Positions 1-64,000 of a stretch of DNA of 64,000 bases are shown piece after piece. The translations under genes and the position numbers were made by a program. This stretch comes from Ruegeria spongiae. GTDB taxonomy: Bacteria > Pseudomonadota > Alphaproteobacteria > Rhodobacterales > Rhodobacteraceae. The notes beneath the pieces are model-generated. The model had not been told where the DNA came from and searched no databases. It saw only the letters and a program-made list of their open reading frames with translations. Position 1 is the stretch's first letter, and the number at the start of each line of letters is the position of its first letter. The stretch lies in contig NZ_JAMFMB010000023.1 of the NCBI RefSeq assembly GCF_023502395.1, forward strand, positions 1 through 64,000, given 5' to 3'.

Positions 1-51
1 GGTTCCAGACTTAGCAATCTGCTTATGATCCCTAAAACTGCTTCAGTCGAA

Positions 52-927
52 TCAGAGATTATCAAGCCAGTTGTTCAGCATCCGAAACAACCGGCGTCGA
101 TCAGCTTCATATGTAAACGTGTGGTCGCAATCCGAGAAATAGTGAAGCTCCAGACGGTCGCCGAAATTCACATCCGGCAATGCGTCCAATATTTGGCGGC
201 GATAATTGTGTTGATAGCTGTGGCCGCCCGAGAAAATGGCCAGAATGGAAATCCCATTATTCACCATCTTTTGGTAAGCAGATTGCAAGTAGCTTACCGT
301 TTCGGGAGTTTCCATATCTTGCCTCGAAAACTGTTCTCTAACCGGTGGCGGAGGTGCATCGCCTTTTGCAACTTTGTGCCGCACCCGCTTCCAGAACCGC
401 CCTTTTCCGATCAGGAAGTTGGTCCAGACTACCGGCTGTTTCAACCGCCTGAACTTATCAAGCACATGGAACCAGCGCGTCCTTGGGATAGACGGATCCA
501 TCAGAACCACTCCGGACACGCGGGCGTCGTCGCCGCTGTAGACTACCGAATGATCCGCGCCAGAACAAAGACCAACCAGAACGACCCTGTCACATTTGAG
601 GTTTGCCTCGGTCCAGTCGATCACCTCACGAATCCCGCTACAATTTTCTTCGAGTGGCGACCGATCGTCGCGCTGTGCCGGGCTGTCACCAATTCCAGCA
701 AAATCGAAACGCACCACGGAATAGCCACGCTCCGCCAAGCGCCGGGAAAGCTTGGTGTACATTCGGTGGTGGCCAACCCTATGGATGATCCCCGTATTGA
801 AAATGATGATCGCCGGGCGATTGCTGTTGTCCGCAGGTCTTGTAACGATCCCACAAAGAGCGCGGTCACCTCCGAATCGAACGACCCGTTCCAGTATGTT
901 GGGACGTGCCGGGGACTGAACGGTCAT
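52..927 (-). CDS. alpha/beta hydrolase, Cys at nucleophile elbow
   Basis: Predicted 291-residue alpha/beta hydrolase, last gene of the minus-strand NRPS/PKS operon. The start at 927 is chosen because its ATG overlaps the stop of the preceding hydrolase (ATGA), which points to translational coupling; an upstream in-frame codon would add 21 residues inside that gene. The nucleophile elbow reads VGLCSGAD, so the central position of the G-x-S-x-G pattern holds Cys rather than Ser. A typical late Asp/His region is visible (SDCDHTF). The sequence resembles the hydrolases that accompany exosortase-A systems, but no exosortase is nearby. Its place after a terminal NRPS module that has no thioesterase makes it a candidate for product release or editing; that role is an inference. 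Confidence 0.85.
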   Translation of the reverse strand: MTVQSPARPNILERVVRFGGDRALCGIVTRPADNSNRPAIIIFNTGIIHRVGHHRMYTKLSRRLAERGYSVVRFDFAGIGDSPAQRDDRSPLEENCSGIREVIDWTEANLKCDRVVLVGLCSGADHSVVYSGDDARVSGVVLMDPSIPRTRWFHVLDKFRRLKQPVVWTNFLIGKGRFWKRVRHKVAKGDAPPPPVREQFSRQDMETPETVSYLQSAYQKMVNNGISILAIFSGGHSYQHNYRRQILDALPDVNFGDRLELHYFSDCDHTFTYEADRRRLFRMLNNWLDNL

Positions 928-1721
928 GTCATCCACTCGACTATTCGTTGCAAAGCCTGCACGGGCACCACACCCGCATTGTTGGGCCAATCCTCACGCC
1001 AAGCAGCGCGGCATTCGATATGCTCAAGATCGACCATTGGCTTTCGCTCGTGCAAGGCAACTCGAAATTGATCGTGACTGTCCAGGTTCGTAGACTCGAT
1101 AACCAGCAGATCATTGGGATATTCGCGGATATGTGGCAGCAAGTCCAATCTGCGCATCTCTGCCTCCATCGCCTCGGTCAATGGAAACCCACAGATCTCG
1201 TGTCCGCCACCAATTTCTGCCGGTCGCTTTGGCGGCGGCCTGGCTCCGATTGGCATATTCGACGCGGTCTGGAACAGCGAATCTACGTATTCTTTTCCGG
1301 AAATCACCGGATCCCAGAGAACCAGGCGCTTTGTTGACCGCGGGCTTTGCGCTGCTTTCCGCGCCGCAAGATAAGCACCAAAGCGTAGCCCGATCACTGA
1401 CACATCTTCAGCGCCGGACATATCCTTGAGCTCGACCTCGGCCGCATTGATATCATCGAGCCATCCGGATATGCTGCCTTCCTCGCATTCACCGCCCGAA
1501 TCGCCGGTGCCAAAATAATCGAATCGAAAGACGTGGAACCCTGCCTCGGCGAGATTTTCGGCAAGTTTGGTTAGAGACCGGTGCGCCGGGATGTACTCGT
1601 GGCCCCACGGATAACAGATCAGGACAGATTTTCTGCCGCCCACGCCTGCGCGTGCGGCGTGGTAGACTCCGAATAAGCGTCGTCTCGAACTGCCAAAGAA
1701 AACTGGGATCATGTTGAACAA
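924..1721 (-). CDS. alpha/beta hydrolase, Arg at nucleophile elbow
   Basis: Predicted 265-residue alpha/beta hydrolase, 17 bases downstream of the last NRPS and overlapping the next hydrolase by four bases. The elbow reads VIGLRFGAYLA, with Arg where the catalytic Ser of a G-x-S-x-G hydrolase should be. GLRxGA elbows are known to me from exosortase-A-associated hydrolase family 2, so the substitution may be a family trait rather than decay. An N-terminal oxyanion-region sequence (ICYPWGHEY) and a DYFGTGDS segment fit the fold. Co-expression with the assembly line suggests a role in chain release, transfer or binding; whether it is catalytic is unclear. Start choice is weakly supported by the upstream sequence. 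Confidence 0.82.
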   Translation of the reverse strand: MFNMIPVFFGSSRRRLFGVYHAARAGVGGRKSVLICYPWGHEYIPAHRSLTKLAENLAEAGFHVFRFDYFGTGDSGGECEEGSISGWLDDINAAEVELKDMSGAEDVSVIGLRFGAYLAARKAAQSPRSTKRLVLWDPVISGKEYVDSLFQTASNMPIGARPPPKRPAEIGGGHEICGFPLTEAMEAEMRRLDLLPHIREYPNDLLVIESTNLDSHDQFRVALHERKPMVDLEHIECRAAWREDWPNNAGVVPVQALQRIVEWMT

Positions 1722-1738
1722 TAAATGCCTGGTCGGAA

Positions 1739-4700
1739 CTACTGGGAGAACTTTGCCGCGATCTGACGCAAATTTTGAAAGAACATGACACGGGGGTCAA
1801 GCTCAATGCCGAACTGCGTGCGAAGTTGCTTTGCAACTCTTAGCGTAAGTAACGAATGCCCGCCGATCTCAAAGAAATTGTCCGTCGCCCCAACCTGATC
1901 CAATTCCAGAACATCTTGCCAGATCCGTGCCAGTTTTTCTTCCATGCCAGCGCGCGGAGCTTCGAAAACCTGTTCCTCCATCTGATGCGCAAACGGACTC
2001 GGCAGCGCTTCGCGATCCAGCTTGCCGTTCGGCGTCATCGGAAATTCCGGAAGATCGACGATCAGAGAGGGGACCATGTATCCCGGGAGTCGCTCGCGGA
2101 GATTATGACGCACCTCACTCGCCGTGACTTCGTGATCCCAGCCATAAATGACATAAGCCACCAACCGACGATCGTCGTGGTCCGCGTCATGTACAGCCGC
2201 CGCCGCTTCTTTGATTCCAGGCACCTGCAACAGAGCGGCTTCGATTTCACCCAGTTCAACACGAACACCACGAATCTTTATTTGATGGTCGCGCCGGCCC
2301 AGATGCATCAAGTTCCCGTTCACCATCCAGCATCCGATATCTCCAGTACGGTATAGCCGCCCTTTATCAAGCGGATTATCGATGAACTTCTCTGCTGTTA
2401 GTTCGGCTCTGTCCAGATACCCAATGGCCACGCCAGCGCCGCCGATGCAGATCTCGCCCTGAACCCCGATCGGCGTCAGTTTTAGACTTTCATTCAGAAC
2501 AACGACCTGCGTATTGTCCAGAGGGCGACCAATGCTAATCGGGTCAGACCCGGGCTGAACATAGGTTGCTGTGGAATAGATTGTCGTTTCGCTCGGACCA
2601 TAGCCATTCCAAAGCGTACCAACCTTTTTCAAAAGCCTATCCGCCAGATCGCGGGTCAGTGGCTCACCACCGGTGATGGCGCGAACATGGTCTCCACCCG
2701 ACCAATCGGCCTCAAGCAACAATCGCCACGCAGACGGAGTGGCCTGAACAACCGTCGCACCGGTGTCGGCAAGGGCTTTTGCCAACGCAAAGCCATCTGT
2801 TGCAACATCGCGACTTAGCAATTCGATGCGCGCACCGACGCTCAAAGGCAACAGTAGTTCGACAGCGGAAATGTCGAAGGAAACCGTCGTTGATGCAGCG
2901 ACAATATCTTCCTTGCCAAGGCCGGGCTCTCGCCGCATCACTGCAAAAAGATTTGCCATTGCTCCATGAGTGATCTGGACTCCTTTTGGTGCGCCGGTCG
3001 AGCCCGAAGTATAGATCACCTGAGCACGGTCTGCCGCCGCTGCACGTACGGTCGGGTTGTTGGTCTCTTGCCCCGTCCATGGCGGGTCATCTTCGCAAAC
3101 GATCAGCGTGGTTGACCCTGTGTCAAAACCAAACCCGTCTGCGGTTCCGCGATCCGCCAGTATCGCCGCAGCACGGCAATCGGACAGTAAGTATCTGACC
3201 CGTTCCGCCGGAAATTGCGGGTCGATCGGTATAAAAGCTGCACCAGACTTTAGAATACCTAATTGCACAACAGAAAGGTCGATCGACCGATCAAGGCATA
3301 GGCCTACCAAATCGCCCGTACCGATCCCCTTAGATGCCAGATGAAGCGCCAGTTGATTGGCCTTTGCGTTAAGCACACCATAAGTTATCGACCGATCTTC
3401 GAATCTGACCGCAATACGGTCGGGCTCAGATTGAGCAACATCCTCGAAGCTTTCAACAAATAGCGGAACATGTGTTGTGACTTCGGAACCCTGTGAAAAC
3501 CCGGCGAGGAGTTCCGCCTCCTTTGTCGATACGAGCGGAATCTCGGCGACCGAAAGCCTTGGATTCTTGGAGGCGTGACGAAGGATTTCTTCAAGGCTGT
3601 TCAAAATCCTCTCAAGTGAGGACCGAGCAAATATGTCGCTACGGTATTCGATTGATCCAACCAGTTGGTTGTCGCGCATATGCGTGAACCAGGTCATATC
3701 ATGTACCGCCCCCCCACCGTAGATCGGTTCAGACTGACCATCGCCCGCATTCTGCATAACCACCGCTATCTGGAACAGGGGCGATCGATTCATGCTGCGT
3801 GCGGGTTGCAGGCGCTCTACGACCATTTCAAACGGAACCTGGCAATGGGGATGGGAATCGAGAACGGCTGCCTTTGCTGACGCCAGAACGTCGCTGAAGC
3901 TCATGTCTCCTTTGACGTTGAGGCGTAAAACCTCGGTATTCACAAAAGGTCCGATGATCTGTTCGAGTTCCGGTTGATCACGAACCGCAATCGAGTTTCC
4001 TAGCAACAAATCACTTTGACCGGTATAGCCATATAGCGCAACAGCGCAGGCGGCGAGCAGGCACATATAGACCGAGGTGCCCTCTTGCCTGACCAGCGCT
4101 TGAATGTCCGCAGTCAGATCATGATCCCAGGCAAATGAGATACTGTTCCCGCGGCCAACCAGATCCGGCACGAAATCTGCCGGAAAAGAGCAGAGGCCGG
4201 GACTGCCGCTTAAACGGTCAACCCACCAATCGATATGAGCCTCCAGACGCTGTGAGTCCAAAGCCGCACGCGACCATGCGGCATAATCGGCGTAGTCCAG
4301 ATTTGGTGACGTCTGCGAATACTTCGGAACGGCCAGCGCCCGACCGATATTGCTTTGCAACAGACTCAACGACCAATGATCCAGCGCGATATGATGAGCC
4401 GAAACAAGCACAGCCACGCCGTTCTGCCCGAGATCGAACACCCCGAACCTTACCGGCGGTTCGTCGGCCAGACGAAAGGGTCGACCGGTATGTCCCTCGA
4501 TCTCTTTCAGGATGCTGTCGTGCTGTTCTTCGACACCAAGATTGCTCAGGTCGAATTCTGCTATTTCGACCTTTTCAACACCGACTTCCCGCCCGGCAAG
4601 ACCCGTATCGGCTTCAAAATACAACGTCCTGAGGATCGAATGCTGACTACAGACCTCGCGGATTGCACCCGGATACTGCGCCGCAGGATGTTTGCTGCCC

Positions 4701-4996
4701 AAAGGCCACGCGGTGACAATGTTGTACTCGGTCGCTTGCGGCGATAGTTGCTGCAAGATCCATATGCGCTCCTGAAAATGCGAGAGCGATATCTGGCCCT
4801 TTGACGGTCGAGGTACCAAGGCGGGCCCTGCTTCCTCTTTCAGAAGCGCTATCAAGGCCTGCTTGTGATCAGACAGGGCGTGACGCAGGTCATCCGTGAT
4901 CGCGCCCACCGGGGCCTCGGCCTTCAAATCTTCTCCTGCGAGAGAAATCGTGATTCCACGCGCACGAAAATCCGCCAGAAGCCTCGAAGCCGTCAA
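1739..4996 (-). CDS. NRPS module: TubC docking-C-A-PCP (terminal module)
   Basis: Single-module non-ribosomal peptide synthetase of 1085 residues. Order: TubC_N-type docking domain (about 1-50), condensation domain (about 65-490, with HHIALDHW near 198, so HHxxxD is intact but the usual following Gly is His), adenylation domain (about 500-1000; YTSGSTGAPKG, YGPSETT, YRTGD, catalytic Lys in NGKLDR) and a carrier domain with GGHSL near 1047. The protein stops about 30 residues after the carrier Ser, so there is no thioesterase, reductase or terminal condensation domain. Reading the ten pocket positions by eye gives D-I-V-Q-I-G-G-I-Y-K, which matches no code I know; the DI-x-Q-x-G frame is close to glycine codes. 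It starts with TTG, overlapping the stop of the PKS gene (TTGA), behind a strong GGAGGAG. Confidence 0.95.
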   Translation of the reverse strand: MTASRLLADFRARGITISLAGEDLKAEAPVGAITDDLRHALSDHKQALIALLKEEAGPALVPRPSKGQISLSHFQERIWILQQLSPQATEYNIVTAWPLGSKHPAAQYPGAIREVCSQHSILRTLYFEADTGLAGREVGVEKVEIAEFDLSNLGVEEQHDSILKEIEGHTGRPFRLADEPPVRFGVFDLGQNGVAVLVSAHHIALDHWSLSLLQSNIGRALAVPKYSQTSPNLDYADYAAWSRAALDSQRLEAHIDWWVDRLSGSPGLCSFPADFVPDLVGRGNSISFAWDHDLTADIQALVRQEGTSVYMCLLAACAVALYGYTGQSDLLLGNSIAVRDQPELEQIIGPFVNTEVLRLNVKGDMSFSDVLASAKAAVLDSHPHCQVPFEMVVERLQPARSMNRSPLFQIAVVMQNAGDGQSEPIYGGGAVHDMTWFTHMRDNQLVGSIEYRSDIFARSSLERILNSLEEILRHASKNPRLSVAEIPLVSTKEAELLAGFSQGSEVTTHVPLFVESFEDVAQSEPDRIAVRFEDRSITYGVLNAKANQLALHLASKGIGTGDLVGLCLDRSIDLSVVQLGILKSGAAFIPIDPQFPAERVRYLLSDCRAAAILADRGTADGFGFDTGSTTLIVCEDDPPWTGQETNNPTVRAAAADRAQVIYTSGSTGAPKGVQITHGAMANLFAVMRREPGLGKEDIVAASTTVSFDISAVELLLPLSVGARIELLSRDVATDGFALAKALADTGATVVQATPSAWRLLLEADWSGGDHVRAITGGEPLTRDLADRLLKKVGTLWNGYGPSETTIYSTATYVQPGSDPISIGRPLDNTQVVVLNESLKLTPIGVQGEICIGGAGVAIGYLDRAELTAEKFIDNPLDKGRLYRTGDIGCWMVNGNLMHLGRRDHQIKIRGVRVELGEIEAALLQVPGIKEAAAAVHDADHDDRRLVAYVIYGWDHEVTASEVRHNLRERLPGYMVPSLIVDLPEFPMTPNGKLDREALPSPFAHQMEEQVFEAPRAGMEEKLARIWQDVLELDQVGATDNFFEIGGHSLLTLRVAKQLRTQFGIELDPRVMFFQNLRQIAAKFSQ

Positions 4997-7900
4997 ATGA
5001 CTATCTCCTCCATTGCGTCGTCATCGCCATCCTCAAATCCTGAAATTCCCAATTCGGTTTCAATGCGCGTTGCCATTTCACGAATGGTAGGTCCGTCAAA
5101 CACGTCACGCAGCGTCAGCTTGACGGACGCAATCACATCCAGCCGCGAAATGAGCCGGGTTGCCATCAGGGAATGCCCCCCCAACTCGAAGAAATTGTCG
5201 TCGGGTCCCTCCAGCTGTGCGCCCAGCAATTCGATCCAAACAGCCGCAATTTTTTTCTGAAATTCTGTTTCGAAATTTGCATGCGCCGTAAGAACAGAAT
5301 CGTCAAGCGCAGCGGGTTCCAGCACATCTGTCGGCACGGCTTCGACAAACTCGCCATGCAGCCGGGATCGCAGAACGCTCTTGATGGTCGCAAGCGTATC
5401 GGCCAAGTCGTAATTGGTGACAACGAGCCGCTGTGCACCGCTTGCGAGCCCACCAAGGAATATTTGCGCTGCCATATCGGGATCAATCAGATCGTCGTCG
5501 CCATCACGCAGACGCGCCGCCATTCCGACGCGCGCCCACCCTCCCCAATTGAAGGTGATGACATGTTTCCACGCCTGCGGACGCTCCAAACTCTCGGGCC
5601 AGAAATCGAAAAATGCATTTGCCGCCGAGTAATCCATCGCCCCCGCCGCCGGCAGGATCGAATTGATCGATCCGAACAACGCAACAAAGTCGAGCGGCGT
5701 ATCCTTAAACACGTCTGCGATCGCCCGAACACCAGCCGCCTTGGGTGACAGCACGTTGTCAAATGAATCCTCGTCCATCAGCGCCGAAAGCTTGTTCGCG
5801 CCCAGAACACCGGCCGCATGAACGATGCCATCGACCGGCCCCCATTCCTCGGCGATACGATCTGACAATCGCCTGAGACCGACCCGATCGTTCGCATCCA
5901 GCGCGACGACCATGATCTCGGCGTCCGTCTCTTCTATGGTCTTGAGTTCTTTCAGGATCGCTGATTTGGGATGATCATCGGCAATCGCTGTTTCCCACTC
6001 TTCCCGTGGCGGTAACGTCGTGCGCGCTGTCAATACCAGCCGTGCATTTGCACGCTGTGCCAAATGCCGGGCGATTGTCAGACCAACGCCGCCCAACCCT
6101 CCGGTAATCAGATAAACGCCCTTTGCGCGTAGGGGAACCTGCAAGTCCGACGGTTCAATATCCAGATCAATCTCGGAATATGCGCGGTGCCATCGGCTGC
6201 CATTTCGCACGGCAGAGACGAGTTCGGGTTCGAACCGCAGGCACTCCATCGCCAAATCCTGCGCTGCGGATTCGGGACATGCAGGATCAAGATCGATCTG
6301 ACGGGCATGAACCTTTTCGGACTCTGCGTTCATTACAAGAACTTGACCCGCAACCACGCTGTGATCCGGGGCGATGACCGGTTCACCCAATACGCTGCAG
6401 GTACCCGAGGTCTGCACCACAACCCGGACCGCCTGATCGGTGGAAAAACGCTCCACAGCCAGCCCGACTTTACGCAAGATCTGAAACAGCTGCGACGTAT
6501 CTTTGCCAGAATGGGGGGCTACAACCACCGTATTGATGGGATCGGTCAGTTTTTCGAACGGGTCGTCCTTGTTTTCGTCGATAGCGAGTTCAACCACCTG
6601 TCCGGCAACCAACCCTGCATTTTGGAGCGCATTGGATACCGCGGCGCCAAATTCTGGGTCATCAGCCAGAATGACCCAACTCCCTTCATGCTTTTGAATA
6701 GTTTGTACCTTGGGCGACATCACCCAGGTCGGGTTGCTGATACAGGTCCGGTTGCCGATCAGTTGGGTGGGCCGGTCCTTCGCTGACATCGAAGAATTTG
6801 TCGTGGCCTGCGATACGTCTGGGTCGATCCAGAAGCGTTTTCGCTGAAACGGATATGTCGGCAAGGGAACGCGGCGGCTTTCCGGCGCGCCGCGTAGCAA
6901 AGCCAGGTCAACGCGGGCGCCCGCGCTCCATAAGCGACCCGCTGCATCCAGAAGCGCTGACCTCTGTGTCATTGAATCTTTCGGATGTGCCTGCGTCGAC
7001 GCAATGCGATCCTGCCAACCCTTGAGGTTCATCTGAGCCAGATTATTCAAGGTTGTACCGGGGCCAACTTCCATCAAAAACAGAGAATCGTCTTCTGCCA
7101 GCTTGCGCAATCCCGACGCAAAACGGACCGTTCCGCGCAAATGCTGCGCATAATAGTCCGGCGATACCGCCTGTTCGCCGGTGATCCAGTCCCCGGTCAC
7201 ATTCGAAACATAGGGCCTCTCCGGCGGGCTTAGCGTGATCTTGCCGACTGCGTCGCGAAATGCGTCAAGTACCGGCTCCATCATTCGGGAATGAAACGCG
7301 TGCGACGTGTGCAGAAGCCGACAAACCACATCGGCACTTTCCAACCGTCCGATGACATCGGTTACGGCCTTTGTCTCACCAGAGATAACTGTCATATCAA
7401 CTGCATTTTCGGCTGCGATGTCGACCTCCTCTCCAATCCGTGACCGCAGCTGACCTTCGGGCAGTTCGATCGCGGCCATCGATCCAACAGCCACGGACTG
7501 CATCAACCTGCCTCGCTCGGCGACCAGCTTGAGCGCGGCCTCAAGCGACATGACCCCCGCTAGATGCGCTGCGACATACTCGCCGATGCTGTGCCCGATC
7601 ATCGCAGATGGAACCACTCCATAGCTCCGCAATAATTCAGAGAGCGCATATTCCACCGCAAAAAGTGCGGGCTGGGTCAACCAGGTCTGCGTCAGATCGG
7701 CCTTTGACCCGGATGCAAGCGCGGCTGTGAGATCCAAATCCAGAACCGGGCGCAAGATCTCCGAGCACCGGTCCAGAGCCGTGCGGTATACGGGTTCGTT
7801 GTCGTATAGCTGCGAACCCATTCCTGAGTGCTGACTGCCCTGCCCGCTGAACATGAATGCGACGCGACGCTCTCCTCCTAGGTGGCGTACACCTCGTACC

Positions 7901-9456
7901 TTGCGCCGAAGTGTCGTTGCCGCAGCGGTCTGATTGCTCGCAACGACAAACCTGCGCAACTCAAAATGCTTGCGCCCGGACTCCAAGGTAAAGCTGACAT
8001 CCGAAAGCGACGGGGACCCTGGCGCCTCGAGGGCATCGGCAAGATTCGTACACGCCTGCGCCAGCGCGTCGGCGTCGCGAGCGGAAACCAAGAGAAGCTG
8101 TTCTTTGTCTTCTTGCTTGGCGCGAGTTGGATCGGGCGCTTCTTCAAGCACCAAATGTGCATTGGTTCCCCCAATTCCAAATGAACTTACACCTGCGCGC
8201 CTGGGATGGCCCTCATCCGGCCAGGGCGCGGCCTCACCCGAAGCCACAAAGGGGCTGGTTTCAAGCTCGAGCTTGGGATTTGCCGTCTGAAAGTTGACCA
8301 GAGGTGGAAACGTTCTCTGTTTCAGACACAATACGGTCTTGATCAATCCGGCGACGCCAGCCGCTGCATCGAGATGGCCGATGTTTGCTTTCAGAGACCC
8401 CAACCGGCAAAATCCGACCCTGTCAGTCCCATCCCTAAAAGCCTTTGTCAGCGCCGCAATCTCTATCGGATCACCAAGCGGTGTTCCTGTACCATGGGCT
8501 TCAACATACCCTATCGTCTCTGGGTCAACTCCGGCAACATTCTGCGCCAGCACGATCGCCTCGATCTGCCCATCAATACTGGGCGCGGTATAGCCGGCCT
8601 TGTCGGCACCATCATTGTTCACGGCCGCCCCACGGATCACAGCGTGGATCGTATCGCCATCCTCGATCGCATCCTTGAACCTTTTGAGCGTGACGATCCC
8701 CACGCCTGCACCAGCCCGCGTGCCTTTTGCCTGTTCATCGAATGGCCGACAATGACCGTCAGGCGAGAAGATCATCCCCTCCTGATAGAGATAGCCCGTC
8801 CGTTCCGGGTAGGTTAGCGATACGCCACCCGCCATCGCCAGATCGCACTCGCCCCGAGCAAGCGCACGACAGGCCATTTCCACCGCTACGAGCGACGTCG
8901 AACACGCGGTCTGGACCGTCATGCTCGCGCCGGTCAGGTTCAGCTTGTAGGATGCGCGCGTGCAAAGGAAATCCTTGTCGTTTCCCAGCATCAATTGATA
9001 ACCGCCTGCGGCCTCGGCCTTGCCGCGATTGGCCATAATACTTGATAGGAAGTACGAATTCATACTTGTCCCGGCATAGAGATTCACTGGAACCTCCAGC
9101 GCGTCCGGAGCGTAGCCTGCATGTTCCAGCGCATGCCACGCGCATTCTAGGAACAGGCGCTGTTGCGGGTCGATGATCTCAGCCTCGGCCGGTGAAATGC
9201 CAAAGAACTCCGCGTCGAACATGGCAGAGTCCTTCAGATAGGTACCTTTCGCCACATAATCCTGATGCTGATACAAAGAGGTCGGCACGCCAGCGGCATC
9301 AAGGTCCTCTTCGGTTAGGTTGTCGAGTGATTCCACGCCGTCGCGAATGTTGATCCAGAACTCGTCCAACGTGTTGGCATTGGGAAACTTCCCGGCCAAT
9401 CCAACAATTGCGATCGCATGCTCAGGAAATTGGGAACCACTTGGGGTTTCAGTCAT
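4993..9456 (-). CDS. PKS module: KS-AT-KR-ACP, between two NRPSs
   Basis: Type I polyketide synthase module, 1487 residues. KS about 12-440 (active Cys185 in QTACSTS, His in VEAHGTGT and in KANIGHL); AT about 530-830 (GHSIGEY near 622; HAFHS near 720, the usual malonyl-CoA signature); KR about 1110-1340 (ITGGLGGVG; Ser in FGSINS; Tyr near 1276 in MDYSAANAF; no LDD-type Asp after VHAAG, which suggests an A-type alcohol); ACP with GGHSL near 1428. The CSTS version of the KS active site is common in KS domains fed by NRPS carriers. The gene overlaps the NRPS before it by eight bases and the NRPS after it by four, so it probably extends an aminoacyl unit into a gamma-amino-beta-hydroxy acid. The last residues, DDDAMEEIVI, look like a C-terminal docking peptide for the TubC domain of the next protein. 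Confidence 0.95.
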   Translation of the reverse strand: MTETPSGSQFPEHAIAIVGLAGKFPNANTLDEFWINIRDGVESLDNLTEEDLDAAGVPTSLYQHQDYVAKGTYLKDSAMFDAEFFGISPAEAEIIDPQQRLFLECAWHALEHAGYAPDALEVPVNLYAGTSMNSYFLSSIMANRGKAEAAGGYQLMLGNDKDFLCTRASYKLNLTGASMTVQTACSTSLVAVEMACRALARGECDLAMAGGVSLTYPERTGYLYQEGMIFSPDGHCRPFDEQAKGTRAGAGVGIVTLKRFKDAIEDGDTIHAVIRGAAVNNDGADKAGYTAPSIDGQIEAIVLAQNVAGVDPETIGYVEAHGTGTPLGDPIEIAALTKAFRDGTDRVGFCRLGSLKANIGHLDAAAGVAGLIKTVLCLKQRTFPPLVNFQTANPKLELETSPFVASGEAAPWPDEGHPRRAGVSSFGIGGTNAHLVLEEAPDPTRAKQEDKEQLLLVSARDADALAQACTNLADALEAPGSPSLSDVSFTLESGRKHFELRRFVVASNQTAAATTLRRKVRGVRHLGGERRVAFMFSGQGSQHSGMGSQLYDNEPVYRTALDRCSEILRPVLDLDLTAALASGSKADLTQTWLTQPALFAVEYALSELLRSYGVVPSAMIGHSIGEYVAAHLAGVMSLEAALKLVAERGRLMQSVAVGSMAAIELPEGQLRSRIGEEVDIAAENAVDMTVISGETKAVTDVIGRLESADVVCRLLHTSHAFHSRMMEPVLDAFRDAVGKITLSPPERPYVSNVTGDWITGEQAVSPDYYAQHLRGTVRFASGLRKLAEDDSLFLMEVGPGTTLNNLAQMNLKGWQDRIASTQAHPKDSMTQRSALLDAAGRLWSAGARVDLALLRGAPESRRVPLPTYPFQRKRFWIDPDVSQATTNSSMSAKDRPTQLIGNRTCISNPTWVMSPKVQTIQKHEGSWVILADDPEFGAAVSNALQNAGLVAGQVVELAIDENKDDPFEKLTDPINTVVVAPHSGKDTSQLFQILRKVGLAVERFSTDQAVRVVVQTSGTCSVLGEPVIAPDHSVVAGQVLVMNAESEKVHARQIDLDPACPESAAQDLAMECLRFEPELVSAVRNGSRWHRAYSEIDLDIEPSDLQVPLRAKGVYLITGGLGGVGLTIARHLAQRANARLVLTARTTLPPREEWETAIADDHPKSAILKELKTIEETDAEIMVVALDANDRVGLRRLSDRIAEEWGPVDGIVHAAGVLGANKLSALMDEDSFDNVLSPKAAGVRAIADVFKDTPLDFVALFGSINSILPAAGAMDYSAANAFFDFWPESLERPQAWKHVITFNWGGWARVGMAARLRDGDDDLIDPDMAAQIFLGGLASGAQRLVVTNYDLADTLATIKSVLRSRLHGEFVEAVPTDVLEPAALDDSVLTAHANFETEFQKKIAAVWIELLGAQLEGPDDNFFELGGHSLMATRLISRLDVIASVKLTLRDVFDGPTIREMATRIETELGISGFEDGDDDAMEEIVI
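5005..5011 (-). promoter_or_regulatory. Strong RBS deciding a TTG start
   Basis: The minus strand reads GGAGGAG here, eight bases before the TTG at 4996-4994. No in-frame ATG lies near the start of the docking domain, so this site decides the TTG start of the terminal NRPS. It sits inside the 3' end of the PKS gene. Confidence 0.7.
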
Positions 9457-12400
9457 GCTTCAAGCGCTCCGCGCGTGATTTTGCTCGCGATACCGCTGAC
9501 GTTTCAGCGCGAAGCTGTTCTGCGCCCAGCCGATCAGATTGCTGCGCAACGGTTGTCTTTTGAAACAGCTCAATCACCGACATCTTCTCACCGAATTCCT
9601 TCTTTAGCTCCTCGTGCAGACGTACTAGCAGCAACGAGTGGCCGCCCACATCGAAGAAGCTGCTGTGCAACCCGACCGCGCCAATTTGCAAGATCGACTT
9701 CCAAATCCCCGCGACCTTTCGTTCGACCGGGCTCATCACGACATTTCCGAGATCAGCCTCTTCGATTTGTTTCATTGCGGAAAGATCAGGTAGAGGCAGG
9801 TTGTTGCGATCCAACTTGTTGTTCGGTGTGAGCGGCAAGGCATCGAGCGTAAGAAAATACCTTGGCACCATATACTCCGGCATCGTGGCGCGCAGACGTG
9901 TTTTTGCTTCGGATTCAGAAAATTCTTTGCCGCCCTTGGGAACCACATAAGCGACAAGGCTCATTTCTTCACCGGGTCCGTTGATGGCCGATACGGCGCA
10001 ATCTGCGACTTCGGCCAATTCCGACAGGCGGGTTTCAATTTCTCCTAACTCGATCCGAAAGCCCCGAACCTTTACCTGAAAATCATTCCGCCCCAGATAC
10101 ATCAAATGGTCATCGTGAGTGCGCCGAACCAGATCGCCAGTGCGATAGATTCGGATCATCTGCCCGTTTGGTGCCTTTATCTCTACAAAGCGCTCGTCGG
10201 TCAGGTCCTTGCGATTTCTGTACCCGCGCGCAACCCCGTCACCCCCAATGCATAATTCGCCGACAACCCCCGTCGAGGCCAGATTGCCGGCGGAATCGAG
10301 CACAAATGCCTGGGTATTCGCGATTGGCCGACCGATATAGGCAGCCTGATCGGGATGCCGGATCAAATTGTGCGTAGACCAGATCGTAGTCTCGGTTGGG
10401 CCGTACATGTTCCACAATTCGCCAACCCTTGGAACCAGCGCTTCGGCCAATGAGCGTGGCATCGCCTCGCCGCCACACAGGGCCTTCATGCGGTTCGCTC
10501 CGACCCAGCCCTCATCAATGAGCATTCGCCAGGTCGCCGGTGTCGCTTGCATGACGGTTATCTGATGTTGATCAATGAGGTTCGCCAATGCCTTCCCGCT
10601 CAGCGTTTCAGAACGATCAGCAACAACGACGGTGCCGCCCGAGATCAAAGGCAACCAGAATTCGAGCCCGGCAATGTCAAAGGCTGGCGTCGTGACAGAC
10701 AGCAGAACATCCTGGGAACCGAAGCCCGGTGTCTGCTGCATGGCTTTGAGGAAAGTCACGAGGTTGCGGTGCATGATCTCAACACCTTTGGGCTTGCCAG
10801 TCGAGCCCGAGGTGTAGATCAGATAGGCGAGGTCATTTGATGCAACATCCGCCCAAGCTGCAGCGGAAACGGGCTGCCGCTCGAAAATTCTGTCCGTAAC
10901 GATCACCAATGACGGATCACAGGGCAATTGCCCGGATAGATTCGCATCGGCAAGCACAGCCAAAGGTTCGGCATCCTCAAAGATCATCGCCAGCCGATCA
11001 CTTGGATGATAGGGATCAACAGGCAGGTAAGTAGCCCCGACCTTCCAGACGGCAAGCATGGCTACGATAAGCTCAGGACCGCGTTCTTTGGCGACCGCAA
11101 CGATGTCGCCGACCCTCACGCCGCGCTCGATGAGGTGTCCTGCAAGAACCTCGGCACGTACCAGCAACTGTTCATAGCTGAGACTGACATCCCCCTGAAT
11201 GATTGCATCACGCTCGGGGTTCGCCAACGCGGCTTCGACGATCAACCCTGGTGTGGTCAGGTCCTGCGGAATCTCGATATCGCGCTGAGCAGATACGACT
11301 GGTTGCTTGGTCTCGTAGTCCGAGATTGAAAAGTCATCAAGTCGGCGCTCAGGCTCGGACATCACTGAATTCAAGAGCGACAGATAGCGCCGATGAAACA
11401 ATTCGATTGTCGCCGCATCGAACAAATCAGTTGAATATTCGTAGGAAACCTTCAAAACGCCTCGATACTCGGCCATTTCCACAGCAAGATCGAAACGGGT
11501 CGTCCCCGCATCAATCGGAAGAGGTTCGATTTCCATGCCCTCTGGCGAGCCATCCTCATAGTCAAAATTCATCAAAGTAAACAGCACCTGAAATATCGGA
11601 GCGTGGTTCAGGCTGCGATCCGGATTCAGCTCGTTTACGACCAGATCGAACGGCGGTTCGCTGTGCTCAACCGCCTTGAGCGAGGTGTTCCTGATCTGCT
11701 GCAAAAAACTGCTGAAGTCCGGATTGCCAGACAGGTCGCCTCTTAGCACCACGTTGTTTATCACACACCCGATCATCGCCTCAAATTCCGCCAGATTTCT
11801 GTTGGCAATCGGTGACCCCACCAGAACATCTTCTTGACCGGAATGGCGATACAAAAGCACCTGCAAAACAGCGATCAGCATCATAAAGGGCGTTACGCCC
11901 CGCGTCCGGCAAAACCTGTGAACCTGTTTCAGGGTTTCAGAATCGAACTCCGTTGACATGCGCCCGCCGCGATAGCTGATTTGCGCGGGTCTGGGGTGGT
12001 CGAGCGGAAGCTCCACTGCCGAAGGTGAACCCACCAGCGCAGACTTCCAATACGCGACATCACGGTCCCAAACTCCGCTATCCACACAGCGTTTTTCCCA
12101 CGCTGCATGATCGACGCAATGGGCGACCACTTCGGGCAGCGCCAATGGCTTGCCGTTTTTGAGGCATTCATAAATTGCCATGAATTCTCGCGTCAGAACG
12201 GACATCGACCAGCCATCAGCAACGATGTGGTGAACGCGAAACAGCAAAACATGATCGTTCGGCGCGAAACTAATGACGGTCAAGGCGACCAACGGGCCGT
12301 TAGCAAGATCCATCGCCACACGCAATTGATCGGCGATCAACTTTCTTGCGACGCCTTCTCTCTCTTCGACAGGCACACACGGTTCCTCGATCACATCGAC

Positions 12401-12922
12401 ATCGGGCGGGCTGTGATCAAGAGTTTCCGCAACAGGCCGACCGTCCCGCTCTCCAAAACGCATTCTCAGCGCTTCATGCCGGTCGCTGAGCAGCATTATG
12501 CTCTCTCGAAGAAGATCGACTTTCACTTCGCCTCGAACCCGCGAAGCACTCGAGATTACATAGGCGGGCGAATTCGGGTCGAGCAGGTTCAGAAACCACA
12601 GCCTCTGCTGCGCAAACGACATGGTCATTTCACCTACGCGAGAAACCTTGCCAAAGGGCACATGCCTTCTGGGTTCTCTGTTCTGCTGGTGCCCGTCCGC
12701 CAGCACTTTGACGATAACGTCGCGCAGCTGCGCCAGTTCGGCCTTGAGTTGCGCATCGACACTGCCTTTCGGCGCCAGGATGCGTAGCTTTCCATCTGCC
12801 AGCTTGACTTGAATACGCCGTTGCGCAAGGCGCTGAAGCAGTGCGCGTGCATCCGCCTGCTGTTGTTCCAAAACATCTGAGGAATTGGATTTAACGGTAG
12901 CGGATTGAGGTGAAACAGTCAT
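9449..12922 (-). CDS. NRPS module: TubC docking-C-A-PCP, predicted glycine
   Basis: Single-module NRPS of 1157 residues from the ATG at 12922; an alternative TTG start at 12982 would add 20 residues with no resemblance to docking domains. Order: TubC_N docking (about 15-80), condensation (about 100-540; HHIVADGW near 229), adenylation (about 550-1040; YTSGSTGKPKG, YGPTETT, YRTGD, Lys in NNKLDR) and carrier domain (GGHSL near 1093). The ten specificity positions, aligned by eye to GrsA, read D-I-L-Q-L-G-M-I-W-K, one residue from the known glycine code DILQLGLIWK. The first condensation domain must take an acyl chain from another protein; the best candidate is the last PKS of the plus-strand operon. 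It is the first gene of the minus-strand operon. Confidence 0.95.
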   Translation of the reverse strand: MTVSPQSATVKSNSSDVLEQQQADARALLQRLAQRRIQVKLADGKLRILAPKGSVDAQLKAELAQLRDVIVKVLADGHQQNREPRRHVPFGKVSRVGEMTMSFAQQRLWFLNLLDPNSPAYVISSASRVRGEVKVDLLRESIMLLSDRHEALRMRFGERDGRPVAETLDHSPPDVDVIEEPCVPVEEREGVARKLIADQLRVAMDLANGPLVALTVISFAPNDHVLLFRVHHIVADGWSMSVLTREFMAIYECLKNGKPLALPEVVAHCVDHAAWEKRCVDSGVWDRDVAYWKSALVGSPSAVELPLDHPRPAQISYRGGRMSTEFDSETLKQVHRFCRTRGVTPFMMLIAVLQVLLYRHSGQEDVLVGSPIANRNLAEFEAMIGCVINNVVLRGDLSGNPDFSSFLQQIRNTSLKAVEHSEPPFDLVVNELNPDRSLNHAPIFQVLFTLMNFDYEDGSPEGMEIEPLPIDAGTTRFDLAVEMAEYRGVLKVSYEYSTDLFDAATIELFHRRYLSLLNSVMSEPERRLDDFSISDYETKQPVVSAQRDIEIPQDLTTPGLIVEAALANPERDAIIQGDVSLSYEQLLVRAEVLAGHLIERGVRVGDIVAVAKERGPELIVAMLAVWKVGATYLPVDPYHPSDRLAMIFEDAEPLAVLADANLSGQLPCDPSLVIVTDRIFERQPVSAAAWADVASNDLAYLIYTSGSTGKPKGVEIMHRNLVTFLKAMQQTPGFGSQDVLLSVTTPAFDIAGLEFWLPLISGGTVVVADRSETLSGKALANLIDQHQITVMQATPATWRMLIDEGWVGANRMKALCGGEAMPRSLAEALVPRVGELWNMYGPTETTIWSTHNLIRHPDQAAYIGRPIANTQAFVLDSAGNLASTGVVGELCIGGDGVARGYRNRKDLTDERFVEIKAPNGQMIRIYRTGDLVRRTHDDHLMYLGRNDFQVKVRGFRIELGEIETRLSELAEVADCAVSAINGPGEEMSLVAYVVPKGGKEFSESEAKTRLRATMPEYMVPRYFLTLDALPLTPNNKLDRNNLPLPDLSAMKQIEEADLGNVVMSPVERKVAGIWKSILQIGAVGLHSSFFDVGGHSLLLVRLHEELKKEFGEKMSVIELFQKTTVAQQSDRLGAEQLRAETSAVSRAKSRAERLKHD

Positions 12923-13305
12923 TTTAGAAACCGCAACCGGTCTGAATGAATAGTCAGACGACTCCCTAGAACACGCAAACAAAAAATTATCCAGTGCCGC
13001 CGCATTGGCGAGCGCATCAAGTTGAAACAGTTCGCCAGAACCAAGTCAAGCCGCAACACGTCCGGGCAGCGCCGCGCTTTCCCCCGCAGACCGGCAGGGA
13101 ACGTGATAAAGGTACGATCCTACCATAGCAGCCTGGATTTCAAGCCCCATTCAAAAGCCAGACTCGGGTCCTAGCTGCCAGGCACTTAAGAATGTACCAT
13201 GTCGAAAACACATCAATTCCACGACACAATGTATCCGGAAAAAGTCTTTTGTATCTCATAGCGATATCTTGATACATTGGATTTAGCGGGCGCGAGGCCA
13301 GACGA
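12923..13305. promoter_or_regulatory. Divergent promoter region between the two biosynthetic operons
   Basis: About 380 bases separate the NRPS gene (leftward) from the phosphopantetheinyl transferase gene (rightward). No open reading frame with a recognisable product lies here. The part nearest the rightward gene is AT-rich and contains an inverted repeat (13227-13279). Both operons are probably driven from here, but I see no convincing -35/-10 pair. Confidence 0.5.
13227..13279. repeat. Inverted repeat, possible operator
   Basis: CAATGTATC at 13227-13235 and its exact reverse complement GATACATTG at 13271-13279 flank a 35-base spacer that holds a further related half (TTGTATC). The repeat lies 26 bases before the start of the phosphopantetheinyl transferase gene, in the divergent region. 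Spacing would suit a dimeric or looping regulator, or a long hairpin leader. No regulator gene is present inside the cluster. Confidence 0.45.
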
Positions 13306-14067
13306 ATGACAAAGGCGCGAAGCCGTCTGTGCATCATTCAGCACATTCTGAAGACGGGCACACTAAAAGCAGACGCTGAGGCTGCGGTCAAAATCGAGCA
13401 TGGGCAGACCCGGGTCGATTTATGGACATTGTCGCTGGACACGCCTGCACTGCCGCCATCCGAATTGTCAGCCATGCTCAACCAGGCCGAACGAGATCGG
13501 GCAGGCCGTTTTGCGACGAACCTGCTCGCAAACAGGTTCATTGCCGCGCGCGGGCAAACACGGATGGTATTAGCGGGCGCGACAGGAATTTCACCCGAAG
13601 ATCTGGTTTTTTCCACGGGCCCGTTCGGCAAACCCAAACTGGTGGTGTCGAATGGGCGCGCTCCGATCTCGTTCAACTTCTCAGACTCGCAAGGCTTTGG
13701 CCTTCTGGCGATATCCCGACAGGGCGAGCTGGGTGTGGACATAGAGGCAATCCGAGAACTCGAGGACCTGACCGAGCTTGCTAGGCGCTCGTTTTCAGAT
13801 GCGGAATTCAGCGCGTTAATGGGATTGCCCGCCAAAGAACGCCTCGGCAGTTTCTATGCTTGCTGGACCAGAAAGGAAGCGACAATCAAAGCGGACGGTC
13901 GCGGCCTGTCTTTGCCGCTCGACAGCTTCTCAGTAACAGTCGCATCCACAGGACTTGCCAAGCTGTTATCCTTTTCGGACCCAAGCGCGCAAGCAGAGGA
14001 TTTTATGCTGACGGACATTCCTGCCCCATTTGGATACCGGGCGGCACTGGCCCATCTCGCAAACTAG
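13306..14067 (+). CDS. 4'-phosphopantetheinyl transferase, Sfp type
   Basis: Transfers the phosphopantetheine arm of CoA to the serine of carrier domains, needed for all nine carrier domains encoded here. The 253-residue product has the family motifs: a KPK-containing segment (GPFGKPKL), SFNFSDS, the Mg-binding GVDIEAI near 145 and FYACWTRKEATIKADG near 184-200. Length is normal for Sfp-type enzymes. The first 35 residues are not obviously conserved, so the true start could be further in, but GAGG eight bases before the ATG at 13306 supports this one. It stands first on the plus strand, divergent from the NRPS operon. Confidence 0.92.
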   Translation: MTKARSRLCIIQHILKTGTLKADAEAAVKIEHGQTRVDLWTLSLDTPALPPSELSAMLNQAERDRAGRFATNLLANRFIAARGQTRMVLAGATGISPEDLVFSTGPFGKPKLVVSNGRAPISFNFSDSQGFGLLAISRQGELGVDIEAIRELEDLTELARRSFSDAEFSALMGLPAKERLGSFYACWTRKEATIKADGRGLSLPLDSFSVTVASTGLAKLLSFSDPSAQAEDFMLTDIPAPFGYRAALAHLAN

Positions 14068-14247
14068 GTACACAGACTTCGCCTCTTTGTGCGGTCGATT
14101 GTGGAGGCCCTCTTCCACCCGTCTTTTAACAGGGGTTAACATTCCGAAGCAACAAAAGTAACGTCGTCCTGATAAGGAAAATCTACAGTAAGCAGTTGGT
14201 ATTAGCCGCTGTTGCCGGTTTCGGCGTGTTGGAGCGGAAACGAATTC

Positions 14248-15684
14248 ATGACGAGTGTCAGACGAGCGTTCGCCTTCGCGACCGGCGAAAAATATATCAG
14301 CGCGGTTCTCAGTATTGGTACGACCGCAATCGTCGCTCGTCTGATCCTGCCAAGTGAGTTCGGCATCGCCGTTCTCGGGATGGCGGCGCTTTCCGTTGCT
14401 CAGGCTATGCGCGAACTGGGTTCATCGGCGTTTATCGTTCAGCATGCCGACCTGACCACGGCAAAGATGCGGACCGTATTTACCATCAATCTCATGATCA
14501 CCTTGGTGCTGGCGATTGTGTTTCTTGTCGGCGCCCCGGTCCTGGCATCCCTGCTCCGTGCCCCAGGGCTTGAGCGGTATCTGCCTGTGGCCGCGCTTGC
14601 CTTCGTGACCGGAGCGGTCGTGTTTCCACTGCACGCGTCGCTTGCACGCGACCTCAAGTTCAAGTCTCTGGCCGGCATCAATGTCGCGTCTTCAGTTGTC
14701 AATTCAGGAGTCCTGATCTTATGCGCGGCGTCTGGCTTGAGTTTTCTGAGCTTTGCCTGGGCTAATGTTGCTTCCGCGCTTGTTGGCTCGGTCCTGCTTA
14801 TGTGGGTGCGACCGCGCTTCGAGATATTCAGGCTGGATACCAGCGCGTGGAGCGAGGTTCTGTCCTTCAGCATCTTCACCGGTGGTTCTGCCTTGCTGCA
14901 GCGATTGTCCGAGCTACTGACCCTTTCCATTTTGAACATCACGCTTTCTCCGCTGGGTGTTGGCTTGCTTCACCGGGCTTCCATGATCTGTCAGTTCCCC
15001 GAACGTACCGTTCTCGCCGGCGTCAGCGCCATCGCTCTTCCGGTGTTCTCAAATCGTGGGCGGCAAAAGGTGGATCTGGGTCGTGTTTACCTAGCCGCCA
15101 TTGATCGCCTCACTGTGGTCATCTGGCCCGCGCTCGGCCTCATCTTCCTGTATGCGCCGGTGCTGGTGCGCCTTCTTCTCGGACCGAACTGGGATGAGGT
15201 CACCCCCCTGGTGCGGATCATCGCGGCAGCCCTGTTTTTGAATTTCCCGCCCGGCATTAACTACCCTTTGATCATTGCGACCGGTGCCACAAAGAAGGTT
15301 TTTTTTGCCTCAGCACTGCAGGTTGCGACAACGCTGCCGATTATCGCCGTGGCAGCCCAGTTTGGAATAACCGCAGTCGCATGGAGCACCTTCGCCCTCG
15401 TAGCTTTGGGCGTGGCGATCTCTACCTACATTGTGCGGTCGGTCGTTGCTTTCTCGTGGCGTGACATTGCTGTGTCGCTCCAGCGAAGCCTCAAAGCAAG
15501 CATCCTCGCGCTAATTGGACCCGGTCTGCTTGCCATGATAGCCGGGCCTGATCAATCTGTTCTGGTCTTTCTTACGTCCGCGTGTTTGGCGGTGATCGGC
15601 TGGGTGGCTGGCCTGTATCTCACGGATCATCCGATGCTGGCGGAGGTACAAAGAACGGTGAGGGCCATAAGATCGAAGCTCTGA
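14248..15684 (+). CDS. MOP-superfamily flippase / polysaccharide-type exporter
   Basis: Integral membrane protein of 478 residues with about twelve to fourteen hydrophobic segments spread along its length, resembling Wzx/RfbX-type lipid-linked oligosaccharide flippases (N-terminal TSVRRAFAFATGEKYI, then LILPSEFGIAVLG, a hallmark of this family). The start at 14248 follows GGAG with a long spacer; a start at 14212 would add 12 residues. No glycosyltransferases or other polysaccharide genes are nearby, so in this setting it may move the lipophilic polyketide-peptide across the inner membrane. That function is an inference from position only. Confidence 0.85.
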   Translation: MTSVRRAFAFATGEKYISAVLSIGTTAIVARLILPSEFGIAVLGMAALSVAQAMRELGSSAFIVQHADLTTAKMRTVFTINLMITLVLAIVFLVGAPVLASLLRAPGLERYLPVAALAFVTGAVVFPLHASLARDLKFKSLAGINVASSVVNSGVLILCAASGLSFLSFAWANVASALVGSVLLMWVRPRFEIFRLDTSAWSEVLSFSIFTGGSALLQRLSELLTLSILNITLSPLGVGLLHRASMICQFPERTVLAGVSAIALPVFSNRGRQKVDLGRVYLAAIDRLTVVIWPALGLIFLYAPVLVRLLLGPNWDEVTPLVRIIAAALFLNFPPGINYPLIIATGATKKVFFASALQVATTLPIIAVAAQFGITAVAWSTFALVALGVAISTYIVRSVVAFSWRDIAVSLQRSLKASILALIGPGLLAMIAGPDQSVLVFLTSACLAVIGWVAGLYLTDHPMLAEVQRTVRAIRSKL

Positions 15685-16011
15685 CCATTGGATCAACTCT
15701 GCAGTAATGCTTGCGCCGAATCGAATTATCCAAATCATTGAAAGTCCGTTTGAGACTGATATGTCTAATTTGTACATTTCATTCTGACACATTAAGCCTT
15801 GAGGGGAGATGTTGGTGAAACGCATTGAAATCCGGCAATGCAGGGCGTCACGAGCGCCGTGCATATCGGAATCCGATCTCTTAAGATCGGGAAAACTCGC
15901 TCTCTTGGCCAGCCCTGGTATTGATATGTGGGTGTGTTTGCTGCGCAATCAATGTCGACAATCCGCTCCCACAGCGGCCATTGGTGCAAATTCGTGACAA
16001 ACGCAACCACA
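15685..16011 (+). other. Intergenic leader of the thioesterase-PKS operon
   Basis: About 330 bases between the flippase and thioesterase genes. A weak promoter candidate is TTGAGA at 15750-15755 and TACATT at 15773-15778, 17 bases apart. A small frame at 15809-15997 has no recognisable product and no family resemblance. A pair of overlapping hairpins lies at 15865-15890. The thioesterase frame is open back to 15928 without an ATG supported by a ribosome binding site. Confidence 0.4.
15865..15890 (+). promoter_or_regulatory. Two mutually exclusive hairpins in the operon leader
   Basis: ATCGG (15865-15869) can pair with CCGAT (15873-15877), while CCGATCT (15873-15879) can pair perfectly with AGATCGG (15884-15890) over a four-base loop. 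The arms overlap, so only one hairpin can form at a time. No T-run follows, so it is not a classical terminator. Possible folding switch, or chance. Confidence 0.3.
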
Positions 16012-16791
16012 ATGCAGCGTAACATGTGCCCATCGAATTGGTTTCTGCCCTGGCAGGCAAAACCCGGTGCCATTCGCCTGTTTTGCTTTCCCTGCGCCGG
16101 CTACGGGGCAGCAATGTATCACACCTGGCAGGCGGAGGTTGGTGATCAACTTGAAATCGTCGCGGTACAACCACCCGGACGCGCTAACAGGCATGCCGAA
16201 ACGCCCTTGGATTCAATGTCCGATCTGGTCCAAAGTCTGTTGCCAGCGCTATTGCCTCTGACTGATCGCCCCTACGCTTTTTTCGGCCATAGCATGGGCG
16301 CCGTCTTTGCCGCTTACACTGCAAAAGAGATCGTGAACTCTGGCTGGACTCCTCCGCGCCGACTTTTCCTGTCATCCCGACAACCGCCGCACCGGCCAAG
16401 CCCCGTGTCTCCGCTTGATCACCTGAGCGATCAGGAATTTGTCGATGAGATCAACCGCCGATACGGAGGCATCCCCCCCGAAATTCTCGACGAGCCTAGC
16501 ATACTAGAGCTTCTTCTGCCCGCATTGCGCGCAGATATCCGGGTATTGGAACGGGTGGAAGGCGACATGCCCCATCGTCTGCCCATCCCAATTACCGCCT
16601 ATGGCGGCAACCAGGACCCCCTCGTATCCTCCGAAATGCTGGCATCCTGGCAGGACTGGACAAGTAGGCCGCTTGATCTGAACCTGTTTCAAGGCGGACA
16701 TTTCTATTTGAACGATGTGACCATGCGCCTTTTGACCTCGATTTCCAGCGCGCTGCGCCAAAGCCGGGTCGCCAAAGAGGGTCTGGGATAG
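16012..16791 (+). CDS. Type II thioesterase (GrsT/RifR family)
   Basis: Free-standing editing thioesterase that removes wrong or stalled acyl groups from carrier domains. The product shows FCFPCAGYG near the N-terminus, the nucleophile motif FGHSMGA, and a late GGHFYL with the catalytic His; length (about 259 residues) is normal. The frame is open from 15928; I prefer the ATG at 16012 because family similarity begins at PSNWFLPW, with the ATG at 16024 equally possible; neither has a clear ribosome binding site. It ends five bases before the first PKS gene and is the only enzyme in the cluster with a canonical thioesterase serine, so it could also contribute to release. Confidence 0.92.
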   Translation: MQRNMCPSNWFLPWQAKPGAIRLFCFPCAGYGAAMYHTWQAEVGDQLEIVAVQPPGRANRHAETPLDSMSDLVQSLLPALLPLTDRPYAFFGHSMGAVFAAYTAKEIVNSGWTPPRRLFLSSRQPPHRPSPVSPLDHLSDQEFVDEINRRYGGIPPEILDEPSILELLLPALRADIRVLERVEGDMPHRLPIPITAYGGNQDPLVSSEMLASWQDWTSRPLDLNLFQGGHFYLNDVTMRLLTSISSALRQSRVAKEGLG

Positions 16792-16796
16792 CTGGT

Positions 16797-19700
16797 ATGA
16801 CTGTCGCGACCAAGTCCGAAAATGCCGTAGCAATCATCGGAATGGGATTGCGGTTTCCCGGAGGCGCGGAATCAGTGCAATCCTACTGGGATTTGCTGGT
16901 GAATGGGATCAACGCTGTTGGCGAGATCCCCGCAGACCGTATGGATGTCGGACAGCTCTACTCTGGCACGCCCGCGACACCGGGGCGGATCATGACCCGT
17001 TTCGGAGGGTTTCTGGACAATATCGACGCATTTGACGCAGGTTTCTTTGGCATTTCACCACGTGAAGCCGAACGCATGGACCCGCAACAGCGCCTGGTTC
17101 TCGAGACCGCGTGGCATGCGATCGAGGATGCCCAGATCGATGCGCACAGCCTATCCGGTAGGCGTGTGGGCGTTTATGTGGGTCAATGGCTCAGCGATTT
17201 CGAAGCTCGTCTGATGCGCCATCCCGAAAACACCGATTTTGAAATGACGGTTGGATCCGGCCGTTACACCACTGCCGGCAGGTTGTCGTATTTTCTTGGT
17301 CTCGAAGGACCAAGCCTGACATTGGATACGGCGTGTTCCTCTTCGTTGACGGCTGTTCACCTGGCCGTCCAGTCGCTTCGTTCAGGGGAAAGCGAACTGG
17401 CCTTTGCAGCAGGTGTCAACGCCATCCTCAGCCCACACATCACAGTTGGTTATTCGCAAAGCCGGATGATGGCACCCGACGGGCGCTGCAAATTCGGCGA
17501 TGCCTCCGGCGATGGCTACGTACGTAGCGAAGGAGCGGGAATGGTGTTGCTGAAACGTCTCGATCACGCACTGGAAGACGGCGACCAGATTCGGGCGGTG
17601 ATCCGGGGGAGCGCCATCAATAACGATGGACGAAATAGCGGCTTTATGGGGCGACCGGCAATAGCCGGGCAAAAGTCCCTGATCGGGCAAGCTCTTAGCG
17701 ATGCCCAAGTGCCATCCGATCAGATCGGCTATGTCGAGGCGCACGGAACAGGCACCGCAACTGGCGATCCGGTCGAACTGACCGCGCTCGGCGAAACGCT
17801 TGGAGCGGGCAGAGCAACGTCCCAACCACTCTATGTCGGCTCGGTGAAAACAAATATCGGCCACACCGAGGGCGCCGCAGGATTGGCCGGGTTGCTGAAA
17901 GCAAGCCTCGCGGTTCAGACCGGCATCATACCTGCAAGCCTGAACATGTCGCACCCAAACCCGAAGATCGACTGGGACGGGCTGAACCTCGCAGTCCCGG
18001 TGGCGCCGGTCGCCTGGGCTCCGGAAGATCACAGGCGTAGGGCTGCAATCAGCAGCTTTGGCATTGCCGGATCGAACGCGCAGATCATTGTTGAAGAACC
18101 GCCCAAGCCAACAGCCAGCCCCGTCGAACCGGCAATGCAGAAGCCTTTGGTCCTGCCGCTATCCGCCGCGTGCAAGCCCGGCCTTCAGGCGCTTGCCCGG
18201 ACTTGTGCTGCCTTGATCGAGACTGAAAGCGCCACCACGATCGGGCGGTTTTGCTCGGCCATGGCTCTCGGGCGTACCGCATTGCGGGAACGGGCGGTAT
18301 TTGTCGGATCCGATCGGTTGGATCTGATCGCCAGTCTGAAGCTAGAAACCGGCGGCGGGTCGGCCATTGCAGATGGGTCAGTCAGCGCCATCAAGCCCAA
18401 GATCGTGTTTGTTGCACCCGGTCAGGGCGGGCAGTGGACAGGCATGAGCCGCGAACTCTATGCCAGCGAACCGGCGTTTAGGAACAAACTGGATGAGTGT
18501 GATTCTTTGCTGGCCGATCTGGTCGACTGGTCGCTGTTGGCTCAGCTCAATTCGAACCCTGGCGATGACGCGTTCCTCCTCGACAGAATTGACGTCATCC
18601 AGCCGGCTTTGGTGGCTCTGGCGATCGCTTACGCTGCGCTCTGGCAAGCAAAAGGTGTGAAACCGGATGCAGTTGTCGGGCATAGCATGGGTGAGGTCGC
18701 CGCCGCCGCGATTGCTGGCTCACTTGATCTGAAAAGCGCCTTCAGAATCGTTGTGCACCGCAGTCAGCTGATGGCCAGAACAAGTGGGACCGGAGGCATG
18801 GCGTTAGTCGAACTGGATCCGGATGCCATAAGTGCAAGACTGCGGTCATACAGGGGTGAATTGTCTCTGGCCGCGAGAAATGGACCGCGCAACTGTATCA
18901 TCTCGGGCGAGATCAGCGCTCTGGAACGCGCCCTCAATGAGTTTGAGCGCGACGGAATTTTCTGCCGCCGCGTCAAGGTGGATGTGGCATCGCATAGCCC
19001 CCAGATGGAACCTCTGGCGAATGAATTGAGCAAAGATCTTGCCAACCTGGTGCCACGCCATGCCCTTACCCCTATGTATTCCACCGTTCAGGGAGCATTG
19101 ATCGACGGAACCGCGCTCGACAACGCCTATTGGGCGAAGAATTTGCGCCAACCGGTGTTATTTCACGACGCGCTTGTTCAGGCGATCGGCGGACATGATG
19201 CAATTGTAGTGGAACTGGGTCCTCACCCCGTTCTTTTGCCCGCTATCATAGATACCGCGCGCGATCTGGCGTCAGAGGTGGCGTCCGTTGGAACCACGCT
19301 GCGCGATGAACCAGAGGGAACTGCCTTTCTCACATCCCTGGCGACACTTTGGACCAAAGGCGTTTCGGTGGAATGGGACACGGCTGCCTCAGTGAACCGC
19401 GGTGCAGTGCATCTGCCCCCTTACCCCTGGCAGAAAAAACGCCATTGGCTGGAAGAGGCAGAGCTCTCTCATGCAACGGACAATCAAGTAGGACCGTCGC
19501 CGCTGGATGCCGAAACTCTGTCCTGCTTGTATTCGTCCCAATGGGTTCGAACCGAAGCGGATCCAGACAAGAGTACGCAGTCGGGCACCAGATGGCTCAT
19601 TGTAGGGGCATCTTCCAATTTCGCAGTGAACCTGACTGCGCAGTTGGGTCGGTTCGAAAACCTGGTGCGATGCGTCGGCATCGACGAATTTACCGTCCTC

Positions 19701-21347
19701 GACCAGATGCCAGACCGGGTTGTTGTCTTGGGTTTCGGTGAAAACACATCGCCGTTTCTGCCGCTCGAAGTGTTGCAACGCCTGACAAAGTGTAACCACT
19801 ACAAACCGCCGCGCTTGTTTTTTGTCGCCAAAGGGGCCCATCCGGTGACGTCGGACGAGCCGGAATTGGACACGGATCAAGCCGCATTTTGGGGGGCAGC
19901 GCGGGTGGTCGCAAGCGAGCATCCGGAGTTGTCTGTACGCCTTATCGATCTTGATCCTCAATCCGATGCGAGTGAAGCAGCCGGCGACATATTGATTGAT
20001 CTGTTTTCTACCGAAAGCGAAGATCAGATAGCCTATCGGAAAGGACATCGATACGGTCTGCGCATGCGTGCCGGTGTTGATCGCCTACCAAATGCACGCG
20101 CGCCGTGGCGCAGCGACGCCGCATGCCTGATCACGGGGGGGCTCGGAGGTGTAGGCGGACGCATTGCACTGGTGGCGGCGCGGCAGGGTGCCCGACACAT
20201 CGTTCTGATGGGCCGCTCAGTGCTGCCTGTCCGTTCTGACTGGAAAGGCATTGACCCTGCATCAGTGAACGGTGCCCGCATCCGGCTCCTGCGCGAGATC
20301 GAGGCTGCGGGCAGTTCGGTGCACTACATTCAGGCAGATGTCAGTTCCAAACCCTCTCTGGACTCGGCATTGCGCAGCTACGAGTGCGAAGCCCGCCCGC
20401 CGATAAAGACCGTTGTCCACGCGGCCGGCCAAGTGAGGAACGGCCTTTCCGCCGACTTATCCGCCGATCAGTTCGACGAGGTTCTTGAAGCCAAATACCG
20501 AGGCGCACAAAATCTGGACGCATTGCTGAGTGATCTCGATCTTTTTGTCGTGTTCTCATCGGTCGCGCATGTTTTTGCCCCGGCTGGCATGGCCAACTAC
20601 GTGGCCGCCAATGCTGCAGTCGAAGCACTTGCAACAAAGCGGCAGACCCGCGGTCAGCCCGCGATTTATATCGGGTGGAGTGTGTGGCCAGGCGTGGGAT
20701 CCCATGCGGAGGGCAAGGCGGCATCCGATTCCACCGAACTTGAGCGGCTAGGCGTCAGGGCCATGGCACCGGAGCAATCCGAAGCGATTTTTGCCTGGCT
20801 TTGTCGCAATCGCGCATCCGCAACCGTGATGAATGTCGATTGGACCACCTATGGCCAGACAACGCGTGGTCAACCTGCGCCCCTGTTCGATCAGCTGGCC
20901 GGTGAAACACGAGCGGCTCCATCGGAAGTCAGCAAAAAGCTGGCAGAGCTTGATGCTGCATCACGAAAGGAACTGTTGGTTGAGTTTATCCGCGACAACC
21001 TTGGCGCAATCCTAAAATCCGACCCCGTGGACATTGACCCGCAGCGTGCTTTGGGCAGCTTTGGCCTGAACTCGCTCATGGGCATCGAACTGCGTAACCG
21101 GCTTGAAGCTGCCCTGGACAGGGCGTTGCCCGCAACCCTGATCTGGAACCACCCCACCGTCGCCGCGCTTGCCTCGCATCTCGCTGGTGGGCCGCCCCGA
21201 AGCACGTCACCAAGATCCAATCCCGCTCCGGCAGTTCAACCGGCGCAGATGGATGGGCTTGATGATTTGATGAGCGATCTCATGAACAGCTCTGACGACG
21301 ACGTATACAGCGCGCTCCGAAAACCAAAGAGAGATAGTTCTGGATGA
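16797..21347 (+). CDS. PKS module 1: KS-AT-KR-ACP
   Basis: First PKS of the plus-strand line, 1516 residues. KS about 10-430 (Cys180 in DTACSSS, His in VEAHGTGT and KTNIGHT); AT about 535-830 (GHSMGEV near 628; specificity motif VASHS near 728 instead of HAFH); KR about 1105-1310 (ITGGLGGVG near 1110, FSSVAH, Tyr near 1266 in ANYVAANA; no Asp at the LDD position, suggesting an A-type alcohol); ACP with GLNSLMG near 1424, the Asp before the phosphopantetheine Ser being Asn. There is no loading domain before it, although its KS looks fully active, so the starter is unknown. The C-terminus (DDLMSDLM and a basic tail) differs from those of modules 2-5. It overlaps the next gene by four bases. Confidence 0.95.
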   Translation: MTVATKSENAVAIIGMGLRFPGGAESVQSYWDLLVNGINAVGEIPADRMDVGQLYSGTPATPGRIMTRFGGFLDNIDAFDAGFFGISPREAERMDPQQRLVLETAWHAIEDAQIDAHSLSGRRVGVYVGQWLSDFEARLMRHPENTDFEMTVGSGRYTTAGRLSYFLGLEGPSLTLDTACSSSLTAVHLAVQSLRSGESELAFAAGVNAILSPHITVGYSQSRMMAPDGRCKFGDASGDGYVRSEGAGMVLLKRLDHALEDGDQIRAVIRGSAINNDGRNSGFMGRPAIAGQKSLIGQALSDAQVPSDQIGYVEAHGTGTATGDPVELTALGETLGAGRATSQPLYVGSVKTNIGHTEGAAGLAGLLKASLAVQTGIIPASLNMSHPNPKIDWDGLNLAVPVAPVAWAPEDHRRRAAISSFGIAGSNAQIIVEEPPKPTASPVEPAMQKPLVLPLSAACKPGLQALARTCAALIETESATTIGRFCSAMALGRTALRERAVFVGSDRLDLIASLKLETGGGSAIADGSVSAIKPKIVFVAPGQGGQWTGMSRELYASEPAFRNKLDECDSLLADLVDWSLLAQLNSNPGDDAFLLDRIDVIQPALVALAIAYAALWQAKGVKPDAVVGHSMGEVAAAAIAGSLDLKSAFRIVVHRSQLMARTSGTGGMALVELDPDAISARLRSYRGELSLAARNGPRNCIISGEISALERALNEFERDGIFCRRVKVDVASHSPQMEPLANELSKDLANLVPRHALTPMYSTVQGALIDGTALDNAYWAKNLRQPVLFHDALVQAIGGHDAIVVELGPHPVLLPAIIDTARDLASEVASVGTTLRDEPEGTAFLTSLATLWTKGVSVEWDTAASVNRGAVHLPPYPWQKKRHWLEEAELSHATDNQVGPSPLDAETLSCLYSSQWVRTEADPDKSTQSGTRWLIVGASSNFAVNLTAQLGRFENLVRCVGIDEFTVLDQMPDRVVVLGFGENTSPFLPLEVLQRLTKCNHYKPPRLFFVAKGAHPVTSDEPELDTDQAAFWGAARVVASEHPELSVRLIDLDPQSDASEAAGDILIDLFSTESEDQIAYRKGHRYGLRMRAGVDRLPNARAPWRSDAACLITGGLGGVGGRIALVAARQGARHIVLMGRSVLPVRSDWKGIDPASVNGARIRLLREIEAAGSSVHYIQADVSSKPSLDSALRSYECEARPPIKTVVHAAGQVRNGLSADLSADQFDEVLEAKYRGAQNLDALLSDLDLFVVFSSVAHVFAPAGMANYVAANAAVEALATKRQTRGQPAIYIGWSVWPGVGSHAEGKAASDSTELERLGVRAMAPEQSEAIFAWLCRNRASATVMNVDWTTYGQTTRGQPAPLFDQLAGETRAAPSEVSKKLAELDAASRKELLVEFIRDNLGAILKSDPVDIDPQRALGSFGLNSLMGIELRNRLEAALDRALPATLIWNHPTVAALASHLAGGPPRSTSPRSNPAPAVQPAQMDGLDDLMSDLMNSSDDDVYSALRKPKRDSSG

Positions 21348-24300
21348 AACGCTCGGAGCAACTTCTTTCAGGGCTTTCGGCCTTGAAGCTGACCAGTCTG
21401 GCGCGGGAAATGCGCGGCCGCGCCGCCCCTGTTCTGCAAGCGGACCCGATTGCAATCGTCGGCATGGCTTGCCGTGTTCCGGGTGCGTCTTCTCCGGGTG
21501 AATTCTGGACACTCCTTAAAGAGAAACGCGACGCCACCACCGAAATCCCCGGCAATCGCTGGGACGTCGATAAATGGTACGATCCTGAAATATCGACGCC
21601 CGGCAAATCGATCACCCGGAGAGGTGGATTTATCGACCAGATCGACCATTTTGATGCAGATTACTTCGGCATTCTCGCTCGCGAGGCCGATGCGATGGAC
21701 CCGCAGCAGCGGATATTTCTGGAATGCGCCGTCGAAGCTCTGGATGATGCCGGACAACGCGTGCAAGACCTGCGCGGTAGCCGCACGGGCGTATTTGTTG
21801 CCAGCTATCACAGCGATTATCAAACCCTGGCCTACCGAGACATTTCTGCGGTGGATTTGCGCACGCTGACCGGAAGTGTCCATAGCGTGGTTCCCAACCG
21901 ACTATCTCACTTTCTGGATTTGCGCGGACCCAGTATCTCGATCGATACGGCTTGTTCGTCGTCACTGGTCGCTCTCCATACCGCGTGTCAAAGCCTACGG
22001 TTGGGCGAGTCCGATCTCGCGCTTTCAGGCGGAATCTCCCTCATGATTACGCCGGACCTAATGGTGTCCTTGTCCAAAGTAGGCTTCATGGCGCCGGATG
22101 GACGATCCAAAGCATTCGATAAATCCGCCGATGGGTTCGGCAGGGGCGAGGGATGCGGTGTTCTCGCACTGAAACGAATGTCAGACGCGATCGCGGATGG
22201 GGACCGGATCCATGCAATCATTCGCGGATCAGCGGTCAACCAGGACGGCGAGTCGACATTGCTGACGGCACCGAATGGGCCAGCCCAGGAGGCACTTATC
22301 AGCGAAGCATTGGAAGCCGCGCAGGTTTCACCACAATCCATCAGTTTCGTCGAGGCCCACGGAACCGGGACGGAGCTGGGCGACCCGATCGAAGTTGAAG
22401 CGATCGCCAGTACGATCGGCCACGATGAAGATGGCACCGATCCCTGCTATTTGGGCACATGCAAAGCTAATCTCGGACATCTGGAGGCTGCGGCAGGTGT
22501 CGTTGGTGTCATCAAATCTGTGCTGGTGCTGGTGAACGGCGAAATACCGGGACAGCCCTGCTTTGAAACGCTCAGCCCGCATATTTCGCTTGATGGAACC
22601 CGTCTGATTATTCCGCGGGAAACAACACCGCTACGCCTGGACACGCCCCTGCGAGCGGGCGTGAGCGGATTTGGCGTAGGTGGGACCAACGCACATGTCG
22701 TGCTCGAAAATGCACCGGATCTGGTCGGCTTGACGAGCTCCGATACACGTGGGAACGATCCCGTCATTCTACCGCTGACCGGCCAGAGCCCCGAGTCGCT
22801 CACCACAAGCCTCAACGCATGGGCCGCCTTTCTTGGTGAAACTCATGAAAGCCTGCAGGATATCAGTTTCACAGCAGCACAGCGCCGCACGCATCACTCT
22901 TACCGGTTGGCGGTCCACGGCAAAACCAAAGCAGAACTGACGGAAAAACTGGTTCAAGCCTCGCGGTACGGGTCGATCCCGGAAACAGTTCCCAAGGGTA
23001 AATTGGCCTTCGTGTTTTGTGGACAGGGCGCACAATGGGTTGGAATGGGCCGCGAATTGGCGGAATCCTCACCTGCATTTTTACAAGCGCTTGAGCTATG
23101 CGAAGCCACGCTGCAACCACATTGGCAGCATTCCTTACTTGAAGAGATTCACCGTCCGGAAGAAACATCCAGATTGGCCCAGACCGAGATTGCCCAACCG
23201 GTCTTGTTTGCGGTCCAGTTCGCGCTGGCCGAGATGTGGAAAGCCCGTGGAATTGAGCCTCAGGCCGTGGTTGGCCACAGCGTAGGCGAGATTGCGGCGC
23301 TGACGGTGGCAGGGGCGCTCGATCTTGACACAGCGGCACGCATTGTCTGTCACAGGGCGCGTCTCATGCAGCGGGCTGATGGTTCTGGCGCGATGGCCTC
23401 TGTCGACTTGTCGGCAGAGGTGGCAAAAGAGTTTCTACCGATCGCTCCAGACGATCTAAGCATCGCGGCGATGAACGCCCCCGAAACCTGCGTCTTCTCA
23501 GGCACGGTCGACGCGGTCAGCAAGCTCGAAACAACGCTCGTCAAGCGCGGCATTGCGATGCACCGACTGCCGGTGCGTTATGCCTTCCACAACGCACAGA
23601 TGGACGCATTGCTTCCAGAGTTGCGCACGGAACTGGCAGATGTGAGAGGCGCTGAACCCCGGATGGCCGCATATTCGACCGTCACAGGGGACAGATTGGC
23701 GTCGCCTGTCGGGGTCGAACATTTTTGTGACAATGTCCGGCAGCCGGTTCGTTTCGCCGAAGCGGTAGCGACCATGTCACAGGACGGCATCGACTGCTTT
23801 CTGGAGATTGGCCCGCATCCGGTTCTGGCGGCGGCGATTCACGCCAGCACGGCATCCGACCAGAGCACATCAATCGCGACGCTCCGTCGCGGCCAGCCGG
23901 AAGGCGACACGGTTGCAGCAGCAACTGCATCCCTGTTCGGTTGCGCCGTGACGCCGGATTGGAACGCCTTTCAGCCCGAGGGAAGGGTCGTGTCGTTGCC
24001 GCCTTATGCCTGGAACCATCAGCGGCATTGGTTACCACAAAGCCAGACTCAAAAGGCGGCAGATCAAGTTCAGGCCTCGATCCATCCGTTGCTTTCAGGC
24101 CGCCAGCATATCGCATCACAGGCCATCGACGTCTTCGATGGCAATCTGGACGGAGCCTGGGATTGGTTGTCGGAGCACCGTGTCTTTGGCCAAGTTCTGA
24201 TGCCGGGAACAGCCATACTTGAGGCTTTGATCGCAGCAGCAAGTGCTGTGTTCGGACCCGCGATCGAAATCTTGGACTTCGCGATAGGCGCTCCGCTTGT

Positions 24301-27300
24301 GTTGGATCCTAAGTCCGAAACGAAGTGGCAGATATCCGTTCAGCGCAAGCCTGATGGGGGGAGCAGTCTGAAATGGCATAGCTGGGATGGCCAATGCTGG
24401 AGAGAAACGGCGACGGCCGAGACAACTGCCACCTCAACGACATTCGCACGAGAACTGCACAAAGACTGGTCAGGAGCATCCCATCAGCCTGAGGGACAAA
24501 ATTACACCCGCTCGGGTCTGGATCTCGGACCCGCTTTTCAACGCTTGCGCGATGTCACGACAACTGAGAGAACCGGAACCGCCCTGCTTGCCGATGGCGA
24601 CGGTCCTGAAGGGTTCAGCATATCTCCGTTCATCCTCGATGCCGGTTTCCAGCTTGCCTCGGTGGTGGTAGACGGATGCATCGATAATCCGGAGTTGGCC
24701 GCCTTTCTGCCGGTCGGCGTCAAGACCTTTCGCGTCAGCGGTTCGGACACGCGGCCCAAATCGGTTGAGGTCAGGCTCGGCAATCGTTCCGCGAATGCAT
24801 TTAGTGCAGATATTTCGTTCTTTGACTCGACTGGAGCGGCCTGCGCCCAGATCGACGGCGCCGAATTTTTGCGCGCGGACAACAACGGATCGCTGAGTCA
24901 GCTTCAGGTCGGGTCCTATCGCGAAATCTGGGAACTTGCTCCCGAATTGCCGGAGGTCAATCAAGCGGACGACAACTGGCTTATCGTGAATCTCGGCGGG
25001 GATCGAACACAGCTGGCAATCATCGCCGACCTGCTGACCACGTCTGAGGGAAAGGTAACGCTGGCCTGCTTCGATAGCAGCGAAACAGCTGGCGTCGGGG
25101 GATTGCTCAATCTCGATCCGACAGACGAGAACGCAATTCATTCATTTCTTGAGCCGCTGAGAACAACTCCTGGCGGGCTGGCACATATCATACTGTGCTG
25201 TGGATCGGGCCAATGGGATACAGCCCCCGGCGGCTGCACAGGGGTGCGCCAGCCCGAAGGCGTGATTGCAGTTCTGAACCTCACCAAAGCAGTCCTGAGC
25301 GCTTTGCCGGACGCCCCCCCCAGAATCACGATCGTGACCAGGGGTGCTGTGGCTGCCGCTGCACATGATTTAGGAAATCCGGATTGTGCATCAATCACCG
25401 GGTTGATGTCTACACTTGCACTGGAACACCCCGAACTGCGTCCGAGGGTTATTGACCTCGAATTGCTGGGCGATGCCGATTTGCCAGTTGCTGAACTTTT
25501 AGCAGACGCCCCCCGTCTGGTCGCACGGCGCGGTGCAGATCGATTGCGCCCGCGCCTGGTGCGGTCCGGACATGACGCGCTCGACCATGTTCGACTCGAG
25601 AGGACCGGAGAAAACACCGCTGTTTCGGTTGCGCTCGGCCCGATACCGCCGCACACCCTTGCTGAAGGCCAGGTACGGCTAGCGATGCGTGCCTCGGGCG
25701 TAAACTTCAGGGATGTGCTCTCGGCGCTCGGAATGTACCCCGGCGCGCCGGTACCCCTTGGCGCTGAAGGTGTGGGCGAAGTAAGCGAGATCGGTCCCGG
25801 AGTGTCGGGTTTTGAAGTCGGTCAACGGGTCATGGGCCTCATCCCTTGGGCGCATGGAACCGAAGCGGTCGCTCCGGCCTCGGTTCTCGTTCCGGTCCCG
25901 GATAACCTGTCCGACGCACGCGCTGCAGCAACGCCGGTCGCTTTTCTAACCGCAGCTTATGGTTTGTATGAACTGGCTTCTCTGAAAGAAGGCAGCACAA
26001 TCCTCATCCATGCCGCTGCGGGCGGGGTCGGCATGGCCGCTGTGAAGCTGGCTCGCAAAATTGGCGCCACGATTTTTGCTACCGCCGGGTCAGATCGCAA
26101 ACGGAAATATCTGCGCGAAATGGGAATCACGAATGTGTTCAGCTCGCGGGACCTCACATTTGCCGCGCAAATCAGAGACCTGACCGGGAATCGCGGTGTC
26201 GATGTTGTGCTCAATTCGCTGGCAGATGATTTCATCACCGAAAGCTTGAAGCTGACAACCGCCGGCGGAGTCTTCCTTGAGCTCGGCAAACGCGACATCC
26301 TGAGCCAGCAAGATGCCCAAGGGATGCGCCCGGACGTCCGTTACCACGCTTTTGATCTGGGCGAGGAAGCTCTGAAAAACACCGGGCTCGTGCAACGCCT
26401 CATCGGACCCGTTCTGGACGGATTCGCCGATGGATCACTGGAACCATTGCCAGTGCATAATTTCGCACTGACCGAAGCGGCGGCGGCCTTCCGGCATATG
26501 GCGCAAGCCCGGCACCTTGGAAAGATCGTCCTCAGCAATAGCCATCCCGATTTCGAAATTGATCCCGATGCCAGCTATTGGATCACGGGTGGCACCGGAG
26601 CAATTGGCCTCGACGCCGCCCATTGGCTGATTGGCGGCGGCGCGCGCAAAATAGTGCTAAGCAGCCGATCCGGTGCAAACAAGAATATTCCGGAAATCGA
26701 AAACCTTCGTGAAACCGGTGCTGATATCGTCGTCATAAACGCCGATGCAGCGGATCGGGGTGCAATGACAGAGGCGCTGGGACAGGCTCAGAAACTCGGG
26801 CCCCTGAAGGGTGTCGTTCACGCGGCTGGTTCGCTTCGCGACGCTGCATTTACCAGGCAAACGGCGCAGGACGTCTCGGAGGTATTTGGAGGTAAGGTTG
26901 CTGGCGCGCATATTCTGGACGAATTGACCCTCAACCTTGAGCTGGACTTCTTCCTTACGTTCTCGGGCGCGGGGCTGGTGCTCGGATCTCCAGGCCAGTC
27001 TGTGTATTCAGCGGCCAATGCTGCGCTGGATGCGCTGATGCGACGGCGTCGTGCCCGCGGACTGCCTGCAACCTGCATGTCCCTGGGACCCTGGGACGGA
27101 GCTGGAATGTCCGAAGAACTCAGACAGGCAGGCCGCGATCCGTGGGCGGACCGCGGAGTGCTGCCAATCAAACCCGAGAACGGGTTCGCCGAAGCTGAGC
27201 GGTTGATCACCTCGGGCTGTCCTTGGTCAATGGTCGCAAATATCGACTGGCAACGGTTCACAAGCACAGCGCCAAGCAACTTGGATCGCGATTATTTTGA

Positions 27301-27772
27301 CACATTTGTGGCCCCTGATGCGGGCAAAACTGCAGGACCCAGGAGATCAGCAGAATCCGCAAAATCAACGATTGACGCGTTGCGCAGCATACCGCCACGC
27401 GACCGCTACAACGCCCTACTGGGACTGTTGACAGATCTGGCAAAATCCACAATCGGGCTGACGCCGACAACCGTTGTTCCGCCGCAAAGCGCGCTGAAAG
27501 ACGTCGGGCTTGACTCACTGATGGCGGTGGAGTTCCGCAACACACTGGTTCGGGTCGGGGGGCGCCCTCTACCCGTCACGCTTCTGTTTGATCACCCCAC
27601 ACTTGACCGGCTCGTGTCCAGGTTGGCGGGGATCTGGGAACTGGAAATCGTGCCCGCATCTCCCGAACATGTTTCGGCCCCGGCATCCGAGACCTCCGAT
27701 CTGGCGGATATCAGCGACGAAGAGGCGCTGGCCCTGCTTCAAGCCGAACTTGACGGGAGGGCACCCAAGTGA
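21344..27772 (+). CDS. PKS module 2: KS-AT-DH-ER-KR-ACP (fully reducing)
   Basis: Fully reducing module, 2142 residues. Short helical N-terminal docking stretch (1-30); KS (Cys204 in DTACSSS); AT (GHSVGEI near 646; motif YAFHN near 746-749, a mixture of the malonyl HAFH and methylmalonyl YASH patterns); DH (His945 in HRVFGQVLMP, matching HxxxGxxxxP; Asp in LDAGFQ); ER (GVNFRDV; NADPH site HAAAGGVGM near 1556); KR (ITGGTGAIG near 1746; Tyr near 1887 in SVYSAANA; LRD after HAAG suggests B-type); ACP (GLDSLMA near 2057). Expected to add two carbons and reduce the beta-carbon to methylene. The C-terminal ISDEEALALL resembles the docking tails of modules 3-5. ATG overlaps the preceding stop. Confidence 0.95.
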   Translation: MKRSEQLLSGLSALKLTSLAREMRGRAAPVLQADPIAIVGMACRVPGASSPGEFWTLLKEKRDATTEIPGNRWDVDKWYDPEISTPGKSITRRGGFIDQIDHFDADYFGILAREADAMDPQQRIFLECAVEALDDAGQRVQDLRGSRTGVFVASYHSDYQTLAYRDISAVDLRTLTGSVHSVVPNRLSHFLDLRGPSISIDTACSSSLVALHTACQSLRLGESDLALSGGISLMITPDLMVSLSKVGFMAPDGRSKAFDKSADGFGRGEGCGVLALKRMSDAIADGDRIHAIIRGSAVNQDGESTLLTAPNGPAQEALISEALEAAQVSPQSISFVEAHGTGTELGDPIEVEAIASTIGHDEDGTDPCYLGTCKANLGHLEAAAGVVGVIKSVLVLVNGEIPGQPCFETLSPHISLDGTRLIIPRETTPLRLDTPLRAGVSGFGVGGTNAHVVLENAPDLVGLTSSDTRGNDPVILPLTGQSPESLTTSLNAWAAFLGETHESLQDISFTAAQRRTHHSYRLAVHGKTKAELTEKLVQASRYGSIPETVPKGKLAFVFCGQGAQWVGMGRELAESSPAFLQALELCEATLQPHWQHSLLEEIHRPEETSRLAQTEIAQPVLFAVQFALAEMWKARGIEPQAVVGHSVGEIAALTVAGALDLDTAARIVCHRARLMQRADGSGAMASVDLSAEVAKEFLPIAPDDLSIAAMNAPETCVFSGTVDAVSKLETTLVKRGIAMHRLPVRYAFHNAQMDALLPELRTELADVRGAEPRMAAYSTVTGDRLASPVGVEHFCDNVRQPVRFAEAVATMSQDGIDCFLEIGPHPVLAAAIHASTASDQSTSIATLRRGQPEGDTVAAATASLFGCAVTPDWNAFQPEGRVVSLPPYAWNHQRHWLPQSQTQKAADQVQASIHPLLSGRQHIASQAIDVFDGNLDGAWDWLSEHRVFGQVLMPGTAILEALIAAASAVFGPAIEILDFAIGAPLVLDPKSETKWQISVQRKPDGGSSLKWHSWDGQCWRETATAETTATSTTFARELHKDWSGASHQPEGQNYTRSGLDLGPAFQRLRDVTTTERTGTALLADGDGPEGFSISPFILDAGFQLASVVVDGCIDNPELAAFLPVGVKTFRVSGSDTRPKSVEVRLGNRSANAFSADISFFDSTGAACAQIDGAEFLRADNNGSLSQLQVGSYREIWELAPELPEVNQADDNWLIVNLGGDRTQLAIIADLLTTSEGKVTLACFDSSETAGVGGLLNLDPTDENAIHSFLEPLRTTPGGLAHIILCCGSGQWDTAPGGCTGVRQPEGVIAVLNLTKAVLSALPDAPPRITIVTRGAVAAAAHDLGNPDCASITGLMSTLALEHPELRPRVIDLELLGDADLPVAELLADAPRLVARRGADRLRPRLVRSGHDALDHVRLERTGENTAVSVALGPIPPHTLAEGQVRLAMRASGVNFRDVLSALGMYPGAPVPLGAEGVGEVSEIGPGVSGFEVGQRVMGLIPWAHGTEAVAPASVLVPVPDNLSDARAAATPVAFLTAAYGLYELASLKEGSTILIHAAAGGVGMAAVKLARKIGATIFATAGSDRKRKYLREMGITNVFSSRDLTFAAQIRDLTGNRGVDVVLNSLADDFITESLKLTTAGGVFLELGKRDILSQQDAQGMRPDVRYHAFDLGEEALKNTGLVQRLIGPVLDGFADGSLEPLPVHNFALTEAAAAFRHMAQARHLGKIVLSNSHPDFEIDPDASYWITGGTGAIGLDAAHWLIGGGARKIVLSSRSGANKNIPEIENLRETGADIVVINADAADRGAMTEALGQAQKLGPLKGVVHAAGSLRDAAFTRQTAQDVSEVFGGKVAGAHILDELTLNLELDFFLTFSGAGLVLGSPGQSVYSAANAALDALMRRRRARGLPATCMSLGPWDGAGMSEELRQAGRDPWADRGVLPIKPENGFAEAERLITSGCPWSMVANIDWQRFTSTAPSNLDRDYFDTFVAPDAGKTAGPRRSAESAKSTIDALRSIPPRDRYNALLGLLTDLAKSTIGLTPTTVVPPQSALKDVGLDSLMAVEFRNTLVRVGGRPLPVTLLFDHPTLDRLVSRLAGIWELEIVPASPEHVSAPASETSDLADISDEEALALLQAELDGRAPK

Positions 27773-30700
27773 GTGGTTCAACCGACAATTCAGCAGGGGC
27801 CACCGTAAAGAAGGCGCTGGCCGAAATTCGCCATTTGCGCGCGCAACTTGAAGCGGTCGAGTCCTCCGAACGTGAACCGTTGGCAATCGTCGGCGTTGGC
27901 CTTCGGCTGCCCGGGCACGTCAACAACCTTAGAGACTATGAACGCCTTCTCTGGTCAGGGTCCGATGCGATCTCCGAAATTCCCCAAAACCGTTGGTCGA
28001 TAGACCAATTTTACGATGAAGACCCCGATCTGGATGGCCATATGACAACCCGGCACGGTGGTTTTCTGGACGATATCGAGGATTTTGACGCCGAGTTTTT
28101 TGGGATCGCACCGCAAGAAGCCGCCAGTCTCGATCCGCAGCACAGGCTCGTTCTCGAAACCGGGTGGGAGGCGCTGGAAACAGCGGGCATAAATCCTGAG
28201 ACGCTGCGCGGGTCCGACACGGGGATATTTCTGGGCATCTCGAATTCAGATTATGGGCGCGCCCTGTTCTCGGATCGGGATCGGATAGAGACCTATTTTG
28301 GCACGGGCACCGCCTTCAGCGTTGCCGCTGGGCGGCTGGCCTATTTTCTCGATACCCGGGGCCCGGCCCTGTCGATCGATACGGCATGTTCGTCGTCCCT
28401 TGTCGCGCTGCATGAGGCGTGCCGGTCCCTGCGCGCGCGGGAATGCGATCTTGCGCTTGCCGGGGGCGTGAATGTCATCCTTACGCCAGAGATGAACATC
28501 ACCTTCTCACGCGGACGCATGATGGCATCAAATGGCCGATGCAAGACTTTCGATGCGGCCGCAGACGGCTATGTGCGTGGTGAGGGATGCGGAATGTTCG
28601 CATTGCAGCGTCTTTCCACGGCGTTCGCCGACGGCAAATCCGTTCTGGCCCTCATTCGCGGCAGCGCTGTAAACCAGGACGGGCGCAGCGGCGGGTTGAC
28701 CGCCCCCAATGGCCCCGCGCAGGAAGCGGTTATCCGGTCTGCGCTTCAGGCGGCGGACGTCGATGCGAGGGATGTCGCCTATGTCGAAGCACATGGAACA
28801 GGCACTCCGTTGGGCGATCCGATCGAAGTCGGCGCGCTTCAAGCCGTGTATGGAGCCGCAAAATCGCCGCGGGACACTTTTTGCGTCGGCTCGGCAAAGA
28901 CCGTCATTGGGCATTTGGAGGCGGCGGCAGGGATAGCAGGCGCAGCGAAAGCACTTCTCGTTTTGTCGCGTCAAGAGATTCCGCCGCATCTGAATCTTAC
29001 AGACGGCAATCCTGAAATAGACTGGTCCGCGCCTTTGTCGGTTCCGACAAAAGCTACTCCACTGCCACCGGCAGAGAGACCTCTGAAGGTCGCGGTCAGT
29101 TCATTTGGCTTCAGCGGAACCAACGCGCATCTCGTCATGGAACAGGCGCCGTCCGTTCAAGTTGTTTCCGACCTGTCGAAAACACCAGGGCGAGGCACAC
29201 ATCTTCTTACGCTATCCGCAAGATCCGGCACGGCGCTGCAAACCCTGTCACAACGCTATGCAGATCGGTTGCGCGAGGCCGCCGATCCGGAACACCTGTG
29301 CCAAACGGCCAATACTGGTCGCGCAGCGTTCAGACACAGGTTGGCGCTTACAGGTCAAAACGGGCAGGATCTGATCGACGCGATCGACGATTTCCAGCGT
29401 GGTCAACCGAATGAACGCGCGATCATAGGCAATACTGCAAACAGGAGCCAGCCCAGGATCGCTTTTCTGTTTTCCGGCCAAGGTGGTCATTTCGCCGGTG
29501 CTGGCACAAGTTTGCGGGATTGTTCGCACATTTTCCGCAATTCCCTGTCGCAGGCATCTGCCGATCTGGATCAGCAGATGTCGGTCTCGCTGGAAGAGGC
29601 ACTTTTCGGGGATGACGCCGGGCAGGTATTACAGAACACAGCGGTCGCGCAGCCCGCACTGGTCGCGATGCAGTGCGCGATGGTCGATCTCTGTCACAGT
29701 TTTGGACTCGTTCCCTCGCTTGTACTCGGCCACTCGCTTGGTGAGTATGCCGCGGCCTATTATGCGGGCTTGATGACCCGGCGTGACGCTGTACTCGGCG
29801 GGCTCAGGCGCGGCGAACTGCTGCAAAGTCTGGGCACCGGTGGTGCAATGGCCGCTATTGCTGCGCCCAATCACGAGATCGCGAACTATATCGCGCAACA
29901 GCAGGACACGGTCGGCATCGCAGCGTTTCACGGCCCAAATAACACCACGATCAGCGGCCCACAAGATGCGATAGCGAACGCTGTCAGAGAGTTCGAAGCA
30001 ATGGGATGCCGTGCCAGATTGCTGGATGTGCCCTTTGCGGCCCATTCATCCTTTGTCGAACCTGTTGCAGACGCTATGAAACAGGCAATGTCGGGGGTCG
30101 ATTTCGGCGCCCCCAAACTGCCCTTGGTTTCCACTGTGACTGGCTCTCTCGACACCTCGGGCGAAATGGCAAACGCCGCTTACTGGGCGCGCAATCTGCG
30201 TGAACCCGTGCGTTTCAATGAGGCTGTGAAAGCCCTCGCTGAACATAACATTACACATGTGATCGAAATTGGTCCGCACCCCATCCTCCTGGGCCTGATC
30301 GAGGATTCTCTGCCGCAGCACAAGCTGGATCTGCTCGGCACGCTCCATCGAGATCGAAACGATTGGAGCGATATTCTGGGCACGCTAGGTCAGCTTTATG
30401 CCGATGGTTCATCAATCAACTGGAAAGGCCTGTACGATGGTTCGCCTTCGAACAATCCAAGCCCGAGCGCACCGACCTATCCATTTCAGCGCAAACGGCA
30501 CTGGATCGACATTCGCGAAACCACAGAGAGCAGCGGCCCTAACACCTGGGAACTTGCCACGTCCGCCCTAGACCTTCAGGCCGAACGTGCGCCGCTGGAT
30601 TTGAACGTCTATTCCTATCCAAAGAAATGGGCCCTTTTCTCGGAGATTACTATTGCCACGGCCCGCAATACGCTAGTTGATGCTCGTGTGTTTGATGCGC

Positions 30701-32157
30701 CATCGACTGCTCTTTCCTTGCAGGAGGTCCAAGCGCGCCTTGGCGCAGACGGGATATATCGGCCGCTGCTCCGCCGTTGGCTGGATCGCCTTGCCGGGAC
30801 GGGAGAGTTGAACGTACTGAATGACCACTATTCAGCGCCGGCTGAACTGCGCCGCACTGCAATGGCGCAGCTTTGGGAAGAGGCAGAAGAGGAGTTCAGC
30901 GATAATCGACCACTGCTGGAATATGTCCGGCATTGCGCCGGGATGGCCGGGTCGGTCGTGAGAGGAGCGGAAAACCCGCTCGAGACCCTGTTTCCAGAGG
31001 GCGACTTCTCGCTTGCCAGAAGCCTCTATGAAAACAGCGCAACGATGCGCTATATCAATCAACTGGCCGTTTCGGTCCTGTTGTCTCTGGCGGGTGCCCT
31101 TAGCCCTGCGGGGCGACTTTCGATTCTCGAGGTTGGCGCGGGAACCGGCGGCACAACTTCGTCTTTGCTGGCCACTTTGCCGCCGGGTTCGGTAAATTAT
31201 GTCTATTCGGATGTGTCGGATGTGTTTCTCGATTTCGGTCGCGAACGATTTGGCCGCAATCCGGATGTCGACTATCGCGTGTTTGACATGCAATTGCCGA
31301 TCGCGGGGCAAGGCTTTGAACCAGAAAGCTTCGACCTGATCGTTTCAGCCAACGCGGTGCACGCGAGTCGCAATCTGCCGGACACGCTTGAGCGGCTCTG
31401 TGAGCTGCTGCGCCCTGGCGGCATGCTGATGCTGGTGGAATCCACAACCCACTTGGACTGGTTTGACATTTCGACCGGACTGATAGAAGGCTGGCAGGGC
31501 TTTGACGATAACCTGCGTACGGAAAACCCGTTGCTCAGCGACACGCTATGGCGGGAAGCACTGCTTCGGACCGGGTTCGAGAAATCCGGCACCTGGCCTG
31601 AAAGCGCATCGCCAGCTTCGGTGATGGGGCAACATCTGGTGCTGGGCCGCAAGCCCGGCCGGTCGGTTCCCGGAGAAGTCTCGGCGGCGTTTTCAGAAAC
31701 AGCCCATGAAGCCCACCAACCCGCAATGTCGCTGCATGCCGATCTTGCTGCCGCACTTCCTGATGAGCGCCGAGATATGTTGCGTGGCTATGTGAAGCGT
31801 ACCGTCTGCAAAGTACTTGGCCGATCCGAGGATGATCCACCGGCGCAATATGACCGTTTGATGGATATTGGTATGGATTCGCTGATGGCATTGCGCCTGC
31901 GCAACCTACTGTCGCAAGGTTTGTCGCTGACCTCGCCCCTGCCCGCGTCGCTCGCCTTTGACCACCCGACGCCCGACGCAATCGCCCGATTTTTGGAGGG
32001 CACATTTGATGCAACGCAAGCAAAACCCGACACGTCCGATGAATCGCCGCCAGAGCCTGCCGATCAGACCATGATTTCAACCGAAAGCGTGACGGATCTA
32101 AGTGACGAGGAAATCGAGTCCTTGCTGAATGCGAGATTTGGACAAAATGGCGAGTGA
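27769..32157 (+). CDS. PKS module 3: KS-AT-cMT-ACP (non-reducing, C-methylating)
   Basis: Module of 1462 residues starting with GTG (GTGA overlap with the previous stop; GGGAGG lies upstream). N-terminal coiled-coil docking (about 10-35); KS (Cys207 in DTACSSS); AT (GHSLGEY near 656; the position of HAFH reads FAAH at 756-759, an uncommon variant); C-methyltransferase about 1010-1290 with the SAM-binding LEVGAGTGGTT near 1119; ACP (GMDSLMA near 1371). No KR, DH or ER is present and no remnant is obvious, so the predicted product of this step is an alpha-methyl-beta-keto thioester. The C-terminus carries DLSDEEIESLL, a likely docking peptide for the next protein. Confidence 0.95.
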   Translation: MSGSTDNSAGATVKKALAEIRHLRAQLEAVESSEREPLAIVGVGLRLPGHVNNLRDYERLLWSGSDAISEIPQNRWSIDQFYDEDPDLDGHMTTRHGGFLDDIEDFDAEFFGIAPQEAASLDPQHRLVLETGWEALETAGINPETLRGSDTGIFLGISNSDYGRALFSDRDRIETYFGTGTAFSVAAGRLAYFLDTRGPALSIDTACSSSLVALHEACRSLRARECDLALAGGVNVILTPEMNITFSRGRMMASNGRCKTFDAAADGYVRGEGCGMFALQRLSTAFADGKSVLALIRGSAVNQDGRSGGLTAPNGPAQEAVIRSALQAADVDARDVAYVEAHGTGTPLGDPIEVGALQAVYGAAKSPRDTFCVGSAKTVIGHLEAAAGIAGAAKALLVLSRQEIPPHLNLTDGNPEIDWSAPLSVPTKATPLPPAERPLKVAVSSFGFSGTNAHLVMEQAPSVQVVSDLSKTPGRGTHLLTLSARSGTALQTLSQRYADRLREAADPEHLCQTANTGRAAFRHRLALTGQNGQDLIDAIDDFQRGQPNERAIIGNTANRSQPRIAFLFSGQGGHFAGAGTSLRDCSHIFRNSLSQASADLDQQMSVSLEEALFGDDAGQVLQNTAVAQPALVAMQCAMVDLCHSFGLVPSLVLGHSLGEYAAAYYAGLMTRRDAVLGGLRRGELLQSLGTGGAMAAIAAPNHEIANYIAQQQDTVGIAAFHGPNNTTISGPQDAIANAVREFEAMGCRARLLDVPFAAHSSFVEPVADAMKQAMSGVDFGAPKLPLVSTVTGSLDTSGEMANAAYWARNLREPVRFNEAVKALAEHNITHVIEIGPHPILLGLIEDSLPQHKLDLLGTLHRDRNDWSDILGTLGQLYADGSSINWKGLYDGSPSNNPSPSAPTYPFQRKRHWIDIRETTESSGPNTWELATSALDLQAERAPLDLNVYSYPKKWALFSEITIATARNTLVDARVFDAPSTALSLQEVQARLGADGIYRPLLRRWLDRLAGTGELNVLNDHYSAPAELRRTAMAQLWEEAEEEFSDNRPLLEYVRHCAGMAGSVVRGAENPLETLFPEGDFSLARSLYENSATMRYINQLAVSVLLSLAGALSPAGRLSILEVGAGTGGTTSSLLATLPPGSVNYVYSDVSDVFLDFGRERFGRNPDVDYRVFDMQLPIAGQGFEPESFDLIVSANAVHASRNLPDTLERLCELLRPGGMLMLVESTTHLDWFDISTGLIEGWQGFDDNLRTENPLLSDTLWREALLRTGFEKSGTWPESASPASVMGQHLVLGRKPGRSVPGEVSAAFSETAHEAHQPAMSLHADLAAALPDERRDMLRGYVKRTVCKVLGRSEDDPPAQYDRLMDIGMDSLMALRLRNLLSQGLSLTSPLPASLAFDHPTPDAIARFLEGTFDATQAKPDTSDESPPEPADQTMISTESVTDLSDEEIESLLNARFGQNGE

Positions 32158-35100
32158 CAACGATCCACAGACCGGGCAATCGCAAACGCCGCTGCAACGT
32201 GCTTTCAGCGCGATGCGTGCTGCTGAAACGAAGCTGGAAGCGCTTGAACGCGCCACGCGGGAACCGATCGCGATTATCGGGCTCGGTTGCCGTGTTCCGG
32301 GTGGTGGGCAGGACGCCAATTCCTTCTGGTCGCTGTTGCGCGATGGAGTGGACGCCGTGACAACGGTTCCGCAGGATCGTTGGGATCATGATCACTATTT
32401 CGATCCCGATCCTGAAGCGCCCGGCAAGATTTCGACTCGCTTTGGCGGGTTTCTGGAGCAGATCGATCAGTTCGATCCGGGTTTTTTCGGCATCGCCCCG
32501 CGCGAGGCACAAGGAATGGACCCACAGCAGCGGCTGTTGCTGGAAGTGTGCTGGGAAACGCTGGAACACGCCTCTCAGGCCCCTGACGGACTGAATGGTT
32601 CTGCAACCGGGCTGTTTGTCGGGGCAGCGGCAAGTGACTACGCCTATCTGCAACTCAAGACAGGCGATCCGTCTCTCTTGGATGCCCACTTCGCCTCCGG
32701 AATTGCCCATAGCACGCTTTCGGGCAGAATATCCTATCTGTTGGGGTTGCAGGGACCAAGCGTGACGCTGGACACGGCATGCTCCTCCTCATTGGTTGCC
32801 GTTCATCAGGCCTGCCAAGCCCTGCGCACCGGAGATTGCGACCTTGCTCTTGCCGGCGGCGTGAACCTGATACTGGGGCCCGATATATTCGTAGCCTTGT
32901 CGCAAGCCCGAATGCTTGCCCCCGACGGGAGGTGCAAAGCGTTCAGCGCCGATGCCGACGGTTTCGGTCGCGCAGAGGGCTGCGGCATGATCGCCCTAAA
33001 GCGCCTATCCGACGCTAAAGCTGGCGGCGACCGGATTTTGGCAACGATCCGTGGCAGTGCCGTCAATCAGGACGGAGCATCCAGCGGTCTTACAGCTCCA
33101 AATGGCCCCGCGCAAGAAAGCGTGATCCGGACCGCCCTGAAGAACGCGGGCGTCGCCGCTTCATCGGTCGGGTATATTGAGGCGCACGGCACGGGGACGT
33201 CGCTGGGCGACCCGATCGAAGCGCACGCGCTGGGGCAGGTTTTTACCGACATCCAGGATCGTTCTGAACCCGTGATTGTAGGATCGGTCAAATCCAATTT
33301 TGGTCATCTCGAAGCGGCTGCCGGGATTACCGGGCTGATCAAACTTGCGCTGTCCCTGCATCATCAGAGGATTCCGCAAAGTCTGCATTGCAATACACCC
33401 AGCCCTTACATCGATTGGGACAGGATGCCGCTGGCGCTTGCGACCGACGACCGGGACTGGCCCGAGATAAACGGCACCCGCATAGGCGGTGTGAGTTCGT
33501 TTGGCTTCAGCGGAACCAATGCCCATATCGTATTGGAACAGGCACCCCGTGAATTGCCAACCGAGCCCGAGGTTCGAACCCCGCAGATCCTTGCCGTGTC
33601 CGCACACGGGCCCGAGGCCGCGCTTCTGGGTGTCGCAAGCAGGTACGCCAGTTCGATAGAAGCGCTGTCGCAGCAAGCATTCGCCAACTTCTGCCTTACC
33701 GCGAATAAGGGAAAAGCCCATCTTGAGCACCGCGCGATTGCAATAGCGGATAGCCCTGAGGAATGTGCCCAAAGCCTGAGCGCTTTCGCGGAAGGCGCGG
33801 ATCGATCGGGGATCGTGCGGGGCCGGTTAACGCGGCAGGACCCCCCGAGGACGGCATTTCTGTTTACCGGACAGGGATCGCAACACATTGGCATGGGAAA
33901 ACAGCTCTACGAGACCGAGCCCGTATTCCGAAAAGCGCTCGACCGTTGCGCCACCGCTCTGGACCCCAAACTCAGACTACCGCTGCTCGACGTCATGTTC
34001 GGAAACACAGCTGACGACAAGCTGATAGACCAGACCGAATTTGCCCAACCGGCACTATTCTCGCTCGAGTATGCGCTTACGCAACTTTGGCGGTCGTGGG
34101 GTGTCGAACCCGATTTTGTGGCTGGCCATTCTGTGGGGGAATTCGTCGCTGCGACGATTGCGGGGGTTTTCTCGCTCGAGGACGCGCTGACACTCATTTG
34201 CGAGCGCGGGCGTCTCATGCAAAGCCTTCCGAAAGGCGGAGCGATGACCAGTATCTCCGCATCGCAAGATGCGGTGACAGAAATGATCGCAAAAGCATCA
34301 GGTCAAGTTGTGATTGCCGCTGTGAACGCGTCAGCACAAATCACGGTCTCTGGCGAAGCCGAAGCGGTGCAGCAAGTGTGCAGCATCGCCGATGCGCAGG
34401 GCGTGAACCAACGCGCGCTGCCCGTCTCTCACGCTTTCCATTCTCCACTCGTCGAGCCCGTGTTGGATCAGTTCGAGCGTGTCGCTGCGCAGATATCTAT
34501 GAGCCCACCAAAAATGCGGCTCATCTCCAACCTGACGGGCGGACGTGCCGGACCCGAAATTGCGACCGCGCGGTATTGGCGCGATCACATGCGCAACGCC
34601 GTCATGTTCCGCGATTGCATGTCGACACTCATGGATATGAAACCTGATCTCATCATCGAGATCGGGCCACAGGCAGCTCTGCTCCCGCTTGTCCACGACG
34701 CATGTAACGATGATACGCCGGTCCTCGCCTGTTCCCTGCGCAAGAGTGAAGACGACCGGCGCGCACTCTTAGGCGCGCTTGCCAAGGTTTATCTGGCGGG
34801 TGCCACGATACACTGGCAGACGGTGGCAGATCCAGGCACCTCTGTTACTGACGTACCGTCTTATCCGTTTCAGAGATCGAGATACTGGTTCTCCGCCCGG
34901 TCTGCTTCATCCACGGGTGCCCGCGCCACGGACCATCCCTTGCTGAGCAACGAACTCTTCCTCGCAAATCAGCAGACCCGGGTATTCGAAACCACACTTG
35001 CAGCCTCTGATTTCGCGTTCCTGACAGACCATGTCGTTCGCGGTAAGTGTATCGCCCCTGGTGCAATGTTCGTTGAGATGGCTCTGGCTGCCGGGCGCGA

Positions 35101-38100
35101 GGTGTTCTCAAGCAGCAAGGAACTGGCAGATATTTTTCTTGTCGAGCCGATGTCATTCGATAGCGACGTACTCCGGTCAGTGCAGACCACTGTTACATCC
35201 CACGACGCTGGTGATCTGTTTGAAATCGCCTCGGCAGAGCAGGGCAGCAACGAATGGACACTGCACGTCAAAGGCCGTTTCACCGAGCCGCAATTGTCCG
35301 AAGACAGCCCGCCCAACCTACCCGTGTCACCAAGCAAGCATGTCATCGAGGCCGAAGAACATTATGATGCTCTCAGCGCGCGCGGCCTGGAGTTTGGACA
35401 AAGCCTGCGCCTTTTGGACCGAATAGAGGTCGATCAAAACTCGGTCACAGAGCGTGGGCATATGACCGCCTCGGGAGTGCTTGGGTCTGTCACACATGCA
35501 GACGGGTTTCTTATCGGACCCGCGCTTCTGGATGCCTGCCTTCAGGTCATCGCCTGTGCATTGCCAGCGGATATTGCAAAGGATCGCGTGTTTCTACCCT
35601 TCTCCTTCGGACGTGTCATATGGCTCCGTGCCCCGGGTGATAGCCTCAGAGCCACGGTCACAACCCGCAGCTCGGGTTCCGATAACGATGCACTGCTGCA
35701 AGCTGATCTGGCAATCCATGACAAATCCGGCCTGGTCGGCCAAATGGAGGGCATTCTTTTGCGGCCAGCGCGTGCCGCCGCCGATGAAGCACTCTATGTT
35801 ATTGACTGGGTTCCTTATGAGCGCGCGGCCGACAAAGCCACCTTGATCGAACTGGAGCGCGCCACCAGCCCGCTTCTGTCTCAGGCCGCAAACGAGAACG
35901 CTCTCGCGGCCTACAACAAGGCGTTGCCTGACATCGACGTCCTAGCTACGCGTTGGATTCTGCAAGGGCTGCGCACTCTTGGCTGGAGCCCCGAGCCAGG
36001 GGAGCGCGTCGATCTGCACCAGCTTGCTCAGTCCCTTGACATCGCACCAAACCTCTACGGTCAGCTGCGGCGATACATGGAAATCCTCGCCGAAGATGGC
36101 ATCGTTATACCACTCGACGCAGACCGCGTGGAAGTCATTGCCATGCCGGACCCCGGACAACCGGATCAACTGACCAGGTCCGCGCTAGAGACCTACCCCG
36201 CGTCATGCGAACGCCTGACCCTGATGGCGGCTTGCGGCCCGAATCTCGGCCCCATTCTGAAAGGCGATCGAAACCCGGTCGAGGATCTCTTTCCCAACGG
36301 AGATATGTCCACGGCACGCGCGCTTTATCGCGACACACCCGAGGCCAAGACCTATAACAAACTGGCCGCCGCGGCGGTCCGCGCATTCGTTGATCGCCGC
36401 AACACCGGGCATCCAATACGCATACTCGAAGTCGGAGCAGGCTCCGGGGGTACCACCGCCTCGGTTTTGCCCGCATTGCACGAGCTTTCCATCCACTACA
36501 CGTTCACCGATATCGGCCCCGCTCTTGTCTCACGTGCAAAAGAGGAGTTTTCGAACCATCCGAATATCGAATTCTCAACATTCGACCTGGAGCGGGATCC
36601 GCAGGAACAGGGTTTCGAGCTTGAGAGTTTCGACATCATCATTGGCGCGAACGCGATCCACGCAACATCAGATCTAACGGCAACAATAGGTCGCCTCAGA
36701 TCATTGCTTGCCCACGGCGGCTGCCTGTTCATGCTCGAAATCACCGAACGCGAGCGCTGGGTCGATCTGACCTTTGGCCTGACCGAGGGCTGGTGGCTGT
36801 TCAACGATACCAACTTGCGAAAAAACTATCCACTGCTGTCGAATGACGAATGGTTGCATCTGCTCAATGGCACCGGATTCTCGGCAATCAGCCTTGTCCC
36901 ACCTCATGAACATTCCAGTCAAACTCTGATTGCCGCGCAGAAGGCCGACGCGACTGCTCCGGATCAGGTCACGCAATGGATTGTTTTAGGTGACGCAGAC
37001 GGTATTGCGGGCTCCATCGCTTCATCGGCAAGAGCCGTCGATCAGGATACCAAAGTGCTGCAAGGCTTTGAGGGTGGTTCGCTTTCCAAGCGAATCATCT
37101 CCAAGAACTGCATGATCGTTTATCTGCAAACGCTTTCGGACAATTCCGCAACCGAAAAACGACTGGACAATCTGCGCAAAACTGTCCGCTCAATCGCTTC
37201 AACCTCGTTTGGCGACGCTGGGCCGAAACTGGCCGTTGTGACAAGACAATCTCAAACCGTCACGCCCGGGGACAGCATCTCGCCCGGCCAATCCGCAATC
37301 TGGGGAATGGCTTTGGCGATCGCCGAAGAATTGCCTGAGCTGGACCCGCACCTTTTGGACATCGACGCGACCGCATCGCCGGATGACGCTGCGGGTGCGA
37401 TCATCTCGTGCTTGACCGAGGCAAGTCCCGAACGCCAGTTTGCCATGCGCCGTGGCTCGCTCTTCGTACCCCGGCTGGTGCCTGCCCAAATCCTGCCGCA
37501 GCAATCCGAAAACGCGCATCTGGTCAAAGGCCGCAGCGGCACACTCGAAGACATTTCGCTTGTCGAGTCCCCAAGACGCGCACCGGGCGCCGGAGAGGTC
37601 GAGTTGCGTGTCATTGCCGCAGGTCTGAACCTGCGCGATGTCATGAACGCTTTGGATATGCGCGACGACCCTGAACCTTTGGGGGGTGAATGCGTTGCAG
37701 AAATTTCCGCCGTCGGAGATGGCGTGTCCAGATGGCGAATAGGCGACCGGGTTGTTGCCCTGGCCGAAGCCGCCTTGGGGCGCTATGCGATCGCCCAGGC
37801 AACTGAGGTTGCGCCATTGCCAGGCGTCGCCACGCCGGTTGAAGGCGCCACGCTGCCCTTTGCTTTCATGACAGCGCACTATTCTCTGATCGAGAAAGGC
37901 GGCCTCCGGCCAGACGACTGGGTCTTGATCCACGCCGCCGCAGGCGGTGTCGGCTCCGCGGCGATACAGATTGCCCAAAAGGTCGGCGCCAATGTCATCG
38001 CAACCGCCGGAAGTCCGGAAAAGCGCGCCTGGCTGCGCGACAAAGGTGTCGAGCATGTTTTTTCGTCACGCACTCTGGAGTTTTCGCAAGAGGTCCACCA

Positions 38101-39721
38101 GATCACCGGGGGAAGGGGTGCAGATCTCGCCTTGAACGCCCTATCCGGAGAGTTCATCACGGCAACCGTTTCCTGCCTGGCGCCAATGGGTCGTTTCATC
38201 GAAATCGGCAAGCGGGGCATCTGGACCACCGAGGAATTCCACAAGGAATGTCCCAACGGCCAATACCATGTCGTCGACATCGCGCAATTGCGAGCCGACA
38301 GCCCCAAGGTCAGCGCCGCACTGTTCCAGGATGTCATTCGGCGTGTGGAAAATCACGAATTCTCGCCGCTGCATCATTCCTCCTTTGCCCTGGAAAGCGC
38401 GAATGAGGCCTTCCAGTACATGGCGCGCGCAGATCATATTGGGAAAGTGGTTCTGTTGCCGGACCCGGCCCCGGCCGAATTCCAGAGCACAATTCGTCCC
38501 GATGCCAGTTATCTGATCACCGGAGGACTGCGTGGTCTGGGTTTGTTGACAGCACGATACCTGGCTGATTGCGGCGCTCGAACCTTGTTTCTGGCTGGCC
38601 GCAGCGCACCAGATTCACAGACCGAAGCAGTGGTATCAGCTCTGACCCAGCGCGGCGTTTCGGTCTCCGTTTGCGCATGTGACATCTCGAGTGCTGATCA
38701 GGTGGGCCATCTGTTCAACAAAATTGCAGACGGGCACCCGCCCCTGCGTGGCATCGTACATGCCGCCGGGTTGCTGGCGGATGGAAGCCTGAGCCAGATT
38801 GATGCGGAAGGGTTCGCGATCCCCTTCGGGCCGAAGATAGATGGCAGTTTGCTATTGCACCAACACTCGATCAGCACCCCGCTTGATTTCTTCGTTATGT
38901 ATTCGTCGCTATCCGGCGCAATGGGCTCTGCCGGGCAAACCAATCATGCGGCGGCGAACGCCTTTATGGACGGCCTGGCGCATTGTCGGAAATCGATGGG
39001 GCTGCCTGCGGTCAGCATTGGATGGGGCGCGTGGAGCGGGGTTGGCATCGCCGCCGATCAATCGGTCGACAAAAAGCTCCGAAAAAAAGGCATCGAAAGT
39101 ATCGGTGAAGAGCTCGGCCTGGCCCTGTTGAACGCCACACCGTACACCGGGCAGGCACATGTGATCGCGTCACCCTTCCGTTGGCGCGACTTTTTAACTT
39201 CGCGTAGGGGCCGGATACTGCAACCACTCATTGAACATCTGGAACACGCCGCCAAAGCTTCCAAACCTGCGCCCGTCGGCGAGCGGGCAGATACTGTTGG
39301 AGCGCCCCTTGCGTCAGCGCTCGCCGGGGCGGCGGATGCAAAACGATCCGAGCTCATATTCACCTATGTGACGGCGCAGGTGGCCGAGACTCTCGGTCAA
39401 GGCAATCCCGACCTTCTGGATCCCGAAAGGCCACTGCGCGAAATGGGTCTCGATTCACTGATGGCGGTGGATCTTAGAAACCGCCTGTCATCGGCATTTC
39501 CCGCAGCCAACGGAGTACCATCCACGCTGGTGTTCGATCACTCCAGCATCAATGCCCTATCCGATCATCTCGGCGCTCTCTATCGCGCAGCGACACCCGT
39601 TGCGAATGACTGTGCAGAGCCCAGGGCAGCCACAACATCCGATACCGTTGCAGAGATCGACGCCCTGACCGACGATGAAATCGATGCCCTGATCGCGGCT
39701 GGCAGAAGGGAGAACCAATGA
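32147..39721 (+). CDS. PKS module 4: KS-AT-DH-cMT-ER-KR-ACP
   Basis: The most complete module, 2524 residues from the ATG at 32147; an ATG at 32129 would add six residues and neither has a clear Shine-Dalgarno sequence. KS (Cys212 in DTACSSS); AT (GHSVGEF near 662; HAFHS 762-766, malonyl type); DH (His962 in HVVRGKCIAP; LDACLQ); C-methyltransferase (LEVGAGSGGTT near 1427); ER (GLNLRDV; HAAAGGVGS near 1929); KR (ITGGLRGLG near 2123; YSSLSG; the catalytic Tyr position holds His2267 in TNHAAANAF); ACP (GLDSLMA near 2437). Expected to add an alpha-methyl, fully reduced unit if the KR works. C-terminal ALTDDEIDALI matches the docking tails of its neighbours. Confidence 0.95.
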   Translation: MASDNDPQTGQSQTPLQRAFSAMRAAETKLEALERATREPIAIIGLGCRVPGGGQDANSFWSLLRDGVDAVTTVPQDRWDHDHYFDPDPEAPGKISTRFGGFLEQIDQFDPGFFGIAPREAQGMDPQQRLLLEVCWETLEHASQAPDGLNGSATGLFVGAAASDYAYLQLKTGDPSLLDAHFASGIAHSTLSGRISYLLGLQGPSVTLDTACSSSLVAVHQACQALRTGDCDLALAGGVNLILGPDIFVALSQARMLAPDGRCKAFSADADGFGRAEGCGMIALKRLSDAKAGGDRILATIRGSAVNQDGASSGLTAPNGPAQESVIRTALKNAGVAASSVGYIEAHGTGTSLGDPIEAHALGQVFTDIQDRSEPVIVGSVKSNFGHLEAAAGITGLIKLALSLHHQRIPQSLHCNTPSPYIDWDRMPLALATDDRDWPEINGTRIGGVSSFGFSGTNAHIVLEQAPRELPTEPEVRTPQILAVSAHGPEAALLGVASRYASSIEALSQQAFANFCLTANKGKAHLEHRAIAIADSPEECAQSLSAFAEGADRSGIVRGRLTRQDPPRTAFLFTGQGSQHIGMGKQLYETEPVFRKALDRCATALDPKLRLPLLDVMFGNTADDKLIDQTEFAQPALFSLEYALTQLWRSWGVEPDFVAGHSVGEFVAATIAGVFSLEDALTLICERGRLMQSLPKGGAMTSISASQDAVTEMIAKASGQVVIAAVNASAQITVSGEAEAVQQVCSIADAQGVNQRALPVSHAFHSPLVEPVLDQFERVAAQISMSPPKMRLISNLTGGRAGPEIATARYWRDHMRNAVMFRDCMSTLMDMKPDLIIEIGPQAALLPLVHDACNDDTPVLACSLRKSEDDRRALLGALAKVYLAGATIHWQTVADPGTSVTDVPSYPFQRSRYWFSARSASSTGARATDHPLLSNELFLANQQTRVFETTLAASDFAFLTDHVVRGKCIAPGAMFVEMALAAGREVFSSSKELADIFLVEPMSFDSDVLRSVQTTVTSHDAGDLFEIASAEQGSNEWTLHVKGRFTEPQLSEDSPPNLPVSPSKHVIEAEEHYDALSARGLEFGQSLRLLDRIEVDQNSVTERGHMTASGVLGSVTHADGFLIGPALLDACLQVIACALPADIAKDRVFLPFSFGRVIWLRAPGDSLRATVTTRSSGSDNDALLQADLAIHDKSGLVGQMEGILLRPARAAADEALYVIDWVPYERAADKATLIELERATSPLLSQAANENALAAYNKALPDIDVLATRWILQGLRTLGWSPEPGERVDLHQLAQSLDIAPNLYGQLRRYMEILAEDGIVIPLDADRVEVIAMPDPGQPDQLTRSALETYPASCERLTLMAACGPNLGPILKGDRNPVEDLFPNGDMSTARALYRDTPEAKTYNKLAAAAVRAFVDRRNTGHPIRILEVGAGSGGTTASVLPALHELSIHYTFTDIGPALVSRAKEEFSNHPNIEFSTFDLERDPQEQGFELESFDIIIGANAIHATSDLTATIGRLRSLLAHGGCLFMLEITERERWVDLTFGLTEGWWLFNDTNLRKNYPLLSNDEWLHLLNGTGFSAISLVPPHEHSSQTLIAAQKADATAPDQVTQWIVLGDADGIAGSIASSARAVDQDTKVLQGFEGGSLSKRIISKNCMIVYLQTLSDNSATEKRLDNLRKTVRSIASTSFGDAGPKLAVVTRQSQTVTPGDSISPGQSAIWGMALAIAEELPELDPHLLDIDATASPDDAAGAIISCLTEASPERQFAMRRGSLFVPRLVPAQILPQQSENAHLVKGRSGTLEDISLVESPRRAPGAGEVELRVIAAGLNLRDVMNALDMRDDPEPLGGECVAEISAVGDGVSRWRIGDRVVALAEAALGRYAIAQATEVAPLPGVATPVEGATLPFAFMTAHYSLIEKGGLRPDDWVLIHAAAGGVGSAAIQIAQKVGANVIATAGSPEKRAWLRDKGVEHVFSSRTLEFSQEVHQITGGRGADLALNALSGEFITATVSCLAPMGRFIEIGKRGIWTTEEFHKECPNGQYHVVDIAQLRADSPKVSAALFQDVIRRVENHEFSPLHHSSFALESANEAFQYMARADHIGKVVLLPDPAPAEFQSTIRPDASYLITGGLRGLGLLTARYLADCGARTLFLAGRSAPDSQTEAVVSALTQRGVSVSVCACDISSADQVGHLFNKIADGHPPLRGIVHAAGLLADGSLSQIDAEGFAIPFGPKIDGSLLLHQHSISTPLDFFVMYSSLSGAMGSAGQTNHAAANAFMDGLAHCRKSMGLPAVSIGWGAWSGVGIAADQSVDKKLRKKGIESIGEELGLALLNATPYTGQAHVIASPFRWRDFLTSRRGRILQPLIEHLEHAAKASKPAPVGERADTVGAPLASALAGAADAKRSELIFTYVTAQVAETLGQGNPDLLDPERPLREMGLDSLMAVDLRNRLSSAFPAANGVPSTLVFDHSSINALSDHLGALYRAATPVANDCAEPRAATTSDTVAEIDALTDDEIDALIAAGRRENQ

Positions 39722-42700
39722 GCGATTTTCTTGATCGAATAAGCCAGTTTTCTCAGAAGAAACTGACCCTGCTCGCGGCGCAACTCCGCGATCGGGTCGA
39801 AGCGCTGGAAACCCGTGACAAGATTGCGATCGTCGGGGTTGGATGCCGCTTCCCAGGCGGAATCGATAGTCCTGAAAACTACTGGGATGTGCTGATGGCT
39901 CAGCGCGACGTGATCTCCGAGGTGCCGACCGACCGGTGGGACGTGAACGCGCTTTATGACCCTGATCCGGAGCGGGCAGGAAAGATCACGACGCGGTTCG
40001 GGGGATGGCTCGACGACGTCGACCGTTTCGATCCGAAATTCTTCTCAATTTCACCGCGCGAGGCTCAAAGTCTGGATCCTCAACAACGCTTGCTCATGGA
40101 GGTTACCTGGCGCGCTCTGGAAAATGCCGGCCTTCCGGCGGCCAGCCTGTCAGGGTCCAAAACTGGGGTGTTCTGCGGCATTTCGGGTGTTGATTATCAC
40201 AGCATCTTGCGCGCCGCCGGAACCGAAAATTATGACGCATACATGGCCTCTGGCGTCGCGCACAGTGTCGCCTCGGGCCGGCTTTCCTATTTCCTGGGCG
40301 TGCATGGCCCCAGCCTCTCGATCGACACCGCTTGCTCGTCTTCTCTGGTCGCCATTCACGAAGCGGTCCAGAGCCTCCGCAGACGTGAATGCGACGTCGC
40401 GCTGGCCGGAGGCAGCAACCTGATCTTAACGCCCGAAACCACCATCGCACTGTCACGAGCGCAGATGATGGCGCCGGACGGGCGGTGCAAAACCTTCGAC
40501 GCGCGTGCAAACGGATTCGTCCGCAGCGAAGGCTGCGGCATGATCGTACTCAAGCGTCTTTCCGACGCGCAAAACGACAATGATCCGATCATCGCCGTCA
40601 TTCGTGGATCTGCGATCAACCAGGATGGGCGCAGCAACGGGTTGACCGCACCGAACGGTGTCGCGCAGGAGGCCGTCTTGCGGGCAGCACTGAAGGACGC
40701 GAGTGTTGGGCCCGGCGATATCGGCTTTGTCGAGGCGCACGGAACCGGCACCGCATTGGGAGATCCAATCGAAGTGCACGCACTGGGTGCCGCGCTATGC
40801 TCTGATCGCGGTAGTTCAGCCCCTCTGCGGATTGGGTCGGTGAAGTCTTCGATCGGACATCTGGAAGCCGCTGCAGGTGTTGCAAGCCTGATCAAGGTGG
40901 CGCTATCGGTCCATCACGGCCGTCTGCCCGGGCAGGCCAATCTCGAAACGCTGAACCCGCTGATCCAGTGGGATCGGCTGAATTTGGAGCCGCAGCACAA
41001 GACAGGACCCTGGCCCGAAGCGACTACAGCAATGGCCGGTGTCAGTTCGTTCGGCTTCAGCGGCACCAACGTGCATATGATCCTTGAAAAGGCACCCAAG
41101 CCACCGGAAATACAAACGCCAACCGAACGCGGAACGCACCTCTTGACGGTATCCGCCCGTTCATCCGAGGCCCTGGTAGAACTCAAATCGTTGCGCGCGG
41201 CAGAAGTCACCGGCGCCCTGGAAGTGCCCAACATCGCTTACAGCGCCAACGCTGGGCGCGACCATTTCCCACATCGGTTCGCGACAGTTTCAAAAAACGG
41301 AGTCGAGGCCTATTCAGCCTTGCGCGACACCGGTCCATCAGCAACGGTCTTTTCTGGGACCGCGCCCCGCACCCCCCCCGGATTGGCATTCGTGTTCACC
41401 GGACAGGGATCCCAATATGCCGGGATGTCCAAGGTTCTCTATGATCGCAATCCGGTATTCCGCTCCACGCTGGATCGGTTCGACCGTCTGCTTGCAAACG
41501 AGCTTTCGCAGTCGCTGATTGAAATTCTGCACGGGACTGCCTCCGACATCAACAACACTGCTATGGCGCAACCGGCTTTGCTCGCGGTGGAACTTGCGCT
41601 GGCAGAACTCTGGCAGAGCTGGGGCCTTCGGCCCAAGATGGTGCTGGGGCACAGTCTGGGTGAGTTTGCGGCAGCCTGTGTCGCCGATATTCTTTCCCCT
41701 GAAGACGCCCTGAGACTCGTGGCCGAACGCGGGCGCCTCATGGCCGCAGCGCCGGGGGACGGCGCGATGGTTTCGGTGGTCGCCAACGAGGCGCACATCC
41801 GGGATCGTCTTTCGAAACATCCCGGACGCCTCAGCATTGCCGCCGTGAACGGCCCATCAAACGTGGTGATTTCAGGGGATCGGGCCGTCGTGGACCAATT
41901 TTGTGCGAAACTCGACGCAGACGGGATCCATACAACGGCGTTGCAGGTCTCGCAAGCGTTTCATTCTCCACTCATGGATCCGATTCTGGACCGTTTCGAG
42001 GCATTCGCCGCCAATTTCGATTTTGACAGACCCAAGATTGATCTCATCTCAAACGTCTCTGGCAAACGTGCCGCGCCGCACTCCATCACTGCTCGGTACT
42101 GGCGAGATCATATTCGTTCCACAGTCCGGTTTCAGGATGGTCTGCAAACCGCCAAGGATGCGGGGTGCGATCTGCTTCTCGAAATCGGCCCACACCCGGT
42201 TCTGATGACGATGGCGCAACTGAATTCCGACTCGGATGGCCCCGAATGGGTGGCGTCACTATGCCGGGGTGAAGATGATGAAACCCGGATGCTCGCTGCG
42301 CTTGCGCAACTCTACGTTAAAGGCGCCGAGGTGAATTGGCAGTCGTTTGATGCGCCATGGAACCGCAGCATCGTGCCGGTTGCAGGACATCCTTTTCAGC
42401 GCGACAGGTATTGGGTTGAGGAGCCCAGCAAACCTGAACTGGCGCAACCTGCCTCGACAAGCTTTCCCGGAAGGAAGATCAGCCAGTCGATCAGCGACGA
42501 TGTCCTGCTTGAGATGCAGTTCAACCTCACTCAGATGAGCTGGATCAGGGATCATCGCATCCATGGGGGCCTAGCCGTTCCCTCGCCGGTTTTCATGTCC
42601 TGGGCTCTTCAGGTTGGCCGGGATGTTCTCGGGAGTGAGACCGCGACGCTCGAGCAATTCACTATGCACCGGCCTCTGCATCTTGAGGAAGATCACTCTG

Positions 42701-45700
42701 TCATTGTGCAGTTCGCCATGGCGCGCGCTAAGAATGGCGCACATGCCTTCACGATCTCAGCACAGCGGGACGCCGACACCTGGACGCGGCTCTGCGAAGG
42801 ACGGATACTGACCTCGACCAGCCCTGCCGACATGATCGCACTGGAAGCGCTTCGCACGCGGCTCAGCCACCGCGTCGATGTCGCGGAATTCTATTCAGCG
42901 CTGGACGGCCTGGGCCTAGCGTTCGGTCCGGGATTTCGCGGCGCAACCGAGATTTTCGAAGGCAAGGGGCAAGCGCTCGCACGTGTCGAGCGCCCCGATG
43001 TGATTACCGCACAGGCCTCTGGACTGTTGGTTCACCCGGCCCTTCTTGACTCAAGCCTGCACGTAATCGCTGCGGCTCTGTCGATGGGATCACTCGAGAA
43101 CCCGTACCTTTTGCTGTCCGTCAGCAGAATCGAATCCCTGGCCCCGCTGCCAGACCGGTTTTGGTGCCACGTATCGGTGGACAAACCGGATACGATCGGT
43201 CAGCGCGATGCCTTCGTCGCGCAGTTGCAACTGATTGACGATGCCGGTCAGGTCCTGATGCGGTTTCGTGACATCAGCCTGAGGCGGGTAAGTCGTCAGG
43301 ATTTCGCAGCTGTCGATCTACCGCCAGAGGTTTCAGGCATCATTCACGAGGTCATCTGGAACAGGGAATCACCGCAGCTCACCCCCGGCGAACTGGCCGA
43401 ACTGATTTTGCCGAACCTGGACAAGATGGCGCGCGAAAACGGGCTTTACGACACTTATCCCACATTTCAGAAACGCCTCGATCAACTCTGCTCGGCCTAT
43501 ATCATCAATGCGCTGAAGTCCCTTGGGCTTCGCTTTGTGGTCGACGAGGTTCTGGTTGCGGAAAACATGATGCGTGACCTGACGGTGCTACCGGCGCATC
43601 GCAGACTGTTGGTCAGGATGTTACAGATATTAGGCGAAGATGGGGTTCTCGCTGAACTTCCAGGCGGGTGGCGTGTACTCAGATCCCCTGAGCCGACCGA
43701 TGCGGAGAACTTGTGTCGCGATCTGCTCTCCGAGTTTCCGGGCTGCGAACCGAAAATCTCAGTGACCGCCCGATGCGCGCGCGAATTGGCGTCCGTTCTG
43801 TCGGGCGCTGTCGACCCGCTTACGCTTCTGTTCCCGGAAGGGTCGCTTGCGCAAACGGAAAAACTTTATTCCGACGTGGCCCCTGCAAGAACCTACAACG
43901 CGGCGATTGCGGGTCTGGTCGCTCAGGTCTCACGACGCACGCCCGACGCCAGGCGCCTTCGCATTCTGGAGATTGGAGCGGGAACAGGCAGCGCAACAGC
44001 TGGAATCCTCGAAGGATTGGGAGAACGCAGCTATGACTATCTTTTTACCGATATCTCACCCCTGTTTCTGAACGCTGCGCGACAGCGATTCAGAGATTTG
44101 TCCAACGTCAGGTTTGCAGCACTCGATATCAGTCAGGATCCGCTTGAACAGGGCCTGGACAAGTCAGGTTTTGATGTCGTGATCGCGGGCAATGTGGTGC
44201 ATGCCACCAAGGATGTCTCCCGGACGCTGGGGAATGTTGCAAGCCTGATGGCCCCCAACGGCAAGTTGATTCTTTTGGAGGGCACCGCCCCGCAACGCTT
44301 TGGCGATTTGACCGTTGGCATGCTGGATGGATGGTGGGCCTACACCGACACCAATTTGCGATCCTATGCCCTGATGCCTAGGGACAGCTGGATTTCCACC
44401 CTGCATGAATGCGGCTTCGAAGACGCCATCGCGCTCCCGGGTTCGGACGCGCGGGGAACCTTGCAGGAACAGGCCATATTCATCGCGAACTGGCCCGCCA
44501 AGCGGCAATTGCTGGGCTACTCTCTGATCGTAGGCGAGGGAAAATTCGCTGCGAAGCTGGCCGACCAGATCAAGGCCAGCGGCGCGAGCGTTGTCTCAGT
44601 CCCTGCAAACCCAGTAAAAATCGCACAGTCCTTGAACGCTCAGGATTTTGACCGGATCGTTTTTCTTGGCGCGATGAATACCGTACTCTCGGATGATATG
44701 CCCGTCGATCAGATCTCCGCCGACCAAAAAATAGTTCTGAACGGTGCTCTGGAACTTGTTCAAGCCGTTGCGCGACTGAAACATCCACCAAAGGAACTGG
44801 TTTTCGTCACGGAGGGTGGACAGGCGACCCATACCGGAGAAAATGCAAACCCTGCGCAGGCAACGCTTTGGGGATTTGCCCACACCGTGGCGATGGAAAA
44901 TCCCGAATTGAAGTGCCGACGCATTGATTTGCAGGCTGGGAAAGTGTCTGTCGCGCATCTTGTGACCGAACTCATGCGGCAGGACGGCGAAACCCAGGTG
45001 GCAATACGAGAGGGCCAAAGGCTGCTGCGCCGCCTGCGCAACTGTGGTTCGGACTTGTCGCCGTCAAAACCCGAATTCCCCTCGGATGAGACGGTCCTGA
45101 TCACCGGAGGCCTCAACGGGCTGGGCCTTCTTGTTGCGGAATGGACTGTCGAGCACGGCGCGCGCGATGTGGCACTCCTTGGCAGGAGCAGCCCCTCTTC
45201 CGCAACCGAAAGCGCAATCGTCCGGATGCGTGATGCCGGTGCTGAAGTTTCCGTCCTAAAGGCCGACATCGGCAAAGAAGAAGAATTGAAAATTGCCCTT
45301 GATCAGATCGCGGCTCTGCCGCCGGTCAAAACTGTCATTCACGCGGCTGGTGCGCTTGATGACGGTGCGCTGTTATCGCTGGACTGGCCAAAATTCGAGA
45401 CAGTGCTCAACGCAAAATTACGAGGAAGCTGGTTACTGCACAGCCAACTTCCGGATTTGAGGAACTTCGTGATGTTCTCATCTGGTGCATCGCTTGCAGG
45501 ATCGGCCGGACAAGCAAACCATGCGTCAGCCAATGCATTTGAGGATGCATTGGCGTGGTATCTGCGCGCGAAAGGTCATTCCGCGCTCACCATCAATTGG
45601 GGCCTGTGGGGTGATGTCGGCGCGGGTGCCGAGATCGGCGTTGGCAAGGATGCGGATGTCCTGCAAAAAATCGACCCGATGATCGGGCTTGCCGCTCTTG

Positions 45701-46305
45701 GGGCTGCGATGTCGGCATCTTCGAACAAGCAACGCCCGCAGCTCGCAATCCTTGATGCCGACTGGCAACAACTTGCACACGGTACGCACGCAAATGCCGT
45801 ATTTTTTTCCGGGATGGCAGGCGCGGTTCACAGGCCAGCGGCGTCCGAACCCGCTCAGGTAAAGGCCGTGCAGCAATTGCGCGAACAACTGTCCCGGACA
45901 CCGGCAAACCGACGGCGCGCAGTGCTTCTCGACGCTATCCGCACCCATGCCCGCGCAGTGCTCGGTCTTGCACCAGAAGATGTGGTTGAAGCGCATGAGC
46001 CGCTGAACCAGTTGGGTTTGGACAGTCTGATGGCTGTACAGCTAAGAAACATTCTCAGCGATGCCGCAGGGCTACCCCTGCCCGCTACAGTCATATTTGA
46101 TCACCCGACCATCGCTACGCTCACGGATTTTCTGTTGGAGCAACTCGATGTTAAGGACGCCGATGAAATGACCGGGGCAGCCGTCTTTGAAACCGGGCCC
46201 CGGGGTGAACCCGCTGGTACGGAAACCTCAGACATGACCGAAGAAGAACTCGCTCAGCACCTGTTGCGAGAACTGGATCGCCTGGATCAAGGACATAACC
46301 AATGA
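39718..46305 (+). CDS. PKS module 5: KS-AT-DH-cMT-KR-ACP
   Basis: Module of 2195 residues, ATG overlapping the preceding stop behind AGGGAGAACC. N-terminal docking helices (about 5-35); KS (Cys206 in DTACSSS); AT (GHSLGEF near 646; QAFHS 746-750, a minor variant of the malonyl motif); DH (His946 in HRIHGGLAVP; LDSSLH); C-methyltransferase (LEIGAGTGSAT near 1417); KR (ITGGLNGLG near 1794; LDD after HAAG, so B-type; catalytic Tyr position is His1935 in ANHASANAF); ACP (GLDSLMA near 2103). No ER, so an alpha-methyl-alpha,beta-unsaturated intermediate is expected. The C-terminal MTEEELAQHLL is again of the acidic docking type. Confidence 0.95.
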   Translation: MSDFLDRISQFSQKKLTLLAAQLRDRVEALETRDKIAIVGVGCRFPGGIDSPENYWDVLMAQRDVISEVPTDRWDVNALYDPDPERAGKITTRFGGWLDDVDRFDPKFFSISPREAQSLDPQQRLLMEVTWRALENAGLPAASLSGSKTGVFCGISGVDYHSILRAAGTENYDAYMASGVAHSVASGRLSYFLGVHGPSLSIDTACSSSLVAIHEAVQSLRRRECDVALAGGSNLILTPETTIALSRAQMMAPDGRCKTFDARANGFVRSEGCGMIVLKRLSDAQNDNDPIIAVIRGSAINQDGRSNGLTAPNGVAQEAVLRAALKDASVGPGDIGFVEAHGTGTALGDPIEVHALGAALCSDRGSSAPLRIGSVKSSIGHLEAAAGVASLIKVALSVHHGRLPGQANLETLNPLIQWDRLNLEPQHKTGPWPEATTAMAGVSSFGFSGTNVHMILEKAPKPPEIQTPTERGTHLLTVSARSSEALVELKSLRAAEVTGALEVPNIAYSANAGRDHFPHRFATVSKNGVEAYSALRDTGPSATVFSGTAPRTPPGLAFVFTGQGSQYAGMSKVLYDRNPVFRSTLDRFDRLLANELSQSLIEILHGTASDINNTAMAQPALLAVELALAELWQSWGLRPKMVLGHSLGEFAAACVADILSPEDALRLVAERGRLMAAAPGDGAMVSVVANEAHIRDRLSKHPGRLSIAAVNGPSNVVISGDRAVVDQFCAKLDADGIHTTALQVSQAFHSPLMDPILDRFEAFAANFDFDRPKIDLISNVSGKRAAPHSITARYWRDHIRSTVRFQDGLQTAKDAGCDLLLEIGPHPVLMTMAQLNSDSDGPEWVASLCRGEDDETRMLAALAQLYVKGAEVNWQSFDAPWNRSIVPVAGHPFQRDRYWVEEPSKPELAQPASTSFPGRKISQSISDDVLLEMQFNLTQMSWIRDHRIHGGLAVPSPVFMSWALQVGRDVLGSETATLEQFTMHRPLHLEEDHSVIVQFAMARAKNGAHAFTISAQRDADTWTRLCEGRILTSTSPADMIALEALRTRLSHRVDVAEFYSALDGLGLAFGPGFRGATEIFEGKGQALARVERPDVITAQASGLLVHPALLDSSLHVIAAALSMGSLENPYLLLSVSRIESLAPLPDRFWCHVSVDKPDTIGQRDAFVAQLQLIDDAGQVLMRFRDISLRRVSRQDFAAVDLPPEVSGIIHEVIWNRESPQLTPGELAELILPNLDKMARENGLYDTYPTFQKRLDQLCSAYIINALKSLGLRFVVDEVLVAENMMRDLTVLPAHRRLLVRMLQILGEDGVLAELPGGWRVLRSPEPTDAENLCRDLLSEFPGCEPKISVTARCARELASVLSGAVDPLTLLFPEGSLAQTEKLYSDVAPARTYNAAIAGLVAQVSRRTPDARRLRILEIGAGTGSATAGILEGLGERSYDYLFTDISPLFLNAARQRFRDLSNVRFAALDISQDPLEQGLDKSGFDVVIAGNVVHATKDVSRTLGNVASLMAPNGKLILLEGTAPQRFGDLTVGMLDGWWAYTDTNLRSYALMPRDSWISTLHECGFEDAIALPGSDARGTLQEQAIFIANWPAKRQLLGYSLIVGEGKFAAKLADQIKASGASVVSVPANPVKIAQSLNAQDFDRIVFLGAMNTVLSDDMPVDQISADQKIVLNGALELVQAVARLKHPPKELVFVTEGGQATHTGENANPAQATLWGFAHTVAMENPELKCRRIDLQAGKVSVAHLVTELMRQDGETQVAIREGQRLLRRLRNCGSDLSPSKPEFPSDETVLITGGLNGLGLLVAEWTVEHGARDVALLGRSSPSSATESAIVRMRDAGAEVSVLKADIGKEEELKIALDQIAALPPVKTVIHAAGALDDGALLSLDWPKFETVLNAKLRGSWLLHSQLPDLRNFVMFSSGASLAGSAGQANHASANAFEDALAWYLRAKGHSALTINWGLWGDVGAGAEIGVGKDADVLQKIDPMIGLAALGAAMSASSNKQRPQLAILDADWQQLAHGTHANAVFFSGMAGAVHRPAASEPAQVKAVQQLREQLSRTPANRRRAVLLDAIRTHARAVLGLAPEDVVEAHEPLNQLGLDSLMAVQLRNILSDAAGLPLPATVIFDHPTIATLTDFLLEQLDVKDADEMTGAAVFETGPRGEPAGTETSDMTEEELAQHLLRELDRLDQGHNQ

Positions 46306-49300
46306 CCGATCGTCCTACCCCCGATACCTATGCTCTGTTGCGTCGCTCGGCCGACACGATAAAGCGGCTGGAAGAGCAGCTCGCAAAGGCGCAATCCAGC
46401 GCCCACGAGCCAATCGCGATCATCGGCATCGGCTGCCGCTTTCCAGGCGGTGCGAATACGCCCGAAAAACTTTGGTCGCTGGTTGAGCAGGGTCAGGATG
46501 CCGTCACCGAAGTCCCCAAAGAGCGTTGGGATCTCGACGAAGTCTATGACCCGGACCCGGACGCGCCCGGCAAAGCATATACGCGCTGCGGCGGTTTTCT
46601 TGATCAGGTCGACAGTTTCGATGCTGCGTTCTTCGGCATAACGCCGCGCGAGGCGGTAAATCTCGATCCCCAGCAACGGTTGCTATTGGAGGTGTCTTGG
46701 GAAGCTCTGGAACATGCAGGGATCGCGCCGTCTTCGATATCGGGAACCCAGACCGGCGTATATGTTGGTCTCACCACACATGATTATGCGATTATGGCGG
46801 CGGCGGCGCATGATCATCTGACGGCTGACGCCTATTCCGCATCCGGATCGTCACATTCAATTGCCGCTGGTCGATTGTCTTATTTCTTTGGTCTTCACGG
46901 GCCCAGTTTTGCCGTTGATACCGCGTGTTCGGCCTCGATCGTGTCGGTGCATTCGGCGGTCCAGGCGTTACGCAGCGGCGAGGTTGATCTTGCGCTGGCA
47001 GGTGGTGTGACGCTGACGCTCTCCGAGTTCGGCGCAATTTTAACTTCGCGCGCCCGAATGATGTCTTTCGTGGGACGGTGCCAGACCTTCGACGCCGATG
47101 CGGACGGGTATGTTCGCGGCGAGGGATGCGCCATGATTGCATTGAAACGCAAATCGGATGCGCTGCGCGACGGGGATCGCGTTCTGGCATATATTCGGGG
47201 CTCCGCGTTGAACCAGGACGGACGCAGCACCGGGATGACCGCGCCCAACGGGCAGGCCCAAGTCAAGGTCCTGCGCGCCGCGCTGCGCGATGCCGGGGTG
47301 TCTCCTGATGACATCAGCTATGTCGAAGCGCATGGCACCGGAACGTCGTTGGGCGATCCGATCGAAATCAAGGCGCTGGGAGAGGTCTTTGGAAAGCGAT
47401 CTGCCGACGCTCCGCTTCATGTGGCGTCGATCAAGACCAACATCGGCCACACCGAAGGCGCCGCCGGTGTCGCGGGGATCATCAAGACGGTCATGGCGCT
47501 GCAACACAAACAAATCCCGGCGCATCTGCACTTCAACACGCCGAACCCACTGATTCCCTGGGACAACCTGCCAATCGCCATCCCCAGGCAGACGATAAAA
47601 TGGCCCGGCACCAAAGACGTTCCGCGCCGCGCGGGCGTCAGCTCGTTTGGTTTCAGCGGAACCAATGGTCATCTCATTCTGGAAGAAGCGCTCGAGACCC
47701 AAGCCTCGACACCAGCGCCCGCATATTCGGATCCGGTATTGCTCGCTATCTCCGCGCGTAACGAAGCCGCCCTGACCGACTCCGCGACCAACCTGGCAGA
47801 ACATCTGCGACAGCACCCGCACATATCGATCCGTGAGGCTGCCGCAGAACTGGCGTTGGGCCGATCTCATCTGACCGCGCGCACGGCTCTTGTCGTCGCG
47901 GACCGCGACGATGCGCTTGAACAGCTTGACGCCATTTCGGCCGGTCACCGCCCTCACAAAGCGGCATTCGGGTCAGTACCGGGTGGAGAGCCGCCTGAAG
48001 TCGCCTTTCTCTTTTCCGGTCAGGGTGCGCAGTTTGCCGGTATGGGGCGGCAGCTTTATGAAAGCGAGCCGGTCTTTCGAGCGGCGCTGGACCGCTGCGA
48101 CGCGCTTCTTGCCGACAAGCTGGATAAGCCGCTGTTGTCGGTCATTTTTGGCTCTGACGAGGCCATCGATCCATCGCTGCTGAATGATACGGCTTACTCG
48201 CAACCCGCCTTGTTTTCACTTGAATGGTCGTTGTCGGAACTTTGGCGATCCTGGGGGATCGTGCCCGCAGCGGCAGTCGGGCACAGTGTCGGCGAATATA
48301 CCGCCGCCTGCGTTGCGGGTGTCTTCAGCCTGGAAGAAGGGCTGACGCTGATCGCCGAGCGTGGTCGGCTCATGAGCAGCCTGCCGAACGGCGGCGGAAT
48401 GGCCGCCGTTTTTGCTCCCGAGGCGGAGCTGCGCGATCTTCTGGCCAAGCACGAACAGTATAGCTCGATCGCGGCGGTCAACGGCCCGAACAACACAGTG
48501 ATTTCGGGGCGGCTGGATGTTCTGGAACATATCCTGTCTGATCTTGAGCGGCACGAAATTTCTGCCCAGAAGCTGGTTGTTTCGCACGCGTTCCATTCGC
48601 CGCTGATGGATCCGATCCTCGATCAGCTTGAACGCACCGCTTCTCAGATTCAATATAGAGAACCGCAGATTTCACTGGTTTCCAACGTCACTGGCGAGAT
48701 TGCCGATGGGTCTACATATTCGGCAGGATATTGGCGGTGTCACGCCCGTGAGGCAGTGCGGTTTGCCAACGCAATCTCAACGCTGCATCAGGACGGGTTT
48801 GCAGACATTGTCGAGCTTGGCCCTTCCACCACGCTGACTGGGCTGGCGCAACAATGCCCAAACGCCGACAAGGCCAACTGGTTCGCGTCACTGCGCAAGG
48901 GCACCGCAGACCAGACCCAAATGCTGGAAACTGCGGCGAAACTCTATGCGCGCGGTCAAACCCTGAACTGGGCCAACCTGTTTCCGGATTTGTCCAGACC
49001 TGGAGCGCGCGCAGCCCTGCCAACCTACCCCTTCCAGCGCGTGCGCTATTGGCGCGAGACCGCCGCACGCACCCTGCGGTCGACCTCTTCGTCCGGCCAC
49101 CCGTTTATGGGCGAGGCCATTCCAGGCGCAATCACATCCATTTACGGTTCCATCGGCTTGAAATCCACGCCGTGGCTCGGTGATCATCGTCTGTTTGGTG
49201 TGGCACCATTTCCAGCAGCAGGCCTGCTGGACCTTGCCCTCTCAGCCGCCCGAACTGCGGAAGGTCACGACAATGTAGCACTTGAGGATGTTCACATTCT

Positions 49301-52300
49301 CGAAGGTCTAATTTTGCCGGAAAGCGATGACCTGCAGCTACAGATCGTTTTCAAACCCGGAAAGGGCGGCATAAAAACACTCAAGATTTACAGCCAGATC
49401 CATCAACAGAATGCCGGGGCGGAATGGCGGCACAACATGTCGGCGCGGGTTCTGATCAACAAATCTGTACACGCTTCCACTGCCTGCCCCCCTGCGCCAG
49501 CATCGACGCAGACGATCGAACCCGAACAATTTTACACGCTTTTCGAAGATTTAGGCGTCAAATACGGTCCTGCCTTTCAGCCAGTACGTGCAATTCGTCA
49601 CACCGATACCGAAGTCTGGGGTGAGCTTGAATTGTCGAAAGACCTGAACACACGCGGGTTCACAATGCACCCTGCCCTTCTGGATGGGTGTGCCCAGTTG
49701 ATCGCAAGCGTCATGCAGGCAGGCGACGTTTATATGCCGGTCTCGGTCCAAAAGTTCGAAGTGATGGCAGATGTGCCCGAACGGGTCTCTTGTCACGTTG
49801 TCGACACACCTACCGGTGACCCCGATCTTCAACGCTGCAGCCTCACGGTGTTCGCCCCAGACGGCACTCAGATCGCCCAAGTGAGCGATCTGGAATTCCG
49901 GAAAGTCGAGAAGCGGGCACTGATGCAGGTGGTCTCACGACAAGCAACTCAGGACTGGCTGTTTGATGTGCATTGGCAGCCGGTTCCGCTCGGCGATACC
50001 AATAGATCCGAACTGCCGGGACGCTGGCTGATCCTCAGCGACCGGTCCGGTGTCGGGGATCGGCTGGTCCGCAAACTGACCGAAATGGGCGCCGATGTAG
50101 ATCTCGTTCCGCAATCCGACGAAAGCCGGGATCAGTTGCCGCAGATTCTGCAAAAAGCCGATGAGGCAACTGACCCATTGCATGCGGTCGTAAACCTCTG
50201 GCCGCTTGATGAGACAGACGCCCCCGATGTCATCAGCCTGGAGAAGGCACATCGTGACATTCTTGTCCCTGCCCTACACCTAGTGCAATCATTGCCCAGT
50301 CGACCTCGACTCTGCTTCGTGACCCGCGGTACCCAATCCGTCATGGGCGAGGCCCCCAATCTGGCCAGCGCACCGCTCAACGCGTTCGCGGGGGTCGTCG
50401 CCTCGGAAATTCCGCAAGCGCATTGTCTGCGGATAGATCTTGACCCGTCTGAAAACCCGCATGAAGATGACATGCTGTTTCAATGTCTTTGGACTCCGGA
50501 CCGCGAAGATCAGGTCGCAATCCGAGGCGAGACCCGGTTTGCCGCCCGGCTGAAATCGGGTGAAACTGCGGCCATTGCTGAATCCGAGCCGGTATTGCTG
50601 GATGTTATCGAGCGCGGAACACTGGATGGGCTTACGTTTGTTCCATTGATGAGAGCAAAACCGCAGCACGACGAAGTCGAGATCCGGGTCGCGGCGACCG
50701 GGGTGAATTTCCGCGATGTGCTGAACACGCTGGGCATGTATCCGGGTGAACCCGGGTTTCTGGGCAATGAATGCGCGGGTATCGTGACTGCTGTTGGCGA
50801 CGCGACAACCGGCTTTGCCGTGGGCGACGAGGTTGTGGCGATGACCGATCGCTGTTTTGCAACCTACGTAATCGTGCGCTCGACGCTGGTCATCAAGAAG
50901 CCCGCGCATCTGACAATGGCACAAGCTGCGGCAACGCCGGTGGCCTATCTGACGGCGGAGTATGCGCTTTGCCAGCTTGGCACGGTGAAACCAGGCGATC
51001 GGGTTCTGATCCATGCCATCACAGGTGGCGTCGGATCTGCCGCAGCCCATATCGCCCGAAGACAAGGCGCGCGGGTGTTCGGCACGGCGGGCACCGCAGC
51101 AAAACGGGCAGAGGCACTTGCTCAGGGGGCCGAATACGTCGCAGACTCGAGGTCGCTGAGTTTTGTAGATGACATTCAGGCTGCAACGGGCGGCGAAGGC
51201 GTCGATTTCGTTCTGAATTCACTCGCCAACGAGTTCATCCCGGCCAGTCTTTCACTGCTCCGTCCTAGCGGACATTTTGTGGAAATTGGCAAGAATGATG
51301 AGTGGCATAGTGAGAGAGTCGCACAAGAGTTTCCGGGCATCAGCTACGACCAGCTCTATCTTGGTGAGGTCACAGCCACGAACAACCAGCTCATCTGTGG
51401 TATTCTTGAGCGGCTTTTCAGCCAGATTGAAGCTGGCGAGCTTCCACCGCCGGATGTCCGGGCCTGGCCTCTTGAGCAGGCCAAAGAGGCGTTTCGCTTT
51501 ATGGCCCAGGGCTTGCATAGGGGCAAAATCGTTCTGACGCAGACCCGACCGTCTCGCATCCACAGGGACGCAAGCTATCTGGTCACTGGGGGCTTGAAAG
51601 GGATCGGACTGCGAACGGCTCAATGGCTGACAGAGGCGGGCGCGACCAACCTCGTTCTTTTGGGGCGAACCGAACCGGACCAAATTACGCGCTCAATTCT
51701 GGATGATCTGAAGGGTCAGAGCATAACAGTGCTCGTGCGGTCGGTGGACGTGACCGACCAGAACGCCATGGCCGCGTTGATCGCTGAGATCGAAAGAACC
51801 ATGCCGCCAGTGCGCGGCGTGATTCACTGCGCCGGTGTCGTCGAAGATGCAATGCTAGCCGATCAGACATCAGAGACACTTGCGCGGGTCATGGCGCCGA
51901 AAGTGCGCGGCGGATATCTTCTGGACAAGCTGACCAGTCACATGACCCTCGATTTCTTCGTGACCTATGCATCTGGCGCCGGATTGCTCGGCGCCCCCGG
52001 GCAGGCCAATTATGCTGCGGCGAACGGATTTCTTGATGCATTGTCCCATGCCCGCCGCGCCCGCGGACTTCCAGCGCTCAGCGTGGATTGGGGAAGCTGG
52101 TCAGAGATCGGGATGGCGGCCAGGGTTGATGAAACCCATCAACGAAGATGGGCAGAGATGGGTCTCGCCATGATCGACCCGGATGCCGGCGTCCACATGT
52201 TGGAACACGCCCTTTTCGGCGCGACCTCTGCACAGGTCGCGATCCTTCCGATCACCAGAGACCGGCTGCCCCCCGACGCAAGACCCCTGCTGAGTGACCT

Positions 52301-52673
52301 CGTCACCCCACAGGGCGGGCAAGACACAGGCGTCAATGACGACGCTGATTTCATCGAGGTTCTGGCCACCTCCCCCGCCGAACAGCATGGCGACCTGATC
52401 GGCGACTGGCTGAACGCCACCGTTATCCGTGTCCTCGCCCTCGACGAACATACGGGTTCGGACAGAGATCGGTCGTTGATGGAATTCGGGATGGACTCGC
52501 TGATGGCGATGGAACTGCAAAACCGGATAGCCGCTGGATTGAACATCCGAATAACGTCAACTGAATTGCTGAAAGGCCCGACGCTCAATCAACTCGTTTC
52601 AGTCGCTCTGTCGGAACTGGCGGAGCATTTGAACGGCCCATCCACTGAAGGATGGGAAGAGATCGACCTCTGA
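46302..52673 (+). CDS. PKS module 6: KS-AT-DH-ER-KR-ACP, last plus-strand module
   Basis: Fully reducing module, 2123 residues, ATG overlapping the previous stop behind AAGGA. N-terminal coiled coil (about 8-35); KS (Cys209 in DTACSAS); AT (GHSVGEY near 662; HAFHS 762-766, malonyl type); DH (His962 in HRLFGVAPFP; LDGCAQ); ER (GVNFRDV; HAITGGVGS near 1571); KR (VTGGLKGIG near 1761; ASGAG; Tyr1904 in ANYAAANGF); ACP (GMDSLMA near 2066). It has no thioesterase, and its C-terminus is unlike those of modules 2-5: it ends STEGWEEIDL, resembling the EEIVI tail of the minus-strand PKS. This suggests hand-over to a TubC-type docking domain, that is, to the NRPS at 9449-12922. IS remnants follow within about 100 bases. 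Confidence 0.95.
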   Translation: MTDRPTPDTYALLRRSADTIKRLEEQLAKAQSSAHEPIAIIGIGCRFPGGANTPEKLWSLVEQGQDAVTEVPKERWDLDEVYDPDPDAPGKAYTRCGGFLDQVDSFDAAFFGITPREAVNLDPQQRLLLEVSWEALEHAGIAPSSISGTQTGVYVGLTTHDYAIMAAAAHDHLTADAYSASGSSHSIAAGRLSYFFGLHGPSFAVDTACSASIVSVHSAVQALRSGEVDLALAGGVTLTLSEFGAILTSRARMMSFVGRCQTFDADADGYVRGEGCAMIALKRKSDALRDGDRVLAYIRGSALNQDGRSTGMTAPNGQAQVKVLRAALRDAGVSPDDISYVEAHGTGTSLGDPIEIKALGEVFGKRSADAPLHVASIKTNIGHTEGAAGVAGIIKTVMALQHKQIPAHLHFNTPNPLIPWDNLPIAIPRQTIKWPGTKDVPRRAGVSSFGFSGTNGHLILEEALETQASTPAPAYSDPVLLAISARNEAALTDSATNLAEHLRQHPHISIREAAAELALGRSHLTARTALVVADRDDALEQLDAISAGHRPHKAAFGSVPGGEPPEVAFLFSGQGAQFAGMGRQLYESEPVFRAALDRCDALLADKLDKPLLSVIFGSDEAIDPSLLNDTAYSQPALFSLEWSLSELWRSWGIVPAAAVGHSVGEYTAACVAGVFSLEEGLTLIAERGRLMSSLPNGGGMAAVFAPEAELRDLLAKHEQYSSIAAVNGPNNTVISGRLDVLEHILSDLERHEISAQKLVVSHAFHSPLMDPILDQLERTASQIQYREPQISLVSNVTGEIADGSTYSAGYWRCHAREAVRFANAISTLHQDGFADIVELGPSTTLTGLAQQCPNADKANWFASLRKGTADQTQMLETAAKLYARGQTLNWANLFPDLSRPGARAALPTYPFQRVRYWRETAARTLRSTSSSGHPFMGEAIPGAITSIYGSIGLKSTPWLGDHRLFGVAPFPAAGLLDLALSAARTAEGHDNVALEDVHILEGLILPESDDLQLQIVFKPGKGGIKTLKIYSQIHQQNAGAEWRHNMSARVLINKSVHASTACPPAPASTQTIEPEQFYTLFEDLGVKYGPAFQPVRAIRHTDTEVWGELELSKDLNTRGFTMHPALLDGCAQLIASVMQAGDVYMPVSVQKFEVMADVPERVSCHVVDTPTGDPDLQRCSLTVFAPDGTQIAQVSDLEFRKVEKRALMQVVSRQATQDWLFDVHWQPVPLGDTNRSELPGRWLILSDRSGVGDRLVRKLTEMGADVDLVPQSDESRDQLPQILQKADEATDPLHAVVNLWPLDETDAPDVISLEKAHRDILVPALHLVQSLPSRPRLCFVTRGTQSVMGEAPNLASAPLNAFAGVVASEIPQAHCLRIDLDPSENPHEDDMLFQCLWTPDREDQVAIRGETRFAARLKSGETAAIAESEPVLLDVIERGTLDGLTFVPLMRAKPQHDEVEIRVAATGVNFRDVLNTLGMYPGEPGFLGNECAGIVTAVGDATTGFAVGDEVVAMTDRCFATYVIVRSTLVIKKPAHLTMAQAAATPVAYLTAEYALCQLGTVKPGDRVLIHAITGGVGSAAAHIARRQGARVFGTAGTAAKRAEALAQGAEYVADSRSLSFVDDIQAATGGEGVDFVLNSLANEFIPASLSLLRPSGHFVEIGKNDEWHSERVAQEFPGISYDQLYLGEVTATNNQLICGILERLFSQIEAGELPPPDVRAWPLEQAKEAFRFMAQGLHRGKIVLTQTRPSRIHRDASYLVTGGLKGIGLRTAQWLTEAGATNLVLLGRTEPDQITRSILDDLKGQSITVLVRSVDVTDQNAMAALIAEIERTMPPVRGVIHCAGVVEDAMLADQTSETLARVMAPKVRGGYLLDKLTSHMTLDFFVTYASGAGLLGAPGQANYAAANGFLDALSHARRARGLPALSVDWGSWSEIGMAARVDETHQRRWAEMGLAMIDPDAGVHMLEHALFGATSAQVAILPITRDRLPPDARPLLSDLVTPQGGQDTGVNDDADFIEVLATSPAEQHGDLIGDWLNATVIRVLALDEHTGSDRDRSLMEFGMDSLMAMELQNRIAAGLNIRITSTELLKGPTLNQLVSVALSELAEHLNGPSTEGWEEIDL

Positions 52674-52774
52674 TCCTCAGCGGGCAGGCCGACTTCAGGG
52701 TTTTGAATGTGTAGACGCACCCGCTGGCCCGATGTGCCATGGTGGGTTTGCAAACAACCTGAATGGAGGCGCAA

Positions 52775-52828
52775 ATGGAAGAAGATAGCATGATTGGCCT
52801 GGATTTGGTGAAAAACGTTCGCCAGTTT
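52775..52828 (+). pseudogene. 5' stub of an IS110-like transposase gene
   Basis: A GGAGGC ribosome binding site and ATG open a frame whose first residues, SMIGLDLVKNV, match the conserved start of IS110/IS1111-family transposases (normally IGLDxAKNVFQ). Similarity stops after about 18 codons, where the sequence of an IS3-type element running the other way begins. It is a remnant, not a gene. Confidence 0.55.
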
Positions 52829-53200
52829 GACCTGCTCCCCAAGGCTCCCTCATTCATAACGAGAGTTTGCGGGTTTGGGTTTCATATTCTTCGTCGTTGG
52901 TTTGGGCAAGCGCGTCGGGCGCGGAGCCTTCGATTTGCTCATGCGTCCGGCGCGCTTCTGCCGGCGCTTGGTTGTCCAGCGATGAGTGTGGCCTGACGTT
53001 ATTATAGTCGTATCGCCAGAACACCAGCTTGCGGCGGGCGTCTTCCAGGCTGTTGAACATTTCTTCGTTCTGCAACTCGTCCCTTAGGCTGCCGTTGAAG
53101 ATTTCGATGAAGGCATTTTGCTGCGGCTTTCCCGGATCGATATAGTGCCAGTCTGCGTGGTTGTCGTTACCCGAAAGCGTGCCTATCCACGCGTTACACA
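52828..53200 (-). mobile_element. IS3-family element remnant (3' part of orfB transposase)
   Basis: The minus-strand frame ending at 52854 carries the C-terminal third of an IS3-family DDE transposase: [24 protein letters not shown] and [14 protein letters not shown] are typical, including the final catalytic Glu region. Similarity begins near 53198; upstream the frame is unrelated sequence, so the catalytic Asp residues and the whole 5' end are missing. TGACCTGCTCCCC at 52828-52840 may be the outer end of the element. It lies 30 bases from the 3' end of the neighbouring methyltransferase gene, marking a deletion or rearrangement junction between the biosynthetic cluster and the catabolic block. 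Confidence 0.8.
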
Positions 53201-53230
53201 TCAAGCCCGGCAGAAGGAGCGTTAGGGCGT

Positions 53231-54361
53231 CTATTTCCCCGAAATGACAGCAGCACCTTCTGACAAGGCTGCCAGTTTGGCATAGGCAATCGCCGGATCG
53301 ACCGCGCCGAATCCTGCAAAGGTGCCAAACCCACAATCGCTGCCTGCAATCACCCGATCACTGCCAACAAGGTTGGTAAAGCGTTCGATGCGTTGCGCGA
53401 CCAGATCGGGATGCTCGACGAAGTTTGTCGTTGTGTCGACGACACCCGGTACCAAAACCTTATCATCCGGGATGTCAGCCTTTCGGTCCCGGAACACGGT
53501 CCATTCGTGCCCGTGACGAGGGTTTGAAGTTTCGAACAGGACATAGCGTGCTCTTGTCGCCATCAGTGTGTCAAACATCTTGGCCATAGGGATATCGCAA
53601 AGATGGGGGCCTTCGTAGTTGCCCCAGCAGATATGCACCCTGACGCGATCCTTAGGTACATCAGACAAAGCATGGTTCAGCGCGTCCACATGCATCTGCG
53701 CCACCTTGACGAACTCATCATCTGAGAGATCGGTGAACAACATGTGTCGCGACAGGGCAAGGTCCGGGCAATCCAGTTGCAGATCCAGACCAGAGGCAAC
53801 AATCGTCTCGTATTCTTGCTTCATCGCGTCGGCGAGCGCGGCAAGATAAGCCTCTCGCGATTTGTAGTAATCATTCTGCAGGAAGAGCGAGATGACACCG
53901 GGGCTGGCTGCATTCATGAATCCGCGCTCGAGCCCATGTTCCGCCATCGCCGCCTTCAGGTTGGCAATGTCTTTGTTCAACTCTGCCTGCCCTTTTGAAC
54001 GGACTTCACCGGTGCACATTGGGCGCGCGTATTGCGGGGTGCCGCCCGAATCCACCAATCGTTGGAGGAAGCTTGGGAACATCTTCAGGTCCGCAGGCGC
54101 GTTTCGGGGGCTGTCGCCGGAGAAACCGGTGTAGCGATCTTTGACGTAAGTTGCGTAGCTGATCTTGGACGTCTCACCATCCGAAACGATGTCGATACCG
54201 GCCTCTTTCTGCTGCCCTACGGTGTTTGAGACCGCCGCCGTCATGCAGGCATCAAACGCTGCAGCATCAAAGGGCTCTTCCCGCTCTCGAGCGAAAATGA
54301 GATCCACGACGTCTTGCGTACGGGGCAAGCTGCCCACATGGGTCGTCAGAACTCGGGTCAT
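53231..54361 (-). CDS. MetE-family (cobalamin-independent methionine synthase-like) zinc enzyme
   Basis: Protein of 376 residues resembling the C-terminal catalytic half of MetE and short relatives such as epoxyalkane:coenzyme M transferase. Putative zinc ligands are visible: His243 and Cys245 (VHICWGN), Glu277 (LFETSN) and Cys343 (AGSDCGFG). MetE's N-terminal half is absent, so it is not a full methionine synthase; short homologues use small thiol or methyl donors. The ATG at 54361 follows AAGGGAGACC; an upstream ATG has no ribosome binding site. It is the last gene of the catabolic operon, so a methyl- or thiol-transfer step on a pathway intermediate is plausible, but the substrate is unknown. 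Confidence 0.85.
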
Positions 54362-54433
54362 CCTGGTCTCCCTTGTTACCATTTGATGTTGTCTTGGCAC
54401 CTGAATTCATCAGGCAGCCACCTTTTTTTGTGC

Positions 54434-55396
54434 CTAGTTCCCCGTCCAGGTCGCACCGGCCGGATCGTCTGTCGCGGTGACGCGATAGAGGCCCGCCTGA
54501 CCCGTCATCGAGGGCGCGACGCTATAGCTTTCACCTGGCAAAACCAGTGCGGTGTCGCCACCGGATAGGGTGGTCTCATACTCATCGACCGTGATGCGCC
54601 AATGACCGCTTGTTGGCATTAGAACCACTGGCTTTTCTGCTGCGATCGGCTCTGAAATGCCGCAACCGCGCCCTAGGAATTCGACCTCGAAGCCGGGCTT
54701 GTCCTTGATCAGGCCGTTTTTGCCAATCACCACAACCGGCTTGCTGGCAGAAAGCGCCATCAGATCCCAGTAGCGCGCGACATATTTGCCGATAACGGTC
54801 TCAACCGGAACTTCAGGGAAGGATTTGAGCTGCTCCTCGGTCAATAGCGGCATCGAACGCACGTCTTTGGGCAGTTCCTGACCCTGTTTTTTGTCGTACA
54901 AAATGCCATTGTTCCCCAACATCAGCCCATGGGCCTGAGCGTCTTGGATAACCTGAGGCGCCCATGTCACCCCTCCGCCTGCATCGTCGCCGCCCAGGAT
55001 CGCCATGATCATTCCGTAATCCTGGCCGACATTTTCGAACCCGCGAAAAATACCGGTGGGGATGTTAAAAATATCCCCTTCTTCGGCTATGAACTCGCCA
55101 TCCGTGCCATGGCGACCCCAGAAAAAGCGCCAGCGGCCCTTGACAACAAAAAAGACCTCGGCCGTGGTGTGGCTGTGCAACGAATTTCGGCATTTCGGCG
55201 GTTGACCCGCCGCGCCGATGTTGAAGCCGATCTTGTCTGTAATGTGGACATGCTGGTCGGGGCTTTCGGACACGCCACCGCCGACAATTGTAAAGTTCTC
55301 CTTTTGGTCCGAGCCGGGTGTATGGGCGTCGATGAAGGCGGTCTTGCAGGGTTTCAGCTCGCCGTAACGAACGATGCGTTGCTGGATGGTGCTCAT
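54434..55396 (-). CDS. Cupin-fold protein
   Basis: 320-residue cupin. The first cupin motif is clear near 75-90 (LHSHTTAEVFFVVKG, with the HxH and Glu metal ligands); the second reads GDIFNIPTGIFRGFEN, where the usual metal-binding His appears to be Arg. A weaker second cupin half is seen near 245-300 (HWRITVDEYETTLSGGD). AAGGAG precedes the ATG. It could be a dioxygenase, isomerase or a binding protein; the missing second-motif His makes classical 3-His-1-Glu metal binding doubtful. It lies between the SnoaL-like and MetE-like genes of the same operon, separated from the former by 152 bases with two hairpins. Confidence 0.8.
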   Translation of the reverse strand: MSTIQQRIVRYGELKPCKTAFIDAHTPGSDQKENFTIVGGGVSESPDQHVHITDKIGFNIGAAGQPPKCRNSLHSHTTAEVFFVVKGRWRFFWGRHGTDGEFIAEEGDIFNIPTGIFRGFENVGQDYGMIMAILGGDDAGGGVTWAPQVIQDAQAHGLMLGNNGILYDKKQGQELPKDVRSMPLLTEEQLKSFPEVPVETVIGKYVARYWDLMALSASKPVVVIGKNGLIKDKPGFEVEFLGRGCGISEPIAAEKPVVLMPTSGHWRITVDEYETTLSGGDTALVLPGESYSVAPSMTGQAGLYRVTATDDPAGATWTGN

Positions 55397-55417
55397 GGTG
55401 TTCTCTCCTTGGCATTT

Positions 55418-55469
55418 GGGGGTGTTTGGATCAAACCCCCATCCCCCGGAGGGCGGTTGTTCAACCGCC
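55418..55469. repeat. Two adjacent inverted repeats between SnoaL-like and cupin genes
   Basis: GGGGG-TG-TTTG (55418-55428) pairs with CAAACCCCC (55432-55440) with a two-base bulge, and GGCGGTTG (55452-55459) pairs perfectly with CAACCGCC (55462-55469). They occupy the only sizeable gap inside the operon. No T-run follows on the minus strand, so an RNA processing or stability element is more likely than a terminator. Confidence 0.45.
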
Positions 55470-55548
55470 GTGCGCGCAGTGAGGTGCGATGAGTATGATA
55501 CCGCCGCGCCGCCTGGCTGGCATCCAGATATGATACCTTGCGGGTCAC

Positions 55549-56520
55549 TCAGACCTCCCCGGACTGCAACAGAATCTGCTTCCAGATGGCCACCTCGTCA
55601 TATAGCGAGAATTCCCGGCGCAGCCCCCAGGGGCCGAATTCGGCGTGACTCATCCCCATGACATGCACTTGCACGCCGGTTGGACGACCAAATGTGCCCC
55701 AGCCGTCATGGGATCCGTCCAGAGACCAGCGGATTGCGGCACGCGGGGACATCATGCCACCGTCCATGCCGATCTGATGGTGGATATTGAACGTCGCATT
55801 TGGAAACGAAGACCGCAGACCGACCCAGAACCGACTGATTGCCTCGCGCCCAATCGCCTGTTTCGCGCCAGCATATTCGCCAATCACCGCGCGATCATAA
55901 TCCGCGAGGATGTGGTTGAAATCCTTGTTCATGATCCGGGTGAGCGTGTCGGAATACCGCGCGCCCCATTCATTGTCATTGCCGGTGCCGTGATAGCCTC
56001 CATCGACATCGATATCGGGTGTGAAGGGACGCCCGGCCTCTTCCGGACCACCCTCGGCGGCGATCAGGTCCCGGGTATAGCTCTCTGGCTCAAATCCCAA
56101 CTGGCGCACCAGACCTCCGTAATCGCGAACCAGCCACTCGTCATAGATCGTTTCGCCCCTGGCGGCACAATCCGCAATGACACGCACCGTCCATTTCTTG
56201 CCGCTGGCCTTGCCAAACTGACCATCCTGCAAATGCGTGGCCGTCGTCAGCAGCCGGTGAGAAGACAAAGCCCCATGTTCTTCGGATTGAGACCAGATGA
56301 CGTCTTCGCCATAGAGCTGCCGGTCGGGAAATTCGTGGCAGGTTGCCATGGTCGCAGCGATGACACCCTGATTGCCACGGCTTATGCCCATCGGAGTACG
56401 AACAGGGATGTCGGCTGCATAATAACGGTCGAGCGTTTCGGTTCCCCGATCCTCCCAAATTTCTTTGGTGATCCCGAGGATATAATCGGGGAAGTCTTTC
56501 CACTTCTCGGCATAGGTCAT
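55549..56520 (-). CDS. SnoaL/NTF2-like protein, two domains
   Basis: 323 residues with two SnoaL-like (polyketide-cyclase/ester-cyclase, NTF2-fold) halves: about 1-150 (FPDYILGITKEIWEDRG, RYYAADIPVRTPMG, YDEWLVRDYGGLVRQLG) and 185-315 (GREAISRFWVGLRSSFP, IRWSLDGSHDGWG). Members of this fold catalyse ring closure, hydrolysis, dehydration or isomerisation, often with a His/Asp pair. No polyketide is made by this block, so the name SnoaL should not be read as a function. The ATG overlaps the stop of the LacI-type regulator gene (ATGA). Confidence 0.82.
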   Translation of the reverse strand: MTYAEKWKDFPDYILGITKEIWEDRGTETLDRYYAADIPVRTPMGISRGNQGVIAATMATCHEFPDRQLYGEDVIWSQSEEHGALSSHRLLTTATHLQDGQFGKASGKKWTVRVIADCAARGETIYDEWLVRDYGGLVRQLGFEPESYTRDLIAAEGGPEEAGRPFTPDIDVDGGYHGTGNDNEWGARYSDTLTRIMNKDFNHILADYDRAVIGEYAGAKQAIGREAISRFWVGLRSSFPNATFNIHHQIGMDGGMMSPRAAIRWSLDGSHDGWGTFGRPTGVQVHVMGMSHAEFGPWGLRREFSLYDEVAIWKQILLQSGEV

Positions 56521-57530
56521 GTGCTGAAGCCCTTTGGTTTTCTGGCCGAGCCCCTGATCTTGAGGGGGCCAGGGATCTGAATGCGCTCAGAGGCCGCGCC
56601 CTGCTCAATCCGGGCAAGCAGAATTTCTACGGTGGCGGTGACCATCTTGTTGATCGGCTGGCGAATGGTTGTCAGGTCATAGGCGGGCCAGGCCGCGATG
56701 GGGACATCGTCATAGCCGACGATGCTGACATCCTCTGGAACGGACAGGCCAAGCTCGAAACGCAAGCAGTCCATCACTGCAAAGGCCATGTGGTCGTTTC
56801 CCACAAATATTGCGTCTGGCCGATCCGAAGTACCGCACAGCTTCCGTGCGATTATTGCGGCGTCGTCCTGACTGTATCTGCCATCCTCTATCGCGACGGG
56901 TTCAACTCCGTGATCTTTAAGGCCGTCGACAAAACCGCGCATGCGATCAAGTCCGGTCGAAGAGCCCTGCCAGCCCGAAACATGCGCGATTTTCCGATGG
57001 CCACCAGAGGCAAGAAAATGCGCAACCGTACGCCCGCCTTCAATATTGTTCGAGGTCACCTGTGCCAGAGTACCGGTTTCCTGCCCCCGGTTGAACATCA
57101 CCACCGGAATGCCCGCATCGTCACAGCGCTTGGCAATGTCATTGGACATGTCGACAGAGGCCGTTATGATCCCATCCACCTGATAGGACATCAGTTCTTC
57201 GACGATCTGGCCGACATTGCCATCATTTTGAGCCATGAAGAGCAGGATGTGATAGCCACGTTCTTTCAAAGCGCGATCCAGATATTCCAGCGCCATCGGA
57301 TAGAACTGGTTTTCCAGATAGGCCACAACGACGCCGATCACTCGGCTTTTGCCGGTGATCATTGCGCGCGCCAACGTGTTTGGACGATAGCCCAGTTCTT
57401 CAGCGGCCTTGGTCACCTTGTCTCGCGTCGCTGCCGAGGCCGAAGCACCGGGGGTAAACACACGGCTGACCGCCGACTGGCTTACGCCGGCAAGACGGGC
57501 CACGTCGAAGGATGTGACTTTGTCCGCCAT
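56517..57530 (-). CDS. LacI-family transcriptional regulator
   Basis: 337-residue repressor. Residues 3-25 form the LacI helix-turn-helix (FDVARLAGVSQSAVSRVF), followed by the hinge helix region (GYRPNTLARAMITGKS) and a periplasmic-binding-protein-like effector domain (about 60-330). The ATG at 57530 is chosen because it overlaps the stop of the dehydrogenase gene (TGATG); an upstream codon would add five residues. It is embedded in the operon it presumably controls, giving autoregulation. The effector is probably the transported compound or an early intermediate; the palindrome at 63566-63587 is a candidate binding site. Confidence 0.92.
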   Translation of the reverse strand: MADKVTSFDVARLAGVSQSAVSRVFTPGASASAATRDKVTKAAEELGYRPNTLARAMITGKSRVIGVVVAYLENQFYPMALEYLDRALKERGYHILLFMAQNDGNVGQIVEELMSYQVDGIITASVDMSNDIAKRCDDAGIPVVMFNRGQETGTLAQVTSNNIEGGRTVAHFLASGGHRKIAHVSGWQGSSTGLDRMRGFVDGLKDHGVEPVAIEDGRYSQDDAAIIARKLCGTSDRPDAIFVGNDHMAFAVMDCLRFELGLSVPEDVSIVGYDDVPIAAWPAYDLTTIRQPINKMVTATVEILLARIEQGAASERIQIPGPLKIRGSARKPKGFST

Positions 57531-58294
57531 CAGTCCGCAGTCCATCCGCCATCGACCAGCAAGGCTGCTCCGGTGACAAGGCTTGCAGCATCCGAGGCAA
57601 GATAAACTGCAGCACCAGTGATATCGCTCAACTCGCCTACGCGTCCCAGTTTGATCTTCTCTTCAATCCAGGCGCGGCGTTCCGGATTGGCCAGCGTTTG
57701 CTCGGCCAGAGGCGTGCGGATGAAGGTCGGGGCAATCGAGTTGACGCGGATGTCACGCGGGCCCCATTCGATCGCCATCGACTTGGTAAATCCTTCAACC
57801 GCATGCTTTGTACCGCAGTAAACGGCTCGGTCTATGCCACCGACCTGGCCCATCTGGCTGGTGATGTTGATCAGGCTGCCTGGCTTTCCTGCTTTGATAA
57901 GCCCATGCGCGACTGTGCGCGTTAGAAAATAGGCCCCCTTGAAGTTGAGATCGCTCACGGCGTCGAAATCAACCTCAGTGGTTTCCAGCGCCGGGGAATG
58001 CCGGGCCAGACCTGCAGAGTTGATCAGGATGTCGAAAGGATCACGCGCATCCACTGCAGCCTCGGTCGCAGCAATGTCAGCAACATTCATTGCCAGACTC
58101 CGAGCCGCCCAGCCCTTTGCCGCAAAAGCTTCGGCGATGTCGTTCAATTTATCCTCGGAACGTGCGGCCAGTGTAACCTCGGCCCCGTGGCTAGCCAGCG
58201 CTGTCGCGCAGGCCAGGCCAATCCCAGAGGATGCCCCAGCAACCAAGGCGCGCTTGCCATCAAGGCGGAAAGATGGGGCAGGAGGCAGGTTCAT
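57530..58294 (-). CDS. Short-chain dehydrogenase/reductase
   Basis: 254 residues, the normal length of classical SDR enzymes. Cofactor motif AGASSGIG near 19, NSAG near 90, catalytic Ser in NITSQ and the YCGTK active site. The ATG at 58294 overlaps the preceding stop (TGATG) and is favoured over a far upstream codon that would add 41 residues lacking similarity. The C-terminal DGGWTAD is typical. Likely an NAD(P)-dependent alcohol oxidation or ketone reduction, acting with the HisD-like enzyme in the same operon. Confidence 0.92.
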   Translation of the reverse strand: MNLPPAPSFRLDGKRALVAGASSGIGLACATALASHGAEVTLAARSEDKLNDIAEAFAAKGWAARSLAMNVADIAATEAAVDARDPFDILINSAGLARHSPALETTEVDFDAVSDLNFKGAYFLTRTVAHGLIKAGKPGSLINITSQMGQVGGIDRAVYCGTKHAVEGFTKSMAIEWGPRDIRVNSIAPTFIRTPLAEQTLANPERRAWIEEKIKLGRVGELSDITGAAVYLASDAASLVTGAALLVDGGWTAD

Positions 58295-59346
58295 CAGGGA
58301 TCTCCAACAGGATAGGGCACACGTCCCGGGACACGGGCCTTGTTGAATTCGCGCAGTCTGGCAAAAACGTCCACCCCCAACTGCTGGTAGGCGTCCAGAA
58401 GGTCGACCATCACCCAATTCTCGCGAATGCGGCCCCGCTCAACGCGCCAGAAATCCAGACTGCGCATCGAGATACGCTTGCCCGACGGCGCGATACCCAT
58501 CCAGCCATCATGCGTGACGGTTTGGATCATGTCGGGCCAGCCGGTAACCGCCACGTAAGGCCCGTCGCCAAAGAAATGATAGGTGATGTCATCCAGATAT
58601 TGCCCCCTGTCAGGCATACTCGACAAGAACGGGATCTGATGCCAATTGCGGAACCCGCGTATGCCCCGGCAAGTGCCGATACCCGCTGGCCCGTACCAGT
58701 TCATGTTCTCGTGCCAGAACCGCGCCATCTCCATGACCTCGGGTCCGCCCTGCGAAGGATGCCGCTTCATGTGGTTGAGCATATCCACGATCAGATCGCG
58801 GCTCGCGTTACTTTCTGTCTCATCGCGCGCCGGGCGTACAAGGCCATCACCCGACGCCGGACCTGGGACGAGTATCTCGGCGCCAAGCGAGGGCGCCATC
58901 GGCCACGCGCCGACCTGCATCATGACTTCGGGCAGATCCCAGATCATCTGCATCTCGACAATCTTGCCGCCCGCGATCCGGCAATACTCATGGAACCGCA
59001 TATGCGCGAGGTGCCCGGACGGAGGAATATCCAGCAACGGGCCTGCGAATGTGCCGACATAATGCCCGCCGCACCCGACCCAGTCAGCGCCATGTTCGTC
59101 CTGTCCGGCCACAGCCAGCCAGTCGCGCCGTTCCGCATCCGGCCACGCCGCGCGCAGAGGGGTCAGCACGTTCTGAAAGAACGCCTCCGGGCCAACCTGA
59201 TCCCCGAAGGGATGGCAGCAATGGAACACCGCGTCCGGGGCGCAAAGCGATCCAAGCAGGCCCCGGAGCAGCGTCTCGTCCCAGTCGTAAAGCGCCGCCC
59301 GCAGCGGTGTCAGCAATTTACGATTGGCGTCGTGAGGCGTTGACAT
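58294..59346 (-). CDS. SnoaL/NTF2-like protein, two domains
   Basis: 350-residue protein with two NTF2-like halves: about 5-165 (CAPDAVFHCCHPFGDQVG, GHYVGTFAGPLLDIPPSG, IVEMQMIWDLPEVMMQVG) and 190-340 (FWHENMNWYGPAGIGTCRG, IAPSGKRISMRSLDFWRVERG, ENWVMVDLLDAYQQLG). The second half has the full signature shared with the other proteins of this group: small-residue-rich loop, P-S-G-K-R, then DFWR...GxIxEN.VMVD. It lies six bases after the HisD-like gene and overlaps the dehydrogenase gene. Probable role: hydration, dehydration or ring-opening step on the pathway substrate; not identifiable from sequence. Confidence 0.85.
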   Translation of the reverse strand: MSTPHDANRKLLTPLRAALYDWDETLLRGLLGSLCAPDAVFHCCHPFGDQVGPEAFFQNVLTPLRAAWPDAERRDWLAVAGQDEHGADWVGCGGHYVGTFAGPLLDIPPSGHLAHMRFHEYCRIAGGKIVEMQMIWDLPEVMMQVGAWPMAPSLGAEILVPGPASGDGLVRPARDETESNASRDLIVDMLNHMKRHPSQGGPEVMEMARFWHENMNWYGPAGIGTCRGIRGFRNWHQIPFLSSMPDRGQYLDDITYHFFGDGPYVAVTGWPDMIQTVTHDGWMGIAPSGKRISMRSLDFWRVERGRIRENWVMVDLLDAYQQLGVDVFARLREFNKARVPGRVPYPVGDP

Positions 59347-59352
59347 GCGGTA

Positions 59353-60681
59353 TTACTCGACGGTCTCAGCCGGCAACGCACGTTCGCCATAGGGAATATT
59401 GCGGCCGCCATAGCGCCGCACGCGAATGTTGCACTGCTCGGCATGGCCCACAAAACCCTCAAGCATGCAAAGGCGCGACCCGTATTCGCCGATCAGGGTA
59501 GCTGCCTCATCCGTCGTCACTTTCTGGTAGCTGTGTGTTTTCAGGAACTTCCCAACCCAAAGACCGCCGGTATAGCGACCAGCCTTTTTGGTCGGCAGCG
59601 TGTGGTTGGTGCCAATGACCTTGTCACCATTGGCCACGTTGGTGCGCGGGCCGAGGAACAGCGCGCCGTAGGAGTGCATGTTCTCAAGATACCAGCCGTC
59701 CCGATCGGTCATGATCTGCACATGCTCGTAGGCCATCTCATTGGCGATCGCGAGCATTTCTTCATGGGTGTCACACAGGATCACGTCACCATAATCTTTC
59801 CAAGACGCTGCTGCGGTTTCTCGGGTGGGAAGGATGCTGAGCAGCCTGTCGATTTCGGACAGTGTTCCTTCAGCGAGGCTGCGTGAATTGGTGATCAGGC
59901 ACGCAGGCGAGTTGTACCCATGCTCGGCTTGGCCCACCAGATCTGTTGCGCACATCTCGGCATCCACGGTGTCATCGGCGATGACCATCGTCTCGGTCGG
60001 GCCCGCGAACAGGTCAATACCAACGCGACCGAACAGCTGCCGCTTGGCTTCTGCCACAAAGGCGTTGCCGGGGCCGACGATCATATGAACGGGATCGATG
60101 GTTTCGGACCCGATCGCCATGGCGCCAACGGCCTGAATACCGCCCAGAGCATAAATCTCATGGGCGCCGCCCAAATGCATCGCTGCAACGATCGCGGGAT
60201 GCGGCGCGCCGTCCACCGGAGGTGCCGACGCGATGATCCGGGGCACGCCCGCGACCTGCGCCGTCAGCACCGACATATGAGCCGAGGCCACCATTGGAAA
60301 CTTGCCACCGGGCACGTAACAGCCAACCGACTGCACCGGAATGTTCTTGTGGCCCAGAATGACGCCGGGCAGGGTTTCGGTCTCGATATCCGTCATCGAG
60401 GCGCGCTGCGCTTCGGCGAAGCAGCGGATCTGCGATTGGGCGAACTTGATGTCTGCCATATCGCGGGCCGAGACCTTTTGCATGGCGGCTTCGATCTCGG
60501 ACGCATTCAGGCGAAACGATGCGGGGCTGTAGCTGTCGAATTTTTTGCTCAAATCGCGGATTGCGGCGTCACCCCGGGTTTCGATATCTGCTAGGGTCGC
60601 CTCGACAACCTTGCGCACCTTTGCGTCGTCTTCGGCGCGCGCCTCGGCAGTTTTGTTGATCTTGAGATACTTGATCGACAT
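59353..60681 (-). CDS. HisD/HpsN-like zinc- and NAD-dependent alcohol dehydrogenase
   Basis: 442-residue member of the histidinol dehydrogenase superfamily, closest in my reading to sulfopropanediol 3-dehydrogenase (HpsN) of roseobacters. Zinc ligands Gln251, His254, Asp353 and His413 and the catalytic pair Glu319-His320 are all present, so a four-electron oxidation of an alcohol to a carboxylate is likely. No other histidine genes are nearby and the setting is catabolic, so a biosynthetic HisD is unlikely. GGAG abuts the first ATG (60687) but sits six bases before the second (60681), which I take as the start; HpsN proteins also begin at this point. Confidence 0.9.
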
Positions 60682-60690
60682 GTTCATCTC

Positions 60691-61638
60691 CTAATTGGCA
60701 GGATGCGCGTTTCGATCAGCTGGAATGGCGTTTTCCCAACCCATGCCGCGAAAGACATCACCGCCCAACTGTTTCACAACACTCGCAAAATCGACGCGCA
60801 CAATGTTTTCTGCGATTTTCCAACCATCGATGCGCCAGAAGTCGATATAAGGAATGCGGATGGCCTGACCGGTGGCGGGCATGCCCATGAAATCGGTTTC
60901 CAGGGTCGCGTGGCACGCACCGAAACAGGCGGCCCAATCCCCATCCTGCATGAAATGCCGGGTCCGGAAATCCCGATTACCGAAGAAGTCGCGGAAGGGC
61001 AGATACCAGCCCCGCTCAAACTCTTGCAAACCGTGTTTGAGCCCGCAGCCATAATTGGCGTCCCAGACGAAGTCATCGTGAAAGTACTCCGAGACATCAA
61101 CGTCCGAGCGTTGTAGCGCGGCCTCCATTGCGTGCACGACATCCAGCGGCTTTGCAGCTGCGCCATGGCTCTGCTGACCACGCCAAAGACGGGCCACGGG
61201 TGGGTCTAGGCGGTCCCAACCTTTGCCATCGAACACATCCCAACCCAATTGTGCGGCAACGCCCGCCAGATCGACGCTGACCTTGTTATAAGCGATGCGC
61301 CCGTCGCGGACCTGCCAGAAATCCACATACGATATGCGCAGCGGTCGACCCGTTGCCGGAATGCCCATGAAGTCGCCCGTATGGGTGGCGTGACAGGTCC
61401 CGGCGCAGGCTGCCCAGTCCCCATCTTCAAGCCAGATCGGTGTGTCAAAGCGGCGATCGCCGAATGCGGCCCTGAACGGCTGCTGCCACCCCTCTTCGAA
61501 GGCGGTCAGCCCAGACTTACGGCCACACCCCACGTTGCCGTCCCAGATGAAATCTCCGTGGAACCAAGGCGACATGTCGGCTTCGGACCGCCCGAGCGCT
61601 TGTTCCATGTCTTTGACCAGATCCAGAACTGCTCCCAT
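60691..61638 (-). CDS. SnoaL/NTF2-like protein with internal duplication
   Basis: 315 residues made of two clearly homologous halves (about 1-150 and 165-310). Both contain a W-D-x-N-x-G-C-G segment, a GL-x-x-FE-x-GW motif, DGDWAAC, a DFMGxPATG loop and a DFW...GxIA.N...VD segment. The halves also match the single-domain neighbour encoded at 61638-62174, so duplication and fusion of one ancestral gene is the simplest history. The ATG overlaps that neighbour's stop (TGATG). Fold suggests a small-molecule enzyme; actual chemistry is unknown. Confidence 0.87.
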   Translation of the reverse strand: MGAVLDLVKDMEQALGRSEADMSPWFHGDFIWDGNVGCGRKSGLTAFEEGWQQPFRAAFGDRRFDTPIWLEDGDWAACAGTCHATHTGDFMGIPATGRPLRISYVDFWQVRDGRIAYNKVSVDLAGVAAQLGWDVFDGKGWDRLDPPVARLWRGQQSHGAAAKPLDVVHAMEAALQRSDVDVSEYFHDDFVWDANYGCGLKHGLQEFERGWYLPFRDFFGNRDFRTRHFMQDGDWAACFGACHATLETDFMGMPATGQAIRIPYIDFWRIDGWKIAENIVRVDFASVVKQLGGDVFRGMGWENAIPADRNAHPAN

Positions 61639-62174
61639 TATGCGGGTTCCTTGGGTTGGGGCGGCTTGGCGTCTCCGCGATCAAATGCCTCCCAACCTTT
61701 GCCGTCGAAGACGTCATGCCCGAGCTGTGACAACACATGCGGAAAATCAACCATGACCCAGTTGTCGACTATCTTGCCGTCGACGACCTTCCAGAAATCC
61801 ATATAGCGGATGTCGACGCGCTTGCCGGTTGGGGCCAACCCCATGAACTCACCGGAATGAGTTGCCTCTTGCCGTCCAAAAGCTGCGGCCCATTCGCCCA
61901 TGTAAAGACGCGCTTCGTCGACACATACCTTATCGGAAAAAGCCGCCTGGAACGGGCGTTGCCAGTTGTCCTGGAACTCTTTCAGCCCGGTCTTGGTGCC
62001 ACATCCGAAATTGCCAATCCACCGGAAGCCATGGGCGAAAAAGTCGCCAATGTCGTCGATGCGGTGGTCGTTCAGACCGTCCACCATGGTTTCGATGACG
62101 TTGCGCGTCTCTTCAGTTCTGCCGAGATCCGTATCGCGGCTCAGCACGGCCTGCTCCGGTCGGGACCCCTTCAT
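61638..62174 (-). CDS. SnoaL/NTF2-like protein, single domain
   Basis: 178-residue single-domain version of the group, with WIGNFGCGTKTGLKEF, EFMGLAPTGKRVD, MDFWKVVDGKIVDNWVMVD and a C-terminal GHDVFDGKGW that also ends the first half of the next protein. A GGAGG site lies nine bases before the ATG. It is the first of the four SnoaL-like genes and lies 108 bases after the transporter ATPase gene. Confidence 0.87.
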   Translation of the reverse strand: MKGSRPEQAVLSRDTDLGRTEETRNVIETMVDGLNDHRIDDIGDFFAHGFRWIGNFGCGTKTGLKEFQDNWQRPFQAAFSDKVCVDEARLYMGEWAAAFGRQEATHSGEFMGLAPTGKRVDIRYMDFWKVVDGKIVDNWVMVDFPHVLSQLGHDVFDGKGWEAFDRGDAKPPQPKEPA

Positions 62175-62282
62175 GCCGTTTCCTCCATGCCTACTTAAAA
62201 CAGTTGTTGCTGAACGTGGTCAGCACAGCGCCGCGCCATCACGTAAGCCGGGCGCATTCATCGAACATGTCGCCGTAGTGAG

Positions 62283-63329
62283 TCATTCCAGACGGTCGCC
62301 GGTCTTGGCGTCGAAGAGGTGGCAGATCTCAGCGGGAATGTTCACGGCGGTGTGGTCGCCAATCTCGGCTCGGTAGTCCTTGGCCGCCCGGATGGACGCA
62401 ACGGTTCCACCCATTTTCAACGTGGCAATTGTGGCGTCGCCCAGCAGCTCAAGCGAATAAAGCGGAGCCGAGGATGCTCCATCAGGATCAAGTTCGGCGT
62501 CTTCTGCCCGAAAACCGAGGATCACTTTACCTTCATGCCTGGTTGCAAGCCCGCTGATCGAGACGTTTTGGCCCGTGAATGTGCCGCCCGAAATCTCGCC
62601 TTCCAGAAGGTTCATGGCGGGACTGCCGATAAAGCTGGCAACAAAGGTATTGGCGGGGGTGTCGTAAATGTCGGTCGGGGTGCCGACTTGCTGCACCACG
62701 CCTTTGCTCATTACCACCACACGATCTGCGAGAGTCATTGCTTCGATCTGGTCGTGGGTCACGTAAATCGTGGTCACCTGCAATTCGTGGCTGAGGTTCT
62801 TGATCTGATGTCGCGTCGACACACGCAGCTTGGCATCCAGATTCGACAGTGGCTCGTCCATCAGGAACACGTTGGGTTCCCGCACAATGGCGCGGGCGAG
62901 TGCAACGCGTTGCCGCTGACCGCCCGACAATTCGGCGGGACGGCGATGCATGAAATCAGTCAACTCGACCATCTCTGCCGCGCGCCTGACACGTTCATCG
63001 TGAGTCGACGGATCGGATTTCCGCACTTTCAGCGGAAAGCGGATATTCTCATAGACGTCCAAATTGGGGTAAAGCGCATAGCTCTGAAACACCATCGCAA
63101 CGTCCCGGTCCTTTGGGTCCAAGTCATTGACCACCTGACCGTCAATGGTGATTTCACCTTCAGAGACATCTTCCAGACCCGCGATCATGCGCATGGTCGT
63201 GGTCTTGCCGCAGCCTGATGGGCCCAGCAGGACCAGAAACTCCTTATCGGCTATTGTCAGGTCGAAATTCTGCACCCCGACAAACGATCCCCAACGCTTG
63301 GAAATGTTCTTCAGCTGAATCTCGGCCAT
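62283..63329 (-). CDS. ABC transporter ATP-binding protein, MalK/UgpC type
   Basis: 348 residues. Walker A GPSGCGKTT near 39, signature LSGGQRQRVALARA near 135, Walker B VFLMDEP, and a C-terminal OB-like regulatory domain (about 240-348), as in ATPases that energise sugar, glycerol-phosphate and polyol importers. The ATG at 63329 follows GGAGCCGGA; a longer frame to 63380 lacks support. It heads the minus-strand operon, divergent from the solute-binding protein gene; the two permease genes expected for this class are not in the window and probably follow the binding protein beyond 64000. Confidence 0.95.
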   Translation of the reverse strand: MAEIQLKNISKRWGSFVGVQNFDLTIADKEFLVLLGPSGCGKTTTMRMIAGLEDVSEGEITIDGQVVNDLDPKDRDVAMVFQSYALYPNLDVYENIRFPLKVRKSDPSTHDERVRRAAEMVELTDFMHRRPAELSGGQRQRVALARAIVREPNVFLMDEPLSNLDAKLRVSTRHQIKNLSHELQVTTIYVTHDQIEAMTLADRVVVMSKGVVQQVGTPTDIYDTPANTFVASFIGSPAMNLLEGEISGGTFTGQNVSISGLATRHEGKVILGFRAEDAELDPDGASSAPLYSLELLGDATIATLKMGGTVASIRAAKDYRAEIGDHTAVNIPAEICHLFDAKTGDRLE

Positions 63330-63489
63330 TCCGGCTCCATCCTTTGCATGCGTTCCCATTAAAACTGTCAGCGAATGCAAAATTAGGCAAGAAGAAAATA
63401 TTCAGCGGGATCGTCGATGACCTTTTGAAATCAAAGTCAGTAGGTAGTTCCCTTAAATTTAACAGAAAAATCACTCTAGTAGGAAATTC

Positions 63490-63517
63490 TTGTCATGTGG
63501 CTATTTTTCAGCATAAT
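63490..63517 (+). promoter_or_regulatory. Sigma-70-type promoter candidate for the binding protein gene
   Basis: TTGTCA (63490-63495) and CATAAT (63512-63517), each one base from consensus, with a 16-base spacer. Transcription would begin about 90 bases before the start codon, leaving a leader that includes the palindrome. Confidence 0.5.
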
Positions 63518-63565
63518 GATGACTGCGAATGCACAATAGATCAATAAAATCGCGAGTCTCTTGCC

Positions 63566-63587
63566 TGCCCAAGCGCGCGCCTGGGCA
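63566..63587. promoter_or_regulatory. 22-base palindrome, candidate operator or leader hairpin
   Basis: TGCCCA at 63566-63571 and TGGGCA at 63582-63587 flank GCGCGC-rich sequence; ten of eleven base pairs match, with a CG centre. LacI-family operators are usually palindromes centred on CG, but the site lies downstream of the predicted promoter and could instead form a stable hairpin in the leader RNA. Confidence 0.45.
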
Positions 63588-63613
63588 ACAGGGTCCAACC
63601 GGAGGAAACCAAT

Positions 63614-64000
63614 ATGTCTCTTATGAAAAGTTTTGCGACCGGTGCGGTTGCGGCGCTTATGGCGACCGCCGCCTATGCCGAGTGTGAAATCAGCAGCGGT
63701 AACGTTAACGTTCTGGCGAACGACTTTCCGGCACTAAAGGCGATCACGGAAACCGCCGCCGAATGTGCAAGTGGCGGTGCAACAGTATCGGCCAACCACA
63801 ACAAGGATTTCCGCAATATCACCGTTCAGGCGCTGACACCAAATCCGGCGGAATACACCTCCGTTGTCGTCGCGAACTCCTCCATTGTTCCATTGCTGAA
63901 CGAAGGCCTGCTGCGCCCGCTTGACGATCTGGTCGCCAAACACGGTCAGGGCATTCCCAAAAACCAGTTGATCACCATTGATGGAAAGATCATGGCGATC
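63614..64000 (+). CDS. Extracellular solute-binding protein (partial, runs off window)
   Basis: The first 129 codons of a periplasmic ABC solute-binding protein. ATG at 63614 follows GGAGGAAACC. The N-terminus is a classical signal peptide (Lys, then a hydrophobic run ending ATAAYA, cleavage expected after residue 22), and the mature part (LANDFPALKAITETAAEC, NHNKDFRNITVQAL, YTSVVVANSS) fits family-1 binding proteins for sugars, polyols or glycerol-phosphate-like solutes. It delivers substrate to a transporter energised by the divergent ATPase. The 3' end lies outside the window. Confidence 0.88.
   Translation, partial: MSLMKSFATGAVAALMATAAYAECEISSGNVNVLANDFPALKAITETAAECASGGATVSANHNKDFRNITVQALTPNPAEYTSVVVANSSIVPLLNEGLLRPLDDLVAKHGQGIPKNQLITIDGKIMAI

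Follow-up and report, generated by a model that had tools for sequence, protein, structure and literature searches.

The locus analysed here raises the question of what is made by a PKS/NRPS line that shows neither a loading nor a terminal release domain, and how its chain leaves the last carrier. The window, meaning the whole 64,000-nucleotide stretch of Ruegeria spongiae DNA, contains 14 genes at 52-52,673 that Pfam domain calls show to be a complete cis-AT PKS/NRPS line. They lie in two operons, which diverge from 12,982/13,306 (Table 1). The genes, their domains and motifs, their conservation in nine genomes and the differing ancestry of the operons are read directly from the sequence. We consider it likely that this hybrid line makes and exports a C-methylated polyketide bearing a short aminoacyl head group, that the chain is released in trans by the hydrolases TE_C and HYD, and that its PKS operons are exchangeable. 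The cluster is ordinary in kind; its two notable features are the release pair and the operon exchange.

Table 1. Genes of the cluster, with window positions, strand and supporting model.
Feature	Positions	Strand	Basis
TE_C, alpha/beta-hydrolase	52..990	-	nearest NCBIfam TIGR03100 hydr1_PEP, below cut-off
HYD, alpha/beta-hydrolase	924..1721	-	nearest NCBIfam TIGR03101 hydr2_PEP, below cut-off
NRPS2, TubC_N-C-A-PCP	1739..4996	-	Pfam
PKS7, KS-AT-KR-ACP	4993..9456	-	Pfam
NRPS1, TubC_N-C-A-PCP	9449..12982	-	Pfam
Sfp/HetI-type 4'-phosphopantetheinyl transferase	13306..14067	+	PF01648; NF042922 HetI below cut-off
MOP-superfamily flippase, presumed exporter	14248..15684	+	PF13440
Discrete type II thioesterase (editing)	15928..16791	+	PF00975
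PKS1, KS-AT-KR-ACP	16797..21347	+	Pfam
PKS2, KS-AT-DH-ER-KR-ACP	21344..27772	+	Pfam
PKS3, KS-AT-cMT-ACP, non-reducing	27769..32157	+	Pfam
PKS4, KS-AT-DH-cMT-ER-KR-ACP	32129..39721	+	Pfam
PKS5, KS-AT-DH-cMT-KR-ACP	39718..46305	+	Pfam
PKS6, KS-AT-DH-ER-KR-ACP	46302..52673	+	Pfam

The gene count comprises seven PKSs and two NRPSs, each of one module, plus single genes for a PPTase, a flippase and a type II thioesterase and two alpha/beta-hydrolases that end the left operon. Every PKS has a KS, an integral AT and a carrier, and every NRPS a C, an A and a PCP domain (Pfam). The sequence-only reading had proposed a hybrid cluster in two divergent operons, as Pfam domains and gene strands confirm, and the single-module PKSs and NRPSs, PPTase, type II thioesterase and flippase that it listed were all found by Pfam. 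Its three cMT modules and its PKS between two NRPSs also stand, whereas its non-reducing module is no extra one: PKS3, the sole non-reducing module, counts among the three with a cMT. The release hydrolases, the absent loading and termination domains, and the cluster's place in a family numbering nine or more go beyond that reading. Base 1 of the contig is also the first base of the window, so the view ends to the left of position 52. The flippase ORF opens at 14212, with ATG 14248 as its likely start, in agreement with homologue starts in the alignment, and homologues suggest that TE_C truly starts near 927-936, with an overlap into the end of HYD. No tRNA or Rfam element occurs within the window, and no sigma-70-like promoter was found in the divergent region, a negative that means little in this organism.

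The same genes occur at 35-57% identity in eight other marine Alphaproteobacteria, with 14 genes each and 13 in one: Heliomarina, Phaeobacter sp. 22II1-1F12B, Oceaniovalibus sp., Allosediminivita pacifica, an uncultured Roseovarius, Hyphomonas pacifica and two MAGs. Because the gene set is conserved in these genomes, chance is excluded, and the clusters, at least nine with that of the window, are a real, rare family. This conserved family may make an undescribed polyketide-aminoacyl product, and the named carriers Hyphomonas pacifica, Allosediminivita pacifica DSM 29329 and Heliomarina baculiformis are open to screening. PKS3-like matches in G431, G016, G108, G136 and G015 were set aside as unrelated clusters, similar at the KS level only. 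In the plasmid collection, PKS3 and NRPS1 matched nothing beyond generic PKS/NRPS proteins, at identities of about 40% or less, and no relative of the flippase was found on viral contigs. The open-access papers searched held no description of the cluster, and the earlier statement that no named pathway matches stands on that absence from the open-access literature.

Catalytic motifs are intact in the window for the KS (Cys-His-His), AT (Ser-His), DH, cMT, C, A and carrier domains, the exceptions being KR residues. In place of the catalytic Ser, the PKS2 KR has Gly in the window, and across the nine clusters the residue is always Gly or Ala; because this Ser is absent, ketoreduction by PKS2 is doubtful. 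His replaces the usual Tyr of the PKS4 KR in 9/9 clusters; in the PKS5 KR this change is confined to the window's clade, and a His variant also turns up in a single non-family PKS. KR assignments should be read as shaky. The PKS1 AT bears the methylmalonyl-type motif VASH, and its best solved match is the DEBS module 3 AT, at 295 bits versus 157 bits for CurL. CurL is the nearest match for the PKS3 AT (251 bits) and the PKS6 AT (350 bits), and the PKS7 AT is malonyl-type (HAFH). The host genome encodes a crotonyl-CoA carboxylase/reductase. The A-domain code of NRPS1, DILQLGMIWK, is identical in all nine orthologues and predicts glycine; that of NRPS2, DIVQIGGIYK, is not a textbook code and suggests, with some uncertainty, a small residue, Gly or Ala. 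A codes are alike across the nine clusters, save for one MAG in which a single NRPS2 position has Ile instead of Val, and the C and PCP motifs of NRPS2 are conserved.

Both NRPSs begin with a TubC_N-type domain (PF18563, Pfam), while PKS6 (...WEEIDL, for NRPS1) and PKS7 (...MEEIVI) end in docking tails whose acidic-hydrophobic character is conserved in 9/9 clusters. Beta-hairpin docking domain/SLiM pairs are known (PMC9113145), and the two tails are putative donors of the same kind. Docking tails and catalytic motifs together suggest the module order PKS1-6, NRPS1 (Gly), PKS7 (KR), NRPS2 (small residue). At the head of the line, domain calls on the cluster reveal neither a loading AT-ACP nor a KSQ or ligase, and PKS1 opens directly with a condensing KS (DTACSSS), without an N-terminal docking domain. 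A loading module is not obligatory in modular cis-AT lines, some of which load KS1 directly.

An acyl starter would enter directly on KS1. As the first extension module, PKS1 would contribute a methylmalonate-derived hydroxyl unit, followed by a malonate unit from PKS2, an alpha-methyl beta-ketone from PKS3, an alpha-methyl saturated unit from PKS4, an alpha-methyl enoyl unit from PKS5 and a reduced unit from PKS6. The PKS6 tail would pass the chain to NRPS1 by way of its TubC_N domain, and NRPS1 would add Gly; malonate extension and ketoreduction by PKS7 would turn this Gly into a 4-amino-3-hydroxybutanoyl unit, and docking of the PKS7 tail onto NRPS2 would allow addition of Gly or Ala. The PPTase would prime the carriers, the type II thioesterase edit and the flippase export. 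The predicted product is a C-methylated polyketide capped by 4-amino-3-hydroxybutanoyl-Gly/Ala, lipid-like with a small amino-acid end, and undescribed. A complete linear formula was considered and dropped, since sequence does not fix the starter unit or several of the KR outcomes. In the microsclerodermin (msc) line of myxobacteria, a glycine NRPS with a KS-AT-KR module reportedly forms 4-amino-3-hydroxybutanoate within a polyketide-peptide. The window has the same succession, a predicted glycine A domain in NRPS1 and then the KS-AT-KR protein PKS7, in an order taken from the operon and the docking tails. The msc line, as summarised in PMC6163206, differs in its cyclic hexapeptide, its additional NRPS modules and its halogenation, genes for which are absent from the window cluster.

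At the other end of the line, NRPS2 ends in its PCP, and Pfam finds no terminal TE or R domain, or C release domain, in the last module. A terminal release domain is usual but not obligatory in assembly lines. Given that the line has no TE or R domain, we attribute release to TE_C and HYD, which in the window directly follow the last NRPS and overlap one another, and which adjoin NRPS2 in 9/9 clusters. TE_C has a Cys nucleophile elbow, GLCSGAD, and a conserved DHTF, with Cys, Asp and His invariant in nine orthologues; HYD has Arg at the nucleophile position, GLR[FLV]GA, likewise invariant in nine. Release is probably carried out in trans by this pair, a role proposed from position, conservation and the absence of another terminator, with TE_C as the Cys enzyme and HYD as a non-catalytic partner that would act together on the last PCP.

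The pair resembles exosortase A hydrolases 1 and 2 (TIGR03100 and TIGR03101) in its adjacent hydr2-hydr1 arrangement, its gene order and its Arg and Cys elbows. Scores of 86.6/168.45 and 105.8/202.75 bits fall below the curated NCBIfam cut-offs, and assignment of TE_C and HYD to these two families was rejected on that ground. HYD and TE_C sit in a PKS/NRPS operon instead of an exosortase locus; the cluster locus contains no exosortase gene, and the genome's single EpsH-like match is on another contig, below cut-off. The same hydrolase pair, present in this order in exosortase-A loci, also lies beside PKS/NRPS genes in at least two unrelated clusters, with a third case uncertain. A cluster in the alphaproteobacterial genome G846 (C1:1,664,195-1,703,745) is like the window in having a flippase divergent from the NRPS, then HYD (36%) and TE_C (39%), their elbows unchanged, and unlike it in its two-module NRPS, its other neighbourhood and the absence of PKS1-6 from the stretch examined.

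Release could instead fall to the type II thioesterase or occur spontaneously, for example by cyclisation, leaving HYD and TE_C as post-release tailoring or self-protection hydrolases. The cluster does encode a complete PF00975 type II thioesterase, and enzymes of this kind are able to cleave chains off carriers, as illustrated by one used in assays to liberate N-acyl amino acids (PMC13324335). That gene, however, sits in the other operon from NRPS2 and apart from PKS1-6 in two genomes, while HYD and TE_C overlap each other in the window and keep their place next to the last NRPS across the family, and in one exosortase-A locus a carrier protein directly precedes the related hydrolase pair. 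We judge this alternative unlikely and retain trans release by TE_C and HYD.

The PKS1-6 operon and the NRPS/release operon are of different ancestry. Allosediminivita and Roseovarius group with Hyphomonas and the MAGs in the PKS1-6 tree, whereas in trees of the left operon and of PPT/FLIP/TEII they group with Heliomarina, Phaeobacter and Oceaniovalibus. Nearly all branches have 100/100 support, and alternatives are rejected by the AU test, with log-likelihood differences of 3125 and 164 for groups picked after identities were known; the window row is flagged as long-branched in both large trees. Allosediminivita and Roseovarius also carry the PKS1-6 operon on the opposite side of the NRPS operon. 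The differing trees point to operon exchange at the PKS6/NRPS1 junction. A conserved head-group/release operon would pair there with exchangeable polyketide operons, so that the tail varies and the head is kept. Exchange at a single docking junction would be a natural experiment in PKS/NRPS part recombination.

Strongly unequal rates or ancient paralogues might produce discordant trees with no exchange, and the long branch of the window row is of the kind that invites such an explanation. The conflict, however, lies with the short-branched Allosediminivita/Roseovarius pair, which differs in operon placement as well, and the log-likelihood differences are large; we find this account improbable. 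The same discordance and rearrangement would also suit two operons with a product each, PKS1-6 giving a polyketide or lipid and NRPS1-PKS7-NRPS2 building an N-acylated dipeptide from a fatty acid, since a fatty acyl-ACP is a possible NRPS1 substrate. Against this, the two operons co-occur in 9/9 genomes found, and PKS6, which lacks a terminator, ends in a conserved PKS7-type docking tail, with a matching TubC_N on NRPS1. Separate products therefore seem to us very unlikely, and a single line with exchanged polyketide operons is preferred.

A broader proposal is offered tentatively, as a possibility short of an even chance: HYD and TE_C may form an obligate two-protein release factor, a Cys-dependent thioesterase with an Arg-elbow pseudoenzyme that together free chains from their carriers in trans, shared by exosortase-A loci and several unrelated PKS/NRPS clusters, and the window family may diversify through swaps of whole polyketide operons against a fixed head-group/release operon. 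The release pair suggests a testable function for the two 'hypothetical equivalog' hydrolase families of exosortase loci. In the depsipeptide HDAC inhibitor lines (FR-901375/romidepsin/burkholdac), which are not known to be related to the window cluster in gene content, the upstream pharmacophore machinery is conserved and the cap is variable (PMC13324335). Those lines and the window family both join conserved and variable parts across a junction with an NRPS-side beta-hairpin domain, but in the window family it is the downstream NRPS/release part that is conserved and the upstream PKS1-6 operon that is exchanged.

The hybrid PKS/NRPS cluster lies exactly where the sequence-only reading had placed it, at 52-52,673, and has the two divergent operons described there, as seen from an ORF listing and Pfam matches. 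The right operon (plus strand) encodes, in order, a PPTase, a flippase, a type II TE and the one-module synthases PKS1 to PKS6. The left operon (minus strand) encodes the one-module synthetase NRPS1, PKS7, NRPS2, and the alpha/beta-hydrolases HYD and TE_C. Neighbouring ORFs share a few bases at many junctions, such as 21344/21347, 27769/27772, 39718/39721, 46302/46305 and 4993/4996. The window starts at base 1 of contig C36, so its left edge is a contig edge. The host genome has 14 KS-like matches, of which this cluster's KS domains supply seven. The cluster is a cis-AT PKS/NRPS line without a loading module and without an integral terminator; TE, R and terminal C domains are all absent from it. 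A gene block of catabolic appearance adjoins PKS6 and has no in-register matches next to the other family clusters.

Features of the window and their coordinates
Feature	Position	Strand	Content
TE_C	52..990	-	alpha/beta-hydrolase, Cys elbow
HYD	924..1721	-	alpha/beta-hydrolase, Arg elbow
PKS2	21344..27772	+	one-module PKS
PKS4	32129..39721	+	one-module PKS
PKS5	39718..46305	+	one-module PKS
PKS6	ends 52673	+	one-module PKS
Catabolic-type block	53231-63380	-	methionine-synthase-like, cupin, four SnoaL-like, LacI regulator, SDR, histidinol-dehydrogenase-like, MalK-type ATPase

A family-wide search found full-length PKS3 homologues in 3 of 395 genomes, the window's own counted. A flippase profile marked eight of the species genomes scanned as carriers, a lower bound based on two peptide patterns. 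All eight loci, when read out, show the same 14 genes in the same within-operon orders, at 35-57% identity. The Oceaniovalibus PPTase survives only as an apparently decayed copy (L086, about 42864-43674 of G436:C19), and in Hyphomonas and two MAGs NRPS1 is extended at its front end by a further TubC_N-C didomain (L089:417-5378). The clusters differ in the place of a roughly 290-residue membrane protein to which a Pfam scan assigned no family. Its gene comes after PKS6 in Heliomarina, Phaeobacter and Oceaniovalibus, stands between PKS5 and PKS6 in Allosediminivita, Hyphomonas and one MAG, and appears decayed in Roseovarius; the window has no open frame for it downstream of PKS6. A search of open-access papers turned up no description of this cluster.

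At the N-terminus, PKS1 has no docking domain, PKS2-6 carry docking-type extensions, and both NRPSs begin with a TubC_N domain. At the C-terminus, PKS6 and PKS7 carry conserved tails of acidic and hydrophobic residues (WEEIDL and MEEIVI in the window), an architecture known from beta-hairpin docking/SLiM pairs (PMC9113145). From these docking domains and tails we infer the order PKS1-6, NRPS1, PKS7, NRPS2.

Concatenated trees were built for PKS1-6, for NRPS1-PKS7-NRPS2-HYD-TE_C and for PPTase-flippase-type II TE. In the first, Hyphomonas and the MAGs group with Allosediminivita and Roseovarius; in the other two, Allosediminivita and Roseovarius group with Heliomarina, Phaeobacter and Oceaniovalibus. 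All branches are strongly supported, with long branches flagged for the window, and AU tests, for which groups were named only once identities were known, reject the alternative groupings. Allosediminivita and Roseovarius have PKS1-6 on the opposite side of the NRPS operon compared with other genomes. The discordant groupings point to an operon exchange, after which PKS6/NRPS1 is the junction that would have to function. Published examples of recombination across such docking junctions are the HDAC-inhibitor depsipeptides (PMC13324335) and cyanobacterial hybrids (PMC12184294).

The NRPS1 A code, DILQLGMIWK, is identical in all nine clusters and is a classical glycine code in the Stachelhaus scheme; positions were located by motif, with the customary Lys assumed at the end. 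NRPS2 (DIVQIGGIYK) is predicted, with low confidence, to take Gly or Ala. Among solved structures, both A domains match best to linear gramicidin synthetase A and other NRPS modules, glycine-activating domains among them. AT1 is methylmalonyl-like (motif VASH; best solved match DEBS module 3), and CurL is nearest to the ATs of PKS3 and PKS6. The host encodes a crotonyl-CoA carboxylase/reductase, which makes methylmalonyl-CoA supply plausible.

The predicted chain would comprise a starter, a C-methyl hydroxyl unit, a malonate unit and an alpha-methyl ketone (PKS1-3); an alpha-methyl saturated unit, an alpha-methyl enoyl unit and a reduced unit (PKS4-6); then Gly, an acetate-derived beta-hydroxyl unit, and Gly or Ala, with the caveat that the KR lacks its catalytic Ser in PKS2 and has His for Tyr in PKS4 (each in 9/9 clusters) and, within the window's clade, in PKS5. 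The catalytic His of the PKS5 DH, intact in the window, is Gln in Heliomarina (L042), Oceaniovalibus (L084) and Phaeobacter (L093), so their products may differ from the window's at this step.

For release, TE_C and HYD are the candidates. The Cys elbow, Asp and His of TE_C and the elbow Arg of HYD are invariant in nine orthologues. Their nearest curated families, at scores below cut-off, are exosortase A-associated hydrolases 1 and 2, and exosortase-A-type loci of other genomes hold a similar pair with the same elbows in the same order, in one case immediately after a carrier protein. TE_C-like matches occur in 23 of 398 genomes sampled from the phylum; in each locus inspected the match is accompanied by a HYD-like partner or forms part of a fused tandem some 600 residues long. 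A PKS or NRPS gene stands beside the TE_C-like locus in two genomes besides the window's, G846 and G763. G846, an alphaproteobacterium, has a different NRPS/PKS region (G846:C1:1664195-1703745; L142-L144) in which flippase, NRPS, HYD and TE_C are arranged as in the window. In G680 a TE_C-like frame lies downstream of a PKS, and the HYD-matching frame is doubtful. Carrier-bound thioesters are the putative substrates of the pair, which probably releases this chain in trans.

In many genomes (L149, L150, L155, L157, L158, L160-L164, L166) HYD-like and TE_C-like domains also share one frame, which spans some 570-650 residues (more in L160) and frequently has a Cys elbow in its second half.
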